A DNA stretch of 64,000 nucleotides from Lachnospiraceae bacterium (GTDB lineage: Bacteria > Bacillota > Clostridia > Lachnospirales > Lachnospiraceae), in assembly GCA_021199235.1 (NCBI GenBank), contig JAJQIL010000002.1, positions 1 to 64,000 of the forward strand, given 5' to 3'. The notes below the pieces were generated by a model. It made no database searches. It was not told where the DNA came from and was given only the letters and a program-made list of their open reading frames with translations. The position numbers and the translations under genes are program-made. This document shows, piece by piece, positions 1 through 64,000 of the stretch (position 1 is its first letter; the number at the start of each line of letters is the position of its first letter).

Positions 1-312
1 TACGATATGTTCTCTGACCTGCGCGAAATCAGAATAGTATGAGAGATCCATTTTTTCCTGTCTCCTGTATTTTTTACAGAAAGCAAGGATTTCTTCGGCA
101 ATGTTCTTCAGACTCATGCCGTTTAAAAATTCCTGATAAAAGCTGTCGAGGTAAATGGCCGGAGCGAGGTTCTCCCCGGGAAAAAGAATGGTCATGGTGT
201 CTGCGGCCGGAAGATTCAGCTTTTGAACGTGATCGACACGAATCCTTGCCTGACTGCCGGTATGTTCTTTTACTTCTTTCGTAATCTGTTCTACAAAGAT
301 GTTGTAATTCAA
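1..312 (-). CDS. DUF5688 family protein, N-terminal part (cut by window edge)
   Basis: A reading frame open to the window edge starts at a TTG (complement of 310-312) with AAGGCGG 6 nt upstream. The 104 visible residues begin (M)NYNIFVEQITKEVKEHTG and continue with an acidic and hydrophobic pattern typical of DUF5688, a family common in Lachnospiraceae. Its function is unknown. No ATG exists in this frame between the start and the upstream in-frame TGA, so TTG is the best start. A promoter lies about 135 bp upstream. The family assignment is from memory of N-terminal similarity. Confidence 0.7.
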   Translation of the reverse strand, partial: MNYNIFVEQITKEVKEHTGSQARIRVDHVQKLNLPAADTMTILFPGENLAPAIYLDSFYQEFLNGMSLKNIAEEILAFCKKYRRQEKMDLSYYSDFAQVREHIV

Positions 313-446
313 ATAAACCGCCTTTCTGTCTGGTTCAGCCTGCGGCAAAATGGTGCAGTGCAGGCCGTGAGTGTAATGTGCAGGAGCCTGCAGGCCGTCT
401 CCTGCTCGATAGATATGGAATCATGATTTGCCTGGAAGCGATGCAT

Positions 447-475
447 ATTATAACATGATAAATCACACAAATCAA
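447..475 (-). promoter_or_regulatory. Promoter of the DUF5688 gene
   Basis: On the minus strand TTGATT (470-475) and TATAAT (447-452) are 17 bp apart, a near-consensus vegetative promoter pointing at the DUF5688 gene. The rest of the AT-rich gap 313-719 holds the efp terminator and a purine-rich stretch on the plus strand. I see no gene in it. Confidence 0.7.
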
Positions 476-610
476 GTACAAAATCTAAAAATAAAAAAAG
501 AAGTGCAAAAACACAATAAATTACAAATAATAACAGTAAAGCACAATTGTGAAAGAAACAAAAGACAAAAAAAGAAAAGGCAGTAAAAGAGAACAGAAGA
601 AAAACTGTAA

Positions 611-650
611 AAAAACCACAGGGAGCCAAACAGTCTGCCCTGTGGTTTTT
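611..650 (-). terminator. efp terminator
   Basis: AAAAACCACAGGG (611-623) pairs with CCCTGTGGTTTTT (638-650) around a 14-nt loop. Read on the minus strand it follows efp and ends in a U run. The symmetry would also let it work on the plus strand. Confidence 0.85.
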
Positions 651-719
651 AATGAGCAGGGGACAAATCTCCCTGCCCGATATAAGTGCAAATTTCAGGT
701 ATAAGCGGAATCAATCACA

Positions 720-1277
720 TCATACGCGAGAGAGGTACTCGCCTGTACGTGTGTCGATCTTGAGCTTGTCCCCGGTATTGACAAAGAGCGGAACATATAC
801 AACAGCGCCAGTCTCGACAGTAGCCGGCTTGGAAGCGCCCGTAGCGGTATCGCCCTTGAGTCCCGGCTCAGTCTCCGTCACCTCGAGTTCAACGAAGAGC
901 GGCGGCTCCACTGCGAATACGTTGCCATTGTGGGAGCATACCTTCACCATCTCGTTCTCTTTTACGAACTTAAGTGCATCGCCGATCGCGTCCTGATTCA
1001 GACCGATCTGATCATAAGTCTCGGTATTCATAAAATAATAAAGGTCGCCGTCGTTGTAGAGATACTGCATCTCCACGCGGTCAATCCGCGCCGTCGGAAA
1101 CTTCTCGGTAGGGCGGAACGATTTTTCAACAACACCGCCGTTGATAATATTCTTTAACTTTGTCCTGACGAACGCAGCTCCTTTGCCTGGCTTTACATGC
1201 TGGAATTCGATAATCTGATAAATACTTCCATCCATCTCAATGGTAATGCCATTCCTGAAATCACCTGCTAAAATCAT
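720..1277 (-). CDS. efp: Translation elongation factor P
   Basis: EF-P enters ribosomes stalled on polyproline and helps form the peptide bond. The 185-residue product has the usual family length and begins [10 protein letters not shown]. The upstream ATG of the longer frame is rejected because AGGAGG sits 8 nt before the ATG at 1277. The loop that reaches the peptidyl-transferase centre reads KPGKGAAF, with Lys32 at the tip. In Bacillus this lysine carries 5-aminopentanol, and the modification here is inferred. The three beta-barrel KOW/OB domains extend to the C-terminal [11 protein letters not shown]. The gene is monocistronic, with its own promoter (1335-1363) and terminator (611-650). 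Confidence 0.97.
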
Positions 1278-1334
1278 GTCGTCGTCTCCTCCTGAAAAAT
1301 ATCTGTTTGTGTTTTGACTCAAACTATCTGACTT

Positions 1335-1363
1335 ATTCTACCGTATCTGTTTTCTTTTTTCAA
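1335..1363 (-). promoter_or_regulatory. efp promoter
   Basis: On the minus strand TTGAAA (1358-1363), a 17-bp spacer and TAGAAT (1335-1340) precede efp by about 60 bp. Confidence 0.75.
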
Positions 1364-1406
1364 CTGTTTTCTTCTTTAAAATTTATTTTTCCTTAAGAAA
1401 TGCCTG

Positions 1407-1435
1407 TTTACATATCCGGGCAATTATGCTAAACT
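1407..1435 (+). promoter_or_regulatory. Promoter of the SH3-domain membrane protein
   Basis: TTTACA (1407-1412), a 17-bp spacer and TAAACT (1430-1435) lie about 65 bp before the start at 1499. The gene is divergent from efp. Confidence 0.65.
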
Positions 1436-1498
1436 CATATATAGTTTATGTGGTATTAGGGATGAGGGGATGACCACAGTCAGGGAGGGGCTTCGAAC

Positions 1499-2461
1499 AT
1501 GTTGGATAATATCAGGGAATGGATTTCAGACAATCTTCGATATATTTTGCTTGGACTGGCAATTATTCTACTTATTATAATTGCCTTTTTTGCAGTTCGG
1601 CTTGTGACGCATATCGGGAAAGGCAGCAGTCAGAATAAGACAGTAGAGCAGGAGACGGATGCTCAGACCGAGGCAGAGACAGATGCGGTTGTTACAGTGG
1701 AGACTCTGGTGCAGAATCAGTCGGATGTCCTGACGATCGCTACTTCGTATTGGAACGCGATCGGCGATCAGGATTTTGATACGCTTGAGACCGTGTGCGG
1801 CAAGACGTTTGACGATGACGCGCGCGCTACTGTAGAGGCGATGGATGTCGCGGTCGAGTCCTATAATGATATCATGACCTACTCCAAGACGGGAGTTACG
1901 GACGGTTCGTATGTGGTGTACGTGTATATGGAGCTGAAGCTGACCGGGATTGAGACGGAAGCGCCGACGCTCAGGCAGATGTATCTGCAGCCGGATTCGG
2001 ATGGCACGCTGCTGGTTGTGCAGACGGAAGATTATACTACGGAGATTACTTCTTTTGTTCAGGAGCGTCAGACTGATTCAGATGTACAGGCTCTGATTCA
2101 GGATGTAAGTGAGACGCTTGATGAGCGGTGCGAGGCGGATGAGGATCTGAAGAATTATATTGAATCCCGGACGACCACGACGAGCTCCTCAGATTCGGAC
2201 GATGATTCTGATTCGGATGACTCATCGGATTCCGGCGACAGCTCTGAGGCGGCTCTGGGGACGATGGTGACGACCACCGGTGTGAATATCCGCAGCGAAG
2301 CTTCCGCGGACAGTGAGAAGCTCGGTTCTCTGGTGGCCGGATCTCAGGTAGAAGTGACGGAGAATCTGGATGACGGCTGGTCGAAGATTACTTATGTGGA
2401 TTCCTCCGGAAGTACGGTAGAGGGATATGTGATGACACAGTATCTGACATCGGCCGGCTGA
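1499..2461 (+). CDS. Membrane-anchored protein with C-terminal bacterial SH3 domain
   Basis: The 320-residue product has one N-terminal membrane helix (about 14-36) with a short cytoplasmic start, so most of it should face outside. A T/E/Q-rich linker follows, then a globular region (about 60-215) whose pattern (SYWNAIGDQDFDTLE) suggests an NTF2-like fold. Next is a Ser/Asp-rich spacer (about 220-250). The C-terminal SH3b domain (about 253-318: GVNIRSEASADSEKLGSL, then GWSKITY and GYVMTQYL) is of the kind that binds cell-wall peptides. GGGAGGGG precedes the ATG. The function is unknown and a cell-wall role is inferred. A strong terminator follows. Confidence 0.75.
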   Translation: MLDNIREWISDNLRYILLGLAIILLIIIAFFAVRLVTHIGKGSSQNKTVEQETDAQTEAETDAVVTVETLVQNQSDVLTIATSYWNAIGDQDFDTLETVCGKTFDDDARATVEAMDVAVESYNDIMTYSKTGVTDGSYVVYVYMELKLTGIETEAPTLRQMYLQPDSDGTLLVVQTEDYTTEITSFVQERQTDSDVQALIQDVSETLDERCEADEDLKNYIESRTTTTSSSDSDDDSDSDDSSDSGDSSEAALGTMVTTTGVNIRSEASADSEKLGSLVAGSQVEVTENLDDGWSKITYVDSSGSTVEGYVMTQYLTSAG

Positions 2462-2528
2462 GGCATGACTGCTGAGGAATGATGATTGGTAATGACGCAG
2501 AACGGCTATGACAATTTTTGACGGAGCA

Positions 2529-2559
2529 GGAGCAGTGGAAACGTTCACTGCTCCTTTTT
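2529..2559 (+). terminator. Terminator after the SH3 protein gene
   Basis: GGAGCAGTG (2529-2537) pairs perfectly with CACTGCTCC (2546-2554) and is followed by TTTTT. Confidence 0.9.
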
Positions 2560-2678
2560 ATGCGCAGGGGTGCGTAAGGAATATGACAGCTTTGCTGTCC
2601 GCATCTCCGCTGCCGCTCCGGTCGTTGAATATTCTGTAAAGAGCACGTGAAGAGTCTGTGAATCGTTCAACCTTTTTC

Positions 2679-2707
2679 TTGTTTCCGTATCTGAATTATG
2701 CTATGAT
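2679..2707 (+). promoter_or_regulatory. rluF promoter
   Basis: TTGTTT (2679-2684), a 17-bp spacer and TATGAT (2702-2707) lie 38 bp before the rluF start. ligA has no obvious promoter of its own and may share this one. Confidence 0.6.
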
Positions 2708-2745
2708 AAATGGCACTGGCAAATCAGAGGATATGAGAGTATTTT

Positions 2746-3516
2746 ATGAATAAGGATATGCAGCAGTTTGAACAGACAAATAACTCCGGGGAAGCAATCC
2801 GGCTGAACAGACTTTTGAGTGAGGCGGGATACTGCTCCCGACGGGAGGCGGATCGGCTGATCGAGGCCGGCCGCGTGACCGTGGACGGGGGACAGGCCGT
2901 GATGGGTCAGAAGGTATTTTCTGCTCAGGAAATCCGCGTGGACGGGGAATTGATTGCCCGTGAGGAGGAACAGATTCTTCTGGCTGTGAATAAGCCTGCG
3001 GGTGTCGTCTGTACGACGGACAGGCGCTGGGGAGACACGACGATCTATGATCTGATCGATTACCCGAAGCGTGTTTTTTCCATCGGCAGACTGGACAAGA
3101 ATTCAGAAGGGCTGCTTCTGATGACGAACTGCGGGGATCTGGTAAATAAAATTATGCGCCCGGGAAATGCTCATGAGAAGGAATACCTGGTCACGGTGGA
3201 CCGCGAGATCAGTGCGGATTTCCTGCAGCAGATGTCGGAGGGCGTATATCTGAAGGAACTTGAGGTGCGAACGCTGCCCTGCAGGATTTTTCCGCTGGGG
3301 AAAAAGCGGTTCCGCATTATCCTGACGCAGGGGCTGAACCGGCAGATCAGGCGGATGTGCGAGGCGCTTGGGGTCAGGGTGACCGCGCTGAAGCGTGTGC
3401 GGGTGATGAATATTGAACTGGGCAATCTGAAGCCCGGCGCATATCGGCCGGTGAGCCGGGAGGAATATGCAAAAATGATGCAGCTGCTGCAGGATTCGAA
3501 GAATCCCGGTAACTGA
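2746..3516 (+). CDS. rluF: 23S rRNA pseudouridine synthase, RsuA/RluF type
   Basis: Converts a uridine of rRNA to pseudouridine. The 256-residue protein has an S4 RNA-binding domain (about 18-65: RLNRLLSEAGYCSRREADRLI) followed by the RsuA-type catalytic domain. The catalytic aspartate is Asp117 in GRLDKNSEGLLLMTN. The later segments GLNRQIRRMCEALG and RVRVMNIELG resemble RluF (23S U2604) more than RsuA or RluB, but the exact target base cannot be fixed from sequence alone. The stop lies 117 bp before the chosen ligA start. Confidence 0.88.
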   Translation: MNKDMQQFEQTNNSGEAIRLNRLLSEAGYCSRREADRLIEAGRVTVDGGQAVMGQKVFSAQEIRVDGELIAREEEQILLAVNKPAGVVCTTDRRWGDTTIYDLIDYPKRVFSIGRLDKNSEGLLLMTNCGDLVNKIMRPGNAHEKEYLVTVDREISADFLQQMSEGVYLKELEVRTLPCRIFPLGKKRFRIILTQGLNRQIRRMCEALGVRVTALKRVRVMNIELGNLKPGAYRPVSREEYAKMMQLLQDSKNPGN

Positions 3517-3633
3517 TGGCCGATTTTTTCAGAATGCCTGACATAAAACATGCGGGCTGCAGAATATGCTGACCGCAGAATATGCTGGGCACAAATCATG
3601 CCGTATATAAATATGAAAGGATTCAGACAGATT

Positions 3634-5610
3634 ATGGATCAGAAGCTGGAACGGATGAAGGAGCTTTCAGCCATTTTGAAAAAAGCTTCACGGGCCTATT
3701 ATCAGGAAGATGCAGAGATCATGAGCAATCTCGAGTATGACCGCCTGTATGATGAGCTGGTGGAACTGGAAAAGGAGACCGGCACTGTACTGGCGGGCAG
3801 CCCGACAGTGTCTGTCGGATATGAAGCGCTGGATTCGCTTCCGAAGGAGCGCCATGAGGCGCCGATGCTTTCTCTGGACAAGACAAAGTCCAGGGAGGAT
3901 CTGGCCACGTTTGCCGGAGAACACGAGATCCTGCTTTCGTGGAAGCTGGACGGGCTGACGGTGGTGCTGACCTATCAGAACGGTGAGCTTGCAAAAGCGG
4001 TCACGCGCGGCAATGGTGAGATCGGCGAAGTGATCACGAATAACGCGAAGGTATTTCAGAATATCCCGCTGCGGATTCCGTATCAGGGTGAGCTGGTCCT
4101 GCGGGGCGAGGCGATCATCACCTATCCGGAATTTGAAAAGATCAATGAAGAGATTGACGATGCGGACGCCCGTTATAAGAATCCGCGGAATCTGTGCAGC
4201 GGCTCGGTGCGGCAGCTGAACAACGAGATCACCGCGAAGCGGCATGTGCGGTTTTACGCGTTTGCGCTCGTGAAAGCGGACGGCGTGGATTTTCAGAATT
4301 CCAGAGGCGAACAGCTGGAGTGGCTGAAACGGCAGGGGTTTGAGGCCGTTGAATACCAAAAAGTCACTGCGGATCAGGTCGCGGATACAGTGGAGTGGTT
4401 TGCGGAGAAGATACAGCATTATGAAGTGCCCTCAGACGGGCTGGTGGCGCTCTATGATAATATTTCCTATGGCCAGTCGCTGGGGCGTACGGCCAAATTC
4501 CCGCGGGACTCGATCGCTTTTAAATGGAAGGATGAGACGAGAGAAACCCGCCTTCTGGAGATAGAATGGAGCCCGTCGCGTACCGGGCTGATCAATCCGG
4601 TAGCGATCTTCGAGCCGGTCGAGCTCGAAGGCAGTACGGTCAGCCGGGCGAGCGTGCACAACATCAGCGTGATGAAGTCCCTGCAGCTTGGCATCGGAGA
4701 TCAGATCACGGTTTACAAAGCGAATATGATCATCCCGCAGATCGCGGAGAACCTGACGCGCAGCGGTAATCTGGATATTCCGAAGGTCTGTCCGGCCTGC
4801 GGCGGCACGACTGAGATCCGAAGATCCCCGCAGGGGGAGACGGATGCGGTCGAGACCCTTTACTGCACCAATGAGCAGTGCAGCGCGAAGAAGATCAAGG
4901 CCTTTACGCTGTTTGTAAGCCGCGATGCGCTTAACATTGAGGGACTTTCCGAGGCGACACTGGAAAAATTCATCGGACACGGTTTTATCCACACCTTTGC
5001 AGATATTTTTCATCTGGCGGAGCATCGGGATGAGATCGCCCGGATGGAAGGCTTTGGGGAAAAATCCTGTGCCAATCTGATCCAGAGCACGGAGAAGGCC
5101 CGCGTCACAACGCTTCCCCGCCTGATCTATGGTCTTGGCATCCCGAATATCGGTGTGGCGAATGCGAAGCTGCTCTGCCGTCACTTTGATCATGACCTTG
5201 AGCGTATCCGCACGGCGGATCTGGAAGAGCTTGATTCGATTGAGGGACTGGGTGATGTGATCGCAGGTTCAGTCGCGGACTATTTTGCCGATGAGGAGAA
5301 TATGCGGCAGCTGGATCAGCTGCTTGCCGAGCTGCAGATTGAGAAACCGCAGGAGAACGGCGCGGTACAGAGTCTTGCCGGAAAGACCTTCGTCATTACC
5401 GGCAGCGTGGAACACTTCGCGAACCGCAGTGAACTGAAAGCGTTTATAGAAGAACGCGGCGGCAAGGCGACAGGCAGTGTGACGAAAAAGACCGACTATC
5501 TGATCAACAACGATACAGCGTCCAATTCTGCGAAAAATAAAAAGGCGAAAGAGCTGGGAATACCGATCCTTTCTGAGGAGGATTTTCTGAAACTGACAGG
5601 CGGACAGTAA
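3634..5610 (+). CDS. ligA: NAD-dependent DNA ligase
   Basis: Seals nicks in replication and repair using NAD+. The 658-residue product shows the full LigA layout: Ia and adenylation domain with the AMP-accepting Lys104 in SWKLDGLT, an OB fold, a four-cysteine zinc finger (CPACGG, then CTNEQC), helix-hairpin-helix repeats (IYGLGIPNIG, then IEGLGDVIA) and a C-terminal BRCT domain (LAGKTFVITGSV to the end). The reading frame extends up to 3550 with ATGs at 3550, 3598 and 3613. I chose 3634 because it gives the family N-terminus and has AAAGGA upstream, although the spacing is long (about 12 nt). Start confidence is moderate. Confidence 0.93.
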   Translation: MDQKLERMKELSAILKKASRAYYQEDAEIMSNLEYDRLYDELVELEKETGTVLAGSPTVSVGYEALDSLPKERHEAPMLSLDKTKSREDLATFAGEHEILLSWKLDGLTVVLTYQNGELAKAVTRGNGEIGEVITNNAKVFQNIPLRIPYQGELVLRGEAIITYPEFEKINEEIDDADARYKNPRNLCSGSVRQLNNEITAKRHVRFYAFALVKADGVDFQNSRGEQLEWLKRQGFEAVEYQKVTADQVADTVEWFAEKIQHYEVPSDGLVALYDNISYGQSLGRTAKFPRDSIAFKWKDETRETRLLEIEWSPSRTGLINPVAIFEPVELEGSTVSRASVHNISVMKSLQLGIGDQITVYKANMIIPQIAENLTRSGNLDIPKVCPACGGTTEIRRSPQGETDAVETLYCTNEQCSAKKIKAFTLFVSRDALNIEGLSEATLEKFIGHGFIHTFADIFHLAEHRDEIARMEGFGEKSCANLIQSTEKARVTTLPRLIYGLGIPNIGVANAKLLCRHFDHDLERIRTADLEELDSIEGLGDVIAGSVADYFADEENMRQLDQLLAELQIEKPQENGAVQSLAGKTFVITGSVEHFANRSELKAFIEERGGKATGSVTKKTDYLINNDTASNSAKNKKAKELGIPILSEEDFLKLTGGQ

Positions 5611-5625
5611 TTCAAGCCGTCAATA

Positions 5626-5725
5626 ATATCTGTGATTGCAGCTGTGAAGGTACTGATATCTGTGATTGCAGCTGTGAAAGTACTGATATCTGTGATTGTA
5701 ACTGTGAAGGTACCTGAACAGTTAT
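5626..5725 (+). repeat. Three tandem 30-bp units ending in the 27-bp palindromic motif
   Basis: A 30-bp unit starting ATATCTGTGATTG repeats at 5626, 5656 and 5686. Each holds GCTGTGAAGG-TACTG or a close variant. The last copy runs into a complete dispersed motif (5698-5725) with arms GTAACTGT and ACAGTTAT, one base longer in the centre than the others. It ends 31 bp before metA. Confidence 0.85.
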
Positions 5726-5756
5726 CTGTGTTTTATATGAAGGAGGAAACAGACCG

Positions 5757-6740
5757 ATGCCGATTCGAGTACAGAGCGAGCTTCCGGCAAAAGAAATACT
5801 GGAAAGGGAAAATATATTTGTCATGGATGAAAACCGGGCGGTGCACCAGAATATCCGTCCGATCCATATCGCGATACTGAATCTGATGCCGCTGAAGGAA
5901 GAGACGGAGCTGCAGCTTCTGCGCTCCCTTTCCAATACGCCGCTGCAGGTCGAGGTGACGTTTGTAAAAGTGACCTCGCATGAGGCGAAAAATACTTCCA
6001 TGAGCCACCTGAATAAATTCTATGTGGAGTTTTCCGAGATCCGTGACCGGCGCTTTGACGGCATGATCATCACGGGCGCACCGGTGGAACTGATGGAATT
6101 TGAGGAGGTCGATTACTGGGATGAGCTGGTAGAGATCATGGACTGGACAAATATGCATGTGACATCGACGATCTACCTCTGCTGGGGAGCGCAGGCCGCG
6201 ATGTACCATTATTACGGGCTGCAGAAAAAGCTTCTCGATAAGAAAATGTTCGGTCTGTTCTGGCATCGCGTGAAAAACCGCAAGATTCCGCTGGTGCGCG
6301 GCTTTGACGATATGTTCCTCGCCCCGCACTCCCGCCACACGGAGGTGCCGATCGAGGAGATCCGTAAGGTGGAGGAGATCACGATCCTCGCGGAGTCGGA
6401 CGAGGCCGGCGTATTTCTGGCGATGGCGGACGGCGGCCGGCGCATTTTTGTCATGGGACATCCGGAGTATGACCGCGTGACGCTGGACGGCGAATATCAC
6501 CGCGACCTGGACAAGGGCCTGCCGATTGAAATTCCGAAGAATTATTATCGGGATGACGATTCGTCCGTGAAGCCGCTTCTGATGTGGCGGTCGCACGCGA
6601 ACAACCTCTATACGAACTGGCTGAATTATTATGTCTATCAGGCGACACCCTATGACCTCATGGGCACGCCGGACTTTGAGTATGTCTACAGCCAACTTGA
6701 TAAATGGAAGACGCCGAAAGACATACCGGAAATGCGATAG
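5757..6740 (+). CDS. metA: Homoserine O-acetyltransferase (MetA family)
   Basis: First committed step of methionine synthesis: acylates the hydroxyl of homoserine. The 327-residue product has the MetA-type glutamine-amidotransferase-like fold. Visible catalytic residues are Cys142 (LCWGAQAAMY), His235 and Glu237 (MGHPEYDR). Position 111 is Glu (ITGAPVELMEF). Work on the Bacillus cereus enzyme showed that Glu111 favours acetyl-CoA while Gly111 in E. coli favours succinyl-CoA, so the acetyl donor is predicted. AAGGAGG precedes the ATG. It stands alone behind the repeat block 5626-5725. No SAM riboswitch was recognised upstream. Confidence 0.93.
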   Translation: MPIRVQSELPAKEILERENIFVMDENRAVHQNIRPIHIAILNLMPLKEETELQLLRSLSNTPLQVEVTFVKVTSHEAKNTSMSHLNKFYVEFSEIRDRRFDGMIITGAPVELMEFEEVDYWDELVEIMDWTNMHVTSTIYLCWGAQAAMYHYYGLQKKLLDKKMFGLFWHRVKNRKIPLVRGFDDMFLAPHSRHTEVPIEEIRKVEEITILAESDEAGVFLAMADGGRRIFVMGHPEYDRVTLDGEYHRDLDKGLPIEIPKNYYRDDDSSVKPLLMWRSHANNLYTNWLNYYVYQATPYDLMGTPDFEYVYSQLDKWKTPKDIPEMR

Positions 6741-6801
6741 CATCGACCGGAACGGCAGCGGAAAAGCAATCAGTTGTATTATCATATCTTTATAATAAGC
6801 A

Positions 6802-6831
6802 TTGACAACTCACTTTATAATGAATTAGAAT
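6802..6831 (+). promoter_or_regulatory. purE promoter
   Basis: TTGACA (6802-6807), an 18-bp spacer and TAGAAT (6826-6831). The leader to purE is about 80 nt and contains a GC-rich potential stem (GGCAGC near 6838-6844 with GCTGCT near 6862-6868). I do not recognise a purine riboswitch. Confidence 0.75.
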
Positions 6832-6916
6832 CTATGCGGCAGCTGTTCGGGGGAGACCCTGCGGCTGCTGTGAAAAGGCAGAAAGCGATCTGCATAATAC
6901 GAAAGGAGCAGGGACG

Positions 6917-7417
6917 ATGGCAAAAGTAGGCATTGTGATGGGCAGCGATTCCGATATGCCGGTGATGAGCAAGGCAGCGGACATGCTGGAAAAGTTTGGG
7001 ATTGACTATGAGATGACGATCATATCGGCGCACAGGGAGCCGGATGTGTTTTTTGAATATGCGAAGACTGCGGAGGAGAAGGGCTTTAAGGTGATCATTG
7101 CCGGAGCGGGCATGGCGGCGCATCTGCCGGGCATGTGCGCGGCGATCTTTCCGATGCCGGTGATCGGGATTCCGATGCACACGACGTCATTGGGCGGCAG
7201 GGATTCCCTGTATTCAATCGTGCAGATGCCGACCGGTATTCCGGTGGCGACCGTGGCGATCAACGGCGGCGCGAACGCGGCAATTCTGGCGGCGAAGATC
7301 CTGGCGACCTCCGATCCGGAGCTCCTGCAGAAGGTGAAGGATTACGCGAAAGAGCTGGGAAGCCAGGTCGAGGCGAAAGATCAGCGGCTTCAGGAAGTCG
7401 GCTACAAAGCGTATTGA
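6917..7417 (+). CDS. purE: N5-carboxyaminoimidazole ribonucleotide mutase
   Basis: Moves the carboxyl group of N5-CAIR to carbon 4 in purine synthesis. The 166-residue length and the motifs GSDSDMPVM (about 9-17), SAHREP (about 37-42) and SLGGRDSLYSIVQMPTG fit class I PurE. The family usually reads SAHRTP, and the Thr-to-Glu change at that place is seen here. AAAGGAG lies before the ATG. purK was not found in the window. purM, purN and purD follow on the same strand, so this starts a purine gene group, with the 27-bp repeat in the gap to purM. Confidence 0.94.
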   Translation: MAKVGIVMGSDSDMPVMSKAADMLEKFGIDYEMTIISAHREPDVFFEYAKTAEEKGFKVIIAGAGMAAHLPGMCAAIFPMPVIGIPMHTTSLGGRDSLYSIVQMPTGIPVATVAINGGANAAILAAKILATSDPELLQKVKDYAKELGSQVEAKDQRLQEVGYKAY

Positions 7418-7452
7418 TCTATATGACTGTAAGTGACAGGACAGGAATACAC

Positions 7453-7479
7453 GTAACTGTTCAGTACCTTCACAGTTAC
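7453..7479 (-). repeat. 27-bp palindromic motif, purE-purM gap
   Basis: The cleanest copy: read on the minus strand, arms GTAACTGT and ACAGTTAC enclose the centre GAAGGTACTGA. It is extended by an outer AC/GT pair on each side. It is the only full copy in this orientation and lies 67 bp before purM. Confidence 0.85.
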
Positions 7480-7545
7480 GTACACTCATGATTTGAACGG
7501 CAAAAGGGGATGATACCCTGTATCATACACATAAGGAGAAAAATT

Positions 7546-8571
7546 ATGGATTACAAGAATGCAGGCGTAGACATTGAGGCCGGATACCGGTCCGTGGAGC
7601 TGATGAAAGAGCACATCAAAAAGACCATGCGGCCGGAGGTGCTGACGAATATCGGCGGATTTTCCGGAGCATTTTCGATGGACGCGATCAAAAAAATGGA
7701 GAAGCCGACACTGGTTTCCGGTACGGACGGTGTGGGGACGAAGCTGAAGCTGGCGTTTCTTCTGGATAAGCACGACACGATCGGCATTGACTGCGTGGCG
7801 ATGTGTGTGAACGATATCGCGTGCGCGGGCGGGGAGCCGCTGTTTTTCCTGGACTACATTGCCTGCGGCAAAAATTATCCGGAGAAGATTGCCGCGATCG
7901 TGAGCGGCGTGGCGGAAGGCTGCGCACAGGCCGGTGCGGCGCTGATCGGCGGCGAGACGGCGGAGCATCCGGGACTGATGCCGGAGGATGAGTACGATCT
8001 GGCCGGATTTGCGGTCGGCGTGGTTGATGAGAAGGACCTGATCACCGGCGCGGATGTGAAGGATGGAGATGTGATCCTCGGTATCGCGTCGTCCGGCGTT
8101 CACAGCAATGGCTTTTCGCTGGTGCGCAAGGTGTTCCCGATGGAGAAGGAAGCGCTGGAGACATACTATGACGAGCTGGGCGGCACGCTCGGCGAGACAC
8201 TTCTGACACCGACGAGGATCTACGTAAAAGCACTCCGCAGTGTGAAAGAGGCGGGTGTGCGCGTGAAAGCCTGCAGCCATATCACCGGCGGCGGCTTCTA
8301 TGAGAATGTGCCGCGGATGCTGCCGGAGGGCATGAAGGCGGTGATTCGCAAGGACAGCTATCCGGTGCCGGCAATTTTTGGCCTGCTGGCGAAAAAGGGT
8401 GAAATTGACGAGCATATGATGTATAATACCTATAACATGGGCATCGGCATGGCAGTCGCGGTCGACCCCGCAGATGCAGAAACGGCAAAGCGGGCGATGG
8501 AAGCGGCTGGCGAGACCGTCTATGAGATCGGCCATATTGAGGCCGGAGAAAAAGGAGTCGTATTATGCTGA
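7546..8571 (+). CDS. purM: Phosphoribosylformylglycinamidine cyclo-ligase (AIR synthetase)
   Basis: ATP-dependent ring closure of FGAM to AIR. The 341-residue product begins MDYKNAGVDIEAG and carries VSGTDGVGTKLKLA, the CVNDIACAGGEPLFFLDY segment and HSNGFSLVR of the AIRS fold, then HITGGGFYENVPR. AAGGAG lies just before the ATG at 7546, so the 12-codon upstream extension is not used. The stop overlaps the purN start by 7 bp, which indicates translational coupling. Confidence 0.95.
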   Translation: MDYKNAGVDIEAGYRSVELMKEHIKKTMRPEVLTNIGGFSGAFSMDAIKKMEKPTLVSGTDGVGTKLKLAFLLDKHDTIGIDCVAMCVNDIACAGGEPLFFLDYIACGKNYPEKIAAIVSGVAEGCAQAGAALIGGETAEHPGLMPEDEYDLAGFAVGVVDEKDLITGADVKDGDVILGIASSGVHSNGFSLVRKVFPMEKEALETYYDELGGTLGETLLTPTRIYVKALRSVKEAGVRVKACSHITGGGFYENVPRMLPEGMKAVIRKDSYPVPAIFGLLAKKGEIDEHMMYNTYNMGIGMAVAVDPADAETAKRAMEAAGETVYEIGHIEAGEKGVVLC

Positions 8572-9191
8572 AAGTCGCGGTGATGGTATCCGGAGGCGGC
8601 ACGAACCTGCAGGCGATCCTGGACGCGGTCGCGGACGGGAAGATTACAAACACCAAAATTGTGCGCGTCATCAGCAACAGCACGAAGGCCTATGCGCTGG
8701 AGCGCGCGAAAAAGGCCGGGATTCCCTCAGTCTGTATTACGAGGAAGCAGTATCCGGATCCGGAGGAGTTTGACCGGGCGCTGCTGGCGCTTCTGCAGGA
8801 ATCGGACGCGGATCTGGTCGTGCTGGCGGGATGCCTTGTCGTGATTCCGCAGTGTGTGGTGGACGCGTTCCCGAACCGCATCATCAATATCCATCCGGCA
8901 CTGATCCCATCCTTCTGCGGGACAGGCTATTACGGACTGAAGGTGCATGAGCAGGCGCTTGCCCGCGGCGTGAAGGTGACCGGGGCGACCGTCCATTTTG
9001 TCGACGGAGGCACGGACACCGGCCCGATCCTTTTACAGAAGGCGGTCGAGGTACAGCCGGGCGATACTCCGGAGATCCTGCAGCGCCGGGTGATGGAGCA
9101 GGCGGAGTGGATCCTTTTGCCGCAGGCGATCAATCTTATCGCGAACGGCCGGGTGCAGGTAAATGACGGCAGAGCAATCATTTTACAATAA
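8565..9191 (+). CDS. purN: Phosphoribosylglycinamide formyltransferase
   Basis: Transfers the formyl group from 10-formyl-THF to GAR. The 208-residue protein starts MLKVAVMVSGGGTNLQAI, the family N-terminus. Catalytic residues are Asn108 and His110 (NIHPALIPS) and Asp151 (GGTDTGPI). Its ATG lies inside the end of purM. The formyl donor is ultimately fed by GlyA, encoded at 52437. Confidence 0.95.
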   Translation: MLKVAVMVSGGGTNLQAILDAVADGKITNTKIVRVISNSTKAYALERAKKAGIPSVCITRKQYPDPEEFDRALLALLQESDADLVVLAGCLVVIPQCVVDAFPNRIINIHPALIPSFCGTGYYGLKVHEQALARGVKVTGATVHFVDGGTDTGPILLQKAVEVQPGDTPEILQRRVMEQAEWILLPQAINLIANGRVQVNDGRAIILQ

Positions 9192-9318
9192 CGTTTGCAG
9201 GCTGCATCCGGGATGATCAGAAGCAGTGTTTTGCATGAAATACAGATGCAGGGTATAACAGGAATCTGCTGGAAATGCAGCAGGATTTCAGATTCAGACA
9301 GCACATAAGGAGGGACCT

Positions 9319-10590
9319 ATGAAAGTATTGATCGTTGGCAGCGGCGGCAGAGAGCACGCGATCGCGTGGAAGGCGGCGCAGAGCCCGAAGGTGGACAAGA
9401 TCTACTGCGCGCCGGGCAACGCCGGGATTGAAGAATACGCGGAATGCGTGGCGATCGGCGCGATGGAATTCGACCGTCTGGCCGCGTTTGCAAAAGAAAA
9501 AGAGATCGATCTGACAGTGGTCGGCATGGACGACCCGCTGGTCGGCGGTATTGTCGATGTGTTTGAGGCACAGGGACTGCGCGTCTTCGGACCGAGAAAG
9601 AACGCGGCCATCCTCGAGGGCTCCAAGGCATTTTCCAAGGACCTGATGAAAAAATACAACATTCCGACAGCGGCGTATGAGAATTTTACCGACGCGGAAG
9701 CGGCGCTTCAATATCTGGAGACCGCGAAGATGCCGATCGTATTAAAAGCGGACGGTCTGGCGCTCGGCAAGGGCGTACTGATCTGCAATACGCTGGAAGA
9801 GGCGAAAGCCGGTGTGAAGGAGATCATGCAGGATAAGAAATTCGGCAGCGCCGGGAACTGCATGGTCATCGAGGAATTTATGACCGGTCGTGAGGTGTCG
9901 GTGCTGTCCTATGTGGATGGGAAAACGATCAAACCGATGACTTCCGCGCAGGATCACAAGCGCGCGGGCGACGGAGATACGGGCTTAAATACCGGAGGTA
10001 TGGGTACCTTCTCTCCGAGTCCGTTCTATACAAAAGAGATCGACGCGTTCTGTCAGGAAAAGATCTATCAGCCGACGGTGGACGCGATGGCGGCGGAAGG
10101 CCGGCCGTTCAAGGGCATTATTTTCTTCGGCCTGATGCTCACAGAGGACGGTCCGAAGGTGCTGGAGTATAATGCGCGTTTCGGCGATCCGGAGGCACAG
10201 GTGGTTCTGCCCCGCATGAAGACGGACATTATCGACGTTTTTGAGGCCTGCATCGACGGGACACTGGATCAGATCGATCTGGAATTTGAGGACAACGCCG
10301 CGGTATGCGTGGTGCTTGCTTCCGACGGCTACCCGGTTCATTATGAGAAGGGCATCCGTATCGACGGGCTGGAGAACTTTAAGGGGAAAGACGGCTACTA
10401 CGTGTTCCATGCGGGTACCGCGAAAAAGGACGGTGTGATCGTGACCAACGGAGGACGTGTGCTCGGTGTGACCGCGACCGGAGCCGATCTGAAGGCTGCG
10501 CGGGCCAATGCCTATGAGGCAGTGGACTGGATCACATTTTCCAATAAATACTACCGCCACGACATCGGCAAGGCAATCGACGAGGCATAG
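9319..10590 (+). CDS. purD: Phosphoribosylamine-glycine ligase
   Basis: Joins glycine to phosphoribosylamine with ATP. The 423-residue product has the usual length. It shows GSGGREHAIAWK (about 7-18), a central ATP-grasp domain (KADGLALGKGV; EYNARFGDPEAQ metal-binding strand) and a C-terminal domain ending in the YRHDIGKAI region. AAGGAGGG precedes the ATG. A 127-bp gap separates it from purN, and the cadherin-like membrane protein starts 24 bp after it. Confidence 0.95.
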   Translation: MKVLIVGSGGREHAIAWKAAQSPKVDKIYCAPGNAGIEEYAECVAIGAMEFDRLAAFAKEKEIDLTVVGMDDPLVGGIVDVFEAQGLRVFGPRKNAAILEGSKAFSKDLMKKYNIPTAAYENFTDAEAALQYLETAKMPIVLKADGLALGKGVLICNTLEEAKAGVKEIMQDKKFGSAGNCMVIEEFMTGREVSVLSYVDGKTIKPMTSAQDHKRAGDGDTGLNTGGMGTFSPSPFYTKEIDAFCQEKIYQPTVDAMAAEGRPFKGIIFFGLMLTEDGPKVLEYNARFGDPEAQVVLPRMKTDIIDVFEACIDGTLDQIDLEFEDNAAVCVVLASDGYPVHYEKGIRIDGLENFKGKDGYYVFHAGTAKKDGVIVTNGGRVLGVTATGADLKAARANAYEAVDWITFSNKYYRHDIGKAIDEA

Positions 10591-10614
10591 ATTTACAAAA
10601 GGAGAGTATAGATA

Positions 10615-11679
10615 ATGAACATAATGACATTCAGAAAACCAATGACAGCGCTGCTGCTTCTTTCCATGCTGCTGATGCTGTGCGGCGTATTTGCGTCCGC
10701 GGACAGCCTTTCGGCGGACAACTCGCTGTCTTCGCTGGGAATTACGACAGAGGGAGCAGTCGTTTCCCCGGATTTTGCTTATGGCACGACCGAGTACAAT
10801 GTCACGGTACCGGCAGGGACAACGACACTGTCTCTTGACCCGGTGCCGTCCAACAGCGCTGCATATATAGACAGCATTACCGGCACTGAACTGACAGACG
10901 GGACAGGCACCGTTTCCATAGTGGTAGTTGCGGAGAACGGCGACGCGTATACGTATTATCTGTATGTGACTGCGGAAGCTTCCGCGGAGTCAGAGGCGGA
11001 GACCGAGGCTCAGACCGTGGCTCCGGAAACAGAGGCAGAAACAGAGGCACAGACAGAAGATTCGCGCTATGTGAGTGTGGCGAAGGAGACGCTGGAAGAA
11101 GCGGAAAATACCATTACTACGCTGAAATCCGAGGTCAGCAGCTATCGCGACCGTGTCAATCTGCTTATGTATATCCTGTACGGGATGATTGGCCTGTGCG
11201 TGATCCTGCTCTTTGTAGTGATCAATCTTCTTCTGAAGAGAAAAGACATGAAAGTGGAGCTGGAGACCTACCGCGGACTGGATTACTCTTCGGAACAGGG
11301 AAGCTACGGAGAAGAGCCGGAGCAGGTGCGGCAGGAGGAAAAGCCGAAAAAGAAAAAACGTAAAAATAAAAAGGTACAGAAGCCGGTGATCGTGGAAGAA
11401 ACTCCGCGCCAGCCTGCTGAAGAGGACAGCTATGCAGAGGAGTACGATGAATTTGACCGCACCGGCCGTGACTCCTTCTATGAAAAAGAGGAACCGGCAA
11501 AGACCAGGATGACGGACGATCCCGCTACGGTTCCGAAGCCGGCAAAAGCGAAAAAGCAGACCAGACAGATGCCGGAATATGAGCCTGCAAAAGAACAGAC
11601 AAGATACAGATCATCAGGCACACCGACATCCGCTTCGACGGACAAAAATGATGTGGACGTTGATTTTATTGACTTATGA
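10615..11679 (+). CDS. Membrane protein with cadherin-like beta-sandwich domain
   Basis: A 354-residue type I membrane protein of unknown role. A signal peptide (1-29, ending near FASAD) is followed by a cadherin-like beta-sandwich domain (about 36-120: SLSSLGITTEGAVVSPDF, YGTTEYNVTVP). A T/E/A-rich linker (121-148) and a short coiled coil (about 155-182) precede a membrane helix (about 183-207). The cytoplasmic tail of about 145 residues has a Lys/Arg patch (about 240-255), then acidic and Pro-rich sequence. AAAGGAGAG precedes the ATG. It lies 24 bp after purD and 15 bp before the YtrA-type regulator, so it may be co-transcribed with both. Confidence 0.7.
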   Translation: MNIMTFRKPMTALLLLSMLLMLCGVFASADSLSADNSLSSLGITTEGAVVSPDFAYGTTEYNVTVPAGTTTLSLDPVPSNSAAYIDSITGTELTDGTGTVSIVVVAENGDAYTYYLYVTAEASAESEAETEAQTVAPETEAETEAQTEDSRYVSVAKETLEEAENTITTLKSEVSSYRDRVNLLMYILYGMIGLCVILLFVVINLLLKRKDMKVELETYRGLDYSSEQGSYGEEPEQVRQEEKPKKKKRKNKKVQKPVIVEETPRQPAEEDSYAEEYDEFDRTGRDSFYEKEEPAKTRMTDDPATVPKPAKAKKQTRQMPEYEPAKEQTRYRSSGTPTSASTDKNDVDVDFIDL

Positions 11680-11694
11680 TACAAGGGTGAAAAT

Positions 11695-12069
11695 ATGTTG
11701 TTTGAGATGGACTTTCAGAGTGAGGAAGCACTGTATATGCAGCTTCGCAACCAGATTGTGATGGGGATTGCCCGTTCTCTGATCCAGGAGGGCGATCCGC
11801 TTCCGTCGGTTCGTCAGATGGCAGGAGATATCGGCATCAATATGCATACAGTAAACAAGGCCTACGCCCTTCTGCGGGAGGAAGGCTTTGTCACCATAGA
11901 CCGGAGGCGTGGGGCGGTGATCGCGCTGAACGGAGACCGGATGAGAGCGGAAGAAGAGCTTCGGACACGTCTGCGCGTGATGCTTGCAAAGGACATCTGC
12001 AAGAATATTCCGGCGTCAGACATACACGCTATGGTGGATGAAATATATGAAGAACTGCTTCCTAAATAA
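11695..12069 (+). CDS. GntR-family regulator, YtrA subfamily
   Basis: A 124-residue DNA-binding protein. The winged helix-turn-helix (about 10-72) includes LYMQLRNQIV, GDPLPSVRQMAGDIGINMHTVNKAYALLREEGF and the wing. It is followed only by a short helical tail of about 45 residues, as in the YtrA subgroup, with no ligand-binding domain. AAGGGTG lies before the ATG. It directly precedes clpC, in the place where ctsR-mcsA-mcsB stands in Bacillus. Whether it regulates clpC is a guess from position. Confidence 0.88.
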   Translation: MLFEMDFQSEEALYMQLRNQIVMGIARSLIQEGDPLPSVRQMAGDIGINMHTVNKAYALLREEGFVTIDRRRGAVIALNGDRMRAEEELRTRLRVMLAKDICKNIPASDIHAMVDEIYEELLPK

Positions 12070-12143
12070 TTACGAATAATTACTGATATGCCACGGGTTT
12101 TCTGCGCTCCCGGCTCTGGCAGGATCAGAACGGAGGACTTTTC

Positions 12144-14591
12144 ATGCAGATGGATTTTACAGACAGTGCCCGGAAAGCCAGGCGTCTGGCGGAACAGGCA
12201 GCCAGACGCCTGGGGCACAGCCATATTGGTTCCGAGCATTTGCTGATCGGATTGCTACAGGAACAGGAAGGCTCAGCCGGAGTCATTTTAAGAGAGAATC
12301 AGGTAGATGTGGAGAAAACGATTTCCCTGATCGACCGGCTGATCGCTCCGGAGGGCAGTACAGCAGTCAAGGAACCGGAAGGGCTGACACCACGCGCCGA
12401 GTCCGTGCTGGAGGACAGCGCGGAGATGGCGCGCTTCTTTGACTGCCGGCAGATCGGGACCGAGCACATCCTTCTTGCCATGCTGAAGGATGTGGAATGC
12501 GTGGCGACCCGACTGCTTCATACGATGGGGATCAATCTCCAGAAGCTTTTTCAGGACCTGGTGGAAGTGACCGGCCTTCCGGAGGAACGATACCGGGAAT
12601 TTATGCGGCAGGTCCGCTCCGAATCTGGCGGCGGGACACAGACGCCGATGCTGGACCAGTACAGCCGGGATCTGACAGAGCTTGCCGCGGATCACAGACT
12701 GGACGTCACCGTAGGGCGCGAGACAGAGACAGAACGGCTCATCCAGATCCTTTGCCGCAAGACCAGGAACAACCCGTGCCTGGTCGGCGAAGCCGGTGTA
12801 GGCAAGACGGCGATCGTGGAGGGGCTGGCGCAGAAGATCGTAAACGGCGACGCGCCGGAGCCCATGCTTCGCAAACGGGTCGTGACGCTGGATATGGCAG
12901 GTATGGTGGCGGGAAGCAAATACCGCGGTGAATTCGAGGAGCGCATCAAGCGCATCATTCAGGAAGTGATCGACAGCGGCGATGTGCTGCTCTTTGTAGA
13001 TGAGCTTCACACCATTATCGGCGCGGGCGGTGCGGAAGGGGCTCTCGACGCTTCCAACATCCTGAAGCCGGCGCTTTCCCGCGGCGAGCTGCAGCTGATC
13101 GGCGCGACGACGATCGACGAATACCGCAAATATATTGAAAAGGATCCTGCTCTGGAGAGACGGTTCCAGCCGGTAAGGGTGGAGGAGCCGACGGAAGAAG
13201 AGACGGAGGAGATCCTTAAGGGCCTTCGCCCGCAGTATGAACAGTATCACAATGTCCGGATCACGGACGAAGCGCTGACTGCGGCGGTGAAGCTCTCCAA
13301 ACGCTATATCAACGACCGTTATCTGCCGGATAAGGCGATCGACCTGATCGATGAAGCCGCATCCCGCTGCCAGCTGGGCTATTTTCATACAAAAGCGGAT
13401 TTAAGCGATCAGCAGCAGCGTTATGATGAACTGGTCGTTGAGCGCGAGCAGGCGCTGAAGGACGGCGACCTCGCTCTGGCAAAGCAGGCGAATGAGGAGA
13501 TGAGCGAGCTCGATAAAAAGCTCCGGCGCCGCAAAAAGACGCAGAAATCCCGACAGAATCAGAAAGCGCGTACGGTGACAGAGGAGGAGATCGCATCGAT
13601 CGTCTCCATCTGGACGAAGATACCCGTGCAGAAGATTGCCGATCAGGAAGGGAAAAAGCTGTTGAAGCTGGATTCCCTGCTGCATTCCCGGGTCATCGGG
13701 CAGGATGAGGCCGTGCAGGCCGTTTCGAAAGCGGTCCGCCGCAGCCGTTCCGGCCTGAAGAATCCGAACCGCCCCATAGGCTCCTTCCTGTTTCTCGGCC
13801 CGACCGGCGTCGGCAAGACGGAGCTCTCGAAAGCACTCGCCGATCTCGTATTCGGCACGCCGAAGGCACTGATCCGCATAGACATGTCGGAATATATGGA
13901 AAAGCACAGCGTATCCCGTCTGGTCGGCTCTCCGCCCGGGTATGTCGGCTATGACGAGGGTGGACAGCTGAGTGAGAAGGTGCGCAGGAATCCCTATTCG
14001 GTCGTCCTGTTTGATGAGATCGAGAAAGCCCATCCGGATGTATTCAACATCCTGCTGCAGGTACTGGACGAGGGACATATCACGGACGCGCAGGGCAGGA
14101 AGGTGGACTTTAAAAACACGATCCTGATCATGACATCCAACGCGGGAGCCCAGTCCATTATCACGCCGAAGCACCTCGGTTTTGGAGCGGGGACGGACGC
14201 AAAACAGAATCATGAGGCCATGAAGAGCAGCGTGATGGAAGAAGTTCGGCGGATCTTCCGGCCGGAATTCCTGAACCGCATCGATGAGACGATCGTGTTC
14301 CACGCATTAAGCGAGGACAATGTCCGCGATATCGCCGGCCTTCTTCTTGATGAGCTGAAAAAACGCGGTGAGGAGCAGCTGGAGATCAGGCTGAGCTTCA
14401 GCGCATCCGTGAAGCAGCTGATCGCAAAAGAAGGCTATGATCCGAAATACGGAGCGCGGCCGCTCCGCCGCGCGGTACTGCGGAAGATTGAGGACCCGCT
14501 TGCCGAGGAGATCCTCTCCGGAAGAGTGAAGGCGGGGGACGCAGTGGCGGTCGGAGCCGAGAAGGGGAAGGTTGTGTTTCGGGTGAAATAA
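12144..14591 (+). CDS. clpC: Clp protease ATPase subunit ClpC
   Basis: Hexameric unfoldase that feeds ClpP. The 815-residue protein has two Clp-N repeats (about 3-70 and 80-145), a first AAA module (Walker A GEAGVGKT 215-222, Walker B LLFVDELH), a middle domain with a UVR-like helix ([19 protein letters not shown]), a second AAA module (GPTGVGKT about 552-559, [11 protein letters not shown]) and a C-terminal D2-small domain (YGARPLRRA). CGGAGGAC precedes the ATG. No mcsA or mcsB lies nearby, so arginine-phosphate targeting is not indicated by local context. Confidence 0.94.
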
Positions 14592-14609
14592 AACACTCTC
14601 ACGTAAACG

Positions 14610-14646
14610 CAAAATCAGTACCGGATTTCCGGTACATGATTTTGTT
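14610..14646 (+). terminator. clpC terminator
   Basis: CAAAATCA-GTACCGG pairs with CCGGTAC-ATGATTTTG around ATTT, about 20 bp after clpC. Confidence 0.75.
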
Positions 14647-14861
14647 GATATTGGATATTTTTTGACATCAGGTTATAGTATTTTAAAAATATTTATGGTA
14701 GAATAAAACAAAATAAAATTATTTCACATTATCATGAAAACGCCCGCAGCAAGGGTAAAGAAATGCACATCGATATGTTGCTTTTCCGTGTATTTGGCGA
14801 CAAAGGATATCAGGACATCACGAAAAGCAATCACACAATACATAATCGGGAGGATATTCAG

Positions 14862-15275
14862 ATGTCAGGGATCAATGAACTGATTCGCACAGAGGAAGAT
14901 GGTACTTTGAGTTTTGGAAATTTTGATATTGCCGAGAAGACGAAGAAGTCGGACTTTGAGCACGATGGGGATCTGTATAAGGTGAAGACGTTTGCCGATA
15001 TCACGAAGCTGGAACGCAACGGCGCTTTCGTGTATGAGTCGGTGCCGGGTACCGCGGTCCACAATTTCCACGCGACGGGCAACGGCGTTTCCTTTGAGGT
15101 AGAGGCGAAGAAGGATGCACAGATCATCCTCGGAATGGAAGAGGACGCGGAGTACAAGGTGTACCTGCAGGATGTCAATGTCGGCACGGTAAAGACCGGC
15201 ATGGGCGGCAAGCTGGTGCTCTCGGTGGAGACCGGAGCGGCGGATGTTGTGTCGGTGAAGGCAGTGAAGCTGTAA
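14862..15275 (+). CDS. Conserved small beta-rich protein (unknown function)
   Basis: A 137-residue soluble protein without signal peptide. The frame runs back to 14763, but GGGAGG lies 8 nt before the ATG at 14862 (MSGINELIRTEEDGTLSFGN), which matches the start of homologues I recall from Lachnospiraceae. The order is a conserved FGNFDIAEKTK segment, DFEHDGDLYKVKTF, then ERNGAFVYESVPGTAVHNF and a likely beta-sandwich end. Databases sometimes name this family endosialidase. I see no catalytic motif to support that. It lies between clpC and radA. Confidence 0.65.
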   Translation: MSGINELIRTEEDGTLSFGNFDIAEKTKKSDFEHDGDLYKVKTFADITKLERNGAFVYESVPGTAVHNFHATGNGVSFEVEAKKDAQIILGMEEDAEYKVYLQDVNVGTVKTGMGGKLVLSVETGAADVVSVKAVKL

Positions 15276-15343
15276 TCAGGTATTTCACAGGCGATCGCGC
15301 TGCGTGGTAAAGATATGCGCGGATCAGGAGGAATTTGCACGAT

Positions 15344-16714
15344 ATGGCGAAAGCAAAATCCGTTTTTTTCTGCCAGAACTGCGGCTATGAGTCGTCCAAG
15401 TGGATGGGTCAGTGCCCGGCCTGCAGGGAATGGAACTCCTTTGCGGAGGAGCCGAAAATAGTAAATAAGAAAACCACATCCGGGGTGACGCGGCGGGAGA
15501 ACGCCGCGAAGCCCCGTACTCTTTCTGAGATCGAACTGAGTACGGAATCCCGCGTGACGACCGGTATGGGGGAATTCGATCGGGTCCTGGGCGGCGGGAT
15601 CGTACAGGGCTCTCTGGTGCTGGTCGGCGGCGATCCGGGCATCGGTAAATCGACGCTGCTGCTGCAGATGTGCCGGAATCTGGCCGCGAACGGCAAGCGC
15701 GTACTCTATGTGTCGGGCGAGGAGTCGCTGCAGCAGATCCGCATGCGCGCCCAGCGTATGGGCGATTTTTCGGATAATCTGAAGATCTTCTGTGAGACGA
15801 ATCTGGCGGACATCCGCGAGATGCTCTCCACGGAACGTCCGGACATCGCGATCATCGACTCCATTCAGACGATGTACCACGAGGAAGTGTCGTCCGCACC
15901 GGGCAGTGTGTCGCAGGTGCGCGAGAGCACCGGCATCCTGATGCAGATCGCGAAGGGGATGAATATCACGATCTTTGTGGTCGGCCATGTGACGAAAGAG
16001 GGTGTCGTCGCCGGACCGCGTGTCCTTGAGCATATGGTGGACACGGTCCTCTACTGCGAAGGCGACCGCTATGCGGCGTACCGTGTGCTGCGCAGCGCAA
16101 AGAACCGTTTCGGCTCGACAAATGAGATCGGGGTATTTGAAATGAGAAATGAGGGACTGGTGGAAGTGCCGAATCCCTCAGAATATATGCTCGAAGGCAA
16201 GCCGGAGGGAGCTTCCGGCTCCATCGTGGCCTGTACGATGGAAGGCACCCGCCCGGTGCTTCTGGAAGTGCAGGCACTGGTCTGCAAAACGAATCTTGCA
16301 TTTCCGCGCCGTACAGCGGCAGGCACCGACCTGAACCGGGTCAATCTTCTGATGGCTGTGCTCGAAAAGCGCGCCGGACTTCGTCTGTCCTCCTGCGACG
16401 CTTACGTCAATATCGCGGGCGGCATCCGCATGAGCGAACCGGCCCTTGACCTTGGCATCATACTGGCTGTGGCTTCCAGCCTGAAGGATCAGCCCATCGA
16501 TGAGAAGACGATCGCCTTCGGCGAGGTGGGCTTAAGCGGCGAGGTGCGTTCTGTCTCCATGGCGGAGCAGCGCGTCCGTGAAGCCAAACGGCTTGGATTT
16601 ACGACCGTCATCCTGCCGGAGGTCTGCAAAAAGCAGATCAAAAGCGTCGACGGCATTGAACTCAAAGGCGTGCGCAGCGTGCGCGACGCAATCATGAAGA
16701 TCTCGCAGGACTAA
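15344..16714 (+). CDS. radA: DNA repair protein RadA
   Basis: RecA-like ATPase that drives branch migration in recombination. The 456-residue protein has an N-terminal zinc finger (Cys10, 13, 24, 27), a Walker A motif (GGDPGIGKST, Lys102), the RadA signature KNRFGSTNEIGVFEM and a C-terminal Lon-like domain. The frame also allows a TTG at 15335, but AGGAGG is only 3 nt from it and 12 nt from the ATG, and the family N-terminus is MAKAKSVFFCQNCG. Its last 12 codons are repeated downstream (16681-16790). DisA, the usual neighbour in Bacillus, is not present. Confidence 0.94.
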   Translation: MAKAKSVFFCQNCGYESSKWMGQCPACREWNSFAEEPKIVNKKTTSGVTRRENAAKPRTLSEIELSTESRVTTGMGEFDRVLGGGIVQGSLVLVGGDPGIGKSTLLLQMCRNLAANGKRVLYVSGEESLQQIRMRAQRMGDFSDNLKIFCETNLADIREMLSTERPDIAIIDSIQTMYHEEVSSAPGSVSQVRESTGILMQIAKGMNITIFVVGHVTKEGVVAGPRVLEHMVDTVLYCEGDRYAAYRVLRSAKNRFGSTNEIGVFEMRNEGLVEVPNPSEYMLEGKPEGASGSIVACTMEGTRPVLLEVQALVCKTNLAFPRRTAAGTDLNRVNLLMAVLEKRAGLRLSSCDAYVNIAGGIRMSEPALDLGIILAVASSLKDQPIDEKTIAFGEVGLSGEVRSVSMAEQRVREAKRLGFTTVILPEVCKKQIKSVDGIELKGVRSVRDAIMKISQD

Positions 16715-16795
16715 ACAACATGCGCAACGCGATCATGAAGGTCTTGCAGGATTAAGCAGCGTGCGCGACACGATCATGAAGACTGCTCACGATCG
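16681..16795 (+). repeat. 41-bp tandem duplication of the radA 3' end
   Basis: The unit starting GCGCGACGCAATCATGAAGA, which encodes the last RadA residues and its stop, recurs at 16722 and, partly, at 16763. The period is exactly 41 bp. The second unit again carries a stop codon. The third runs into the end of the convergent LytTR gene. Confidence 0.85.
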
Positions 16796-17538
16796 AGTTC
16801 TGTCAGCATGCAGGCGCAGAACGAGAAATATGGCTGATAGCAGAACACCCGTACCTCGGTGCCGGTCCTGGTGCTCGGCAGCCAGCAGCTGACCTGCTGG
16901 TTTTTCAGAGAACACTGCGAGAAAACATCAGCCCATTGGGAATCCGGATTTTCAAAAATGGAAAAAAATGACGCATTGATCAGCTGGTAGGCCGGCGCAT
17001 TCGCAAACGACGCGAAAGCGTCATTGACATAGCGAAAGATATAATCATGGTCGCGATTATGCGGCATATTCTTCCTTCCGGGGACATTCTCTACAATACA
17101 GAAGGGCAGCGGAAAATGGTCGAATCCGTGAAATTCATTCAGGAGCCGGTCACGCACCTCCGGGTTGGCCGGTTCCATCGTGTAAGCCGCCATATATTTC
17201 TGAAGTGCGTTCCGAATCTCTGTCCTGTGCGTACGGCTGTACGGGATATGCACATCCCCAGGTAAAAAGACCTCAGAATCATTCATTTTCTGAAAATAAT
17301 GCAGCGAGATCAGGCAGCTGCGGCTGATCTGAACAAAGCTGTCTTCCGGCAGCATTTCCTTCAAAGCGTTGATCGTCAGAAAAATCCGCACTGGGGGGGT
17401 ATCTTCCCCGTATAAATAAATCGTGCAGAGCTTGTCCGTCACCTGCGCGTACATAATGTTCTCCAGCGGGATCTGCGTTTCCTTTCGATTGATACGAAGC
17501 GTGATCTGCTCACCGATTGCCTTTCTGTTTCCTGCCAT
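16774..17538 (-). CDS. LytTR-type DNA-binding regulator with C-terminal PAS-like domain
   Basis: A 254-residue regulator without a response-regulator receiver domain. The N-terminal half (about 12-110: ITLRINRKETQIPLENIMYAQV, MLPEDSFVQISRSCLISL) is a LytTR domain. The C-terminal half (about 135-250: PLPFCIVENV, YIFRYVNDAFASF) looks like a PAS sensor, an inference from pattern. I chose the ATG at 17538 because GGGGGA stands 8 nt upstream. ATGs at 17565 and 17631 lack a ribosome site. Its 3' end lies in the radA duplication. It faces away from the pilus island across a region dense in ACGAAA boxes, so it is the likely island regulator. Confidence 0.78.
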   Translation of the reverse strand: MAGNRKAIGEQITLRINRKETQIPLENIMYAQVTDKLCTIYLYGEDTPPVRIFLTINALKEMLPEDSFVQISRSCLISLHYFQKMNDSEVFLPGDVHIPYSRTHRTEIRNALQKYMAAYTMEPANPEVRDRLLNEFHGFDHFPLPFCIVENVPGRKNMPHNRDHDYIFRYVNDAFASFANAPAYQLINASFFSIFENPDSQWADVFSQCSLKNQQVSCWLPSTRTGTEVRVFCYQPYFSFCACMLTELDREQSS

Positions 17539-17602
17539 AATCGTTTTCCCCCATATCCTTACCATATACCACAGTTCGCTTTGAAAATCCAGCAAAAAAG
17601 TT

Positions 17603-17773
17603 ACGAAAACTATAGTTTCGTTTCTGGTCATTAACAGAATATTATTATAACGAAATGTTTCGTAAAAATACGAAAAATATTTCGCGAAATAAAAACTCAG
17701 ATTTGGTTCCGTAAACGGATGTAAAATCTATCTAAAATTCCGCGAAAACCATTTCGTTTTTCTGTTCACGAAA
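17603..17773. promoter_or_regulatory. Cluster of ACGAAA/TTTCGT boxes between the regulator and the pilus island
   Basis: At least nine hexamers of the type ACGAAA, GCGAAA or their complement lie in 171 bp: 17603, 17616, 17650, 17658, 17670, 17680, 17684, 17742, 17752 and 17768. Several form inverted pairs, for example ACGAAATGTTTCGT at 17650-17663. A TATAAT for the regulator gene (complement of 17644-17649) abuts this pair. The last box ends 25 bp before the -35 of the rightward promoter. The layout suits an autoregulated regulator that also controls the rightward operon. Binding by the LytTR protein is inferred. Confidence 0.6.
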
Positions 17774-17798
17774 TAAAAACGACCACACGGAGTATTGA

Positions 17799-17827
17799 TT
17801 GAAACAAATCCTCCAAAGGTGTACAAT
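17799..17827 (+). promoter_or_regulatory. Rightward promoter of the pilus-island leader genes
   Basis: TTGAAA (17799-17804), a 17-bp spacer and TACAAT (17822-17827), directly downstream of the ACGAAA box cluster. The rest of the 17539-17979 gap is an AT-rich leader of about 150 nt with no gene seen. Confidence 0.7.
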
Positions 17828-17979
17828 TATCATAAATTGAGACAGAGACAGCCGAGTTGATTCGGTCAAAATTTACAATAAGAATAATAAAAAATATAGA
17901 TGACAGATGCAAAAAAAACGGTACCCGTCATGGATTGCAGTCTGTGTTTTGTTATTTTATAAAGTGAAAGAGAATGACT

Positions 17980-18510
17980 ATGGGAGAAAAAGAATTACGG
18001 CATTTAAGACGGGCGGATCTTCTGCAGATGCTGATCGATCAGAGCAAAGAGGCGGAACAGCAGCAGAACCGGATCACAGAGCTGCAGGCACAGATAAAAG
18101 AGAGAGAAGCGGATGCGGAAGCCCGGCTGAATACACTTCAGGAAGAATACGAAGAAAAGCTTGAGACCTGCAGGAAAGAATCCGAAGAACGTCTGCGCAC
18201 CCGTCTTCATGAAGCGCAGGCACGGGAAGCCGAAGTGAACGCGCAGCTCGCCGAAGCTGAGGCGCGCGAGGCAAAGCTGAAGGCGCTTCTTTCACAGGCT
18301 CACGTAGAGGAGCTTGAAGAACATCTTTCTCAGACAGAAGAGAACAGCAGGGAGGCGAATCAGCTCCTTGCCGAGCTTCAGGCAGAGACAGTGAAATGTC
18401 TGGAGACCATCCGCCGCCTGAATATCGCGGCAGAGAAGAAAACAGAAGCTGTGAAAAAGGGCAATACCGGGATCACATCCCGGCTTGGCCTGGCGCAGCG
18501 GCGCAGATAA
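17980..18510 (+). CDS. Coiled-coil protein of unknown function
   Basis: A 176-residue charged protein. After the start MGEKELRHLRRADLLQML, nearly all of residues 20-150 are predicted to be one long coiled coil (runs of E, Q, A, L and R with heptad spacing). The tail is basic (LGLAQRRR). There is no signal peptide or membrane helix. ATGs at 17974 and 17980 are both possible. GAAAGAGA fits 17980 better by spacing. It is the first gene of the rightward operon that leads to the signal peptidase and pilins, so a role in pilus control or assembly is possible but not shown. Confidence 0.65.
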   Translation: MGEKELRHLRRADLLQMLIDQSKEAEQQQNRITELQAQIKEREADAEARLNTLQEEYEEKLETCRKESEERLRTRLHEAQAREAEVNAQLAEAEAREAKLKALLSQAHVEELEEHLSQTEENSREANQLLAELQAETVKCLETIRRLNIAAEKKTEAVKKGNTGITSRLGLAQRRR

Positions 18511-18628
18511 AAGGACAGCCGATAGTTGCGCGTGCAGGAATCGCTGCGCGAATGGAACGGCTTTCAGCCATATTCGCTGTGCGGGTAAAGACATGTGACA
18601 GAACGATTTTCGGAGGACCTGTGACGGT

Positions 18629-19216
18629 ATGAGTAAAAAGAAAAAAGAGTTGAAAATGCCTGCCGTCGAGGAACTGGAAAAGGAACTGCATCGGGAAAAA
18701 TACCGTAAAAACTTCGGCCGTACACTTCGCAGCACAATCTACACGCTGATCACGGTGGCGGCAGTATCCATACTGGTAGCAACATTGTTTTTACCTGTAC
18801 TGCAGATCTACGGCTCGTCCATGACGCCGACTCTGACCGATGGAAATATCGTGGTATCGCTCAAAGCTTCTGAATTTGAGCAGGGCGATATCATCGCTTT
18901 TTACTATAACAACAAGATCCTCGTCAAGCGGGTGATCGCCACCGAAGGCGAATGGGTGAGCATGGACGAGAAAGGCTACGTCTACGTGGACGGCAAGCTT
19001 CTCGACGAGCCATATGTATCCGAATATGCATTCGGAGAATGCGACATCGAGTTCCCCTATCAGGTACCGGAGGGCAAGCTCTTCGTGATGGGAGATCATC
19101 GGTCCGTATCCGTAGACAGCCGCAGCTCGGCAGTGGGCTGTGTTTCCTCAGAACAGATTGTCGGCAAGCTGGCATTCCGCATCTGGCCCATCTCAGAGAT
19201 CGGGAAAATTGAGTAA
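18629..19216 (+). CDS. Type I signal peptidase of the pilus island
   Basis: A 195-residue membrane protease that cuts signal peptides from exported proteins. A basic N-terminus is followed by one membrane helix (about 36-57). The catalytic serine is Ser64 in GSSMTPTL and the general base is Lys100 in ILVKRVIA. The GDHR-SVDSR box (MGDHRSVSVDSRSSAVG) is complete. CGGAGGAC lies 12 nt before the ATG. Dedicated signal peptidases (SipA/LepA type) occur in streptococcal pilus islands, where they help assembly. Position just before the pilins suggests the same here. Confidence 0.9.
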   Translation: MSKKKKELKMPAVEELEKELHREKYRKNFGRTLRSTIYTLITVAAVSILVATLFLPVLQIYGSSMTPTLTDGNIVVSLKASEFEQGDIIAFYYNNKILVKRVIATEGEWVSMDEKGYVYVDGKLLDEPYVSEYAFGECDIEFPYQVPEGKLFVMGDHRSVSVDSRSSAVGCVSSEQIVGKLAFRIWPISEIGKIE

Positions 19217-19237
19217 ATTGAGTAAGTAAGAAGAAAG

Positions 19238-19264
19238 GCTACTGTGAAAACACTGAACATATAC
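19238..19264 (+). repeat. 27-bp palindromic motif before the giant adhesin
   Basis: A diverged copy of exactly 27 bp: the blocks TGTGAA and TGAACA sit at the same positions as in the consensus copies, with weaker outer arms (GCTAC, TATAC). It lies 79 bp before the adhesin start. Confidence 0.6.
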
Positions 19265-19342
19265 GAAAAAGAGAAAACAGCTTACATAGCTTACTTAAAA
19301 GGCACAGAACAGATACAAAAAAAGAAAGGGGGTGCCCGATAA

Positions 19343-22300
19343 ATGAATAAGTCGTTATTAGAACGTGCAATGGAATTCCTGCGGGCACACCGCAGACGTC
19401 ACAACTGGTACAAGGCAGTGAGCGCGCTGGCAGTCGTCGTCGTATTCGTCACGACCTATATGCTGATCCTGCCGGCCATCACACTGGAGGTCGACAATTC
19501 GCAGGAAGCGGCCATCGTTTCCGAGGAAAATTCCGGAAGCGGCAGCGGGTCCTCCGGTACCACGTCAGAAACCACGGCTGCAGAAACCACCGCAGCCACA
19601 GAAGCATCGGCAGCAAAAGAAACCACAGCTGCCACCGAGACACCTGCTACAACAGCGGCAGAGACGAACGCAGTCACAGAGGCCGCCGCAAAAGAGACCA
19701 CCGCATCCACAGAAGCGGCGGCATCCGCAGAAACAACCGCAAATACAGAAGCCACTGCATCAACATCCGACGAAACAGCATCCACAGGCACCAATACAAC
19801 GAATGATACGTCTGCATCGAATAACAATGCAGATGATAATGATAATACAGCAAATACCACTTCCACCTCAGAAGGAGAAAGTGAGACAACGGCATTATCC
19901 ACAGACCCGGAAAACACAGATGTGGATAACTCAGAATCCCAGGGAACAACCGTTGTGAACAACTCAGAAACGGATGTGGATAACTCTGAAAGCGCATCCG
20001 AGACCGAATCTGAAGAGGCTAAATCTGAATCAGATAAAGAAACTGAAACTGAGACAGAAGAAACCATCTCCGAAGAACTCATAGAAAGTCTTGTTAAAAT
20101 CGAATACGAAACCGAATATCAGACTGAAACTGAAGCTGAAACAGGAACAGATGCTTCCGGCTCGGTTTCCAATACATCAATCATAACTGGTACGGTCATT
20201 CATTGGAATATTACCATTGATGCTACCCAGACTGACATTCTGGACTGGGTACTGGAAGAAACCCTTTCCGTCAATGGCAAAGAGACTGATCTGGCGGAAA
20301 CAAAACAGAAGATTACCATCAATAAGAAAGACGCGGACGAAGAAGATGCGTCTGATTTTGAGATGCCTTATACATTCACAGAAGAGGACGGCATCGAGAA
20401 CGCCGAGTATGTCATCACATTCGACAGCGTAATCGAGGCCTCAACGGCCGACACATCCGTGCAGCTCACTATAAAGCTGACCGCAGACGATGCAGCCGAG
20501 ACGTATGCCGAGGTTGATCTCGAACATGAGATCCTGATCGCAGCGATGGAGGAAGAGACGGAAACAGAATCGGAATCTGAGACAGAGACGGAAGCAGAAT
20601 CTGAGACGGAAACGGAATCTGAGGCAGAAACAGAGTCTGAAACAGAAACAGAATCTGAAACAGAAACTGAACTGGCAGGTGAGACTCTGGTCATCGAGAC
20701 TGCCGAATCCTATACAGATGTTCCTCTGCTTGGCAGCGGAAATACTGTGGAATCAGAGACAGATACAGAAGATGATACGGATACAGCAGCAGAGACGGAG
20801 AACGCGACAGAAGAGACAGAAGAGACAGAAGAGACAGGCTCGTCTTTAAAAGTAAGATCAATTACCGGTACGGTTGACCTGACGGATGCCATAGATTTGA
20901 GTGAGTACATTTCGTCGGTTACATTCCTTGAAAAGGATTCGAATGGAATCTGGGTGACAGTGGAAGCTGTCAATAGTGTATACCAGTTTACCACGAATGA
21001 CAGCCTGCAGTTTACTCTGGGATTTTCTATAGAAGCAGGTGTAGTTACCACTGAAAGTAATATCCTGTATTATGAGTTGCCGGAGGGATTTACGTTTACG
21101 GATGGTACTGTTGGCACTCTTAAAATGAATGGCACGGATGCCGCTGATGTAGTAATACAGGATGGCGTTCTTATCATCGATTTCTATGAAGAAAGTGTAT
21201 TTTTCGAATCAGACAGCGGGTTCAGCGGGAATGTTACCTTTGAAGGCGGCGTGAGCGGTGCTGCCAGCTCCACTGAAACGGAATTGAAGTTTTCTGATTC
21301 CTTTGTTTTCACGTATGTAGTAAATGAATCGCAGGATCAGTCTGAAACTGAAATAAATACAGACAGCAGCTATAACGTGAGTAAATCCGGAAGCATCTCG
21401 GATGAACATGTGATGAGCTATGAGATCGTCATTACCCCGGGTACTCATGGCGCGACCAATGTCACGATCACGGATATCCTGCAGATGAATTCTTCTTCGA
21501 AAGATCTGAAGTTTGATTATATTGTTGTAAAAGACGCCGAAGGAAAAGAACTTACAGTGTTCGAACTGAGTGCGTTGACTTCGAGTCCATATACCAGTGA
21601 AACGGAAACCGAGACAGAGGCGGACGGATCAAGCGTTACTGTGACTAAATATACAGATGGCGCAGGTAACTTGGTATGCACTGAAGAAAATGGCGTGTAT
21701 ACGCCGGCAGATGGATATTACTATTTGGAAAAAGTCTCGGAAGGGAAATATATCATTCATCTGCCGGATATGGATTGTGACGATAAGTATACAATCACCT
21801 ATTCTGTCGACCTAACGGCACAGGGGACGGATCTGGATGTAACAAAGTCCTATACAGTAAATAACTCGGTATATGACGCGAATAACAACTATAAGGGGAA
21901 TGACTACCAGACATTTTCCAACACCTGGATGAAAAAGAGTGCATTGAAAACCGAGCAGAATGCGGATGAGAACTGGGAGATCACCTGGAGCCTGACGATC
22001 AATCCGGATCACAATAAAATGAAGACTACAGATGTGATTACGGATACTTTGTCATCTTCAAAACCTGGTGTGACTTCAACTAACGCTGCGATAAGCAGCA
22101 TAACGGTTCTGGATGCAAACGGGGAGAATGTAACGACTTCGGTTCCTACAGGTCTGTCAATTGATGATATAAGCGGACAGACAATTTCGTATATACTGAA
22201 ACTGCTTGGCATTGATATGAGTTCTGGGGATGCTGCAGAATATTATTCTATAGAGATCACCTACACGACAATTGTAGATACAGATTCTCTTCCGAATGGT

Positions 22301-25300
22301 ACAACGACGATTACCAATACCGGCGCGTTTACCAGGGGCGACACGACCAACTCATCCGGAGCCTCGGTAAGCCTTGTGAATACGCTTATATCCAAGACGG
22401 TTGATTCGGATCATGTCAGTTACCAGGAGATTACCTATACGGAAGAGGGAACTTCCGTCACAGATACGCTGATCGTGATTCCCTGGATCAGCACGATCAA
22501 AATCCCAGCTGATGCGACTGTGGATAAGTTAATTGTAGATACCTTTGGAACGGATCTGTGGGCGACGCCTGCCTTGTTAACAGGTCTGACGGTGACTGTG
22601 GATGGAACAGCTTTGACGTATGAGGATGACTACACGATATTGGTCGGTTCCACAGACATTAACGGTTATCAGGATACAGCGACAAAACTGTCAGATGGAT
22701 TTTCCATCCAGTTTACCTCATCAGGTCTCGACAAAGTTAAGGGGAAGAGTATTGTGATCTCTTATTCCCTCTATGGGACGTACAGCGACGTGGCCTCTAT
22801 ATCATCAGGGGATACACCGACAAAGCAGTTTTCCAATGAGATTGCTTACAATGAAATTACGGCATCTTCGTCCTATACCTATACCGGCAGCTACTTTAAC
22901 AAGGTTTATGTAACATATGAGGGAGATACGCAGGGAACCTATGAAGATGGCTATGATGTGAATGTTTACAGTATATCCGGTTTGCTGCATTGGCGCGTAC
23001 AGACACAGCTGAATAAAAACGACGCAGCGAGCGGGATCACAATGGTTGATATACTTCCGAGCGGACTGGATCTGTACTCAGTGCAGGTGACCGGATTTTA
23101 TGGAGGAGATGGCTCAACGGAAGTGCTGTTGGCAGAGAACCTGAGTATACTGCAGGAAGGTGCGAGCACTACAAATACGCTTACCTATACCAGAAAATCG
23201 GATGGAAGTACATATCCGGTAACGGTGACTATCACGAAAAACGCAGACGGAACGACGACCATAGAAGCTGTCATTCCTTCCGGGATAACTTCTGCTGTGG
23301 ATCAGAACTGGATCAATCTGGAAATCTATGCCTCTGTTCCGTCAGACGATGCCATATATGATTATACGCAAACCGATGTTACTTCTGTATCTTACACAAA
23401 CAGTGCGAAAATGATCGTTAATAATGAGACGCACAATATTGCGGATCAGACGGTTGATGTTACCAACGAAAAAAAGAATATTGACAAATCCGGTTCGTAT
23501 GACAGCGATACGAATGTGATGACCTATACGCTGGAGATTAATAAGTTATCGAAGGATTTGCTGGATTCTGGTGATATTCTGACGCTTACGGACACGCTGT
23601 CCTATAATAAGAATTACGTTGTCAATGGAACTACCTATGAGAATTACAAGTCGGTCAATCTGGTCGTTGGCTCTGTGACGGCGTACTATTATGATGATAG
23701 TGGCAATAAGATAACGTTGCCGAACGGAAATTACGATTTTTCCTACACGTATGAGGAAACGGAAGGTTCTGATGGAACGGCTTACAACACCCTGTATATG
23801 TCTGTGCCGGATGAATTACATGTCTATATAGAGTATTCCTATCAACTGACATCGGTTAATAATACTTCTATAAGTGAATGGAAGCTTACAAATGAGGCAA
23901 CAATAAGCGGTGTAGACAGAGGTTCGGACAAAAACACGGAAACAGAAAAGTATTCGGCGATTACAGGAACTGTGTATAAGAATATCGCCTTCTATAAGGT
24001 AAGCGCGGGCAACTACAATATTCGGCTTGCGGACGCGGAGTTTACGCTTTATATATGCTCAGACTCTGCCGTGTCCGGAACATACATCTGGGAAGAAGTT
24101 GGCAACTATACGAGCGATTCCAATGGAATGATGGAGATGGCTACTCTCTCCAAGGATGTCCTTTATAAATTAGAAGAAACTGCCGCGCCGTCCGGCTATT
24201 CTTTACTGACGGAACCTTATTATTTCTATGTAAAATCCACCGGTACAGGCAGCACAGTCACGATGCCGGATGATGTCGATGCAGATAACGTGCATATCCT
24301 GGTGGACGGAGATACGAAATACATAGAGAATACCACCGATGGAAGTATTTCTGTGACAAAAGAGTGGGGAAGCGGAGCAGTGCAGGCAGATGTCACGTTT
24401 ACACTGTATCAGGGATCTTCTCCGGCCTATACCTATGCGGATATTGCCACAGGAAATCTTACGTTGGTTGATGGCGTAAGTTCACTGACTATTACAGCGG
24501 GAAGCACCGATGCTGTGAAATGGGAAAACCTGCCATCCAAGGACAGCAACGGGAATAAGATTTATTACTATGTATTCGAGACAAAAGCAGGAGATTCGAC
24601 CAATGTAACATTGTTCGACGATGGAAGTGTCTATACGATCGGCGGCTATATGGTAGATTACAGCACAAATGGTATTCAGAGCGGTGCGATTACTGTGACG
24701 AACAGTATGGACAGTGTTTCTGCGAAAAAAGTATGGGAAAGCGGCACTACCCCGGTCGATGTAGAGTTTACGATTTATCAGGGGACAGAGACCGATCTGA
24801 CCTGGGCGGATACATTCACCGTTGACGATAGTGGTAATGCTGTCAATGCGAAGCTGACCAAAGTGACATTTGCAAGCGAAAGCTCTGAGACTCCGGCCAA
24901 AATAATCAGCTATGATGCAAGCGGTAAATTGATATCCGGCACTGATACTGTCACATGGACGGGACTTCCGGCTTCGGATGGTGCCGGAAATATCCTTTAT
25001 TACTATGTGTTTGAGACTTCAGCAGGATCGGCTGCAACAGATCCGGTGATTATATATTCATCTAACGGCGGTTATCAGGTCGACGGCTACTGGGCAGAAT
25101 ACGCCAACAATGATGGTATTGTTGAAGGAACTGTTACTATCACAAACAGCACAAAATCGATCTCAGCCACAAAAGAGTGGGAAACCGGAACAACGGCTGT
25201 GGACGTGAAGTTTACGTTATATCAGGGAACAAGTGATAATTTGACATATGATGATATAGCGAAAGGTTCTTTGACGGTAGTAAAAACAGATACAACAACG

Positions 25301-27682
25301 AATGGGGCCAACCCACAGACAATCGGTGTCTCCACGGCATCGGGAGATTCGTCAGACCGTACCGTGACCTGGAATAATCTGCCGACCGTGAATGCAGATG
25401 GAGATCCACTCTACTATTATGTATTTGAGACTTCAGCAGGATCGGTTGCAACAGATCCGGTGATCATCTATTCATCTAACGGCGGTTATCAGGTCGACGG
25501 CTACTGGGCAGAATACGCCAACAATGATGGCATTGTCGAAGGAACTGTTACTATCACAAACAGCACAAAATCGATCTCCGCTACAAAAGAGTGGGAAACC
25601 GGAACAAAGGCTGTGGATGTGGAGTTTACGTTATATCAGGGAACAAGTGATGATTTGACATATGATGATATAGCGGAAGGTTCTTTGACGGTAGTAAAAA
25701 CAGATACAACAACGAATGTAGCCAACCTACAGACAATTGGTGCCTCCACGGCATCAGGAGATTCGTCAGACCGTACCGTGACCTGGAATAATCTGCCGAC
25801 CGTGAATGCAGATGGAGATCCACTCTACTATTATGTATTTGAGACGGCTATAGACGATACAACGTATGATTCAGCAACAAAAGTTTGCAATGACAGTGGT
25901 GATGTAATCGGTTATATGGTTGGAAATTATTTTGCGGGCTACAGCAGCGCCAGCGGAATAACAGACGGTTCGGTGACAATTACGAATCAGGATACGTCAA
26001 TCTCCGTGAAAAAGGAATGGGGAAGCGAAGTTACGGAAAGCGAAGTGACGATGGAACTGTATAGTTCCACGACGGCGCCAACGGTGCAGGAGGAGTCTTA
26101 TTATGAAATAAAAACATATTTTAAGGGGACTGGTGATACAGCTTATGATTATGCAGGGACAACAACTTATAATGATAGTACCTATTATGGGCCGATGTCT
26201 ACTTCAACAGCATCATCTGGCGTTATTGATCTGACAATTAAATCTTATGCTTCTTTGACAACGGATGTACTGTCTGTTGAATGCAGCGATTCCTCTGTGA
26301 AAATTGGCAGTCCAGCAATAACCGGAGACTATAGCCCATATTATGTCACTTGGAGAATCAGCAATATTACGAGTTCGTGCAGTTTTTATGTAACTATCAA
26401 TAGTAATAGTAATCCATATCCCGAATTTTCAGTGAACGACGCCAGTGGTGCTGTAAAGGATGAAAATCTGGATCTGCCAACGGATGCTGTTATTTCAACC
26501 AGAACAGATGCGGCTGTTACACTCAAATCTGGATCGTATACTTGGAGTAACCTTCCTTTATATAACGGTGACGGCAAACCGCTTTACTATTATGTGAAAG
26601 AAGCGGATCAGGATGATTATTATGCTTCCTACAGCTATACGTATAACAGTGACGGCAGCATACAATCCGTGACGGTGACGAACTATGACGCACCGGAGGA
26701 GGAGTCAGAGCCACAATCTGAAAGTGAAACGGAACCAGAAACCACGTCGATTACGATTGAGAAAAAGTGGGTTGGAACTGATGGCACGACATCCGTTTCA
26801 AAGCAAAGCGGAGAAATTTCTGTAAATCTTTATCAGGCTACAGAGTCGGCCAGCAGTGGAGGTTCGGCAAGTGGTACGGTGCATGTAAAAATTGCTTATG
26901 GTGATTGGGGTTACGATATAAGCAATCCTGTTGTGGATGCTGACTATAAAAATGGAACGGTTATTTCACTCACAGTTGTTAGTGATGAGTATGGTGGTAA
27001 CACTGCTCCTGTCTTTTATATCCTTGATTCGAATGGCAATATTTTGCAAACATTAGAATCAGATTTGAAAGAAGAGGAATGGACAGCAACCTGGGGCACT
27101 CCGTATACTAAAAAGACATGGACATATACGATAACAGCAAATGAAGATGTTACTGTTGGTGGTATAGGCTATAGTTCATCTGTTAGTTACAACATTAAAG
27201 AACCATCTGACAGCTCCACTGGTTCAGGCAATACTGGCAGCACTCAATTGATAGGAGATTTGTACACCACCCTTACTATCAATCCATCTAACGCAGAGTA
27301 CATTCAGGACGTAAACGGTACAACATTAAAGGTAAATATTATAATAAACAGCGAGGGAGACACATGGACCGCTGTGATTTCCGGTTTGCCAAAGCAGGTC
27401 ACTGAAAATGAAACAACATACACATACTTGTATTATATATCTGAAAATGCTGTGACTAATTATGAACTGGTGAGTATCACGAATAATGAAGGTATCTGTT
27501 CAGACACGATAACGGTTACCAATAAAAAATCGGAGACCTCCGACGTCGAGCTTCCTGAAACCGGCGGCACGGGTACCACACCGTATACTTATGGAGGTTT
27601 GCTGCTGACCTTATCAGCTGCGGGACTTCTTGTGTATAGAAAGAAAAAACGCGGAAAGGAGGTTCGATCAGGGCCATCCTGA
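19343..27682 (+). CDS. Giant LPXTG-anchored Cna-B repeat adhesin (probable pilus tip or shaft-associated)
   Basis: A 2779-residue surface protein. The N-terminus has an Arg/His-rich segment and a signal-anchor (about 25-46) ending LPAITLE, a type I have seen in Lachnospiraceae surface proteins. A T/E/A/S-rich stretch (about 50-270) and E/S/T repeats (about 405-455 and 480-515) act as stalk. Several isopeptide-type beta domains (about 515-1530) are followed by a SpaA-like domain (FTLYICSDS to KLEETAAPSGY), then six Cna-B modules, each starting like ISVTKEWGSG and ending YYYVFET or YYYVKE. The end is LPETG, a hydrophobic helix and a basic tail. AAGGGGGTG precedes the ATG. Two adjacent Cna-B modules are near identical (25013-25840). 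Confidence 0.9.
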   Translation: MNKSLLERAMEFLRAHRRRHNWYKAVSALAVVVVFVTTYMLILPAITLEVDNSQEAAIVSEENSGSGSGSSGTTSETTAAETTAATEASAAKETTAATETPATTAAETNAVTEAAAKETTASTEAAASAETTANTEATASTSDETASTGTNTTNDTSASNNNADDNDNTANTTSTSEGESETTALSTDPENTDVDNSESQGTTVVNNSETDVDNSESASETESEEAKSESDKETETETEETISEELIESLVKIEYETEYQTETEAETGTDASGSVSNTSIITGTVIHWNITIDATQTDILDWVLEETLSVNGKETDLAETKQKITINKKDADEEDASDFEMPYTFTEEDGIENAEYVITFDSVIEASTADTSVQLTIKLTADDAAETYAEVDLEHEILIAAMEEETETESESETETEAESETETESEAETESETETESETETELAGETLVIETAESYTDVPLLGSGNTVESETDTEDDTDTAAETENATEETEETEETGSSLKVRSITGTVDLTDAIDLSEYISSVTFLEKDSNGIWVTVEAVNSVYQFTTNDSLQFTLGFSIEAGVVTTESNILYYELPEGFTFTDGTVGTLKMNGTDAADVVIQDGVLIIDFYEESVFFESDSGFSGNVTFEGGVSGAASSTETELKFSDSFVFTYVVNESQDQSETEINTDSSYNVSKSGSISDEHVMSYEIVITPGTHGATNVTITDILQMNSSSKDLKFDYIVVKDAEGKELTVFELSALTSSPYTSETETETEADGSSVTVTKYTDGAGNLVCTEENGVYTPADGYYYLEKVSEGKYIIHLPDMDCDDKYTITYSVDLTAQGTDLDVTKSYTVNNSVYDANNNYKGNDYQTFSNTWMKKSALKTEQNADENWEITWSLTINPDHNKMKTTDVITDTLSSSKPGVTSTNAAISSITVLDANGENVTTSVPTGLSIDDISGQTISYILKLLGIDMSSGDAAEYYSIEITYTTIVDTDSLPNGTTTITNTGAFTRGDTTNSSGASVSLVNTLISKTVDSDHVSYQEITYTEEGTSVTDTLIVIPWISTIKIPADATVDKLIVDTFGTDLWATPALLTGLTVTVDGTALTYEDDYTILVGSTDINGYQDTATKLSDGFSIQFTSSGLDKVKGKSIVISYSLYGTYSDVASISSGDTPTKQFSNEIAYNEITASSSYTYTGSYFNKVYVTYEGDTQGTYEDGYDVNVYSISGLLHWRVQTQLNKNDAASGITMVDILPSGLDLYSVQVTGFYGGDGSTEVLLAENLSILQEGASTTNTLTYTRKSDGSTYPVTVTITKNADGTTTIEAVIPSGITSAVDQNWINLEIYASVPSDDAIYDYTQTDVTSVSYTNSAKMIVNNETHNIADQTVDVTNEKKNIDKSGSYDSDTNVMTYTLEINKLSKDLLDSGDILTLTDTLSYNKNYVVNGTTYENYKSVNLVVGSVTAYYYDDSGNKITLPNGNYDFSYTYEETEGSDGTAYNTLYMSVPDELHVYIEYSYQLTSVNNTSISEWKLTNEATISGVDRGSDKNTETEKYSAITGTVYKNIAFYKVSAGNYNIRLADAEFTLYICSDSAVSGTYIWEEVGNYTSDSNGMMEMATLSKDVLYKLEETAAPSGYSLLTEPYYFYVKSTGTGSTVTMPDDVDADNVHILVDGDTKYIENTTDGSISVTKEWGSGAVQADVTFTLYQGSSPAYTYADIATGNLTLVDGVSSLTITAGSTDAVKWENLPSKDSNGNKIYYYVFETKAGDSTNVTLFDDGSVYTIGGYMVDYSTNGIQSGAITVTNSMDSVSAKKVWESGTTPVDVEFTIYQGTETDLTWADTFTVDDSGNAVNAKLTKVTFASESSETPAKIISYDASGKLISGTDTVTWTGLPASDGAGNILYYYVFETSAGSAATDPVIIYSSNGGYQVDGYWAEYANNDGIVEGTVTITNSTKSISATKEWETGTTAVDVKFTLYQGTSDNLTYDDIAKGSLTVVKTDTTTNGANPQTIGVSTASGDSSDRTVTWNNLPTVNADGDPLYYYVFETSAGSVATDPVIIYSSNGGYQVDGYWAEYANNDGIVEGTVTITNSTKSISATKEWETGTKAVDVEFTLYQGTSDDLTYDDIAEGSLTVVKTDTTTNVANLQTIGASTASGDSSDRTVTWNNLPTVNADGDPLYYYVFETAIDDTTYDSATKVCNDSGDVIGYMVGNYFAGYSSASGITDGSVTITNQDTSISVKKEWGSEVTESEVTMELYSSTTAPTVQEESYYEIKTYFKGTGDTAYDYAGTTTYNDSTYYGPMSTSTASSGVIDLTIKSYASLTTDVLSVECSDSSVKIGSPAITGDYSPYYVTWRISNITSSCSFYVTINSNSNPYPEFSVNDASGAVKDENLDLPTDAVISTRTDAAVTLKSGSYTWSNLPLYNGDGKPLYYYVKEADQDDYYASYSYTYNSDGSIQSVTVTNYDAPEEESEPQSESETEPETTSITIEKKWVGTDGTTSVSKQSGEISVNLYQATESASSGGSASGTVHVKIAYGDWGYDISNPVVDADYKNGTVISLTVVSDEYGGNTAPVFYILDSNGNILQTLESDLKEEEWTATWGTPYTKKTWTYTITANEDVTVGGIGYSSSVSYNIKEPSDSSTGSGNTGSTQLIGDLYTTLTINPSNAEYIQDVNGTTLKVNIIINSEGDTWTAVISGLPKQVTENETTYTYLYYISENAVTNYELVSITNNEGICSDTITVTNKKSETSDVELPETGGTGTTPYTYGGLLLTLSAAGLLVYRKKKRGKEVRSGPS
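25013..25840 (+). repeat. Two near-identical 414-bp units inside the adhesin gene
   Basis: The unit starting GAGACTTCAGCAGGATCGG at 25013 recurs at 25427, and GAGAC at 25841 begins a diverged continuation. The period is 414 bp, or 138 codons, one Cna-B module. The copies differ at only scattered positions (for example GGGGCCAACCCA versus GTAGCCAACCTA), which indicates a recent in-frame duplication. Confidence 0.9.
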
Positions 27683-27686
27683 GCGT

Positions 27687-27790
27687 GTAACAAAGCGTAG
27701 CTGTGAATGCAGAGCAGGAACAGATACAACGTAACGCAGCTGTGAATGCAGAGCATAAACAGATACGACGTAACGCAGCTGATAAAAGCA
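27687..27790 (+). repeat. Tandem units related to the 27-bp motif, before the major pilin
   Basis: GTAACGCAGCTGTGAATGC and variants begin units at 27687 (44 bp), 27731 (39 bp) and 27770 (partial). Each has TGTGAA near the middle and ACAGATAC at its end, like an expanded form of the dispersed 27-bp motif. Two further arms, GTAACTG and GTAACTGTTCACC, follow at 27834-27870. The 244-bp gap before the pilin contains nothing else recognisable except a small hairpin CGGAC/GTCCG. Confidence 0.7.
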
Positions 27791-27926
27791 AACGTGGCCG
27801 GATGAAAGAAATACTGCGGCAATCGAAACATCGGTAACTGCTAGTATTGGTCACGAAGTAACTGTTCACCAACGCGGACAAAAAAAGTCCGAAACAATTA
27901 AAAATCACAGAAAAGGGGAAAGTGAT

Positions 27927-29567
27927 ATGAAGAAGATGAAAAAATTAGTCAGCCTGTTGCTGACGCTCGTCATGGTAGCGGCTATGGCGGTGAGCGTGTC
28001 TGCGGATGACACCACTACTTACACAATTACCATTGAGGGTTCTATGAGCGCGTCCGGGACTACGGAATCCCACACCTACAGCGCTTATCAGGTATTTGCC
28101 GGTGATTTGGCGACAGATGGTACTACCTTGTCAAATGTGACATGGGGAACGGGCGTGAATAGCACCAGTTTATTGACTGCGGTAAAGGCGATCACGGACG
28201 GAGATGACACACCGTTTGCCAATTGTTCAACGGCAGCTGAGGTTGCGGAAGTCCTGGGGGGTTATAGTGATAACAGCGACGTTGCAAAGGCGTTTGCCAC
28301 AGCAGTCAGCAATAATCTCGCGGATACGGCAAGCGGCTCCGCAAGCACTACGAACGATTCTGGAAATTATGTCATTTCCAATTTGACAGCGGGTTATTAC
28401 TTTGTAAAGGATTCAGCCAGTTTGGATGGGCTGGATGCAGCGGCAACCAGATATATTCTGGAAGTGGTAAGTAATGTTACGGTGACCCCGAAGTCGGATA
28501 CCCCGACCGTTACGAAGAAGGTAAAAGAAACGAATGATACGACTAATACGACTTCTACGTGGCAGGACGCGGCGGATTATGATATTAACGATACGATTCC
28601 TTATCAGCTGACTGGTACACTGCCGGATGTCCTGAGCGATTACAGCACCTACGCATATACTTTCACGGATACTATGTCTGTTGGTCTGACCTATAGCAGT
28701 GATAGTGTAAAGGTGTATGTGGTGACGGGCGATGATAAGACGGAAGTTGCTTCTTCCGGTTATACAGCATCTACAACTACTATTGATTCTACTGCAACGT
28801 CTTATGCGGGCGGCACCACACTTACCGTTGCAATCTCGGATGTAAAGTCTCTGAAAGATACCAGTGGAGCTGCCATTACGGTTACTTCTGACAGCACGAT
28901 CGTTGTGGAATATAGCGCTACTTTGAACAGCAATGCGGTTATCGGCTCTGCAGGCAACCCGAACGAGGTTTATCTGACATACTCGAATAACCCGAACGGC
29001 AGCGGCACAGGTAAGACTCCTACCGATAAGGTTATCGTATTCACGTATGAGATTGACGCGAATAAGGTAAGAGAAGCAACTGCGGAAGATGAAACTTCAA
29101 ATTCTACAGTACCGCTTTCGGGCGCAGGTTTCACACTCTATAAGTTGGTTGACGGCACCTATACTATTGTCGGCAGTGAGGTTACTGGTGGGACGACGTT
29201 CACATTCCAGGGCGTTGACGCCGGAACCTACAAACTGGTCGAGACTACGGTTCCGGATGGCTACAATAAGGCGGATGACGTGATTTTTAACATAGTAGCT
29301 ACGTATACTGATAGTTCAGATGATCCGTCGCTGTCCGCTCTTTCGGTTACGAATTCAGAGAACACCACAATTTCAGGAGAGAACGGCAGCTTTACTGCTA
29401 CATCAGAATCGGGTATTGTATCTACGGATATCCTGAACCAGAAAGGCTCGGTTCTTCCTACCACTGGTGGCATGGGCACGACGATCCTCTACGTGATCGG
29501 CACGATCCTTGTCCTTGGCGCAGCGATCCTTCTTGTAACGAAGAAGCGCATGAGCTCGGAGAGATAA
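27927..29567 (+). CDS. Major pilin, SpaH/EbpB family, LPTTG-anchored
   Basis: The 546-residue pilus shaft subunit. Signal peptide 1-27 (VSADD). An N-terminal pilin domain ends in the pilin motif VTVTPK, where Lys189 would accept the next subunit through sortase C. A middle domain (DINDTIPYQLTGTLP) and a SpaA-like C-terminal domain follow, the latter with the E-box YKLVETTVP that supports an internal isopeptide bond. The sorting signal LPTTG starts at about residue 510 and precedes a membrane helix and KKRMSSER tail. GGGGAAAGTG precedes the ATG. Sortase C is the next intact gene. Confidence 0.93.
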   Translation: MKKMKKLVSLLLTLVMVAAMAVSVSADDTTTYTITIEGSMSASGTTESHTYSAYQVFAGDLATDGTTLSNVTWGTGVNSTSLLTAVKAITDGDDTPFANCSTAAEVAEVLGGYSDNSDVAKAFATAVSNNLADTASGSASTTNDSGNYVISNLTAGYYFVKDSASLDGLDAAATRYILEVVSNVTVTPKSDTPTVTKKVKETNDTTNTTSTWQDAADYDINDTIPYQLTGTLPDVLSDYSTYAYTFTDTMSVGLTYSSDSVKVYVVTGDDKTEVASSGYTASTTTIDSTATSYAGGTTLTVAISDVKSLKDTSGAAITVTSDSTIVVEYSATLNSNAVIGSAGNPNEVYLTYSNNPNGSGTGKTPTDKVIVFTYEIDANKVREATAEDETSNSTVPLSGAGFTLYKLVDGTYTIVGSEVTGGTTFTFQGVDAGTYKLVETTVPDGYNKADDVIFNIVATYTDSSDDPSLSALSVTNSENTTISGENGSFTATSESGIVSTDILNQKGSVLPTTGGMGTTILYVIGTILVLGAAILLVTKKRMSSER

Positions 29568-29668
29568 GCAAGCGGTCGGCGGGACTGCTTAAGATCTGAT
29601 TTGAAGCAGGTTTAAAGCAGCTATAGGAATAGCGTTATGAATAAGAAAGATTTGCAATAAAGGAGCGG

Positions 29669-29699
29669 TTCCCCGGCCTGCGATTGCCGGGCCGGGGAA
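29669..29699 (+). terminator. GC-rich hairpin after the major pilin (possible attenuator)
   Basis: TTCCCCGGCC (29669-29678) pairs perfectly with GGCCGGGGAA (29690-29699). It has no U tail, so it may be an attenuator or mRNA-end protector that lets some transcription reach sortase rather than a full terminator. Confidence 0.5.
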
Positions 29700-29735
29700 G
29701 CTGTCCTGGTTACTCGATTGGAAGTAACAAGACAC

Positions 29736-29836
29736 AAAAATAACCGCCCCAGTGACCAACTCGTGCGGTTATTTTTATATAACTAAAACTTTAGGGAACT
29801 AGCCGTCATGCTGTACGGGTAGCACTGTTTTTCTAC
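29736..29836 (-). ncRNA. Putative antisense RNA of a degenerate type I toxin-antitoxin locus
   Basis: On the minus strand TTGTAA (29866-29871), 17 bp and TATAGT (29843-29848) form a strong promoter. A transcript from about 29836 would end at the symmetrical hairpin AAAAATAACCGC / GCGGTTATTTTT (29736-29776), about 100 nt. The layout, including CTAGCCGT-CATG and a GTAGCACTG segment, resembles the antisense side of clostridial holin-like toxin loci. On the plus strand only a toxin-like 3' end remains (VLVTRLEVTRHKNN, 29704 on). No membrane-helix toxin ORF is left. Family likeness is from memory. Confidence 0.45.
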
Positions 29837-29842
29837 GACATG

Positions 29843-29871
29843 ACTATATCATAGTTTCTCTGATATTACAA
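29843..29871 (-). promoter_or_regulatory. Promoter of the putative antisense RNA
   Basis: Minus-strand TTGTAA, 17-bp spacer, TATAGT, in the gap between pilin and sortase. Confidence 0.6.
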
Positions 29872-29933
29872 GCTGTTTTTTTGCAAAGTTATATTTCGAC
29901 ATTTTATTTTTACTACAGCACCAAGGAGAGCTT

Positions 29934-30767
29934 ATGAGGTTTATCAGAAAACATTTTACGACGATTTTACTGCTTCTGATTCTCCTCGCAGGTGTGTCCT
30001 TGCTGCTGTATCCGACAGTCAGTGATTACTGGAATTCGTTTCATCAGTCGCGGGCGATCGCGACCTACGTGGATGCGGTTGCTGAGCTGGATGAGGATGA
30101 CTACGAAGAGATGTGGGAGGCAGCAGTCGCGTACAATGAGGCGCTGCTGGAGAACCCGGATCGCTGGAATATGTCGGAAGAGGAAGAGGAGGATTACAAT
30201 TCCATCCTCGATGTGACCGGCACTGGGATCATGGGATATATTGAGATCCCGAAGATCAATGTGTATCTGCCGATTTATCATGGCACGGATGAAGGTGTCC
30301 TGGAGGTGGCGATCGGTCATTTTGCGGGCTCTTCGTTCCCGACCGGCGGCGAGGGGACGCACTGTGTGGTCTCCGGACACCGGGGGCTGCCGTCGGCGAA
30401 GCTGTTTACGGATCTGGATCAGCTCGTGGAAGGCGACATTTTTGTCATGTATGTGCTGGATCAGACGCTGACCTACGAGGTCGATCAGATTCTGATCGTG
30501 GAGCCGGATGACCTGACTTCGCTGGAGATTGAGGAAGGCGAGGATCTGTGTACGCTGGTGACATGTACGCCGTACGGCGTGAATTCGCATCGAATGCTTG
30601 TGCGCGGGCACCGCGTGGAGAATATTGAGGATTATACGGTCAGTGTGACAGCGGACGCGTCTCTGGTGAATGAGAAGATTGTTGCGGTGTGTGTGGCGGT
30701 GCCGATTCTGCTGATCCTGCTGATCGGGGTGATGGCAGGTCATAGAGGCAAGAGGAAGAAGAACTGA
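29934..30767 (+). CDS. Class C sortase
   Basis: Transpeptidase that links pilin subunits. The 277-residue protein has an N-terminal membrane helix (about 8-29), a lid region (ENPDRWNM near 73-80) and a sortase domain with the triad His149 (SGHRGLPS), Cys211 (LVTCTPYG) and Arg220 (SHRMLVRG). A second membrane helix near the C-terminus (about 247-268) is typical of class C. AAGGAGAG precedes the ATG. It is the only sortase in the island, so it probably handles the LPETG, LPTTG and VQTGD proteins, or a housekeeping sortase elsewhere completes anchoring. Confidence 0.95.
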   Translation: MRFIRKHFTTILLLLILLAGVSLLLYPTVSDYWNSFHQSRAIATYVDAVAELDEDDYEEMWEAAVAYNEALLENPDRWNMSEEEEEDYNSILDVTGTGIMGYIEIPKINVYLPIYHGTDEGVLEVAIGHFAGSSFPTGGEGTHCVVSGHRGLPSAKLFTDLDQLVEGDIFVMYVLDQTLTYEVDQILIVEPDDLTSLEIEEGEDLCTLVTCTPYGVNSHRMLVRGHRVENIEDYTVSVTADASLVNEKIVAVCVAVPILLILLIGVMAGHRGKRKKN

Positions 30768-30819
30768 TTCTTTTACTGCAGGATTGCCAGATAGATGGGA
30801 AAAGGACTGGTCGAGGGAT

Positions 30820-33042
30820 ATGAGACAGTTGTTACGGAAAATTGAATACGGGAATGTGCTCCGGACTGCTCTTTCCCGGATATGGCTGGTTCTGGCAGTG
30901 CTGCTCATTACGGCGGGAATGCCGCTGATCTCTATGAATGCTGTCCGGCCGATTACCGCAGGGGCAGCGGAGACGGGCTCGATCACGGTGAGCTTTTCGG
31001 AAGAGGCAAAGAGCGCGGTGCAGGGCGTGACGATGACACTGTATCAGGTGGCTTCCGGCGGGAGCGACAGCTTTACGGTGAGCGGTGCGTTTGCAGACAG
31101 CGGGATCACGATCCCGTCGATGAATGACGCCGACGGCGTGGAGAAGGCAGCGGAGCAGCTGGCCGCGTATGCGAAAGAAAATAATATTTCCGGCACAGAG
31201 AAGCAGGTGAGCGCGGAGGGAACGGTATCGTTTGACGGCCTTTCTCCGGCTTTGTATCTGATCGTGCAGACCTCCGGGACGGATGCGATCGTGATCCAGA
31301 AGGTAATGGCGCCGATTCCCTATATGACGGATTCGGGCACGGAATCTTATAATGCTTTGCTTAGCCCGAAGTATGAGATTCCTGCGGGCGCGGTGATATT
31401 AAATAAGGTAGACGACAGCGGCGCGGCGGTGTCCGGTGCGGTATTTTCGCTGCAGAAGAAGACCTATATCACTTCGGATGGTGAGACGGATTCCGGCGCG
31501 GAGACCGGGCAGGATGTGAACGGGCGCTATTACTGGGAGGATGTGCAGACGGGGCTGACCACGGACGCGAACGGGCAGATTTCCGCGTCCCCGCTGATTT
31601 ATGGCGTTTACCGGTTCGTTGAGACGATGGTGCCGGAAGGTTTTGTAAAGAGTCCGGCGACGGTGTTTTTTGAGGTCAGTGAAGACGGAACGGTCGAACT
31701 GTCCGGCGGCGTTTATAAGGCGGCGTCAGGCACGGTGCAGGAGCTGACCGTGGTGAACACGCGCACGCAGGTGATCATCAATAAGGTGGATGAAGCTCAG
31801 CAGGCGGTGGCCGGAGCGAAGCTGGTCATTAAGGATGCGAAAGGCCATGTGATCTATGACGCGGACGGCACTACGGCGAAATATACGCTTACGACGACCT
31901 CCGGTACGGATATTCTCTATCAGCTTCCGGCAGGCACCTATTACTTAAGCGAGGTGGAGCAGCCGGATGGCTACAAGTACGCGAAGGATGTCCAGTTTGT
32001 CGTCAGCGACGAAGAGGGCGCGGTAAATACTGTGACAATGGAAGATCCCACCGCGGTGACTCCGGAGACGGAGACGCCGTCTCAGACGAATGAGGAGAAT
32101 CCGCAGGTGACGGAGGGTTCGATCACAGTCACAAAGTCTCTGATGCTCTCGGATGAGACACACCTGATCGCGGAAGACGCGGTCTACTATGTGGCTCTGT
32201 TTGAAGATCAGAGCTGTACGGTGCGTGTGTCCGCGGTGAAGGCGATCACCTATTCGAACACGGGCGTCAGCTCAGTGACCTTCGAGGGACTGGATCTGGA
32301 TACGACTTACTATGTTGCAGAGACCGACGCGTACGGTGAAGTGCTTGTAAGCGGGAAGACCGCGGATAAGGTCGTTTATGTACCGGTGTATCCGACGGAT
32401 ACGTCTGTGACGCTTAACACGCAGAATTACGATGTGGAATTCTCGTTTGCGAATGAATTTTATGATCTGCCGTATGAGTATTACTACGGCGGGGAACTGA
32501 CGATCACAAAGCGCACGCTGATGGGCGGCGAGGAATATAGCACGGACGGTGTCTTCTATGCGAGGGTATTCTCGGATTCCGCGTATACGACGCCTGTGAG
32601 CGACGTGCTTACGCTGGATATGTCCGGCTCAAGCAGCGTTACCGTGACCGTGGAGGTGAGCGTTGGCGGCAGCACGGACGACAGCCGGACCTATTATGTG
32701 ACGGAGACCGACAGCGAGGGCAATCCGCTGAATGGTGAGACAGATCTGCCATTCACGATGACGGTCGATAAAAATTCTGTGACCATGTCCTATGACCATG
32801 CATCGGAGACGGTGACGATCACGAACTCGTTTGAAAATGAAGAGAGCTATGAGGAATTCGAGGAGAATATAACGACTACCGAAGAAGATGACGAAGAGAG
32901 CAGCACGTCTGAGACAAACGCACAGGCGGTGCAGACCGGTGATGAAACGCCCATCGCGCGTATGACGGCTCTGATGCTTGCGGCTCTGACGGTACTCCTT
33001 GCGGGCATGGCAGGCGCAGTGCTCCGCCGCAGAAGACAATGA
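30820..33042 (+). CDS. Pilin-like SpaA/Cna-B protein with VQTGD sorting signal
   Basis: A 740-residue probable minor pilin. Signal peptide/anchor about 20-45 (ending ITAGAAE). An N-terminal pilin-type domain (SITVSFSEEAKSAVQGV) is followed by two SpaA domains with E-boxes (YRFVETMVPEGF; YYLSEVEQPDGY) and two beta domains of another type (SITVTKSLMLSDE; ELTITKRTLMGGE). A D/E/T spacer leads to VQTGDETP, a membrane helix and RRRRQ, in place of LPXTG. The frame extends to a TTG at 30784. I chose the ATG at 30820, which gives a proper signal peptide, though its ribosome site is weak. Confidence 0.85.
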   Translation: MRQLLRKIEYGNVLRTALSRIWLVLAVLLITAGMPLISMNAVRPITAGAAETGSITVSFSEEAKSAVQGVTMTLYQVASGGSDSFTVSGAFADSGITIPSMNDADGVEKAAEQLAAYAKENNISGTEKQVSAEGTVSFDGLSPALYLIVQTSGTDAIVIQKVMAPIPYMTDSGTESYNALLSPKYEIPAGAVILNKVDDSGAAVSGAVFSLQKKTYITSDGETDSGAETGQDVNGRYYWEDVQTGLTTDANGQISASPLIYGVYRFVETMVPEGFVKSPATVFFEVSEDGTVELSGGVYKAASGTVQELTVVNTRTQVIINKVDEAQQAVAGAKLVIKDAKGHVIYDADGTTAKYTLTTTSGTDILYQLPAGTYYLSEVEQPDGYKYAKDVQFVVSDEEGAVNTVTMEDPTAVTPETETPSQTNEENPQVTEGSITVTKSLMLSDETHLIAEDAVYYVALFEDQSCTVRVSAVKAITYSNTGVSSVTFEGLDLDTTYYVAETDAYGEVLVSGKTADKVVYVPVYPTDTSVTLNTQNYDVEFSFANEFYDLPYEYYYGGELTITKRTLMGGEEYSTDGVFYARVFSDSAYTTPVSDVLTLDMSGSSSVTVTVEVSVGGSTDDSRTYYVTETDSEGNPLNGETDLPFTMTVDKNSVTMSYDHASETVTITNSFENEESYEEFEENITTTEEDDEESSTSETNAQAVQTGDETPIARMTALMLAALTVLLAGMAGAVLRRRRQ

Positions 33043-33111
33043 AGGGCATTCCTGACAGGTTTTTCATGATATTATGAATGTTTCCCCTGCCTTTGAGATA
33101 ATGAAACAGCC

Positions 33112-33149
33112 AGGCTTCCGGCACATGATTGTGTCAGAAGCCTTCTTTT
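33112..33149 (+). terminator. Terminator of the pilus island
   Basis: AGGCTTC-GGCACA pairs with TGTGTC-GAAGCCT around TGAT, followed by TCTTTTG, 70 bp after the last pilin gene. Confidence 0.85.
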
Positions 33150-33152
33150 GCC

Positions 33153-33181
33153 TTGTAAAGAAGATGTATTTATGTTATTCT
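33153..33181 (+). promoter_or_regulatory. Possible promoter of the AAA-ATPase-like gene
   Basis: TTGTAA (33153-33158), 17 bp, TATTCT (33176-33181), just after the island terminator. Confidence 0.5.
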
Positions 33182-33196
33182 GATTGTAATTACAGA

Positions 33197-33223
33197 GTAA
33201 CGATTAAGATACGGAACAGTTAC
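33197..33223 (+). repeat. 27-bp palindromic motif before the AAA gene
   Basis: 27 bp with arm GTAAC on the left and GGAACAGTTAC on the right, matching the consensus copies in length and at both ends. It lies 79 bp before the AAA-gene start. Confidence 0.7.
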
Positions 33224-33301
33224 AATGCAAAAATTTTTGCTGCCTCTGAAAAAGGTTTATAAAAAGTTTTTACAGCAGACGAAAAGATGGGAGAATGTCA
33301 G

Positions 33302-34214
33302 ATGGCTAAATCTTTTAATGTGAGCGGCACCTGTCTGCCGGACAGACATTATATGGTTGATCTGGGCTCCAGACTGGCTGCGGTTAAGAATATGGTTGAT
33401 GCGGGGGATTATTTTACTATCAATCGTGCAAGACAGTATGGTAAGACGACGATCCTGAATGCCCTGGCGGGTTACCTGAAGCCATATTATTCTGTAATCA
33501 GTCTGGACTTTCAGGGACTTTCTTATACTGATTTTGAGTCGGAAGACCGTTTTGTGTCAGCCGTATCCAGACAGATTTTACTGGTAGTGGAGGAGGAATT
33601 GTCTGCTGATGCGGAGCATGAATTGAGACAGTATGCGGACGACCCATCAGGCGGTGCGTCCCTTTCCAGGTTTTTTTCTCATTGACCGGTTTGTGCCGGA
33701 AATCTCAGAAGAATATCGTGCTTTTGATTGATGAGGTAGATTCTGCCTCGAATAATCAGGTCTTTCTTGATTTCCTGGCTCAGCTTCGCTTTTACTATTT
33801 GAAAAGACCGGGAGTAAAGACATTTCAGTCTGTTATTCTGGCCGGTGTATATGATATAAAGAATTTAAAACAGAAGATTCATCCGGAATCAGAATCCAGA
33901 TACAACAGTCCGTGGAATATTGCTGTGGATTTTACGGTTGATATGAGCTTTTCACCAAAAGATATTATTTCCATGCTTTCACAGTATGAAGCTGACTGGA
34001 ATACAGGGATGAATATGGACAGGATCAGTCAGCTGCTCTATGATTATACGATGGGGTATCCGTTTCTTGTTTCGAGACTGTGCCAGATCATGGCACGGAA
34101 TGTGACGGAATACAGTACAAGGGATGAAAAGAAAGAAAGCTGGGATGATGAAGCGTTTCAGAGAGCTGTACGGGAACTTTTAAGGACACCGAATACGCTT
34201 TTTGATGATATGAG
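33302..34214 (+). pseudogene. AAA-ATPase-like gene, 5' part: frameshifted and split by a transposon
   Basis: Encodes the front of a protein of the AAA-ATPase-like/PD-(D/E)XK nuclease family common in gut clostridia. The first frame reads from MAKSFNVSGTCLPDRHYMVDL through the P-loop region RQYGKTTILNAL and stops after LSRFFSH. The second frame resumes at once with LTGLCRKSQKNIVLLIDEVDSA (Walker B). The switch lies in a run of seven Ts (33671-33677): five or eight would restore the frame. The reading continues to NTLFDDMS and is then broken by the element starting at 34215. The 3' remainder is at 38065-38408. GGGAGA precedes the ATG. Confidence 0.88.
34208..34214 (+). repeat. Target-site duplication, left copy (ATATGAG)
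   Basis: ATATGAG stands directly before the element and again at 38065-38071 directly after it. A shared next base T makes an 8-bp reading possible. Confidence 0.85.
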
Positions 34215-34252
34215 TGTTGTTGCTAAACTCAAATGACCAGAAATAGATTTGC

Positions 34253-34281
34253 TTGACTGTCCCTGATTTGCTCTATATACT
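34253..34281 (+). promoter_or_regulatory. Transposon promoter near the left end
   Basis: TTGACT (34253-34258), a 17-bp spacer and TATACT (34276-34281). Downstream, ATCCCAGGG (about 34304-34313) pairs with CCCTGGGAT (about 34332-34340), a hairpin just before the first gene that could limit its expression. Confidence 0.7.
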
Positions 34282-34357
34282 GTCATTTAGTATATAGAAA
34301 GGAATCCCAGGGTACCCTCCTGCCAGATCGTCCCCTGGGATCGTGGTTCTTACAACC

Positions 34358-34900
34358 ATGGTCATTTTAACAGAATATCGTATTGAATGCAATGATGAAG
34401 AAGAGAAAATTTTTGTGATAATCAGTCTGGCTGTATCTTATTGTCCCATATGTGGTGAACCTCTTGGTTATAGAGATACCTGCATACGGTATCTGTTAAG
34501 AGAAGGCGGTGAAAGAGAGACTTACATTATACCCAGGGGCAAATGTGGTAAATGTGGTACGATCTACAGGATGCTCCCGGATATCGCAGCTCCTTATAAA
34601 CAGTACGCGGCTGAGGTTATATCTGGTGTGTTGGATGAAGTTATCCAGCCAGAGGATGAAGATTCTGCTGATTATCCGTGTGAAGTGACCATGCAGAGAT
34701 GGCATCACTGGTTAATGGCTAATGAACTCAGGATCGATGGTTATCTGAAATCAACCGGGCACCGCATTCTGGGCTTCAGCGAAGAATTCCTGATGTCTGA
34801 TATTTCCCTGCTCAGACAACTGCGCAACAGTTGCCCCGCATGGTTGGAGACAATCCTCAGATTTATATACAACTCAGGTGGTTTTTTGGTCCCTGCCTGA
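34358..34900 (+). CDS. DUF6431 protein of the transposon
   Basis: A 180-residue protein, likely zinc-binding: CPICGEPLGYRDTC near the N-terminus and CGKCG after a short strand give four to five cysteines. The rest is helical (IAAPYKQYAAEVISGVL, EVTMQRWHHWLM) and resembles a DNA-binding accessory to the transposase. I chose the ATG at 34358. A GTG at 34343 is also possible. No good ribosome site is seen and a hairpin sits just upstream. The family name is from memory of such three-gene elements. Its role in transposition is unknown. Confidence 0.7.
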   Translation: MVILTEYRIECNDEEEKIFVIISLAVSYCPICGEPLGYRDTCIRYLLREGGERETYIIPRGKCGKCGTIYRMLPDIAAPYKQYAAEVISGVLDEVIQPEDEDSADYPCEVTMQRWHHWLMANELRIDGYLKSTGHRILGFSEEFLMSDISLLRQLRNSCPAWLETILRFIYNSGGFLVPA

Positions 34901-34988
34901 GGACCAGTTTTTGCACTGACTTTGTTTTGTTGTCCTCCGGGGGATGTGTTAGTCTGTTCCCATCAACCAAAAGAAGGAGGAACAGACT

Positions 34989-36398
34989 TTGGAAACAAAA
35001 GAAACCAGCAGCTGGCAGGATGACACTGCCCTGGAACGTTTTAAGCTTATTTCCCCATTGCTGGATGAAAGCCTGGATGAGGCAAAGCTGATTGCCCTGC
35101 GGAAAGAAATCTCAAGCCAGAACGAGATCTCCGTCAGGAGCCTGCGCCGGTATGAATCTTACTACAGGGAAAGTGGTTTTTCAGGACTGAGACCGAAGAA
35201 CCGGGCACAGAGGCGTTCACAGAAGCTCCCAGATAACTTTGACGAGCTTGTAGCGGAAGCAATCCAGCTTAAGCGGGAAGTGCCGGAGCGTTCTGTGTCA
35301 CAGATCATCTACATTCTGGAACTGGAAGGGCGAGTGGAACCCGGCAGGCTGAAGCGTTCCACCATGCAGAGGCATCTTTATAAGGCCGGGTTCGGTGAAC
35401 GCCAGATGCAGATGTACAAGGACGCGAGGAAAAGTTCTTCGAAGCGTTTTTGTAAGCCGAACCGGATGATGCTTGTACAGGCAGACATTAAATATGGCCC
35501 GAAACTCCCTATTGGAAAAAAAGGTGCAATGGTGCAGACTTACCTGTCATCGGTCATGGATGACCACTCCCGGTATATCCTGCAGGCGCAGTTTTACGAT
35601 AATCAGGAAGAAACCATCGTGGAGGATACATTCCGCAAGGCAATCCTCAAGCATGGGAAATTTGATTCCGGGTATTGCGATCACGGAAGCCAGTATATTT
35701 CGAAACAGTTAAAATTATCCTTGTCGAAGCTTGGCATAAATGTAAAATATGCACCTGTTAGAAATGGGGCTGCCAAAGGAAAAATCGAAAAATATCATCA
35801 GATCGTAGACGGATTTACTGCGGAGGCAAAGGCGCATAAAATCCGGACACTGGAGGAACTGAACCGGTATTGGGAAATCTATCTGGAGGAGTACTATCAC
35901 AACAAGCCCCATGACGGCATCCGTGAGTATTATGAAAGCACCGGGAACCCGGTGCCTGAAAAGGGCATTTCACCGCAGCAGGAATGGAACCGGGATACCA
36001 GACCGCTGACATTTCTTGATGCGTCTGTAGTTGCGGAAGCATTCCTGCACCATGAACAGCGCCTTGTGGACAAAGGAGCATGTATCAGTTTTAAGGGGAA
36101 AAAATATGAAACGAAGCCGTCGCTGATTGGATGTAAAGTAGAAATTTCTTACGATCCCGCATCACCGGAAACCATCACGGTCAGCTATGCCGGAATGGAG
36201 CCGTTCACTGCAGAACCTGTGAAGATTGGATCTTACTGTTCCAGGAAACCGGCTATCCCTGCTTCGATGCAGGAAACGGAAGTGGAATCCTCCCGGTTTC
36301 TTACGGCATTGGAGAAAAAGCATGAAAAGAGCAGGGAGCACTACGCGAATGCGATCTCCTTTGGGGCATACAGGAAGGACGGTGACGGTCATGTATAA
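34989..36398 (+). CDS. DDE-type transposase (TniA/Mu-type integrase core)
   Basis: The 469-residue enzyme that cuts and joins the element ends. N-terminal helix-turn-helix region (about 20-60: ISVRSLRRYESYYRESGFSG) and a second DNA-binding segment (about 85-115) lead into an rve core. The acidic triad is visible as VQADIKYG, YCDHGSQYIS and KGKIEKYH. A Mu-C-like beta-barrel follows (ISFKGKKYETKP). The start is TTG with AAGGAGGA 8 nt upstream. The end overlaps the ExeA-type gene by 8 bp, which suggests coupled translation of transposase and ATPase. Confidence 0.9.
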   Translation: METKETSSWQDDTALERFKLISPLLDESLDEAKLIALRKEISSQNEISVRSLRRYESYYRESGFSGLRPKNRAQRRSQKLPDNFDELVAEAIQLKREVPERSVSQIIYILELEGRVEPGRLKRSTMQRHLYKAGFGERQMQMYKDARKSSSKRFCKPNRMMLVQADIKYGPKLPIGKKGAMVQTYLSSVMDDHSRYILQAQFYDNQEETIVEDTFRKAILKHGKFDSGYCDHGSQYISKQLKLSLSKLGINVKYAPVRNGAAKGKIEKYHQIVDGFTAEAKAHKIRTLEELNRYWEIYLEEYYHNKPHDGIREYYESTGNPVPEKGISPQQEWNRDTRPLTFLDASVVAEAFLHHEQRLVDKGACISFKGKKYETKPSLIGCKVEISYDPASPETITVSYAGMEPFTAEPVKIGSYCSRKPAIPASMQETEVESSRFLTALEKKHEKSREHYANAISFGAYRKDGDGHV

Positions 36399-37203
36399 AG
36401 CTTTTTATGAAATGAAACGTCTCCCATTTGTCAGAAATGTGCCGATAAATGAGCTTTATGAATCACCTGCTATGGCAGACGCATTGGGGCGCCTTACTTA
36501 CGGGGCAGATAATCAGCTGTTCGTTGTTGTCACAGCTGATTCAGGATGCGGAAAATCCACGCTTATGCGTCGCTTTTCAGAATCGCTTCCAAAAGACGAT
36601 TACATAGTCCTTTACGTATCAGATTCAAAGCTGACACCAAGGGGGCTTTATAAGGGGATGCTTGGACAGCTCGGGCTGGAGGCGAAATATTACCGCGGGG
36701 AAGCGAAAAGGCAGCTGCAGAAAGAAGTTGAAGTGCTCCGTGGTGTCCAGAAGAAAAAGGTTGTATGTATTCTGGACGAAGCCCATCTGCTTGAGAAAGA
36801 AACAATAGAGGAATTTCGGTTTCTCCTGAATTTCAAGTTTGATTCTGTAAGCCCCTTGTCGCTTGTTCTTGCCGGGCAGTCAGAACTATGGGATAAGCTC
36901 CGGCTGAAGCGCTATGCAGCAGTACGGCAGAGGATTGATCTGAACTGCATCCTCCCCCATTTGGACAGAGCAGAAACAGAGCGGTATGTAATGTCTCATT
37001 TAAAGTATGCTGATGGAAAGCAGGAGATCTTCACAGACAAAGCCTATGACGCGATCTATAAGGAATCCACAGGCATCGAACGGAGGATCAACCGTATCTG
37101 CGAGAAATGCCTGATGTATGGCTGTCAGCAGGGGAAGCGTCTGATTGATGAGCACGTAGTGCAGTATGTCATTGAACACGAGATGCTGGGAGGTGATGTC
37201 TGA
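36391..37203 (+). CDS. ExeA/TniB-type AAA ATPase of the transposon
   Basis: A 270-residue ATPase, probably the target-choosing partner of the transposase. Walker A is ADSGCGKSTLMRRF (about 50-63) and Walker B VVCILDEAHLL (about 125-135). Sensor segments (VLAGQSELWDKLRL, AAVRQRIDLNCILP) are those of the ExeA/TniB group. The ATG at 36391 (MYKAFYEMKRLPF) gives the family N-terminus. The longer frame to 36226 lies inside the transposase gene and is rejected. The stop overlaps the next start (TGATG). Confidence 0.9.
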   Translation: MYKAFYEMKRLPFVRNVPINELYESPAMADALGRLTYGADNQLFVVVTADSGCGKSTLMRRFSESLPKDDYIVLYVSDSKLTPRGLYKGMLGQLGLEAKYYRGEAKRQLQKEVEVLRGVQKKKVVCILDEAHLLEKETIEEFRFLLNFKFDSVSPLSLVLAGQSELWDKLRLKRYAAVRQRIDLNCILPHLDRAETERYVMSHLKYADGKQEIFTDKAYDAIYKESTGIERRINRICEKCLMYGCQQGKRLIDEHVVQYVIEHEMLGGDV

Positions 37204-37556
37204 TGAAGACAGATAAAGAACGCCGCAGACTCCTGCATGATTCGCTCTGGGAACTGCTGTTTAAATATGCGGCTCTGCGTGACGAGCTGTCCGAAATACT
37301 GCTATCATTCCAATTGATGTACGAAGATATCCAGAATTCCATGGAAGGGATACAGTCTGAAATGGATGATCTGGAAGAACATCTTGAAACATGTGGTTTG
37401 GAACTGCAAGGATTTCATGTGCGAAGCGGATTCTGGGATCCTCTCGACGTGATCGTACAGAACGAACAGACCGGAAATACTAAAGCTAAAATTTGGGATG
37501 GTTCAGAAAACGTGGAAATGTTCGATGAATTTGATGATGAACTTCCATTCGATTGA
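37203..37556 (+). CDS. Small acidic transposon gene (unknown)
   Basis: A 117-residue acidic protein, mainly helical in its first half (MKTDKERRRLLHDSLWELL, then a coiled-coil-like stretch rich in E, D and L at about 35-70), ending in a D/E/F-rich tail (EFDDELPFD). GGAGGTGA lies before the ATG, which overlaps the stop of the ExeA-type gene. No family recognised. Translational coupling suggests it works with the transposition genes or is cargo that shares their transcript. Confidence 0.6.
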   Translation: MKTDKERRRLLHDSLWELLFKYAALRDELSEILLSFQLMYEDIQNSMEGIQSEMDDLEEHLETCGLELQGFHVRSGFWDPLDVIVQNEQTGNTKAKIWDGSENVEMFDEFDDELPFD

Positions 37557-37598
37557 AGAGGCTTTAGCAGATATTTGAACAGCAGGAGGAAAACAGAG

Positions 37599-37916
37599 AT
37601 GAGATTTATTTGTAAAAATGCAGGTGCGGAACAGCCTGAGGGACGCTTCTGGGAAGGCAGGACCGAAAGCATAAAGAGGAACGGCGAAGGATTTGAAGCG
37701 GATGTTTTTGGAAGAGGCAGCCATATGCACATCATTGTCGGGAAATATGTGAGTGGTAATTATGTCTGCATCCCGGGGTGGGGAGTTGGAAGCCCATTGG
37801 CAGCGCTGGATGACAGATTTTGGAACAAGGAACAGTTATCAAGGCATCTCGGTGAGATAGATGCAATAACCTTATCGGAAGCATTATGTGCAATAAAGAA
37901 AGCGGAACTTGCTTAA
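37599..37916 (+). CDS. Small protein near the transposon right end (unknown)
   Basis: A 105-residue protein starting MRFICKNAGAEQPEG with AGGAGG 9 nt upstream. Conserved-looking segments are EADVFGRGSHMHIIVGKYVSGNYVCIPGW and LDDRFWNKEQLS. Similar small proteins, which I recall as possibly DUF6618, occur on mobile elements of Clostridia. No known motif. It is probably cargo. A hairpin GGGGTGG/CCACCCC (37957-37978) follows and may end the transcript. Confidence 0.6.
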   Translation: MRFICKNAGAEQPEGRFWEGRTESIKRNGEGFEADVFGRGSHMHIIVGKYVSGNYVCIPGWGVGSPLAALDDRFWNKEQLSRHLGEIDAITLSEALCAIKKAELA

Positions 37917-38064
37917 AATAGTGTATCGGTTTTTGAGCAGAACAACAAACAATCACGGGGTGGTATTTTCCACCCCAAATGTATAGATACAAGTGACAGC
38001 TTTCTTGGCAAATGAGGGTCAAAATATCAAAGCTATAGACGGTCAAGAGAGCCGAGCATTAACA

Positions 38065-38408
38065 ATATGAGTAAGAAGCTCGCGGACTATCCGAAATTGA
38101 AAGAGATGATTTATGGCATTCTGTTTCAGGGCAGAAAATATTCCTATGAAGCGGAAAATGATAAAATCCGAATAGGAGAAATGTTTGGCTTTTTGAAGGA
38201 AAAGGACGGGACAGTATGTGTTTCTAACCGGATTTTTGAGATGAAGCTTTATAATCTGTATCTTTCTGAGGAAGAGACAGATACCAAAATGTTTACGACT
38301 GCAGAGATGGAGAAAAATCAGTTTGTTGTGGGCGGCCGCCTTCAGATGGATCTGGTTCTGAAAAAATTCTGCGAGTATTTTGAAGAAATATTGCGCTCTG
38401 CGCATTAA
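38065..38408 (+). pseudogene. AAA-ATPase-like gene, 3' part after the transposon
   Basis: Begins with the right target duplication. The first codons MSKKLADYPKLKEMIYGILF continue the sequence broken at 34214. The fragment ends FCEYFEEILRSAH at 38408. The ATG at 38067 is the methionine of the host gene inside the duplication, not a real start, and no ribosome site precedes it. A perfect bidirectional terminator follows. Confidence 0.88.
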
Positions 38409-38435
38409 AAAAATCCCCCGCTTCGGGGGATTTTT
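38409..38435. terminator. Bidirectional terminator between the AAA fragment and the BlaI gene
   Basis: AAAAATCCCCCG pairs with CGGGGGATTTTT around CTT. It serves convergent genes. Confidence 0.95.
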
Positions 38436-38444
38436 ACGTCCGGC

Positions 38445-38837
38445 TTATGACGCGGCCTGCTTCTTTTTCTCCTGCAGGAGCTGCTCCAGTTCATCCAGAA
38501 CCGACGGATCCTGCACGGCATCCAGAAGCGCCGCAAAAAGGTCTTTGATGGATTCCTATGAAAAGTTCCTGCCTTCGGTGATCTGCCGGATCTCGAACTG
38601 CTCTCGCGTAGATATGGCTGCAAATGCGCGTCCGAAGTTCCTTCCGGTCCGGACAAGAGACTCCGATCGGATCATCTCTTTGTCAAGCAGTGAATTAATC
38701 AGTAGGTGGATATAGCTTTTTTTCCAGGTTCGCTCAGGTGTCAGATTCACTATCTCCGTTGCGGTTAATGGCCTGTCTGTATTCCAAAGCAAATCCATGA
38801 TTTCTCTCTCAGATTTAGTAAGTGTTGTTTGCTTCAA
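38445..38837 (-). pseudogene. BlaI/MecI-type repressor with an in-frame amber codon
   Basis: The minus-strand frame starts at a TTG with GGGAGGA 9 nt upstream and reads KQTTLTKSEREIMDLLWN, the winged helix of BlaI/MecI repressors. After 93 residues (ITEGRNFS) a TAG (38556-38558) interrupts. The same frame continues with ESIKDLFAALLDAV, the usual dimerisation end, and stops at TAA (38445-38447). The total of 131 codons is normal for BlaI. It is a single nonsense change, not a frameshift. The truncated product would keep the DNA-binding domain. No blaR1-type partner or beta-lactamase gene lies next to it. Confidence 0.82.
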
Positions 38838-39103
38838 AATAGTGTTCCTCCCATTTAACTCTTTTGGTAACTGATTTGTTGCTTGTTCACAGGTTTACCC
38901 GTGCTTTCCGTTAGATGATAGATGATTCGAGCGAAAATGTCAATACAAAATAATGCATTGCTCGACGATTTAAGACAAAAGAAGTTATTGTTAGAAAAAA
39001 TATAATATTATGACGTTTTATAAGCCTGTTTATATTTAATTTATTTGATAATACTACGGATTGCTACGTGCTTCGCATTTCCTTGTATTATGCATATTGC
39101 CGG

Positions 39104-39132
39104 TTGATTTTTTAATAAAGAAGCCTTACAAT
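39104..39132 (+). promoter_or_regulatory. Promoter of the LCP-family gene
   Basis: TTGATT (39104-39109), 17 bp, TACAAT (39127-39132), 39 bp before the start. The gap 38838-39170 is AT-rich and holds nothing else that I recognise. Confidence 0.7.
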
Positions 39133-39170
39133 GAAAAACAGCAATTTTAAGAATTCAGGAGGATAGTAAG

Positions 39171-40088
39171 ATGAGACATACAGGAAAGCTTTTTGGAGAG
39201 GCATTGAGCCGCCTGTTGGTGATGCTCGCGCTGGCTGCGCTGGTGTTGAGCGGAGTGTCCGGCAGGTACGTGATGAGTGTCAGGGCGGAGGAAAGCGAGA
39301 CTGAAGCGGCTTCCGTATCTCTTCCGGGCGGAGAGGACATTTACAGCATTCTTCTGATCGGCTCGGACCGCAGGGAGGACAACTGGAACGGCAATTCTGA
39401 CGTCATGATCGTGATGACGGTGAATACCAACACGCAGAAGATCATTCTGACGTCCTATATGCGTGACCTGTACGCGGACATTCCGGGATACGGGGTGCAT
39501 AAGCTGAATTACGCGTATGCGGCTGCCGGCGCGGACAAGCTGATCGAGACGCTGGAAGAAAGCTATGACATTGAGATCGACAATTATGCGGCGGTGGATT
39601 TTGATGGTATGGCAGATATCGTGGATCTGCTCGGCGGCGTGGATGTCGCGCTGAATGAGGACGAGGTGGAATATCTGAATCAGGAGCTGGAAGTGGCGGA
39701 GGAGCAGTCGGATGAGGAGGACGCGGATACGATCTATCATCTGACCGGCGCGCAGGCGGTATCCTATATGCGGATCCGCTATGTGGGCAACGCGGATTAT
39801 GAGCGTACACAGCGCCAGAGAAATGTCCTTTCGGAGATCTTCGAGAACGCGAAGGAGATGAGCGCGGCTGAACTGACAGAGCTGGCGCAGGAGATCCTGG
39901 AAATGACCGACCACGACATCAGCGCTCTGGATATGATCTCTCTGCTGGGATCGCTGTCCGGACTGACCGAATATGAGCTGGTGGAGAACCGGATCCCGTA
40001 TGACGGACTGTATACCACTCAGGATGAGATGCTGGTACCGGATTTTGAAGCGACGATTGAGAAGCTTCACGAGGTGCTGTACGAGTAA
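39171..40088 (+). CDS. LytR-CpsA-Psr family cell-wall transferase
   Basis: A 305-residue protein that probably attaches an anionic polymer to peptidoglycan outside the membrane. One N-terminal membrane helix (about 12-35) is followed by the LCP domain (about 57-250) with ILLIGSDRRED, the Arg-containing TSYMRDLYADIPGYG and KLNYAYAAAG segments, and the later RIRYVGNADYERTQRQRNVL motif, all with the arginines and aspartates that bind polyprenyl phosphate. AGGAGGA precedes the ATG. Monocistronic by layout. Confidence 0.9.
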   Translation: MRHTGKLFGEALSRLLVMLALAALVLSGVSGRYVMSVRAEESETEAASVSLPGGEDIYSILLIGSDRREDNWNGNSDVMIVMTVNTNTQKIILTSYMRDLYADIPGYGVHKLNYAYAAAGADKLIETLEESYDIEIDNYAAVDFDGMADIVDLLGGVDVALNEDEVEYLNQELEVAEEQSDEEDADTIYHLTGAQAVSYMRIRYVGNADYERTQRQRNVLSEIFENAKEMSAAELTELAQEILEMTDHDISALDMISLLGSLSGLTEYELVENRIPYDGLYTTQDEMLVPDFEATIEKLHEVLYE

Positions 40089-40215
40089 GTACTTTGTCAA
40101 AATATGTAGAATACGGGCTTGCAATTTCCGTACTTTGGTGATAGAATCTTAATGATTTTTTTAGAAAAAATTTATGATTCTTTCGAAATTTTGCGGACGA
40201 TGGAGCCGATATGAG

Positions 40216-40254
40216 ACCTGTACGGTTGAATTCCACCGTGCAGGTTTTTTTCTT
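40216..40254 (+). terminator. Terminator after the LCP gene
   Basis: ACCTG-ACGGT pairs with ACCGT-CAGGT around TGAATTCC and is followed by a T run. It lies inside the longer reading frame of the next gene and argues for that gene's later start. Confidence 0.85.
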
Positions 40255-40348
40255 TAAAATATCGCGGAACTGTACGGATGATTCAGGAACCGTATCTGCG
40301 AGGCTTGATGGATGTGCTTTATTGGCAAAGAGAAAGGCGAAGGACTGT

Positions 40349-40840
40349 ATGGATCTGACACAGCCATTTGAGAAGCTGGTTAGCCGTTTTGAGGCTTATT
40401 ATGATGTGAAGAGAGAGGATGTGACGCCTCCGTTCGACGCGGAAGCGGAATTCCACTCGCATGACGCGCAGTTTTTTCTGGTGCGCAGCGCCACGATTTC
40501 CGAGGCCGAGTCGCACGAATACGTTTACTTTGCGAAGCGGGATGTTCTGGATGAAGATGCCCTTCGCGCCATGGATGAGAAAGCCTGGGAAGAAGGCCTT
40601 GCTCATGTGACTCCGCATAAGGATCACAGGAACAGCGACGTCTCCCTGATCATTCTGGCAAATGAGATCACGGAGGGAGCCGCGGCGCTTGTGCCGAAGC
40701 TTCGCCATTATAAGAGTTACCAGTTTTCACTCCAGGGTTGGAGTCAGTACCGTTTGATTGCTGTTGAGTCTTCCACAGGCCGCATTGTCTTTAACCGCCA
40801 GGGCAAAGACCTGAAGAAGCTCATAAGCGATATATTTTAA
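40349..40840 (+). CDS. Conserved protein of unknown function
   Basis: A 163-residue soluble protein starting MDLTQPFEKLVSRFEAYYDV. AAGGA lies 5-6 nt before this ATG, and the upstream part of the frame contains a terminator, so the start at 40211 is rejected. Features are a His/Asp-containing segment (EFHSHDAQFFLVRSA), AHVTPHKDHRNSDVSLIILAN and a beta-strand end (FSLQGWSQYRLIAVE). No signal peptide or membrane helix. I do not recognise the family. The multi-hairpin element follows immediately. Confidence 0.6.
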   Translation: MDLTQPFEKLVSRFEAYYDVKREDVTPPFDAEAEFHSHDAQFFLVRSATISEAESHEYVYFAKRDVLDEDALRAMDEKAWEEGLAHVTPHKDHRNSDVSLIILANEITEGAAALVPKLRHYKSYQFSLQGWSQYRLIAVESSTGRIVFNRQGKDLKKLISDIF

Positions 40841-40843
40841 CAA

Positions 40844-41005
40844 TCCTGAACAGTATCAAAATGTAGATACAGCACGTGCAGATTTATCTGCTAAGTGCTG
40901 AAGCTACATTTTGGAATGGGCGGGACGCCCATTAGCCACAGGCATATGATGCGCCAGCAGCATATAGCCTGCAAGGCAGGCGGCCTGCGGCGTATCTGTT
41001 CAGGA
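40844..41005 (+). repeat. 162-bp element of four hairpins with inverted ends, before cstA
   Basis: The ends TCCTGAACAGTATC (40844-40857) and GTATCTGTTCAGGA (40992-41005) are near-perfect inverted repeats and contain CTGAACAG, the core of the 27-bp motif. Inside lie a long nested stem (40857-40913: CAAAATGTAG/CTACATTTTG, AGCAC/GTGCT, GCAGA/TCTGC), ATGGGC/GCCCAT (40916-40932), a third stem around CAGGCATATGATGC, and GCCTGC/GCAGGC. It ends 27 bp before the cstA start, so it would form most of the leader RNA. Confidence 0.75.
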
Positions 41006-41032
41006 ACAAAGTAAAAAAGGAGAGAGGAACAA

Positions 41033-42739
41033 ATGACAGCATTATTAATCATTCTGGTAGCCATTGTACTGCTGGTCATAGGTTATGTCTACTATGGCTC
41101 ATGGCTCGCGAAGCAGTGGGGGATTGACCCGAAAAGAAAGACACCGGCTTATACGCTGGAAGATGGCGTCGATTACTGTGCGGCAAAACCGCAGGTACTG
41201 ATGGGACATCATTATTCGTCCATCGCGGGTGCAGGCCCGATCAACGGCCCGATCCAGGCGTCTGTATTCGGCTGGGTGCCGGTATTCCTGTGGTGCGTAA
41301 TCGGCGGTATTTTCTTTGGCGGTGTTCAGGACTTCGGTTCCCTGTTCGCTTCCATTCGTCATGACGGCAAGTCCGTAGGCGAGATCATCAAAGATTCCAT
41401 GGGTAAGAGAGCACAGAGACTCTTCACGATCTTTGCGCTGCTGGTTCTGCTTCTGGTCATCGCATCCTTCGTAAACGTTGTAGCCGGTACCTTCTACACG
41501 GCAGCAGGCGGCGGCGTTGGCTTTGTGACGAACCCGACGGGCAACCAGACGACGGCTATGATTTCTCTGCTGTTCATCGTTCTTGCTATCATCTACGGTA
41601 TCGTGACGAACCGCTTCGGCGTAAAGACGACACCGGCTACGATCGGCGGTATCATCTGCATCTGCCTGATGGTTGCGCTTGGCCTGAATGTTGGTTTTGC
41701 CATGAGCCGTGTTGCATGGATCGTATTCATCGGCGCTTATATCACGATCGCTTCTCTGGTTCCGGTATGGATCCTGCTGCAGCCGCGTGATTATCTGTCC
41801 AGCTTCCTGCTTTACGCAATGATGGCGGTAGCACTCATTGGTATTGTCTTCTCCGCATTTGGCGGCGGCGCTGCGACATTCAATATGCCGGCATTTACCG
41901 GCTGGAGTACCAACCTTGGTACGATGTTCCCGGTACTGTTCATCACGGTAGCCTGCGGTGCCTGTTCCGGTTTCCACAGCCTGATCGCGACCGGTACGAC
42001 TTCCAAGCAGATCTCGAGCGAGGCGGATGCGAAGCCAATCGGTTACGGCTCCATGCTGATCGAGTCTGCTCTTGGTATCATTGCCCTGATCGCGGTTGGT
42101 ATGGTTTATGAGACTTATACAAGCGGTGGCTTTGGTTCACCGGCGGTTGCGTTTGCTTCCGGTATCGCTCTGATGTTCGGTACGGACGGCACGGCTGTCA
42201 ACAATGTGATCAAAGCGCTCCTGACCCTTGCGGTTTCCGTATTTGCGCTGACTTCTCTGGATACAGGTACACGTCTGAGCCGTTTCATGTTCTCAGAGCT
42301 GTTCCTGAAAGAGGGTGAGGCTTCTTACAAGGATGCGACGGGTATCCGCAAGGTGCTTGCATATCCGCTGTTCGGTACGGTATTTATGGTAGTGGTTGGC
42401 TGTATCCTTGGCGGCCTCAGCCTGTCTCAGATCTGGTCTCTGTTCGGCGCAGCAAACCAGCTGCTCGCAGGTATCGCTCTGATGGCGATCGCTGCATGGC
42501 TTGGCAATGCCGGCAAGAACAATAAGATGTTCTTCGTACCGATGATCTTCATGCTTGCTGCTACGCTGACCTATCTGGTCATGACGGTTCAGAAGAAGAT
42601 CGTCCTCATCGGCAACGGCGGCGCTGCATGGGGCGACTGGTTCCAGTTTATCTTTGCGGCTGCTATGGCAGTCCTGGCTGTCATCCTTGTGGTGGAAGGC
42701 GTACAGGTATTCGCTGCACAGGCAAAGAAGAAGAAATAA
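41033..42739 (+). CDS. cstA: CstA-family carbon-starvation transporter
   Basis: A 568-residue polytopic membrane protein with about 14-16 hydrophobic helices. CstA proteins take up peptides or pyruvate. The family start is clear (YYGSWLAKQWGIDPKRKTPAY, HHYSSIAGAGPINGPIQA) and the CSGFHSLIATGTTSKQI segment is conserved. The short C-terminus (AAQAKKKK) places it with the shorter clostridial type. The substrate cannot be read from sequence. AAGGAGAGAGG precedes the ATG. Its leader is the multi-hairpin element, which may control it. A strong terminator follows. Confidence 0.92.
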   Translation: MTALLIILVAIVLLVIGYVYYGSWLAKQWGIDPKRKTPAYTLEDGVDYCAAKPQVLMGHHYSSIAGAGPINGPIQASVFGWVPVFLWCVIGGIFFGGVQDFGSLFASIRHDGKSVGEIIKDSMGKRAQRLFTIFALLVLLLVIASFVNVVAGTFYTAAGGGVGFVTNPTGNQTTAMISLLFIVLAIIYGIVTNRFGVKTTPATIGGIICICLMVALGLNVGFAMSRVAWIVFIGAYITIASLVPVWILLQPRDYLSSFLLYAMMAVALIGIVFSAFGGGAATFNMPAFTGWSTNLGTMFPVLFITVACGACSGFHSLIATGTTSKQISSEADAKPIGYGSMLIESALGIIALIAVGMVYETYTSGGFGSPAVAFASGIALMFGTDGTAVNNVIKALLTLAVSVFALTSLDTGTRLSRFMFSELFLKEGEASYKDATGIRKVLAYPLFGTVFMVVVGCILGGLSLSQIWSLFGAANQLLAGIALMAIAAWLGNAGKNNKMFFVPMIFMLAATLTYLVMTVQKKIVLIGNGGAAWGDWFQFIFAAAMAVLAVILVVEGVQVFAAQAKKKK

Positions 42740-42801
42740 GATAGTTTCCCTGCGCGGGAGGACAGGTTCTGATCCGCGCGGCTGATAAAATCAGATATGG
42801 G

Positions 42802-42838
42802 TACCTCTGCCGGAGTTTCCGGCAGAGGTAAATTTTTT
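42802..42838 (+). terminator. cstA terminator
   Basis: TACCTCTGCCGG pairs with CCGGCAGAGGTA around a short loop, followed by AATTTTTT. Confidence 0.92.
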
Positions 42839-42880
42839 CACAGTTCCGGAGGGCAGGCCCGATTTGCTGTTCACTACTGG

Positions 42881-42909
42881 TTGCGAAAAATGGCGGATAA
42901 TGCTATACT
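42881..42909 (+). promoter_or_regulatory. apt-rel promoter
   Basis: TTGCGA (42881-42886), 17 bp, TATACT (42904-42909), 51 bp before apt. Confidence 0.7.
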
Positions 42910-42960
42910 CTTAAAAATTGGTAACAGCATCGTAAAGGTTTTCGTAAGGGGGATAAGAAT

Positions 42961-43485
42961 ATGAAGAAACTGGAAGACTACGTAAGGAGCATTCCGGATT
43001 TTCCGGAGGAAGGAATTATTTTCCGCGATGTTACGAGCATTCTGCAGGATGCGGATGGACTTCAGCTTTCTATTGATCAGATTCAGGAAAAGCTGGAGGG
43101 CGTGGATTTTGACGTGGTCGTCGGCACGGAATCCAGAGGATTTATTTTTGGTATGCCGGTTGCATATAATCTGCATAAGCCATTTATTCCGGTGCGCAAG
43201 AAGGGCAAGCTTCCCTGCGAGACGATTTCGAAGGAATATGCGTTGGAGTACGGCACCGCGACGATTGAAATGCATAAAGATTCCATTAAGCCTGGCCAGA
43301 AGGTCGTGGTGATTGACGATCTGATCGCGACCGGAGGTACGATCGAGGCGGCGATCCAGCTGATCGAGGAGCTTGGCGGCGAGGTGGTCAAGGTTGTGTT
43401 TCTGATGGAGCTGGCCGGTCTGAAAGGCCGTGAGAAGCTGGCGAAGTATGACGTGGATTCCGTGATCTGTTATGAAGGCAAATGA
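42961..43485 (+). CDS. apt: Adenine phosphoribosyltransferase
   Basis: Salvages adenine to AMP with PRPP. The 174-residue length and the start MKKLEDYVRSIPDFPEEGIIFRD are those of Apt. The PRPP loop is VVVIDDLIATGGT (about 117-129), and the adenine-binding segment includes TESRGFIFG. GTAAGGGGG lies upstream of the ATG. It precedes rel by 102 bp, an arrangement common in Firmicutes. Confidence 0.96.
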   Translation: MKKLEDYVRSIPDFPEEGIIFRDVTSILQDADGLQLSIDQIQEKLEGVDFDVVVGTESRGFIFGMPVAYNLHKPFIPVRKKGKLPCETISKEYALEYGTATIEMHKDSIKPGQKVVVIDDLIATGGTIEAAIQLIEELGGEVVKVVFLMELAGLKGREKLAKYDVDSVICYEGK

Positions 43486-43587
43486 CATCCAGCCTGTTTT
43501 TGGGGGCGGCGATGCGGAAGCATCTGATGGAGGAATCCTGTTCAGACGAAACAGAATGGTATAGACCGGGAAGGGTGGTGAGAAAGG

Positions 43588-45879
43588 ATGGCAAACGAAT
43601 CAATTCAGGCAGATCAGATCAAAAAGGTGGACGCAAGTGTTAAGAAGATGGAGGATTTCACGGATCCGGAAGCCCTGTATAATGAGCTGATCGCGAGTGT
43701 GCGGAAATACCATCCTTCCGACGATATTTCCATGATCGAGAAGGCATACCATGTCGCTTATGAAGCACATAAGGATCAGAAACGCCGTTCCGGTGAGCCT
43801 TATATCATCCATCCGCTCTGTGTGGCCATCATTCTCGCGGATCTGGAGCTGGATAAGGAGACGATCGTTGCGGGACTGCTGCACGATGTAGTGGAAGACA
43901 CAGTCATGACTTCTGAGGATCTGCGTGAACAGTTCGGTGAAGAGGTTGAGCTGCTGGTCGACGGTGTGACGAAGCTGGGCAAGCTGAATTATCCTGCGGA
44001 TAAGCTTGACGTGCAGGCGGAGAACCTGCGTAAGATGTTCCTGGCGATGGCAAAAGACATCCGGGTGATTCTGGTCAAGCTGGCGGACCGTCTTCACAAT
44101 ATGCGCACCGCGAAGTACTGGTCGCCTGAGACGCAGAAGAAGAAGGCGCGGGAGACGATGGACATTTACGCACCCATCGCGCACCGGCTCGGTATTTCCA
44201 AGATCAAGGTGGAGCTGGATGACCTTTCTCTGAAATATCTGGAGCCGGAGATCTATTACGACCTGGTCGATAAGATCGCTCTGAAAAAAGATGAGAGACA
44301 GGCGTATGTGGACAGCATCGTCGCGCAGGTGCGTTCTCAGATTGAGAATGCGGGCATCAAGGCTCAGGTGGACGGCCGGATCAAGCACTTTTTCAGTATT
44401 TATAAAAAGATGGTGAACCAGCAGAAGACGCTGGATCAGATCTATGACCTTTTTGCTGTGCGGATCATTGTCGATACGGTAAAGGACTGTTACGCCGCTC
44501 TGGGTGTGATCCATGAGATGTATAAGCCGATCCCGGGCCGCTTCAAGGATTATATTGCGATGCCGAAGCAGAACATGTATCAGTCTCTGCACACGACGCT
44601 GATCGGACCGAACGGTATGCCGTTTGAGATTCAGATCCGTACCTTTGAGATGCACCGCACCGCGGAATATGGTATCGCGGCGCACTGGCGCTATAAGGAG
44701 GCGGCAGACGGTAAGAAGAGTGATTCAAAGAGTGAAGAGGCCAAGCTGAGCTGGCTGCGGCAGGTACTTGACTGGCAGATGTCGGACAACCGTGAGTTCA
44801 TGAGCCTTTTAAAGAGTGACTTTGACCTTTTTGCGGAAAGTGTTTATTGCTTCACTCCTGCAGGCGATGTGAAGAATCTTCCGAACGGTTCCACGCCGAT
44901 TGACTTTGCGTACAGCATTCACAGTGCGGTCGGGAACCGCATGATCGGCGCCCGTGTCAACGGCAAGCTGGTGACGATCGACTATGTGATCCAGAACGGC
45001 GACCGGATTGAGATCATTACTTCTCAGAACTCCCGCGGCCCGAGCCGCGACTGGCTGAAGATCGTCAAGAGCTCGCAGGCGAGGAATAAGATCAATCAGT
45101 GGTTCCGGCAGGAGCTGAAGGAAGATAATATCGTAAAAGGCAAGGAGATGCTTGCCGCTTATTGTAAGACGAAAGGTCTGGTGCAGTCCGACCTGATGAA
45201 GCCTGCCTATATGGATCGCGTGATGACGAAATACGGCTTCCGTGACTGGGACTCGGTGATGGCGGCGCTTGGTCATGGCGGGCTGAAGGAAGGACAGATC
45301 GTCAACAAGCTTCTCGAGGGCTATGATCAGGATCACCGCAAAGAGGTGACGGATGAGCAGATCATTGAGGCTGTACAGAGCGCGAAAGAGGCGGCTCCTG
45401 TCCGTGTCAAAAAGTCCAAGGGCGGCATTACGGTGCAGGGCATCAATGACGTCAGCGTCCGCTTTGCGAAATGCTGCAGTCCGATCCCGGGTGATGAGAT
45501 TATCGGTTTTGTGACACGCGGCAGGGGTGTGACCGTGCACCGCACGGACTGTATCAATATGGTCAACCTTCCGGAAAGTGAGCGCGTGCGTCTGATCGAC
45601 GCGGAGTGGCAGAAGGAAGAGACCTCTGACGATCACGGCCTGTATCTCGCGGAGATCGTGATCTACTGCAACAACCGCACCGGACTTCTGGTGGATATCA
45701 CAAAGGTATTTACCGAACGCAGGATCGACGTGCAGTCTGTCAATTCCCGTACAAGCAAACAGGGAATTGCGACGATTGCCATGTCCTTCGAGGTACCGGG
45801 CAAGGACACGCTGAATTATCTGATCGAACGGCTTCGTCAGATTGAGAGCGTTGTCGATATTGAGAGAACGACGGGCTGA
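43588..45879 (+). CDS. rel: Bifunctional (p)ppGpp synthetase/hydrolase
   Basis: Makes and degrades the alarmone (p)ppGpp. The 763-residue protein shows the full long-RSH order: HD hydrolase (about 45-195, with RSGEPYIIHP and LLHDVVEDT), synthetase (about 235-370, with the RFKDYIAMPKQNMYQSLHTT loop), TGS (about 412-472), a helical region, the zinc-finger/conserved-cysteine segment (RFAKCCSPIPGDEIIGF) and a C-terminal ACT domain. RFKD, rather than the acidic variant of RelA, together with the intact HD residues, marks the bifunctional type. GGTGGTGAG lies upstream of the ATG. Confidence 0.96.
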   Translation: MANESIQADQIKKVDASVKKMEDFTDPEALYNELIASVRKYHPSDDISMIEKAYHVAYEAHKDQKRRSGEPYIIHPLCVAIILADLELDKETIVAGLLHDVVEDTVMTSEDLREQFGEEVELLVDGVTKLGKLNYPADKLDVQAENLRKMFLAMAKDIRVILVKLADRLHNMRTAKYWSPETQKKKARETMDIYAPIAHRLGISKIKVELDDLSLKYLEPEIYYDLVDKIALKKDERQAYVDSIVAQVRSQIENAGIKAQVDGRIKHFFSIYKKMVNQQKTLDQIYDLFAVRIIVDTVKDCYAALGVIHEMYKPIPGRFKDYIAMPKQNMYQSLHTTLIGPNGMPFEIQIRTFEMHRTAEYGIAAHWRYKEAADGKKSDSKSEEAKLSWLRQVLDWQMSDNREFMSLLKSDFDLFAESVYCFTPAGDVKNLPNGSTPIDFAYSIHSAVGNRMIGARVNGKLVTIDYVIQNGDRIEIITSQNSRGPSRDWLKIVKSSQARNKINQWFRQELKEDNIVKGKEMLAAYCKTKGLVQSDLMKPAYMDRVMTKYGFRDWDSVMAALGHGGLKEGQIVNKLLEGYDQDHRKEVTDEQIIEAVQSAKEAAPVRVKKSKGGITVQGINDVSVRFAKCCSPIPGDEIIGFVTRGRGVTVHRTDCINMVNLPESERVRLIDAEWQKEETSDDHGLYLAEIVIYCNNRTGLLVDITKVFTERRIDVQSVNSRTSKQGIATIAMSFEVPGKDTLNYLIERLRQIESVVDIERTTG

Positions 45880-45962
45880 CCCGCCCGGAGAACCGCAGGC
45901 AGGGTGGAAAGCCCGGCGTGCGGTACGGCGGACGGACATACGGAAGAATGGAGGCAGACATT

Positions 45963-46589
45963 TTGGAAAATCTGCAGTTGGAGTCGCTTGTACTCGGTAT
46001 GGTCTCTACAAACTCGTATCTCGCGAAAAATAAAGTGACGGGGGAGCTTCTGATCATTGATCCGGCCGATCAGCCGGAACGCCTTGCGCAGAAGATTTCC
46101 GCCATGGACGGGACACCGGCAGCAATCCTGCTGACACACGGGCATTTTGACCATATCGGTGCTGCCGCGGCTCTGAAAGAGAAATATGGCATCCCCATCT
46201 GTGCTTTGAAAGAGGAAGAAGAGGTTCTAAGCGATGCACAGAAGAATCTGACCGCCTGGAGCGGGAATGGCTATACGCTTGCTGCGGATCGATATTTCCG
46301 GGATGGCGAGACCATTACCCTTGCCGGATTTTTAATTCAGGTGCTGCATACGCCGGGGCATACGATCGGGAGCGCCTGCTATTACCTGCCCAAAGAGCGG
46401 GTGCTTTTTTCCGGGGATACCCTGTTCCGCTGCAGTGTGGGACGGACGGATTTTCCTACGGGAAGCATGGGCGCGATCCATCGCTCCATTCATGAGAAGC
46501 TGTTTGTGCTGCCGGATGAGACGGAAGTATTTCCGGGGCATGACGCGGCGACGACGATACAGTATGAGAAACAGTTTAACCCTTATTAA
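45963..46589 (+). CDS. Metallo-beta-lactamase-fold hydrolase (glyoxalase II-like)
   Basis: A 208-residue protein with the metal motif THGHFDH (His59, His61, Asp63, His64), a later HTPGHTIGS, SGDTLFRCSVGRTDFP and FPGHDAATTI, all typical of small GloB-like hydrolases encoded next to rel in Firmicutes. I chose the TTG at 45963 because GGAGG lies 9 nt before it. The ATG at 45948 and GTG at 45918 have poor ribosome sites. The exact thioester or other substrate is unknown. Confidence 0.85.
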   Translation: MENLQLESLVLGMVSTNSYLAKNKVTGELLIIDPADQPERLAQKISAMDGTPAAILLTHGHFDHIGAAAALKEKYGIPICALKEEEEVLSDAQKNLTAWSGNGYTLAADRYFRDGETITLAGFLIQVLHTPGHTIGSACYYLPKERVLFSGDTLFRCSVGRTDFPTGSMGAIHRSIHEKLFVLPDETEVFPGHDAATTIQYEKQFNPY

Positions 46590-46665
46590 AGAAATTTTGC
46601 CGGTGCGCGCTGCGATTCAGGGATAATGTCTGAAAAGGAGCGGCATCAGCAAAGACAGGAACTAT

Positions 46666-48495
46666 ATGATTCAGGTACGATTGAACAGACAAAGCTTTCA
46701 ATATGACGTCCATTCACTGGTGCGCGCGTTTTACCCTGACCATGAGGTGAAGGTGGAGATCCCGGCGGGAATACTGCCTGAAAATCCTCCGGAATTTCCG
46801 GAGAAGCCGGGCACGGAGAAAATGGCCGGGACGGCCGGACCAGTGTTTTCACTGGATGTTTTTTTTGTACCGGTAAGTGACTGTACAGACAAATTTTCCG
46901 CTGCGCCGGCAACGAAGTGTGATCAACAGCCTTCTGATGATATTTCGGAGGGGGATGGTATCATGCGGCCTGTGGCGGCTTCCCACCGGATCGACATCCG
47001 GCTGTATGAAGATACACTGGAAAAGCTGCATATGGAAAGCATGTGCCGGGAGGACGACCGGCACGAGACGAAGAACGAACTGAAGCGCCTGCTGTACCGG
47101 ATTCTTTCAGAGTATTCCGGCAAAACGCTTCCCTGGGGCAATCTGACCGGCATCCGCCCGACCAAGATTCCGATGGCTCTTCTGAATCAGGGCCTTAAAA
47201 ACAGTGAGATCGCGGAATACATGCGGAAGACCTATTATACGAGCAATGAGAAGACGGCGCTTGCCATAGCGATCGCGAACCGGGAGCATTTTCTGCTGGA
47301 AAAGCTGAATCCGGAAAAACACGCTGTACAGGCCGGAGGACGGGCAGCATTTGGCAGCGGCTACAGCCTTTATGTCGGGATTCCGTTCTGTCCGAGCATC
47401 TGCCTGTACTGCTCGTTCAGCTCCAGTCCGATCGCACTCTGGCGCAGTCAGGTGGACGATTATCTGAACACTCTGATGTATGAGATTGACGCTGTGGCGG
47501 AAATGCTGCCGCACCGGCATCCGGATACGATCTATATCGGCGGCGGCACGCCGACCACTCTGGAGCCGGAGCAGATGGACCGCCTGCTTCATAAACTGGA
47601 GGAACACTTTGACGTCGGCGGCGCGCTGGAATTTACCGTGGAAGCCGGCCGCCCGGATTCGATCACGCGGGAAAAGCTGCAGGTATTGAAGGATCACGGT
47701 GTCACGCGCATTTCCATCAATCCGCAGACGATGAATCAGGAGACGCTGGATTTCATCGGCAGGAAGCATACGACTGTACAGACGATGGAGGCTTTTGCGC
47801 TGGCCCGTGAGATGGGATTTGACAACATCAATATGGATCTGATCGTCGGGCTTCCGGGGGAGGGAGCTTCTGAAGTCGAGCATACCATGCAGGTGCTGCG
47901 CGGCATGGATCCGGACAGCATTACGGTGCATTCGCTTGCGGTAAAACGTGCGGCGCGGCTGCGCCTGTTTAAGGAAGAACACCAGGAGCTCAGCTTTGAG
48001 AACAGCAGTGAGATCATGGACATGACCGCACGCTATACGCGGGAGGCGGGGCTTTTTCCGTACTACCTGTACCGGCAGAAAAATATGGCCGGCAATTTTG
48101 AAAATGTCGGCTATGCGCGGGAGGGCTGCGAGGGCCTGTACAATATCCTGATCATGGAGGAGATCCAGTCGATCATCGCGCTCGGCGCGGGAGCATCCAC
48201 AAAGCTGGTGCGGGACGGCGCCGCGCAGATTCCGAATACGCCCGGACAGGATGGGACGCTGCATATTCCGAATACGCCTGGACAGGATGGTACGCCGCAT
48301 ATTCCGAATAAGCCCGGACAGGATGGGACGCTTAATATGCAGAATCGTTCCGGTAAAAACGACCTGCTTCAGGCACAGGAGGCACATCTCCCGGAAAAGC
48401 GGATCGAGCGGGTCGAGAATGTGAAGGACATCCGCAATTATATGGAACGGATTGATGAGATGATAGAAAGAAAGAGGGCCGGGCTTTATGAGTGA
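46666..48495 (+). CDS. hemZ: HemZ-type radical SAM protein (coproporphyrinogen dehydrogenase-like)
   Basis: A radical SAM enzyme of the HemN/HemZ group, probably linked to coproporphyrinogen oxidation. The 609-residue protein is about 110 longer than usual HemZ. After a diverged N-terminal part, TGIRPTKIPM introduces the core, the [4Fe-4S] cysteines are CPSICLYCSF, and IYIGGGTPTTLEPEQM, VEAGRPDSI and GLPGEG follow. Near the end a 12-residue unit is repeated three times (48229-48336) between GAGASTKLVRDG and RIERVENVKDIRNYM. An extra P/E/K-rich insert sits near residues 35-60. AGGA precedes the ATG. The stop overlaps the HD-GYP gene by 8 bp. Confidence 0.9.
   Translation: MIQVRLNRQSFQYDVHSLVRAFYPDHEVKVEIPAGILPENPPEFPEKPGTEKMAGTAGPVFSLDVFFVPVSDCTDKFSAAPATKCDQQPSDDISEGDGIMRPVAASHRIDIRLYEDTLEKLHMESMCREDDRHETKNELKRLLYRILSEYSGKTLPWGNLTGIRPTKIPMALLNQGLKNSEIAEYMRKTYYTSNEKTALAIAIANREHFLLEKLNPEKHAVQAGGRAAFGSGYSLYVGIPFCPSICLYCSFSSSPIALWRSQVDDYLNTLMYEIDAVAEMLPHRHPDTIYIGGGTPTTLEPEQMDRLLHKLEEHFDVGGALEFTVEAGRPDSITREKLQVLKDHGVTRISINPQTMNQETLDFIGRKHTTVQTMEAFALAREMGFDNINMDLIVGLPGEGASEVEHTMQVLRGMDPDSITVHSLAVKRAARLRLFKEEHQELSFENSSEIMDMTARYTREAGLFPYYLYRQKNMAGNFENVGYAREGCEGLYNILIMEEIQSIIALGAGASTKLVRDGAAQIPNTPGQDGTLHIPNTPGQDGTPHIPNKPGQDGTLNMQNRSGKNDLLQAQEAHLPEKRIERVENVKDIRNYMERIDEMIERKRAGLYE
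48229..48336 (+). repeat. Three in-frame 36-bp repeats in hemZ
   Basis: Units of 36 bp start at 48229, 48265 and 48301 and encode IPNTPGQDGTLH, IPNTPGQDGTPH and IPNKPGQDGTLN. A weak fourth unit (MQNRSGKND) follows. The unit keeps the frame. Confidence 0.95.
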
Positions 48496-49141
48496 GGGCG
48501 CGTCCGTCTATAAAAAGGAATATCCGATCATACGGCCGAGCATCCTGAAAGAACTGATACATGCCAGCACGGTGAGCAATCTGGCTTTTCGCGTGGGTGA
48601 GGAGATGAGTTTTTCCAGGGAAGACTGCCATGAGCTTGCAGTTGCAGGTTTTGTGCATGATATCGGCAAGCTTGAGCTGGCAAAATATGTCCGCGGTCAT
48701 GAGGAGGAGACTCTGGTCATCGAAGAGATGAAATATGTCCGCCGACATTCCGCTTTAGGCGCGGAGATCCTTTTGAAAAACGGGTATTCACAGAAGATCG
48801 TGGACATGGTAAGATTTCATCATGAAAACTGTGACGGTACCGGTTATCCGATGAATCTTTCCCGGGAAGAGATTCCGATTGGCGCGCGGATCCTGCGCGT
48901 ATGCGATGTTTTTGCGGCACTGACCTCTGACCGCCCGTACCGCAGGGCGTTTGATGTGGATACGGCGGTAGAGCTGATGATCGAGGAATCAAAGAATTAC
49001 GATATCGAGGTATTTCTGGCATTCATGCGGGTGGTCCATGCACCCGGGCTGGAACAGCTGCTGGATACAAAAGATCTGGAGAATAAGCTGACCCGGATCA
49101 TGCGGGAAAGTGATCCGGAACTCATGGATTTTGATGCTTGA
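48488..49141 (+). CDS. HD-GYP domain phosphohydrolase
   Basis: A 217-residue stand-alone HD-GYP protein. The metal residues are visible as HDIGK (His57, Asp58), RRHSALGAEIL and HHENCDGTGYP, where the GYP triplet (119-121) marks the c-di-GMP phosphodiesterase group. RILRVCDVFAALTSDRPYR completes the signature. No sensory domain is attached. The start overlaps hemZ. The last 20 codons are partly duplicated downstream (49112-49173). Activity on c-di-GMP is inferred from the family. Confidence 0.88.
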   Translation: MSEGASVYKKEYPIIRPSILKELIHASTVSNLAFRVGEEMSFSREDCHELAVAGFVHDIGKLELAKYVRGHEEETLVIEEMKYVRRHSALGAEILLKNGYSQKIVDMVRFHHENCDGTGYPMNLSREEIPIGARILRVCDVFAALTSDRPYRRAFDVDTAVELMIEESKNYDIEVFLAFMRVVHAPGLEQLLDTKDLENKLTRIMRESDPELMDFDA

Positions 49142-49175
49142 AAAGCGAACCGGAACTCATGGAGTTCGATGAATA
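49112..49175 (+). repeat. 35-bp duplication at the 3' end of the HD-GYP gene
   Basis: GATCCGGAACTCATGGATTT at 49112 recurs as GAACCGGAACTCATGGAGTT at 49147, a 35-bp period that spans the stop codon. This parallels the radA end. Confidence 0.75.
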
Positions 49176-49290
49176 AACAAGACTGAACAGCAGATAATCT
49201 TGAAATAAGTCGGCCGCAATTCCATTGTCTTTAAACAAAGGGACGTTCAATTCAGGCAAAAAATGCCTGACAATATGAGGAGGAAACGCA

Positions 49291-50535
49291 ATGATTACAC
49301 AGGCACCGAGAGGCGTACAGGACTGGTATGGAGAGGAGATGCGCAAACGCGCGTATGTGGAGAAGCTTGCCCGCGAGACCGCGCGCTGCTATCATATGGA
49401 GGAGATCATTACTCCGATTTTTGAACACACAGAACTGTTCCAGCGCGGCGTCGGTTCCGACACCGATGTGGTGCAAAAAGAGATGTATACGTTTTTGGAT
49501 AAGGGAGACCGGAGCATCACACTGAAGCCGGAAGGCACGGCCGGTGTCATGCGTGCCTATCTGGAGCATGCCATGTACTCGCAGCCGGCTCCGACGAAGC
49601 TTTTTTATGTCACACCTGCCTTTCGTTATGAAAAGCCCCAGAAGGGCAGGCTGCGCCAGCATCATCAGTTCGGCGTGGAGATGGTCGGTTCGGCAAGCCC
49701 GCTCGCGGAGCTGGAAGTGATTTCTTTCGTGACAGAGCTTCTCGGCAAATTCGGGCTGAAGGATGTCCGACTGCATATCAACAGCATCGGCTGTAAGAAC
49801 TGCCGCAAAGCGTACAATGAAGCGCTGCTGTCTTATCTGAAAAAATATGAGAACGACCTCTGTCCGACCTGCCGGGAGCGCATGGAGAAAAATCCGCTGC
49901 GTGTCCTGGACTGCAAGGCAGACACCTGTAAAAAGATTGTTGCAGACGCACCGAGGACTATTGATTATCTGGACGACGGCTGCAGAGAGCATTTTGAAGA
50001 GCTCAAATCGCTGCTGGACGATCTGGCGATACCTTATGAAATCGATACGGGGATCGTCCGCGGTCTGGATTATTATACAAAAACTGTGTTCGAGTTTGTC
50101 AACTCCGACGGGTTTACTCTCTGCGGGGGCGGCCGCTATGACGGCCTGATCCACGAGATCGAGGAGAAACAGGACATCCCGTCTGTCGGCTTTGGTATGG
50201 GAATCGAACGCATCCTGTATTTCATGGACAACGAGGGCGTTGCATTCCCGGCAGAAGAGCCGGCAGATCTGTACGTCGGAATACTCGGAAAAGAGGCCCG
50301 CGCACGCGCCTATCAGCTGGTGCGCGCCTTACGTGCTTCCGGCCGGATCGTCGAGACCGACTACATGGACCGCAGTGTCAAGGCGCAGATGAAATATGCA
50401 AACAAGCTCGGGGCGAAAAAGGTCGTGATCATCGGTTCACAGGAGCTGGAGCAGAACCGCGCGATGCTGAAGGACATGGCGACGGGAGAGCAGACGGAGG
50501 TCGCGCTCGACCGCATCGCAGAGACACTGGCATAA
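49291..50535 (+). CDS. hisS: Histidyl-tRNA synthetase
   Basis: Charges tRNA-His. The 414-residue class II enzyme starts [12 protein letters not shown]. Motif 2 is [20 protein letters not shown], the histidine-specific loop [12 protein letters not shown] and motif 3 [10 protein letters not shown]. The C-terminal anticodon-binding domain begins near [20 protein letters not shown] precedes the ATG. I looked for a T-box leader in the 149-bp gap and found no AGGGTGGNACCGCG element. aspS does not follow, unlike in many Firmicutes. Confidence 0.96.
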
Positions 50536-50544
50536 TACTGACAT

Positions 50545-50597
50545 AATAAAACGGCATCCGTCCCCATAAGCAGACAGCAGGCGGATGCCCATTTTAT
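50545..50597. terminator. Bidirectional terminator between hisS and the DUF1294 gene
   Basis: AATAAAAC-GGCATCCG (50545-50560) pairs with CGGATGCC-CATTTTATT (50582-50598), suited to the convergent genes. Confidence 0.85.
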
Positions 50598-50608
50598 TGC
50601 GCGCACAA

Positions 50609-51934
50609 TTATTCTGTCGGCGTTACCTCCTGCGCAGCATCCTCGTTTGTGGAAGAGAATGCCTCGATGGCCTCGTTCATGTTCCCCATCAGCGCGTCTG
50701 TGAAGTCGGAATTGAAGTAGACCTCCCACGTGGAGCCATTGTTGGAAAAGGTGAGGGTGACATCTGTAGAGACCGTGGAAGTGTTTTCCTGCAGAGCTTC
50801 CAGAAGCATCCGCGAGGTCTCGTTTGAGAAGGTGACTGAGCTGTCGCGGATGGACTGGGTCGTAGAGGCGTATGCAAGAAGAGATTCTCTGTAGGCGGTA
50901 AGTACGCTGGTCATATCTACGCTGGTGACGCGGACGACTGCCTCAGCCTGATCCCCGTCTTCGGTGCACCGCAGGATTTCATAGTCAAATGCGTCCGTCA
51001 GCTGGCGGACGTATTCTTCGTCTATCAGAGAATAATATTCAGTATTGTAAGTGGCAAATACGTCTTCAATGTCCAGATATTCCATCCAGTCATCCGCGTT
51101 CAGATCGAGAAGCGCATCCAGATGAATGGCAAGCACTTCGGAAGCGGATAAAATATAGGGATCGTTCATGCAGGAGATAAAGCCTCCGACCAGATCATCC
51201 TCCAGTTCCGAGTCTGACTGAATCGTCCAGGAATTATTTTCCCTTTTTAAATGAAAAACCGCCGTGCTGACGACGATATTATAGTTGTTGGAAGAGAGCG
51301 TATCGCGCAGCAGACGGTAATAGTCCCCGGTCGTCGTCTCTTCCTCATCGTCCGGATAGATTTCAACGGAATTTTTCAGGATTTCGGTACAGAGATCCCT
51401 GGCAAGCTCTTTTGCGTCAATATTAGAAATCTGCACGGTGACGGCTGCTTCATCACCGATAATCTCTTCATTATGTATGCTGTATGTGAAATTTTCGAAG
51501 AAAAGGTCAACGGCTTCCGTCGCGTCGGTACTGATTTCACCGGTGGCCAGGTTGGAATTCATCAGACTTTCATAAGAGACAAAGGAAGTGATCGTGGCTT
51601 CGTCCAGCTCCTGAATCAGGGAGAGCTCCTGCTGGACAGCCTGTGTGGGGCGTGCCATCTCCTGTTTGTTCCAGAGATAGACCCCTGTGACGAGGAGCAG
51701 CTGGATGACAAAGATAAACGGTATTCCGATGGAAAACTTCAGTTTTCTGGTCTTATGATGAAACACATACATCCCGGTAAAGATTCCGATGCTTCCAAAC
51801 AGGATCGCGGCAATGAAAAGCGTACGCTCCGGGATCCGTTGCTTTCCGCGTTGTGCTCTGAGTTTATCTGTCCCCATCAGGATCAGACTGACCAGATTGA
51901 TCATTATAATATAGAAGATCAGGATACTTTTCAT
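50609..51934 (-). CDS. DUF1294 membrane domain fused to a large extracellular region
   Basis: A 441-residue protein. The N-terminal 90 residues are a DUF1294 domain with three membrane helices and the signature KLRAQRGKQRIPERTLF then HKTRKLKFSIGIP. An exported domain of about 350 residues follows, containing two NTF2-like or lipoprotein-like repeats (about 105-245: LDEATITSFVSYESLM, EAVDLFFENFTYSI; about 280-430). DUF1294 alone is usually about 90 residues, so this is a fusion. GGAGGTAGAA lies before the ATG at 51934. The longer frame to 51985 is rejected. The function is unknown. Confidence 0.78.
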   Translation of the reverse strand: MKSILIFYIIMINLVSLILMGTDKLRAQRGKQRIPERTLFIAAILFGSIGIFTGMYVFHHKTRKLKFSIGIPFIFVIQLLLVTGVYLWNKQEMARPTQAVQQELSLIQELDEATITSFVSYESLMNSNLATGEISTDATEAVDLFFENFTYSIHNEEIIGDEAAVTVQISNIDAKELARDLCTEILKNSVEIYPDDEEETTTGDYYRLLRDTLSSNNYNIVVSTAVFHLKRENNSWTIQSDSELEDDLVGGFISCMNDPYILSASEVLAIHLDALLDLNADDWMEYLDIEDVFATYNTEYYSLIDEEYVRQLTDAFDYEILRCTEDGDQAEAVVRVTSVDMTSVLTAYRESLLAYASTTQSIRDSSVTFSNETSRMLLEALQENTSTVSTDVTLTFSNNGSTWEVYFNSDFTDALMGNMNEAIEAFSSTNEDAAQEVTPTE

Positions 51935-51969
51935 TTCTACCTCCGTCAATAAGTGCCCAGTCGAAATTG

Positions 51970-51998
51970 ATTTTACATGATTCAAATGCGTTTGTCAA
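51970..51998 (-). promoter_or_regulatory. Promoter of the DUF1294 fusion gene
   Basis: Minus-strand TTGACA (51993-51998), 17 bp, TAAAAT (51970-51975), 36 bp before the start. Confidence 0.8.
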
Positions 51999-52119
51999 AC
52001 ATTGATTTTAAAAGAGCCTTCATTCATACCGTATTTGACAGAAATAGACAAAATTCGAGTTTTCAAAATAAAGGACTGACCGTTCCGGACGGACATTTGA
52101 AAAAACAGGACGAACAGTC

Positions 52120-52148
52120 TTGACTTTTTGCAGAATGCAAAGTATGAT
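52120..52148 (+). promoter_or_regulatory. glyA promoter
   Basis: TTGACT (52120-52125), 17 bp, TATGAT (52143-52148). It leaves a leader of about 280 nt that contains the composite repeat element 52202-52335. Confidence 0.75.
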
Positions 52149-52201
52149 ATCCGAGGTGTGAAAATACCGAAAATTTTCCGGTCAGTATGTGAAGTTTTGC
52201 T

Positions 52202-52335
52202 GTAACTATTCAGGACAGTACCTCGCACCTGCTGCGAGGTACGTATGAAAATGTATATTTTACAGGAAAAAGTCCCATCGCGCAGCGATTTTAAATGGAC
52301 TTTTTCCCGTAATTGTGAAGGTACTGAACAGTTAG
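52202..52335 (+). repeat. 134-bp composite palindromic element in the glyA leader
   Basis: The ends GTAACTATTCAG (52202-52213) and CTGAACAGTTAG (52324-52335) are inverted. Inside are a perfect stem GTACCTCGCA/TGCGAGGTAC (52218-52242) and a stem GGAAAAAGTCC/GGACTTTTTCC (52265-52307) with a nested ATCGC/GCGAT. The right end is itself a 27-bp motif copy (52309-52335). The second stem with its T run could act as an attenuator. Confidence 0.75.
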
Positions 52336-52436
52336 GTTTTGCTAATATGGTGCTTCTGATCAGGCATTATGAGACAGACATTACGGAATACTGCCGGATA
52401 TCACATGATAAGGAACAAGATTAAGGAGAGAACAGA

Positions 52437-53675
52437 ATGTATTCACTGGATGAGGTACGGCGCGTGGACAGCGAGATCGCTGACGCGATTGTCGCCGAGC
52501 AGGAAAGACAGAACAGCCATATCGAGCTGATCGCTTCTGAAAACTGGGTTTCCAAGGCTGTGATGGCTGCCATGGGAAGCCCGCTTACAAATAAATATGC
52601 GGAAGGATATCCCGGCAAACGCTATTATGGCGGATGTGAGTGTGTGGATGTCGTGGAGAATCTGGCGAGAGACCGCGCGATGGAGCTGTTTGGATGTACG
52701 TATGCGAATGTTCAGCCGCATTCCGGCGCTCAGGCGAATATGGCTGTTTTTTTTGCCCTGCTGAAGCCGGGCGATAAAGTGATGGGCATGAATCTTTCCC
52801 AGGGCGGACATCTTTCTCACGGAAGCCCGGCCAACTTTTCCGGTGCTTACTTCGATGTCACTCCTTATGGTGTGAACGATGATGGATTTATTGATTATGA
52901 CGAGGTCAGAAGGATTGCTCTGGAATGCCGTCCGAAGATGATCGTCGCGGGCGCGAGCGCTTATGCGCGCACGATTGATTTTAAACGTTTTCGTGAGATC
53001 GCGGATGAGGTTGGAGCTTATCTTATGGTGGATATCGCGCATATTGCCGGACTTGTGGCGGCAGGTGTGCATCCGAGCCCGATCCCGTACGCGCATGTTA
53101 CAACGACCACGACGCACAAGACTCTGCGTGGACCGCGCGGCGGACTGATCCTTTCCGATGCGGAATTTGCGAAAAAGGCGAACTTTAATAAAGCGATTTT
53201 CCCGGGCGTCCAGGGAGGCCCGCTGATGCATGTGATCGCGGTGAAAGCGGTCTGCTTCAAGGAAGCACTGCAGCCGGAATTCAAAGAATACCAGCAGAAT
53301 GTCGCGAAGAACGCGAAAGCGCTTTGCGCAGGCCTGATGAACCGCGGCATCCGGATCGTCTCCGGCGGCACGGACAATCATCTGATGCTGGTCGATCTGA
53401 CGAGCGTCGGCAGGACAGGCAAGGAGGTCGAGAACCTTCTGGATTCCGTGAATATCACCTGCAACAAGAATACGATTCCGAACGATCCGCAGTCTGCGTT
53501 TGTGACGAGCGGCGTACGTCTTGGCACACCGGCTGTGACTTCCCGCGGCATGAATGAGCAGGATATGGACGTTATTGCGGAAGCGATCGCCTGCATGCTG
53601 AATGCGGAGCCGGGCTGTGAGGAGAAGGCGCGCTCTCTGGTGAAGTCTCTGACAGACAAATATCCGCTGGTGTAA
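52437..53675 (+). CDS. glyA: Serine hydroxymethyltransferase
   Basis: PLP enzyme that converts serine and THF to glycine and methylene-THF, the source of one-carbon units for purines and methionine. The 412-residue product shows [27 protein letters not shown], the PLP lysine Lys228 in [15 protein letters not shown], and [30 protein letters not shown] precedes the ATG. The leader carries the composite palindromic element. I saw no glycine or THF riboswitch. Confidence 0.96.
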
Positions 53676-53712
53676 AGTGCAGAACGAATATACAGGATAA
53701 AGATTCATAAGG

Positions 53713-53745
53713 CTGCCGCCGGTTAATTACCGACGGCAGTTTTCC
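53713..53745 (+). terminator. glyA terminator
   Basis: CTGCCG-CGGT pairs with ACCG-CGGCAG around TAATT, followed by TTTTCC. Confidence 0.85.
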
Positions 53746-53850
53746 TGTGAATATTTGATGAAGTTCAGCAAGAATTAAGAAAATTAGAATGTTATTTCGA
53801 TTTGGATGTGCTATAGTTATGGGCAGAGAAATCGGGAAACAGAATCAATC

Positions 53851-53877
53851 GTAACTGCGGACGTATAGAACAGTTAC
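53851..53877 (+). repeat. 27-bp palindromic motif before the first adaptor gene
   Basis: 27 bp with left arm GTAACTGC and right arm GAACAGTTAC, with a diverged centre (GGACGTATA). It lies 31 bp before the start at 53908. Confidence 0.75.
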
Positions 53878-53907
53878 AGAAAATCATGACCGGAGGAAGA
53901 CTGCTTT

Positions 53908-55398
53908 ATGAAGAAAGTGATCATTACGCTTTTGGTGCTGGCTCTGCTTGGCGGGGGCGGATATGGCGCGTATTATTATTTTTACGGGAGTACACAGAAT
54001 TCGCAGACACGCGTTTCCTCAGACAGTGACGACGCGGTCTATGTGGAGACGGTCTCTTCGATCACCGGTTATGGCAGCGGGTCGGGCGTGGTAGAACGCT
54101 TCGCCGGAGAGGTTGAGGCACAGGCGACTCTTGAGATTCAGCTGGATTCAGACCGCACACTGGATGAGTGTTATGTGGAGGAAGGGGACATCGTAGAAGA
54201 GGGACAGAAGCTTTTTTCCTATGACACGCAGGACGACGAGGATCAGATCACGCAGGACGAGATTGATATAGAGAAGAACGAGATGGACATCGAATCCTAC
54301 AATACGGAGATCACTCAGCAGGAAAAGCTGATGAACAGCGCCACCGATGAGGATGATAAGACTGAGGCCTACCTGCAGATCCTGTCGCTGCAGAATCAGA
54401 TCCGTCAGCTTGAGTACGAGATTGAGACAAAAGAAAAGGAGATTACCAGCCTGCAGGCTTCCATCAGGGACTCTGTGGTGAAGGCTGAGATGGGCGGGAT
54501 CATCCAGAAGATCAATGATCCGTATACGGAATCGGAGACTTACTCCACTTCAGATTCTTCCGTTTACATAACGATTCTGGCGGAAGGGGATTACCGGATC
54601 AAGGGCACGGTCAATGAACTGAATATCGGCAACATCTATGAGGGGATGGATATGATCGTCTATTCACGTGTGAACTCTTCTCTGACCTGGAACGGCATGA
54701 TCACCGAGATCAGCACGGAACAGGATGAAGACGATGACGACTATTATTACAGCTATTCTTCCTCGGATACCTCTACCTATAGTTTTTATGTGGAGCTGGA
54801 CAGCTCGGAGGGACTTCTTCTGGGTCAGCACGTCTACATGGAGGAGGACGCGGGACAGGCGGAAGAAAAATCCGGTCTGTGGCTGGAAGAGTTTTACATT
54901 ATGATCGAGGACGACGGAGCGTACGTATGGCTTGCGAATACATCCAATGTCATAGAAAAGCATGAGATTACTCTGGGAGAATACGATGAGGATCTCTGTG
55001 AATATGAGATTCTTGACGGCCTGGAGGCGGATGATTATATCGCGTATCCGCTGGATACCATTTCAGAGGGGGATCCGGTCTATTATTATGACATTGCCGC
55101 GGTGAACGGGGACGATGGCTCAGATGATGAATACAGTGATTATGACGACGACTATTATGATGAGGATTATGATCTGGACGACGACATGTATTACGATGCG
55201 GATGACGGCGAGTACTATATGATGGATGATGACGACGAGTATTACGACGAAGACGACGAATACTACGACGAAGACGACGAGTACTACGACGAAGACGACG
55301 AATATTACGATGACGACGAGTATTATTACGATGATGAAGAGTATTACGATGACGACGAAGAATATTATGACGACGATGCGGAGTATTACGATGAGTAA
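53908..55398 (+). CDS. MacA/HlyD-like membrane-fusion adaptor with D/E/Y heptad tail
   Basis: A 496-residue adaptor of an ABC exporter. N-terminal membrane helix (about 4-24), then a biotinyl-lipoyl-like half (TLDECYVEEGDIVEEGQKLFSYD, about 85-107), a coiled-coil hairpin (about 110-190), the second lipoyl half (VVKAEMGGIIQKINDPY), and beta-barrel domains to about residue 400. The last 90 residues are almost only Asp, Glu and Tyr, built largely on the heptad DDEYYDE. CGGAGGAAG precedes the ATG. It heads a four-gene locus with ATPase, second adaptor and permease. Confidence 0.87.
   Translation: MKKVIITLLVLALLGGGGYGAYYYFYGSTQNSQTRVSSDSDDAVYVETVSSITGYGSGSGVVERFAGEVEAQATLEIQLDSDRTLDECYVEEGDIVEEGQKLFSYDTQDDEDQITQDEIDIEKNEMDIESYNTEITQQEKLMNSATDEDDKTEAYLQILSLQNQIRQLEYEIETKEKEITSLQASIRDSVVKAEMGGIIQKINDPYTESETYSTSDSSVYITILAEGDYRIKGTVNELNIGNIYEGMDMIVYSRVNSSLTWNGMITEISTEQDEDDDDYYYSYSSSDTSTYSFYVELDSSEGLLLGQHVYMEEDAGQAEEKSGLWLEEFYIMIEDDGAYVWLANTSNVIEKHEITLGEYDEDLCEYEILDGLEADDYIAYPLDTISEGDPVYYYDIAAVNGDDGSDDEYSDYDDDYYDEDYDLDDDMYYDADDGEYYMMDDDDEYYDEDDEYYDEDDEYYDEDDEYYDDDEYYYDDEEYYDDDEEYYDDDAEYYDE
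55235..55340 (+). repeat. 21-bp repeats encoding the D/E/Y heptads
   Basis: GACGACGAGTATTACGACGA and variants repeat with a 21-bp period (about four units), then drift into related codons. Third-position changes keep the amino acids, which suggests selection on the protein. Confidence 0.8.
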
Positions 55399-55434
55399 CA
55401 GTTACATTGAAGAAGGAGGCAGTGTGCAGACCTT

Positions 55435-56142
55435 ATGATCTTGAGACTGGAGCATATTTATAAGGATTATATATTGGGAAAGCTGACGGTGCCGGCTCTG
55501 AAGGATGTCTCACTGAGCGTCGAAGAGGGAGAGTATCTGGCCGTTATGGGCCCTTCCGGTTCCGGGAAATCTACTCTGATGAATATTATCGGGTGTCTGG
55601 ATCGTCCGACATCCGGGAGCTATGAGCTTTCCGGGCAGAATGTCATGGGGCTGAATGACTCACAGCTTGCGGATCTGCGTCTGAAGAGCCTTGGCTTTGT
55701 ATTTCAGAATTTTCAGCTGCTGCCGCGTATGACAGCGCTTGACAATGTCGCGCTGCCGCTGGTGTACGCCGGTGTGCGCAAAAAGGTACGCCGTCAGAAG
55801 GCAAAAGAAGCTCTGGAGCGGGTGGGCCTCGGGGAACGTTTATCGTTCCGTCCGACACAGCTTTCCGGCGGTCAGAAACAGAGGGTGGCGATCGCACGTG
55901 CGATGGTGAATCAGCCGTCCATCCTGCTTGCCGATGAGCCGACCGGTGCACTGGATTCCAAATCCGGGCAGCAGATCATGGAACTGTTTCAAAGCCTGAA
56001 TGACGAGGGTGTGACTGTGATCATGATCACACATGACCGGAATATCGCGGGTCACGCGAAACGAATCGTAGATATTTTTGACGGAGAACTGAAAGCGCAT
56101 GTTGACGTTCCCTATACGGAAAGCCGGGAGGTGACAGAATGA
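55435..56142 (+). CDS. ABC exporter ATPase (MacB/LolD type)
   Basis: The 235-residue ATP-hydrolysing subunit of the exporter. Walker A is GPSGSGKST (39-47), the signature LSGGQKQRVAIARA (about 139-152) and Walker B ILLADEPTGALD, with D-loop and the ITHDRNIAGHAKR switch histidine. These are typical of the MacB/LolD/FtsE group. GAAGGAGG lies upstream. The stop overlaps the second adaptor start (GAATGA), so the two are coupled. Confidence 0.94.
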   Translation: MILRLEHIYKDYILGKLTVPALKDVSLSVEEGEYLAVMGPSGSGKSTLMNIIGCLDRPTSGSYELSGQNVMGLNDSQLADLRLKSLGFVFQNFQLLPRMTALDNVALPLVYAGVRKKVRRQKAKEALERVGLGERLSFRPTQLSGGQKQRVAIARAMVNQPSILLADEPTGALDSKSGQQIMELFQSLNDEGVTVIMITHDRNIAGHAKRIVDIFDGELKAHVDVPYTESREVTE

Positions 56143-58781
56143 AGATCCGCACAGCAGTCATCAGCGTCGTGGTGACGGGTTCGCTGATTGCCGGCGCTCT
56201 TTACGCAGCTTATTATACTGTGGGACTTGGGAAAAAGACTTCTGTCCAGGTGACTCCGGTACGCTATGTTTATACGGACCTTGGATATTATTATGGTGAT
56301 GATTCCATGTATGGGACTGTGACATCCAGAGTTTCTCAGAATATCACACTGGAAGCCGATTATCCGATTGAGGAGATCTACGTGGCGGAAGGGGATGAAG
56401 TGACTGAGGGAACAGAGCTTTTTTCCTATGATATGACAGAACAGGAGATTAATCTGGAATCTCTGGATATCTATCTGCAGACACAGCAGCTCGAACTGAA
56501 AAAGCTTCAGAAAGAACTGGCTCAATATACGGGGACGAGCTCAGCCGCGAGTACGACTGCGTCTCTTGAGGACACCTCAACAGTGCTGACGTCTTCATCC
56601 GGCACAGCTTCCGCAACGGCTGTTTCCGAAGATGGGAGCACAACTGCGGATGAATCCGGAACTTCGGGGGACCAGATCCTTGACGGGGAGGATACAGAAG
56701 GTACGGAGACGGAAAAAGATACATCCGGAAGCGCCGGAGATTCCGGGACAGATGATTCCGGCATTACGATTGAATCGGAAGATTATACGGATGAGCAGTA
56801 TCTCTCTTATGTCACGAATTTTGAGACGATGATGGCGGCTATTCTGTCGTATATCACGGAATGCGACGGGGAATATTCCGCAGAGGATATTGAAATCATC
56901 GGGGAGTATCTGCTCGGCAGTGACGATGTGACAGGTGTGGTCACGTACTATCGGACGAATCTGGCCGGAAGCATTCTCTCCAATACAACGAATGCTTCGG
57001 GAGAGACGGTGGAAGTGACGAATTATCCTTTGCTGGATGCCGTATCCGCACTTCTTTCAGAAAGCGAGCTTACCACACTGCAGACCGCTGTGGAGGAGAT
57101 GGATACCTGCCACGCTCTTTATGTGGATCTCCTGATCGGCGCGCTGTCCGGGAAGTCGGGAGACGATCTTGCTGCGGCCGTGACGGCGGCGAGGGCTGCC
57201 TGTGAGAATTTAAGCGGTGATGCCATGGCGCAGGTGACGCTTCTGACACAGCTGGAATCCTATGAGGCGCAGATTGCCGGAGAAACCGAATCCGGGAGCG
57301 AATCGGAGAGCGAATCCGGGAATGGCTCGGAAACCGAAACGGAAACTGAAACGGAATCAGCGGACGTGGACATTGCTGCACGCATCAGCGCCTTTCTTCT
57401 GATGGCTGACGCGATTTTTGCCGAATCCGCTTCACCGGCTTCAGATGATTATGAGAACGCAATCGCGTTTTATCAGATGTATCTGGCTGTGGCACAGGCA
57501 GATATTGAAGGCGTGGAAGCTACAATGGAAGGATATTCTTTAAGCGACGAGACCACGGCGTATCTGGAGAGCTATGGTACGGATGGTTCGATCACTGCCG
57601 CGGAGCTCACCGCAGAATATCAGGAGCTCTGTCTTGCCTGTGTGAAATACATGATTTCCGCACTTGACCCGCTGACAATGACCAGTGAAGACCTGGCTGC
57701 CGCACAGACGGCCTATGACCGGCTGGGCACCGCATGGCAGATCCTTGTGAATGACGAGACGCCGTCGGTTTCCGATTATCTGACTGCGTATGATATTGTT
57801 TTGCGGATACAGGCGCTTGACACGGCGTCTGAGGATTTTCTGACCGAGCTTTCCGTTCTCTATACGGAATATCTTTCTCTGACCTTTGATCAGCTGGGGC
57901 TGATCTGGAACATTGATGTTCTTATGGAATATTTTGCGCAGTACGGTCTGCTCTCCTCAGAGTCGGAATCAGAGTCGGAATCGGAGACAGAGTTTTACTG
58001 GGATGACAGCTATGATTATGATTTTTATGACTCAGACGACAGCCTGACCGCTGAGGAACGGCAGGAACTGATCGAGTCTCTGGAAAATCAGATACAGAGC
58101 CAGGAACTGGATATCCGGGAAACTGAGCTGGAGGTCGAAAAAGCGCAGCGAGTGGTGAATAAAAAAGTGGTAACAGCGACTCTGGATGGCACGGTCGTCA
58201 GCATCGGGGATGCGGACGGCAGTTATGAGGGGGACTATTTTGCCACGATTTCCAATACGACCGGACTATACGCAAAGGGCTGGATCAGTGAGCTTGCTCT
58301 GGATACGGTCAATGTGGGAGATACCATCTCGGGTATGACGGATTATGGCGATACCTTTACCGCGGTGATCAAGGAGGTCTCTGAATATCCGGATCCTTAC
58401 GGTTCGAATTATGTTTATTCAGAGAATGCAAATGCTTCTTACTATGCTTTCTATGCACTGATCGAAGATTCGGAGGGCATTGAGGAAGGATACGCAGAAC
58501 TTACACTTTCGGATGCTTATGCGGAATCGTCTGATACTTTTTATCTGGAGTCTTATTTTGTACGGAACGACGGTACCGGCAACAGATATGTGTATGTAGA
58601 GGGGGACGACGGGACACTGGAGAAACGATATGTGACGACCGGGAACACCTTATGGGGATATTATATAGAGATCACCAACGGATTAAGTCTGTCAGACTAT
58701 ATCGCTTTTCCTTATGGAGACAATGTCAGTGAAGGCGCACCGACAGAGGAAGTAGATTCACTGGACATATATGACGACTGA
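56139..58781 (+). CDS. Second, very long MacA/HlyD-like adaptor
   Basis: An 880-residue relative of the first adaptor. Membrane helix about 5-25. The first lipoyl half is about 75-100 (IEEIYVAEGDEVTEGTELFSYD). The second half comes only near residue 680 (VVTATLDGTVVSIGDADG), so a segment of about 560 residues replaces the usual coiled-coil hairpin. That insert has S/T/E/G-rich low-complexity stretches (about 125-210 and 385-410) and helical regions, then a short coiled coil (SLENQIQSQELDIRETELEVEKAQ). The C-terminal barrel domains look normal. A surface-spanning role for the insert is inferred. Confidence 0.82.
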   Translation: MKIRTAVISVVVTGSLIAGALYAAYYTVGLGKKTSVQVTPVRYVYTDLGYYYGDDSMYGTVTSRVSQNITLEADYPIEEIYVAEGDEVTEGTELFSYDMTEQEINLESLDIYLQTQQLELKKLQKELAQYTGTSSAASTTASLEDTSTVLTSSSGTASATAVSEDGSTTADESGTSGDQILDGEDTEGTETEKDTSGSAGDSGTDDSGITIESEDYTDEQYLSYVTNFETMMAAILSYITECDGEYSAEDIEIIGEYLLGSDDVTGVVTYYRTNLAGSILSNTTNASGETVEVTNYPLLDAVSALLSESELTTLQTAVEEMDTCHALYVDLLIGALSGKSGDDLAAAVTAARAACENLSGDAMAQVTLLTQLESYEAQIAGETESGSESESESGNGSETETETETESADVDIAARISAFLLMADAIFAESASPASDDYENAIAFYQMYLAVAQADIEGVEATMEGYSLSDETTAYLESYGTDGSITAAELTAEYQELCLACVKYMISALDPLTMTSEDLAAAQTAYDRLGTAWQILVNDETPSVSDYLTAYDIVLRIQALDTASEDFLTELSVLYTEYLSLTFDQLGLIWNIDVLMEYFAQYGLLSSESESESESETEFYWDDSYDYDFYDSDDSLTAEERQELIESLENQIQSQELDIRETELEVEKAQRVVNKKVVTATLDGTVVSIGDADGSYEGDYFATISNTTGLYAKGWISELALDTVNVGDTISGMTDYGDTFTAVIKEVSEYPDPYGSNYVYSENANASYYAFYALIEDSEGIEEGYAELTLSDAYAESSDTFYLESYFVRNDGTGNRYVYVEGDDGTLEKRYVTTGNTLWGYYIEITNGLSLSDYIAFPYGDNVSEGAPTEEVDSLDIYDD

Positions 58782-58832
58782 TACGGCGGATTCCGGTCTA
58801 AGAACCGCCGCATGCAGAGGAGGTGTTTATTT

Positions 58833-60086
58833 TTGCTTGAGAACCTGAGATTATCCTTTCAGAGTATCTGGGCACACAAAATGAGGTCGTTTCTGACCAT
58901 GCTCGGCATCATTATCGGCATCGCGTCAATTATTGCAATTGTCTCTACGATCAAGGGGACGAATGACGAGCTCAAAAATAAGCTGATCGGTTCCGGTAAT
59001 AATACGGTAGATATTGTTCTGAAGGAAAACGGTTATGCGACTTCTTTCAGCTCTTCTTCAGATCTTCCGTATGGGGTGCCGCAGGTGTCCGACTCTGTGC
59101 GCGAACAGATTCTGGCGCTGGATACGGTGGAAAGTGTGACCTGTTATACCAAACGCAGTTATGTGGATGTATACTATTTGAATGAGAGCTTTTCAGATCC
59201 TACGGTGATCGGAATAGATACCAGTTATTTTTCTACAGCCGGCTACACGATCCGCTGCGGTCGTGCTTTTGTTGAGGCGGACTACACGGAATTCCGCACT
59301 GTTGTGATCATAGACAGTTCTCTTGCGGACGAGTATTTTCCCAATGAAGATCCGGTCGGAAAAACCATCGAGATCAGCGGAACACCGCTTACGATCGTTG
59401 GCGTGGTGACGGAAACGGATACCTATGAGGCTTCAATCAATTCGCTTGAGGATTACTATAATTATCAGGAGGATGATCCGATCCGCCTCTTCATTCCGAG
59501 TGCGGTCTGGCCGATCCTGTACTGCTTTGATGAGCCGGAAAATGTGATCGTTAAGGCGACCAGCACGGATGATATGGAAAATGCGGGTGCGAAGACTGAG
59601 GATATTCTGAATGCCGCGATCTCCAGCTCTCAGACGGATGTGAAATATGATGCGGAAAATCTGGTCACGCAGGCGGAACAGCTTGATACGCTGACCAGCT
59701 CGACAAACATACAGCTGCTCTGGATTGCCAGCATTTCTCTTCTTGTCGGCGGCATCGGCGTTATGAATATCATGATGGTGTCTGTCACGGAGCGTACCAG
59801 TGAGGTCGGACTGAAGAAAGCGATCGGGGCAAGGAAGGGAGCCATCCTCGGACAGTTCCTGACCGAGTCTGTCGTGCTGACCAGTATCGGAGGAGCTCTC
59901 GGCGTGGGGGCCGGGATCGGCATGGCCTATATTATCAACAGGATATCCGGGGTGGCGGTCGCGATCAGTGTGCCTGCCTCCGTGATCGCGGTGATTTTCT
60001 CCATGCTGATCGGGATTATCTTCGGGCTGATGCCGTCTATGAAGGCCGCGAACCTTGACCCGATCGAGGCACTGCGGCGGGAATGA
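58833..60086 (+). CDS. ABC exporter permease (MacB/FtsX type)
   Basis: A 417-residue permease with one N-terminal membrane helix (about 20-42: FLTMLGIIIGIASI), a large extracellular domain of about 230 residues, and three C-terminal helices (GGIGVMNIMMVSVTERTSEVGLKKAIGA, the coupling segment, and on). The end MKAANLDPIEALRRE is the family hallmark. I chose the TTG at 58833 because AGGAGGTG stands 7-8 nt before it. The ATG at 58812 overlaps that ribosome site. Together with the ATPase and adaptors it forms a MacAB-like exporter. The cargo is unknown. Confidence 0.92.
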   Translation: MLENLRLSFQSIWAHKMRSFLTMLGIIIGIASIIAIVSTIKGTNDELKNKLIGSGNNTVDIVLKENGYATSFSSSSDLPYGVPQVSDSVREQILALDTVESVTCYTKRSYVDVYYLNESFSDPTVIGIDTSYFSTAGYTIRCGRAFVEADYTEFRTVVIIDSSLADEYFPNEDPVGKTIEISGTPLTIVGVVTETDTYEASINSLEDYYNYQEDDPIRLFIPSAVWPILYCFDEPENVIVKATSTDDMENAGAKTEDILNAAISSSQTDVKYDAENLVTQAEQLDTLTSSTNIQLLWIASISLLVGGIGVMNIMMVSVTERTSEVGLKKAIGARKGAILGQFLTESVVLTSIGGALGVGAGIGMAYIINRISGVAVAISVPASVIAVIFSMLIGIIFGLMPSMKAANLDPIEALRRE

Positions 60087-60179
60087 TGAGGAGCTGTTCC
60101 AAACAGCAGGCTGTAATGCAGATCTGCGTCTTTTCTTTGGAACATCTTTGGATCTTTGGAACTTTTTTCAAGAAGGGGC

Positions 60180-60209
60180 TTGCCATATGGCAGGCCCTTA
60201 TGATATACT
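60180..60209 (+). promoter_or_regulatory. rpsB-tsf promoter
   Basis: TTGCCA (60180-60185), 18 bp, TATACT (60204-60209). The leader of about 105 nt holds a stem AGAGAC/GTCTCT (about 60246-60274), a candidate for S2 autoregulation, which is inferred. The -35 lies within a palindrome GGGCTTGCC/GGCAGGCCC that may also end the exporter transcript. Confidence 0.6.
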
Positions 60210-60319
60210 GTTGCAGTTGACGATCAAACACGTGTGTTGATTCCAGAGACGGTGCCTTATTACAGGGTCTCTCCGGAAGAGGAAGCATGCGGAAGAATCT
60301 AACCAAAAGGAGAAAAGAC

Positions 60320-61069
60320 ATGAGTGTAATTTCAATGAAGCAGTTACTGGAAGCGGGCGTTCATTTTGGACATCAGACCAGAAGATGGAACCCGAAGATG
60401 GCGGAGTACATCTACACCGAGCGCAACGGCATCTACATCATCGACCTTCAGAAGTCGGTAGTAAAGGTAGATGAGGCCTGCAGAGCAGTCGCGGATATCG
60501 CGGCGAACGGCGGCACAATCCTTTTTGTCGGCACGAAAAAGCAGGCACAGGACGCGGTACAGACCGAGGCGGAAAGATGCGGTATGTTCTATGTGAACGA
60601 GAGATGGCTCGGCGGTATGCTGACGAACTTCAAGACGATCCAGTCCAGAATCAAATATCTGAAAGACCTGGAGAGACAGGAGCAGGACGGCACATTTGAG
60701 CGTCTGCCGAAGAAGGAAGTCATCGCCCTGAAGAAGATGGAAAAGCTGAATAAGAACCTTGGCGGTATCAAGGATATGAAGCGCATCCCGGACGCGATCT
60801 TTGTAGTAGATCCGAAGAAAGAGCATATCTGCGTACAGGAAGCACATACCCTCGGCATTCCGCTGATCGGTATCTGCGATACGAACTGTGATCCGGAAGA
60901 GCTGGATTATGTGATCCCGGGCAATGACGATGCAATCCGTGCGGTGAAGCTGATCGTTTCCAAGATGGCTGACGCGATCATCGAGGCAAGACAGGGCGAG
61001 GAAGAATTCGTTCCGGAGGAAGCGGAAGCTGCAGAGACATATGAGGAAGCGCCTGTAGAGGCATTCTGA
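60320..61069 (+). CDS. rpsB: 30S ribosomal protein S2
   Basis: A 249-residue small-subunit protein starting [27 protein letters not shown]. The segments [25 protein letters not shown] and [14 protein letters not shown] are standard S2. AAGGAG precedes the ATG at 60320. The longer frame to 60287 is rejected. The C-terminus is an acidic tail ([17 protein letters not shown]). tsf follows 62 bp later. Confidence 0.97.
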
Positions 61070-61070
61070 G

Positions 61071-61106
61071 GTTACATTCACAGCGCAGCTGGCTGTGAAT
61101 AGTAAT
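61071..61106 (+). repeat. Palindrome related to the dispersed motif, rpsB-tsf gap
   Basis: TTAC-ATTCACAGC and GCTGTGAAT-AGTAA are inverted around GCAGCTG. It shares TGTGAA and the GTTAC-type ends with the 27-bp motif and its tandem forms. Confidence 0.6.
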
Positions 61107-61131
61107 ATTCTGATTTCAGGAGGAGAATATA

Positions 61132-62073
61132 ATGGCTGTAACAGCAGGAATGGTAAAAGAGTTACGTGAGATGACGGGCGCCGGCATGATGGACTGCAAG
61201 AAGGCTCTGACGGCGACTGAAGGAGATATGGACAAGGCGGTAGAGTGGCTGAGAGAGAAAGGCCTTGCGACCGCTCAGAAGAAGGCCGGAAGAATCGCTG
61301 CTGAGGGTCTTGCGAAGGTTCTCGTATCCGAGGATGGCAAGAGCGCGGTAGCAGTAGAAGTCAATTCTGAGACCGACTTCGTGGCAAAGAACGAGAAGTT
61401 CCAGGGCTATGTGGCTCAGGTCGCTGAGCAGGCGATGGAGACTCAGGCAGCGGATATCGAGGCGTTCCTCGCGGAGCCGTGGAAGTTTGATACGACTAAG
61501 ACGGTGAATGAGGCACTGGCCGGCCAGATTGCTGTCATCGGTGAGAATATGAACATCCGCAGATTTGCACAGGTAAAAGAGGATGCAGGCTTTGTTGCTT
61601 CCTATACGCATATGGGCGGCAAGATCGGTGTTCTCGTGGACGTTGTGACCGACGTTGTCAATGACGAGATCAAAGAGATGGCGAAGAATGTCGCGATGCA
61701 GGTCGCAGCTCTGAAGCCGCTGTACACTTCTGACGCAGAAGTAAGCGCGGACTATATCGAGCATGAGAAGGAGATTCTTCTTGCTCAGATCAAGAACGAT
61801 CCGAAGGAATCCCAGAAGCCGGAGAAGGTGATCATGGGTATGATCCAGGGCCGTATCAAGAAAGAGCTTAAAGAGATCTGCCTGCTTGATCAGGTCTATG
61901 TCAAGGCAGAGGACGGCAAGCAGTCTGTTGGTCAGTATGTCGCTCAGGTAGCGAAAGCAAACGGCGCGAATGTTACGATCAAGGGCTTCGTACGTTATGA
62001 GACCGGCGAAGGCATTGAGAAGAAGCAGGAAGACTTTGCAGCGGAAGTGGCGAAGCAGATGGGTGCGAACTGA
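61132..62073 (+). CDS. tsf: Elongation factor Ts
   Basis: The 313-residue GDP/GTP exchange factor for EF-Tu. The N-terminal UBA-like part (MVKELREMTGAGMMDCKKAL) and the core NSETDFVAKNEKF are diagnostic. The length is typical of clostridia. AGGAGGAG precedes the ATG. A terminator follows at 62149. Confidence 0.97.
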   Translation: MAVTAGMVKELREMTGAGMMDCKKALTATEGDMDKAVEWLREKGLATAQKKAGRIAAEGLAKVLVSEDGKSAVAVEVNSETDFVAKNEKFQGYVAQVAEQAMETQAADIEAFLAEPWKFDTTKTVNEALAGQIAVIGENMNIRRFAQVKEDAGFVASYTHMGGKIGVLVDVVTDVVNDEIKEMAKNVAMQVAALKPLYTSDAEVSADYIEHEKEILLAQIKNDPKESQKPEKVIMGMIQGRIKKELKEICLLDQVYVKAEDGKQSVGQYVAQVAKANGANVTIKGFVRYETGEGIEKKQEDFAAEVAKQMGAN

Positions 62074-62148
62074 TCACCTGTTTTCTGTTGAAATTTCTGT
62101 TCATTCGTGTGGATGTAAAACAGAACATATTATTTGATTCTACAGGAG

Positions 62149-62177
62149 ACGCCATTCTTTTCGGATGGCGTTTCTTT
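62149..62177 (+). terminator. rpsB-tsf terminator
   Basis: GACGCCAT pairs with ATGGCGTT across TCTTTTCGG, followed by TCTTT. Confidence 0.8.
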
Positions 62178-62212
62178 GCGCTATTGAAGAAAGGAACTGT
62201 AAGGTATTTATC

Positions 62213-63115
62213 ATGATTCAGGATATTGGCAGAAGCAGATTTCACAATCCATACAGGCCGGATGCGCAGCCATCTGAGGAAAGCCGTATTTTGTTCTATC
62301 GCGGGAGGGAGATCCTTGTGAAAAGGACAGACGATGAGATAGCCTTCCTGACATACGGAACTCTCAGAAAGGCATTTCCGCATCTGCATGAGCAGGCGAC
62401 CTTTCTGTTTTCGATTGATGGCACAGATTATTTTTTCTTTCGGGAATCTGAATTTGGATGTGCAGCGCCGTCGGCAGCCGGTCGTTGTGAGCCGGATGAT
62501 CTCCCCAAACTTTTCTCAGGATTTACCTGGGAGCGGATTGAACTCATGCGCACAGTCGGACCGAAAGAGGCAGCTTTTGCTGGCGTCACCGGGATGCAGC
62601 TTTATGGCTGGTACAAAAGCCGCCGCTTTTGTCCTGCCTGCGGCAGACGTATGGTACACAGCAAAAAAGAGCGTATGATGTACTGCGAATCCTGCGGGCA
62701 GATGGAATATCCGAAGATCTGCCCGGCCGTGATCGTCGCGGTGACGGACGGGGACAGGCTCCTGCTTACGAAATACGCGGGACGAGCGAACCGGAACTAC
62801 GCTCTGATTGCCGGCTTTGCTGAAATCGGGGAGACCATTGAGGAGACGGTGGAACGGGAAGTGATGGAGGAAGTCGGGCTGAAGGTCAAAAATATCCGTT
62901 ATTACAAAAGTCAGCCCTGGTCGTTTACCGACACACTTCTGATGGGATTCTTTTGTGAAGTGGACGGTGAGAGCCGTATTTCTCTGGATGAGACAGAGCT
63001 TTCCGTCGGGAAATGGTGCACACGTGAGGAAATTCCGGATAACGACGGCGTCAGCCTGACACGGGAGATGATGGCGGTCTTTAAGACCGGGAAAGAACCT
63101 TTGACAGACTGTTGA
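62213..63115 (+). CDS. nudC: NADH pyrophosphatase-type Nudix hydrolase
   Basis: A 300-residue enzyme that cleaves NAD(H) or removes NAD caps from RNA. Zinc ligands are Cys140, 143, 158 and 161. The Nudix box (201-223: GFAEIGETIEETVEREVMEEVGL split by its GX5EX7 spacing) is intact. SQPWSFTD (233-240) corresponds to the SQPWPFP motif that sets NudC apart, with two changes. AAGG lies 9 nt before the ATG at 62213. The frame to 62165 overlaps the tsf terminator and is rejected. Confidence 0.9.
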   Translation: MIQDIGRSRFHNPYRPDAQPSEESRILFYRGREILVKRTDDEIAFLTYGTLRKAFPHLHEQATFLFSIDGTDYFFFRESEFGCAAPSAAGRCEPDDLPKLFSGFTWERIELMRTVGPKEAAFAGVTGMQLYGWYKSRRFCPACGRRMVHSKKERMMYCESCGQMEYPKICPAVIVAVTDGDRLLLTKYAGRANRNYALIAGFAEIGETIEETVEREVMEEVGLKVKNIRYYKSQPWSFTDTLLMGFFCEVDGESRISLDETELSVGKWCTREEIPDNDGVSLTREMMAVFKTGKEPLTDC

Positions 63116-63170
63116 AGCTTCTGCAGGTATTTTACCTGTCGAAGAGATGGTAAAACTTCAGACAGATATA

Positions 63171-63199
63171 GAAATTTTCGTTGTATACGAAAAATTTCG
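63171..63199. promoter_or_regulatory. Palindrome upstream of fabH (possible operator)
   Basis: GAAATTTTCGT and ACGAAAAATTTC are inverted around TGTAT, 180 bp before fabH. It contains the same TTTCGT/ACGAAA hexamers as the cluster at 17603-17773. No FapR-type or FabT-type site was recognised with confidence. The rest of the 63116-63379 gap shows only a weak stem near 63116. Confidence 0.4.
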
Positions 63200-63379
63200 A
63201 CCAAATTTAAGGATTCCCTTGCCATATTCTCTGTAATGAGATAAAATGCCAGAGAATGCCTTCCTTCATATGCTGTCCGATTAGCGGGGACCTGTAATGG
63301 CTGTCCGCAGCAGGATGGCATCCCAAAATGGTGAAAAAGGCAGGAGGATGAACCGATCACACGAGAACAGGAGCAAATC

Positions 63380-64000
63380 ATGTACGCACAGAACCAGACA
63401 GATGAAACCAGAGAAGCAAGGCCAAAAAGTTTTAAGATCACAGGTACAGGCAGCTATGTGCCGGAAAATATAGTGTCAAATAATGACCTGACTGCATATA
63501 TGGATACGAGCGATGAGTGGATCCGCACCAGAAGCGGGATTGAGCAGCGGCATATCTGCACGACGGAGACGACCTCGCAGCTGGCACTGAAGGCGGCACA
63601 GAACGCTCTGGAAAACGCGCATGCGACGGCGGATGAGATCGATATGATCCTCTGCGCTACGATCAGCGGGGAATATATCTGCCCGTCAGTAGCGGCTCTT
63701 GTGCAGCGCGATCTCGGCGCGCAGTGCCCCTGTGTGGATTTAAGCGCCGCGTGTACCGGCTGGATTTATCTGATGGACACCGCTTCGGCCTTTTTCGCCC
63801 GGGGCGGGATTCGCAAGATGCTTGTGATCGGTGCGGAGTCCATGTCGCGCATTCTGAACTGGAAGGATCGTTCTACGGCGGTGCTGTTTGGCGATGGAGC
63901 CGGTGCGGCCGTGCTTGAGCCGGGAGACAATTATCTGGCGTCTTCTTTTGTCACGGATGGGAATGACGTGGTGATCGCGATTCCGACAGACAACGGGATT
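63380..64000 (+). CDS. fabH: 3-oxoacyl-ACP synthase III, N-terminal part (cut by window edge)
   Basis: Starts fatty-acid synthesis by joining acetyl-CoA to malonyl-ACP. 207 codons are visible without a stop. After a 17-residue extra N-terminus comes KITGTGSYVPENIVSNNDL, then DTSDEWIRTRSGIEQRH. The catalytic cysteine is Cys125 in SAACTGWIY, and VLFGDGAGAAVLEP is conserved. AGGAG lies 7 nt before the ATG. It probably opens a fab cluster to the right of the window. Confidence 0.93.
   Translation, partial: MYAQNQTDETREARPKSFKITGTGSYVPENIVSNNDLTAYMDTSDEWIRTRSGIEQRHICTTETTSQLALKAAQNALENAHATADEIDMILCATISGEYICPSVAALVQRDLGAQCPCVDLSAACTGWIYLMDTASAFFARGGIRKMLVIGAESMSRILNWKDRSTAVLFGDGAGAAVLEPGDNYLASSFVTDGNDVVIAIPTDNGI

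Follow-up and report, generated by a model that had tools for sequence, protein, structure and literature searches.

Six copies of a small palindrome, about 27 bp long, were listed by a first-pass annotation of a 64,000-nucleotide stretch of a Lachnospiraceae bacterium genome (the window), and the copies close to metA, purM and glyA raise the question of whether the motif is a shared regulatory site or a repeat that has spread. The annotation allowed for both, as a regulator-dimer site or a REP-like mobile repeat. We find that the motif is most likely a tiny mobile element of Lachnospiraceae, present in hundreds of copies, and not a common gene switch. Very probably it is part of a Lachnospiraceae family of MITEs (non-autonomous DNA transposons) whose members go down to 27 bp.

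A whole-genome search, as the annotation had proposed, bears out the motif: the 27-mer has 269 matches in its own genome, against 14 for a reversed control. Within the window, matches to GTAACTGT-N11-ACAGTTAC with at most three arm mismatches include four of the listed copies (7453-7479, 33197-33223, 52309-52335, and 53851-53877), where shuffling predicts 0.06. The copy at 5698-5725 stands as a 28-bp variant, while that at 19238-19264, which has about seven differences from the 27-mer (counted by eye) and is not among these matches, does not. A fifth arm match, at 38258 inside an ORF (38067-38408), has 3 arm mismatches and 12 in all, and looks like chance.

The glyA copy (52309-52335, plus strand, two arm mismatches) is the 27-bp right-end unit of a full composite element of 134 bp, at 52202-52335 on the plus strand, which comprises the left end GTAACTATTCAG, internal hairpins, and the 27-mer. 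On both sides of the composite lies the target duplication GTTTTGCT, an 8-bp direct repeat without mismatch (52194-52201 and 52336-52343), and the composite has many copies in its own and related genomes. The first-pass annotation overlooked this 134-bp repeat, as well as two decayed 30-bp tandem units adjoining the metA copy (5630-5689, plus strand; read directly), which represent an element without its right arm, plus flank. The metA copy itself (5698-5725, plus strand) is a solo unit flanked by CTGTGATT and CTGTGTTT, which agree at 7 of 8 positions. The purM copy (7453-7479, minus strand) is a solo 27-bp unit with the exact consensus (0 arm mismatches), and its target repeat, at 5 of 8, is not clear. 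Probable decayed solo units occur at 33197-33223 (plus strand, two arm mismatches), inside a strain-specific island, and at 53851-53877 (plus strand, one arm mismatch), where one relative, G013, has a variant at the same place and another, G007, has none. Since each of these two units has five mismatches in all and no clear target repeat, they are decayed at best. Comparison with the filled sites of relatives also identifies an empty target site, GTTTATGT, at 1444-1451; in both G013 and G007 a 134-bp element sits here with a copy of GTTTATGT on either side.

The family is unevenly distributed, with 0 to 220 copies per genome across one genus. Of 299 genomes sampled from the bacterial family, 20 (own genome included) have at least one copy with no more than one mismatch, while the reversed control gives 0. 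The exact 27-mer is found in Blautia, Oliverpabstia, Murimonas, and others, and has no match in IMG/VR. A plasmid collection searched with the composite gave no match, and a phage collection gave two partial 73-bp matches to it, both in faecal phage records. No Rfam family matched the 64-kb window at gathering score. We found no published description of the repeat by sequence-string search or by topic searches judged on the title and start of the abstract; the string matches arose through one 12-base string only and, from their titles, look like primers.

Members of the family start with GTAACTGTTCAG or GTAACTATTCAG and finish with CTGAACAGTTAC, forming terminal inverted repeats with GTAAC tips. 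They occur in forms of 27, about 50, 61, 69-79, 132-143, 174, and about 237 bp, at high copy and with no coding capacity across this range. The 27-bp form consists of the outer and inner ends fused (GTAACTGTGAAGGTACTGAACAGTTAC); among the 85 elements with target repeats in the genus sample, 34 have this length, more than any other. MITEs usually have a minimum length well above 27 bp, although this is a habit of known MITEs, not a definition. The hairpins of the 134-bp form covary, with 58 cells changed on both sides among 31 aligned copies, compared with 17.6 after shuffling. In G267, closely similar 61- or 62-bp forms lie at five places with five different target repeats (matching at 8, 7, 6, 8, and 8 of 8 positions); the 61-bp form amplifies as such, and the form of about 50 bp probably does too.

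We show that insertion leaves a target duplication of constant length. Exact flush 8-bp direct repeats flank 32 of 412 distinct 27-mers, against 0.05 after shuffling, while the same set has one flush repeat of 6 bp, three of 7 bp, and none of 9, 10, 11, or 12 bp. Allowing one mismatch raises the 8-bp count to 67, against 0.85 after shuffling. The other 345, a pool of right ends of longer forms and decayed solos, lack such a repeat, which counts against the MITE reading. Longer elements with the same ends have an 8-bp repeat matching at 7 or more of 8 positions, and the first two target positions are preferentially G then A. Clean empty sites in relatives, with one target copy and a gap of exactly -8, were identified for six solo and three composite loci; at one solo locus (L029:17199), the empty site of G013 has identical flanks as displayed (38 bp on the left and 25 bp on the right). 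These counts leave out a doubtful empty site (G007_C31:9590, gap -10), the locus C83:72240 (of its two placements on G013, one gave gap -8), and the glyA site of G013, which is empty but diverged (gap -19). An 85-bp form in G007 (gap -10) is counted solely as a mixed locus. Two false "same" pairs of unrelated sequence (C83:72240-G010 and L033:15680-G013) were dropped by hand from the list of empty sites and shared loci.

It is very improbable that the motif serves a regulator of one-carbon and methionine genes as its operator. The palindromic arms and the proximity to metA, purM, and glyA would suit such a site, as would a palindrome of 22 bp before metA in G007, whose arms are similar (ATAACTGT-6 bp-ACAGTTAT) and which could be a separate or a decayed copy. 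However, neither relative compared (G013 and G007) has a copy at the corresponding place before purM or glyA, the metA gap of G013 has none, and neither the number of copies across the genome nor the exact target duplications fit an operator. The proposed regulator-dimer site is thus not upheld. Equally improbable are REP/REPIN elements mobilised by a RAYT (REP-associated Y1 transposase). REP/REPIN are extragenic palindromes of 20-40 bp in high copy (PMC3116915, PMC3733652) and resemble our repeat in being short, palindromic, extragenic, and present in hundreds of copies. Here, instead, there are 8-bp target duplications, and the element starts with GTAAC and has no GTAG or CGTC tag of the kind named in the title of PMC3733652. 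Furthermore, G008, G010, G014, G016, and G020 hold 21-51 copies without a PF01797 match, while several PF01797-bearing genomes hold no copies; with no link to PF01797, RAYT/REP was rejected. Of the REP-like mobile repeat first suggested, mobility is retained and the REP affinity, on the tests made, is not.

We find that copies have a real but mixed position bias. Only 2 of 160 copies lie inside coding sequence, and tandem, divergent, and convergent gaps are occupied about as a null model predicts. Within tandem gaps, the zone 0-20 bp before starts holds fewer copies than expected, and that at 20-60 bp holds more (46 versus 25.7). The first-pass observation that copies always precede a plus-strand start carries little weight, since 40 of 43 window genes are on the plus strand (by a simple gene caller). 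Most of the position bias, orientation apart, would follow from insertion into AT-rich gaps and the removal of harmful insertions. Copies are oriented along transcription 94:25, and 11:2 in genes guessed to be head-on. In G148, where all 75 sites were read, the ratio is 40:13, and with three head-on tandem cases only, transcription and replication are not separable there as the cause of the bias. Young copies already have the sense bias (26:7), which is not as plain neutral insertion predicts and counts against the MITE reading; exact-consensus solos have none (7:6). These orientation ratios, the enrichment 20-60 bp before starts, and the covarying hairpins could indicate that copies are kept for a transcript-level role, as a hairpin in a 5' UTR or operon gap under positive selection in the sense orientation. 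We regard this as unlikely: close relatives differ strongly in copy number and have empty sites, young copies are as biased as old ones, so that an insertion bias fits too, exact-consensus solos are unbiased, and the head-on cases of G148 are so few.

Under the MITE reading, a DDE-type transposase acting in trans would move the elements into AT-rich gaps between genes, duplicating 8 bp of target. Most copies would probably be neutral or have a mild effect on the host transcript, and selection would purge insertions into genes or ribosome-binding sites. Counting against this reading, a search of 1.70 Mb of sampled sequence, in spans of up to 8 kb, turned up no autonomous element that combines the same ends with an 8-bp repeat; two spans of more than 3 kb with a target repeat of 7/8 have poor ends and are taken as chance. 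IS66 family elements have GTAA tips and 8-bp duplications, and our repeat is alike in both respects. However, the inner end is unlike that of the intact IS66 of G148, which has different ends (right end GTAAACGTCAAACC), and PF03050 (IS66) has no match in the repeat's own genome (G000). Other IS66 loci, many of them fragmentary or cut, have no matching end pair where readable. IS66 was therefore rejected as the mobiliser. An rve/AAA transposase module at about 34.2-38.0 kb of the window was also rejected, as its distribution and candidate ends (TGTCCCTGATTTGC) do not fit: the module is present in 12 of 47 genomes and absent from G007, which has 173 copies of the repeat.

The 27-bp solos might have arisen in two ways. 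The chance that they are trimmed composites is a little below even. A deletion between GTAACT repeats in the left end and inner arm would leave the 27-mer with its target duplication; these direct repeats exist in composites and give the 27-mer as the exact product. One locus, C89:72004, is 27 bp in its own genome, 85 bp at the same target in G007, and empty in G013, which favors trimming over a mobile 27-mer. Of 27 G267 composites with a target repeat of at least 7/8, 26 have GTGAC as the inner arm, whereas two of the four solos begin with GTAAC, as is predicted by a crossover in the left end; an independent solo lineage fits this pattern equally. Against trimming, the mixed locus is just 1 of 15 shared loci read cleanly, and solos make up no larger a part of the shared loci than of the young ones.

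The other route, plausible but short of an even chance, is that the 27-bp unit is itself mobile, with the transposase using its inner GTAAC and outer GTTAC ends and solos spreading as solos. Consistent with this, solos are not rarer among young insertions, as judged by the clean empty sites, than among insertions shared by species. The shared loci read cleanly comprise nine solo/solo, five composite/composite, and one mixed, such that size is kept in 14 of 15 (the mixed locus and one of the composite loci count as both young and shared). Amplification of the 61-bp form, and probably the 50-bp form, points the same way. So do A13 variants, which in the genus sample are seen in 6 of 42 solos close to the consensus but in none of 44 composites (Fisher P = 0.011), although only one of the six A13 solos has a target repeat of at least 7/8, and in other genera A13 occurs in two composites and one solo. 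DDE transposases bind some 20 bp at each end, which is hard to fit on 27 bp, and this length is too short for the usual pairing of both ends, a further point against the MITE reading. In addition, solos are further from the consensus than composites (mean 1.29 versus 0.49 mismatches; target repeat of at least 7), and outside the genus the ratio of composites to solos with target repeats is 58:23 in named genomes, 32:5 in G148, 27:4 in G267, and 5:0 in G270. Tentatively, the 27-bp unit may be a transposon reduced to two fused ends, moving as 27-bp DNA with an 8-bp target duplication, in its own lineage beside the longer forms.

Cyanobacteria carry small dispersed repeats (SDR) of 21-27 bp, reportedly described by Elhai in 2008. 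These are possibly mobile (PMC2884548), are also mentioned in PMC3116915, and in the case of SDR5 are inserted inside HIP1 sites (PMC4390886), with no 8-bp duplication in these mentions. They are of similarly small size, whereas here there are 8-bp duplications, empty sites, and longer relatives. MITEAba12, 111-114 bp long, makes 9-bp duplications and shares its genome with a parent, ISAba12 (PMC6382973). It is alike in shortness, terminal inverted repeats, a target duplication of constant length, and many copies; here, forms extend down to 27 bp, the duplication measures 8 bp, and the search for a parent found none.

Should 27-bp units themselves prove mobile, they would rank with the smallest DNA transposons and mark a lower size limit for DNA transposition. 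They would also transpose without pairing two well-separated ends, which challenges end-pairing models. If they are trimmed remnants, MITEs become hundreds of tiny palindromes that resemble regulator sites. Such regulator-like palindromes matter for motif finding in gut Lachnospiraceae, and their sense-strand bias provides a testable link of transcription to insertion or selection.

Five sites in the window match GTAACTGT-N11-ACAGTTAC at ≤3 arm mismatches, against 0.06 in shuffles. Four of these, at 7453, 33197, 52309 and 53851, are copies reported by the first-pass annotation, which had placed one motif before metA, purM, an adhesin gene, an AAA gene, glyA and an adaptor gene. Its copy at 19238 falls below this threshold (about seven differences by count), while its metA copy is indeed 28 bp long, and the gene identities of metA, purM and glyA were checked and upheld. 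The fifth match (38258) falls inside an ORF, shows 12 differences over its 27 positions and is probably due to chance. Across the source genome (3.47 Mb) we find 269 copies at ≤3 arm mismatches (reversed pattern, 14) and 148 at ≤1 (reversed pattern, 0).

A genus search with the glyA region recovered many copies of a 134-bp repeat in this and related genomes, and the glyA copy forms its right end. This element has the ends GTAACTATTCAG and CTGAACAGTTAG and lies between two copies of GTTTTGCT. Flush 8-bp repeats also flank 27-mers that stand alone (solos), as seen in 445 kb of the source genome. Among 412 distinct 27-mers (≤4 mismatches; orthologues counted separately where their flanks differ), 32 have an exact flush 8-bp repeat (0.05 in shuffles) and 67 have one at ≤1 mismatch (0.85 in shuffles). 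Exact flush repeats of 4, 5, 6, 7, 9, 10, 11 and 12 bp number 2, 0, 1, 3, 0, 0, 0 and 0, respectively. The other 345 27-mers include, not sorted apart, decayed copies and the right ends of longer forms, for which the left repeat sits further off.

Longer elements (composites) with the same ends and a target repeat of ≥7/8 range from 49 to 237 bp, the majority 132-143 bp, in lists that contain some nested, orthologous or seemingly chance matches. At this target-repeat threshold, the genus sample has 34 solos and 43 composites, and the named genomes have 23 and 58; the ratio is 5:32 in G148, a further genome with copies, and 4:27 and 0:5 in chosen subsets of the copies of two others, G267 and G270. 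Thus, composites of all lengths pooled exceed solos, and 27 bp is the most frequent individual length within the genus (34 of 85). A 101-bp cousin (L170:1919-2019) with ends GTTACTGTTCACAC and GAGTGAACAGTAAC and a perfect 8-bp repeat suggests that related families with other ends may exist.

The flanks of 160 copies, from stretches of the source genome and its relatives G013, G007 and G010, were placed in other genomes. At a clean empty site, both flanks meet and overlap by exactly 8 bases, so that the relative has one target copy and no element. We find such sites for six solos (C89:68235, C89:72004, L029:1810 and L029:17199 of the source genome, G007_C34:91844 and G013_C18:101572) and three composites (G013_C4:112622, equivalent to G007_C34:48446; G013_C90:5573; and G013_C90:10683), with 37 of 81 site-genome pairs classed as “other”, that is, not cleanly readable, few of which were resolved. 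The clearest case is L029:17199, where the source genome has CAGAAATT, the 27-mer and CAGAAATT again, and G013 has a single CAGAAATT between identical displayed flanks. The window itself holds, at 1444-1451, the empty site for the composite shared by G013 and G007.

One option of the first-pass annotation was a regulator site. However, the purM and glyA gaps of both G013 and G007 lack a copy, as does the metA gap of G013, and a conserved regulator site at these genes is not supported. The metA gap of G007 (G007_C34) contains a 22-bp palindrome, ATAACTGT-GTTTAT-ACAGTTAT, 39 bp before the start and with no clear target repeat; its arms are similar to those of the repeat, its centre is 6 bp, and it may represent either a decayed copy or a separate one. 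The adaptor gene site has a variant in G013 and none in G007. The adhesin and AAA sites fall within an island (16700-38400) with no alignable counterpart at this position in either relative: G013 has about 15 kb of different sequence there, and G007 about 0.3 kb. The island carries a sortase pilus cluster, with genes for a signal peptidase, an LPXTG surface protein of 2779 aa, a pilin backbone, a sortase and a SpaA-domain protein. A mobile module at 34215-38021 (DUF6431 protein, rve/Mu-C transposase, TniB-like ATPase, DUF6618 protein) is 99.5% identical over the whole of a 3681-bp G013 locus; its candidate ends, TGTCCCTGATTTGC/TGACCCTCATTTGC, are one among several weak pairs. An AAA-like gene (33287-34236) may have been split by a frame change into ORFs 33287-33685 and 33682-34236, and is possibly a pseudogene.

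Genes were predicted with a simple home-made caller, which misses short genes and yielded 1127 genes over 1.70 Mb. By these predictions, 2 of 160 copies lie inside coding sequence and 3 have no neighbouring gene in the stretch. The 155 intergenic copies occupy 119 tandem, 22 divergent and 14 convergent gaps, near the null proportions of 0.757, 0.171 and 0.072. In 89 tandem gaps no longer than 400 bp, the zone 0-20 bp upstream of a start holds 5 copies (19.4 expected) and the zone at 20-60 bp holds 46 (25.7 expected). Orientation follows transcription for 94 of the 119 copies in tandem gaps (p ~1e-10), for 26 of 33 young copies (perfect repeat, ≤1 mismatch), for 21 of 30 from the source genome alone and, in G148 (75 copies on a single 3.59-Mb contig), for 40 of 53 tandem copies; exact-consensus solos are unbiased (7 of 13). 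In G148, 55 of the 75 copies follow the leading strand if the terminus is placed at 1.65 Mb, or 53 on a recount with the GC-skew switch nearer 1.73 Mb. Transcription and replication are inseparable as causes of this orientation: G148 offers three head-on cases, and the 11:2 ratio for head-on genes in the genus sample uses fork directions guessed from gene direction.

Exact matches to the 27-mer are found in GTDB genomes on at least 113 stretches. The 80 matches listed are labelled Lachnospiraceae, Clostridiales, Clostridia, Eubacteriales, “bacterium” or with genus names, and include Oliverpabstia intestinalis, Murimonas intestini, Blautia wexlerae, B. schinkii, B. parvula, Catenibacillus scindens, Roseburia sp. 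and Eubacterium sp. Of the 47 genomes of the genus, 21 contain copies at ≤1 arm mismatch, at 1 to 220 each (reversed control: one copy in each of two genomes, 0 elsewhere). Within a family sample, 20 of 299 genomes have copies, the source genome among them. No mobiliser was found among Y1 (PF01797), IS66 (PF03050) and rve/AAA module candidates, or in 8-kb spans in the 1.70 Mb sampled. Two human faecal phage records (MT837311.1 and MT839789.1) match positions 71-141 of a composite query at 81%.

Among 31 aligned copies of 133-136 bp, a four-helix fold pairs 98.8% of cells (95.2 shuffled), with 58 cells changed on both sides (17.6 shuffled); slid structures pair 29-42%. Seven pairs have double changes, a number attained by 66 of 500 shuffles, and independent events are few because the changes track subfamilies. 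These data show that the hairpins are kept; covariation does not tell the reason.

Solos could be mobile themselves or be trimmed from composites. Young loci, those with clean empty sites (6 solo, 3 composite), show no smaller a share of solos than cleanly read shared loci (9 solo/solo, 5 composite/composite, 1 mixed), as mobility of solos would have it. Two loci count in both lists: C4:112622 is empty in the source genome, hence young, yet common to G013 and G007, and the source copy at 72004 is a young solo as well as the mixed locus. Against mobile solos speak that mixed locus, which is 27 bp in the source genome, 85 bp in G007 and empty in G013; the greater divergence of solos (mean 1.29 mismatches vs 0.49 in composites; target repeat ≥7); and the spacing of the two ends, which at 27 bp would be hard to pair. 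A variant, A13, occurs in 6 of 42 solos in the genus and in none of 44 composites (p 0.011); only one of the six solos has a good target repeat, and outside the genus it is seen in two composites and one solo. The inner arm is GTGAC in 26 of 27 G267 composites with target repeats, and four G267 solos start GTAAC (two), ATAAC and GTGAT, a pattern compatible with both models. In favour of mobile solos, G267 also has five closely similar 61- or 62-bp forms with five different target repeats, and thus a short form does amplify. Loci L326-L355 of this genome carry a private GTGAC inner-arm variant amplified in 50-, 61- and 133-bp forms.

The family behaves like a MITE and shares the tested MITE features save two: a parent element was not found, and the shortest form is far below the usual length. 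The nearest known system in size is the cyanobacterial SDRs. Tested features do not fit REP sequences, the label under which the first-pass annotation had proposed a mobile repeat. The mobility itself stands, and we read the 27-mer as part of a MITE family with solo and longer forms.
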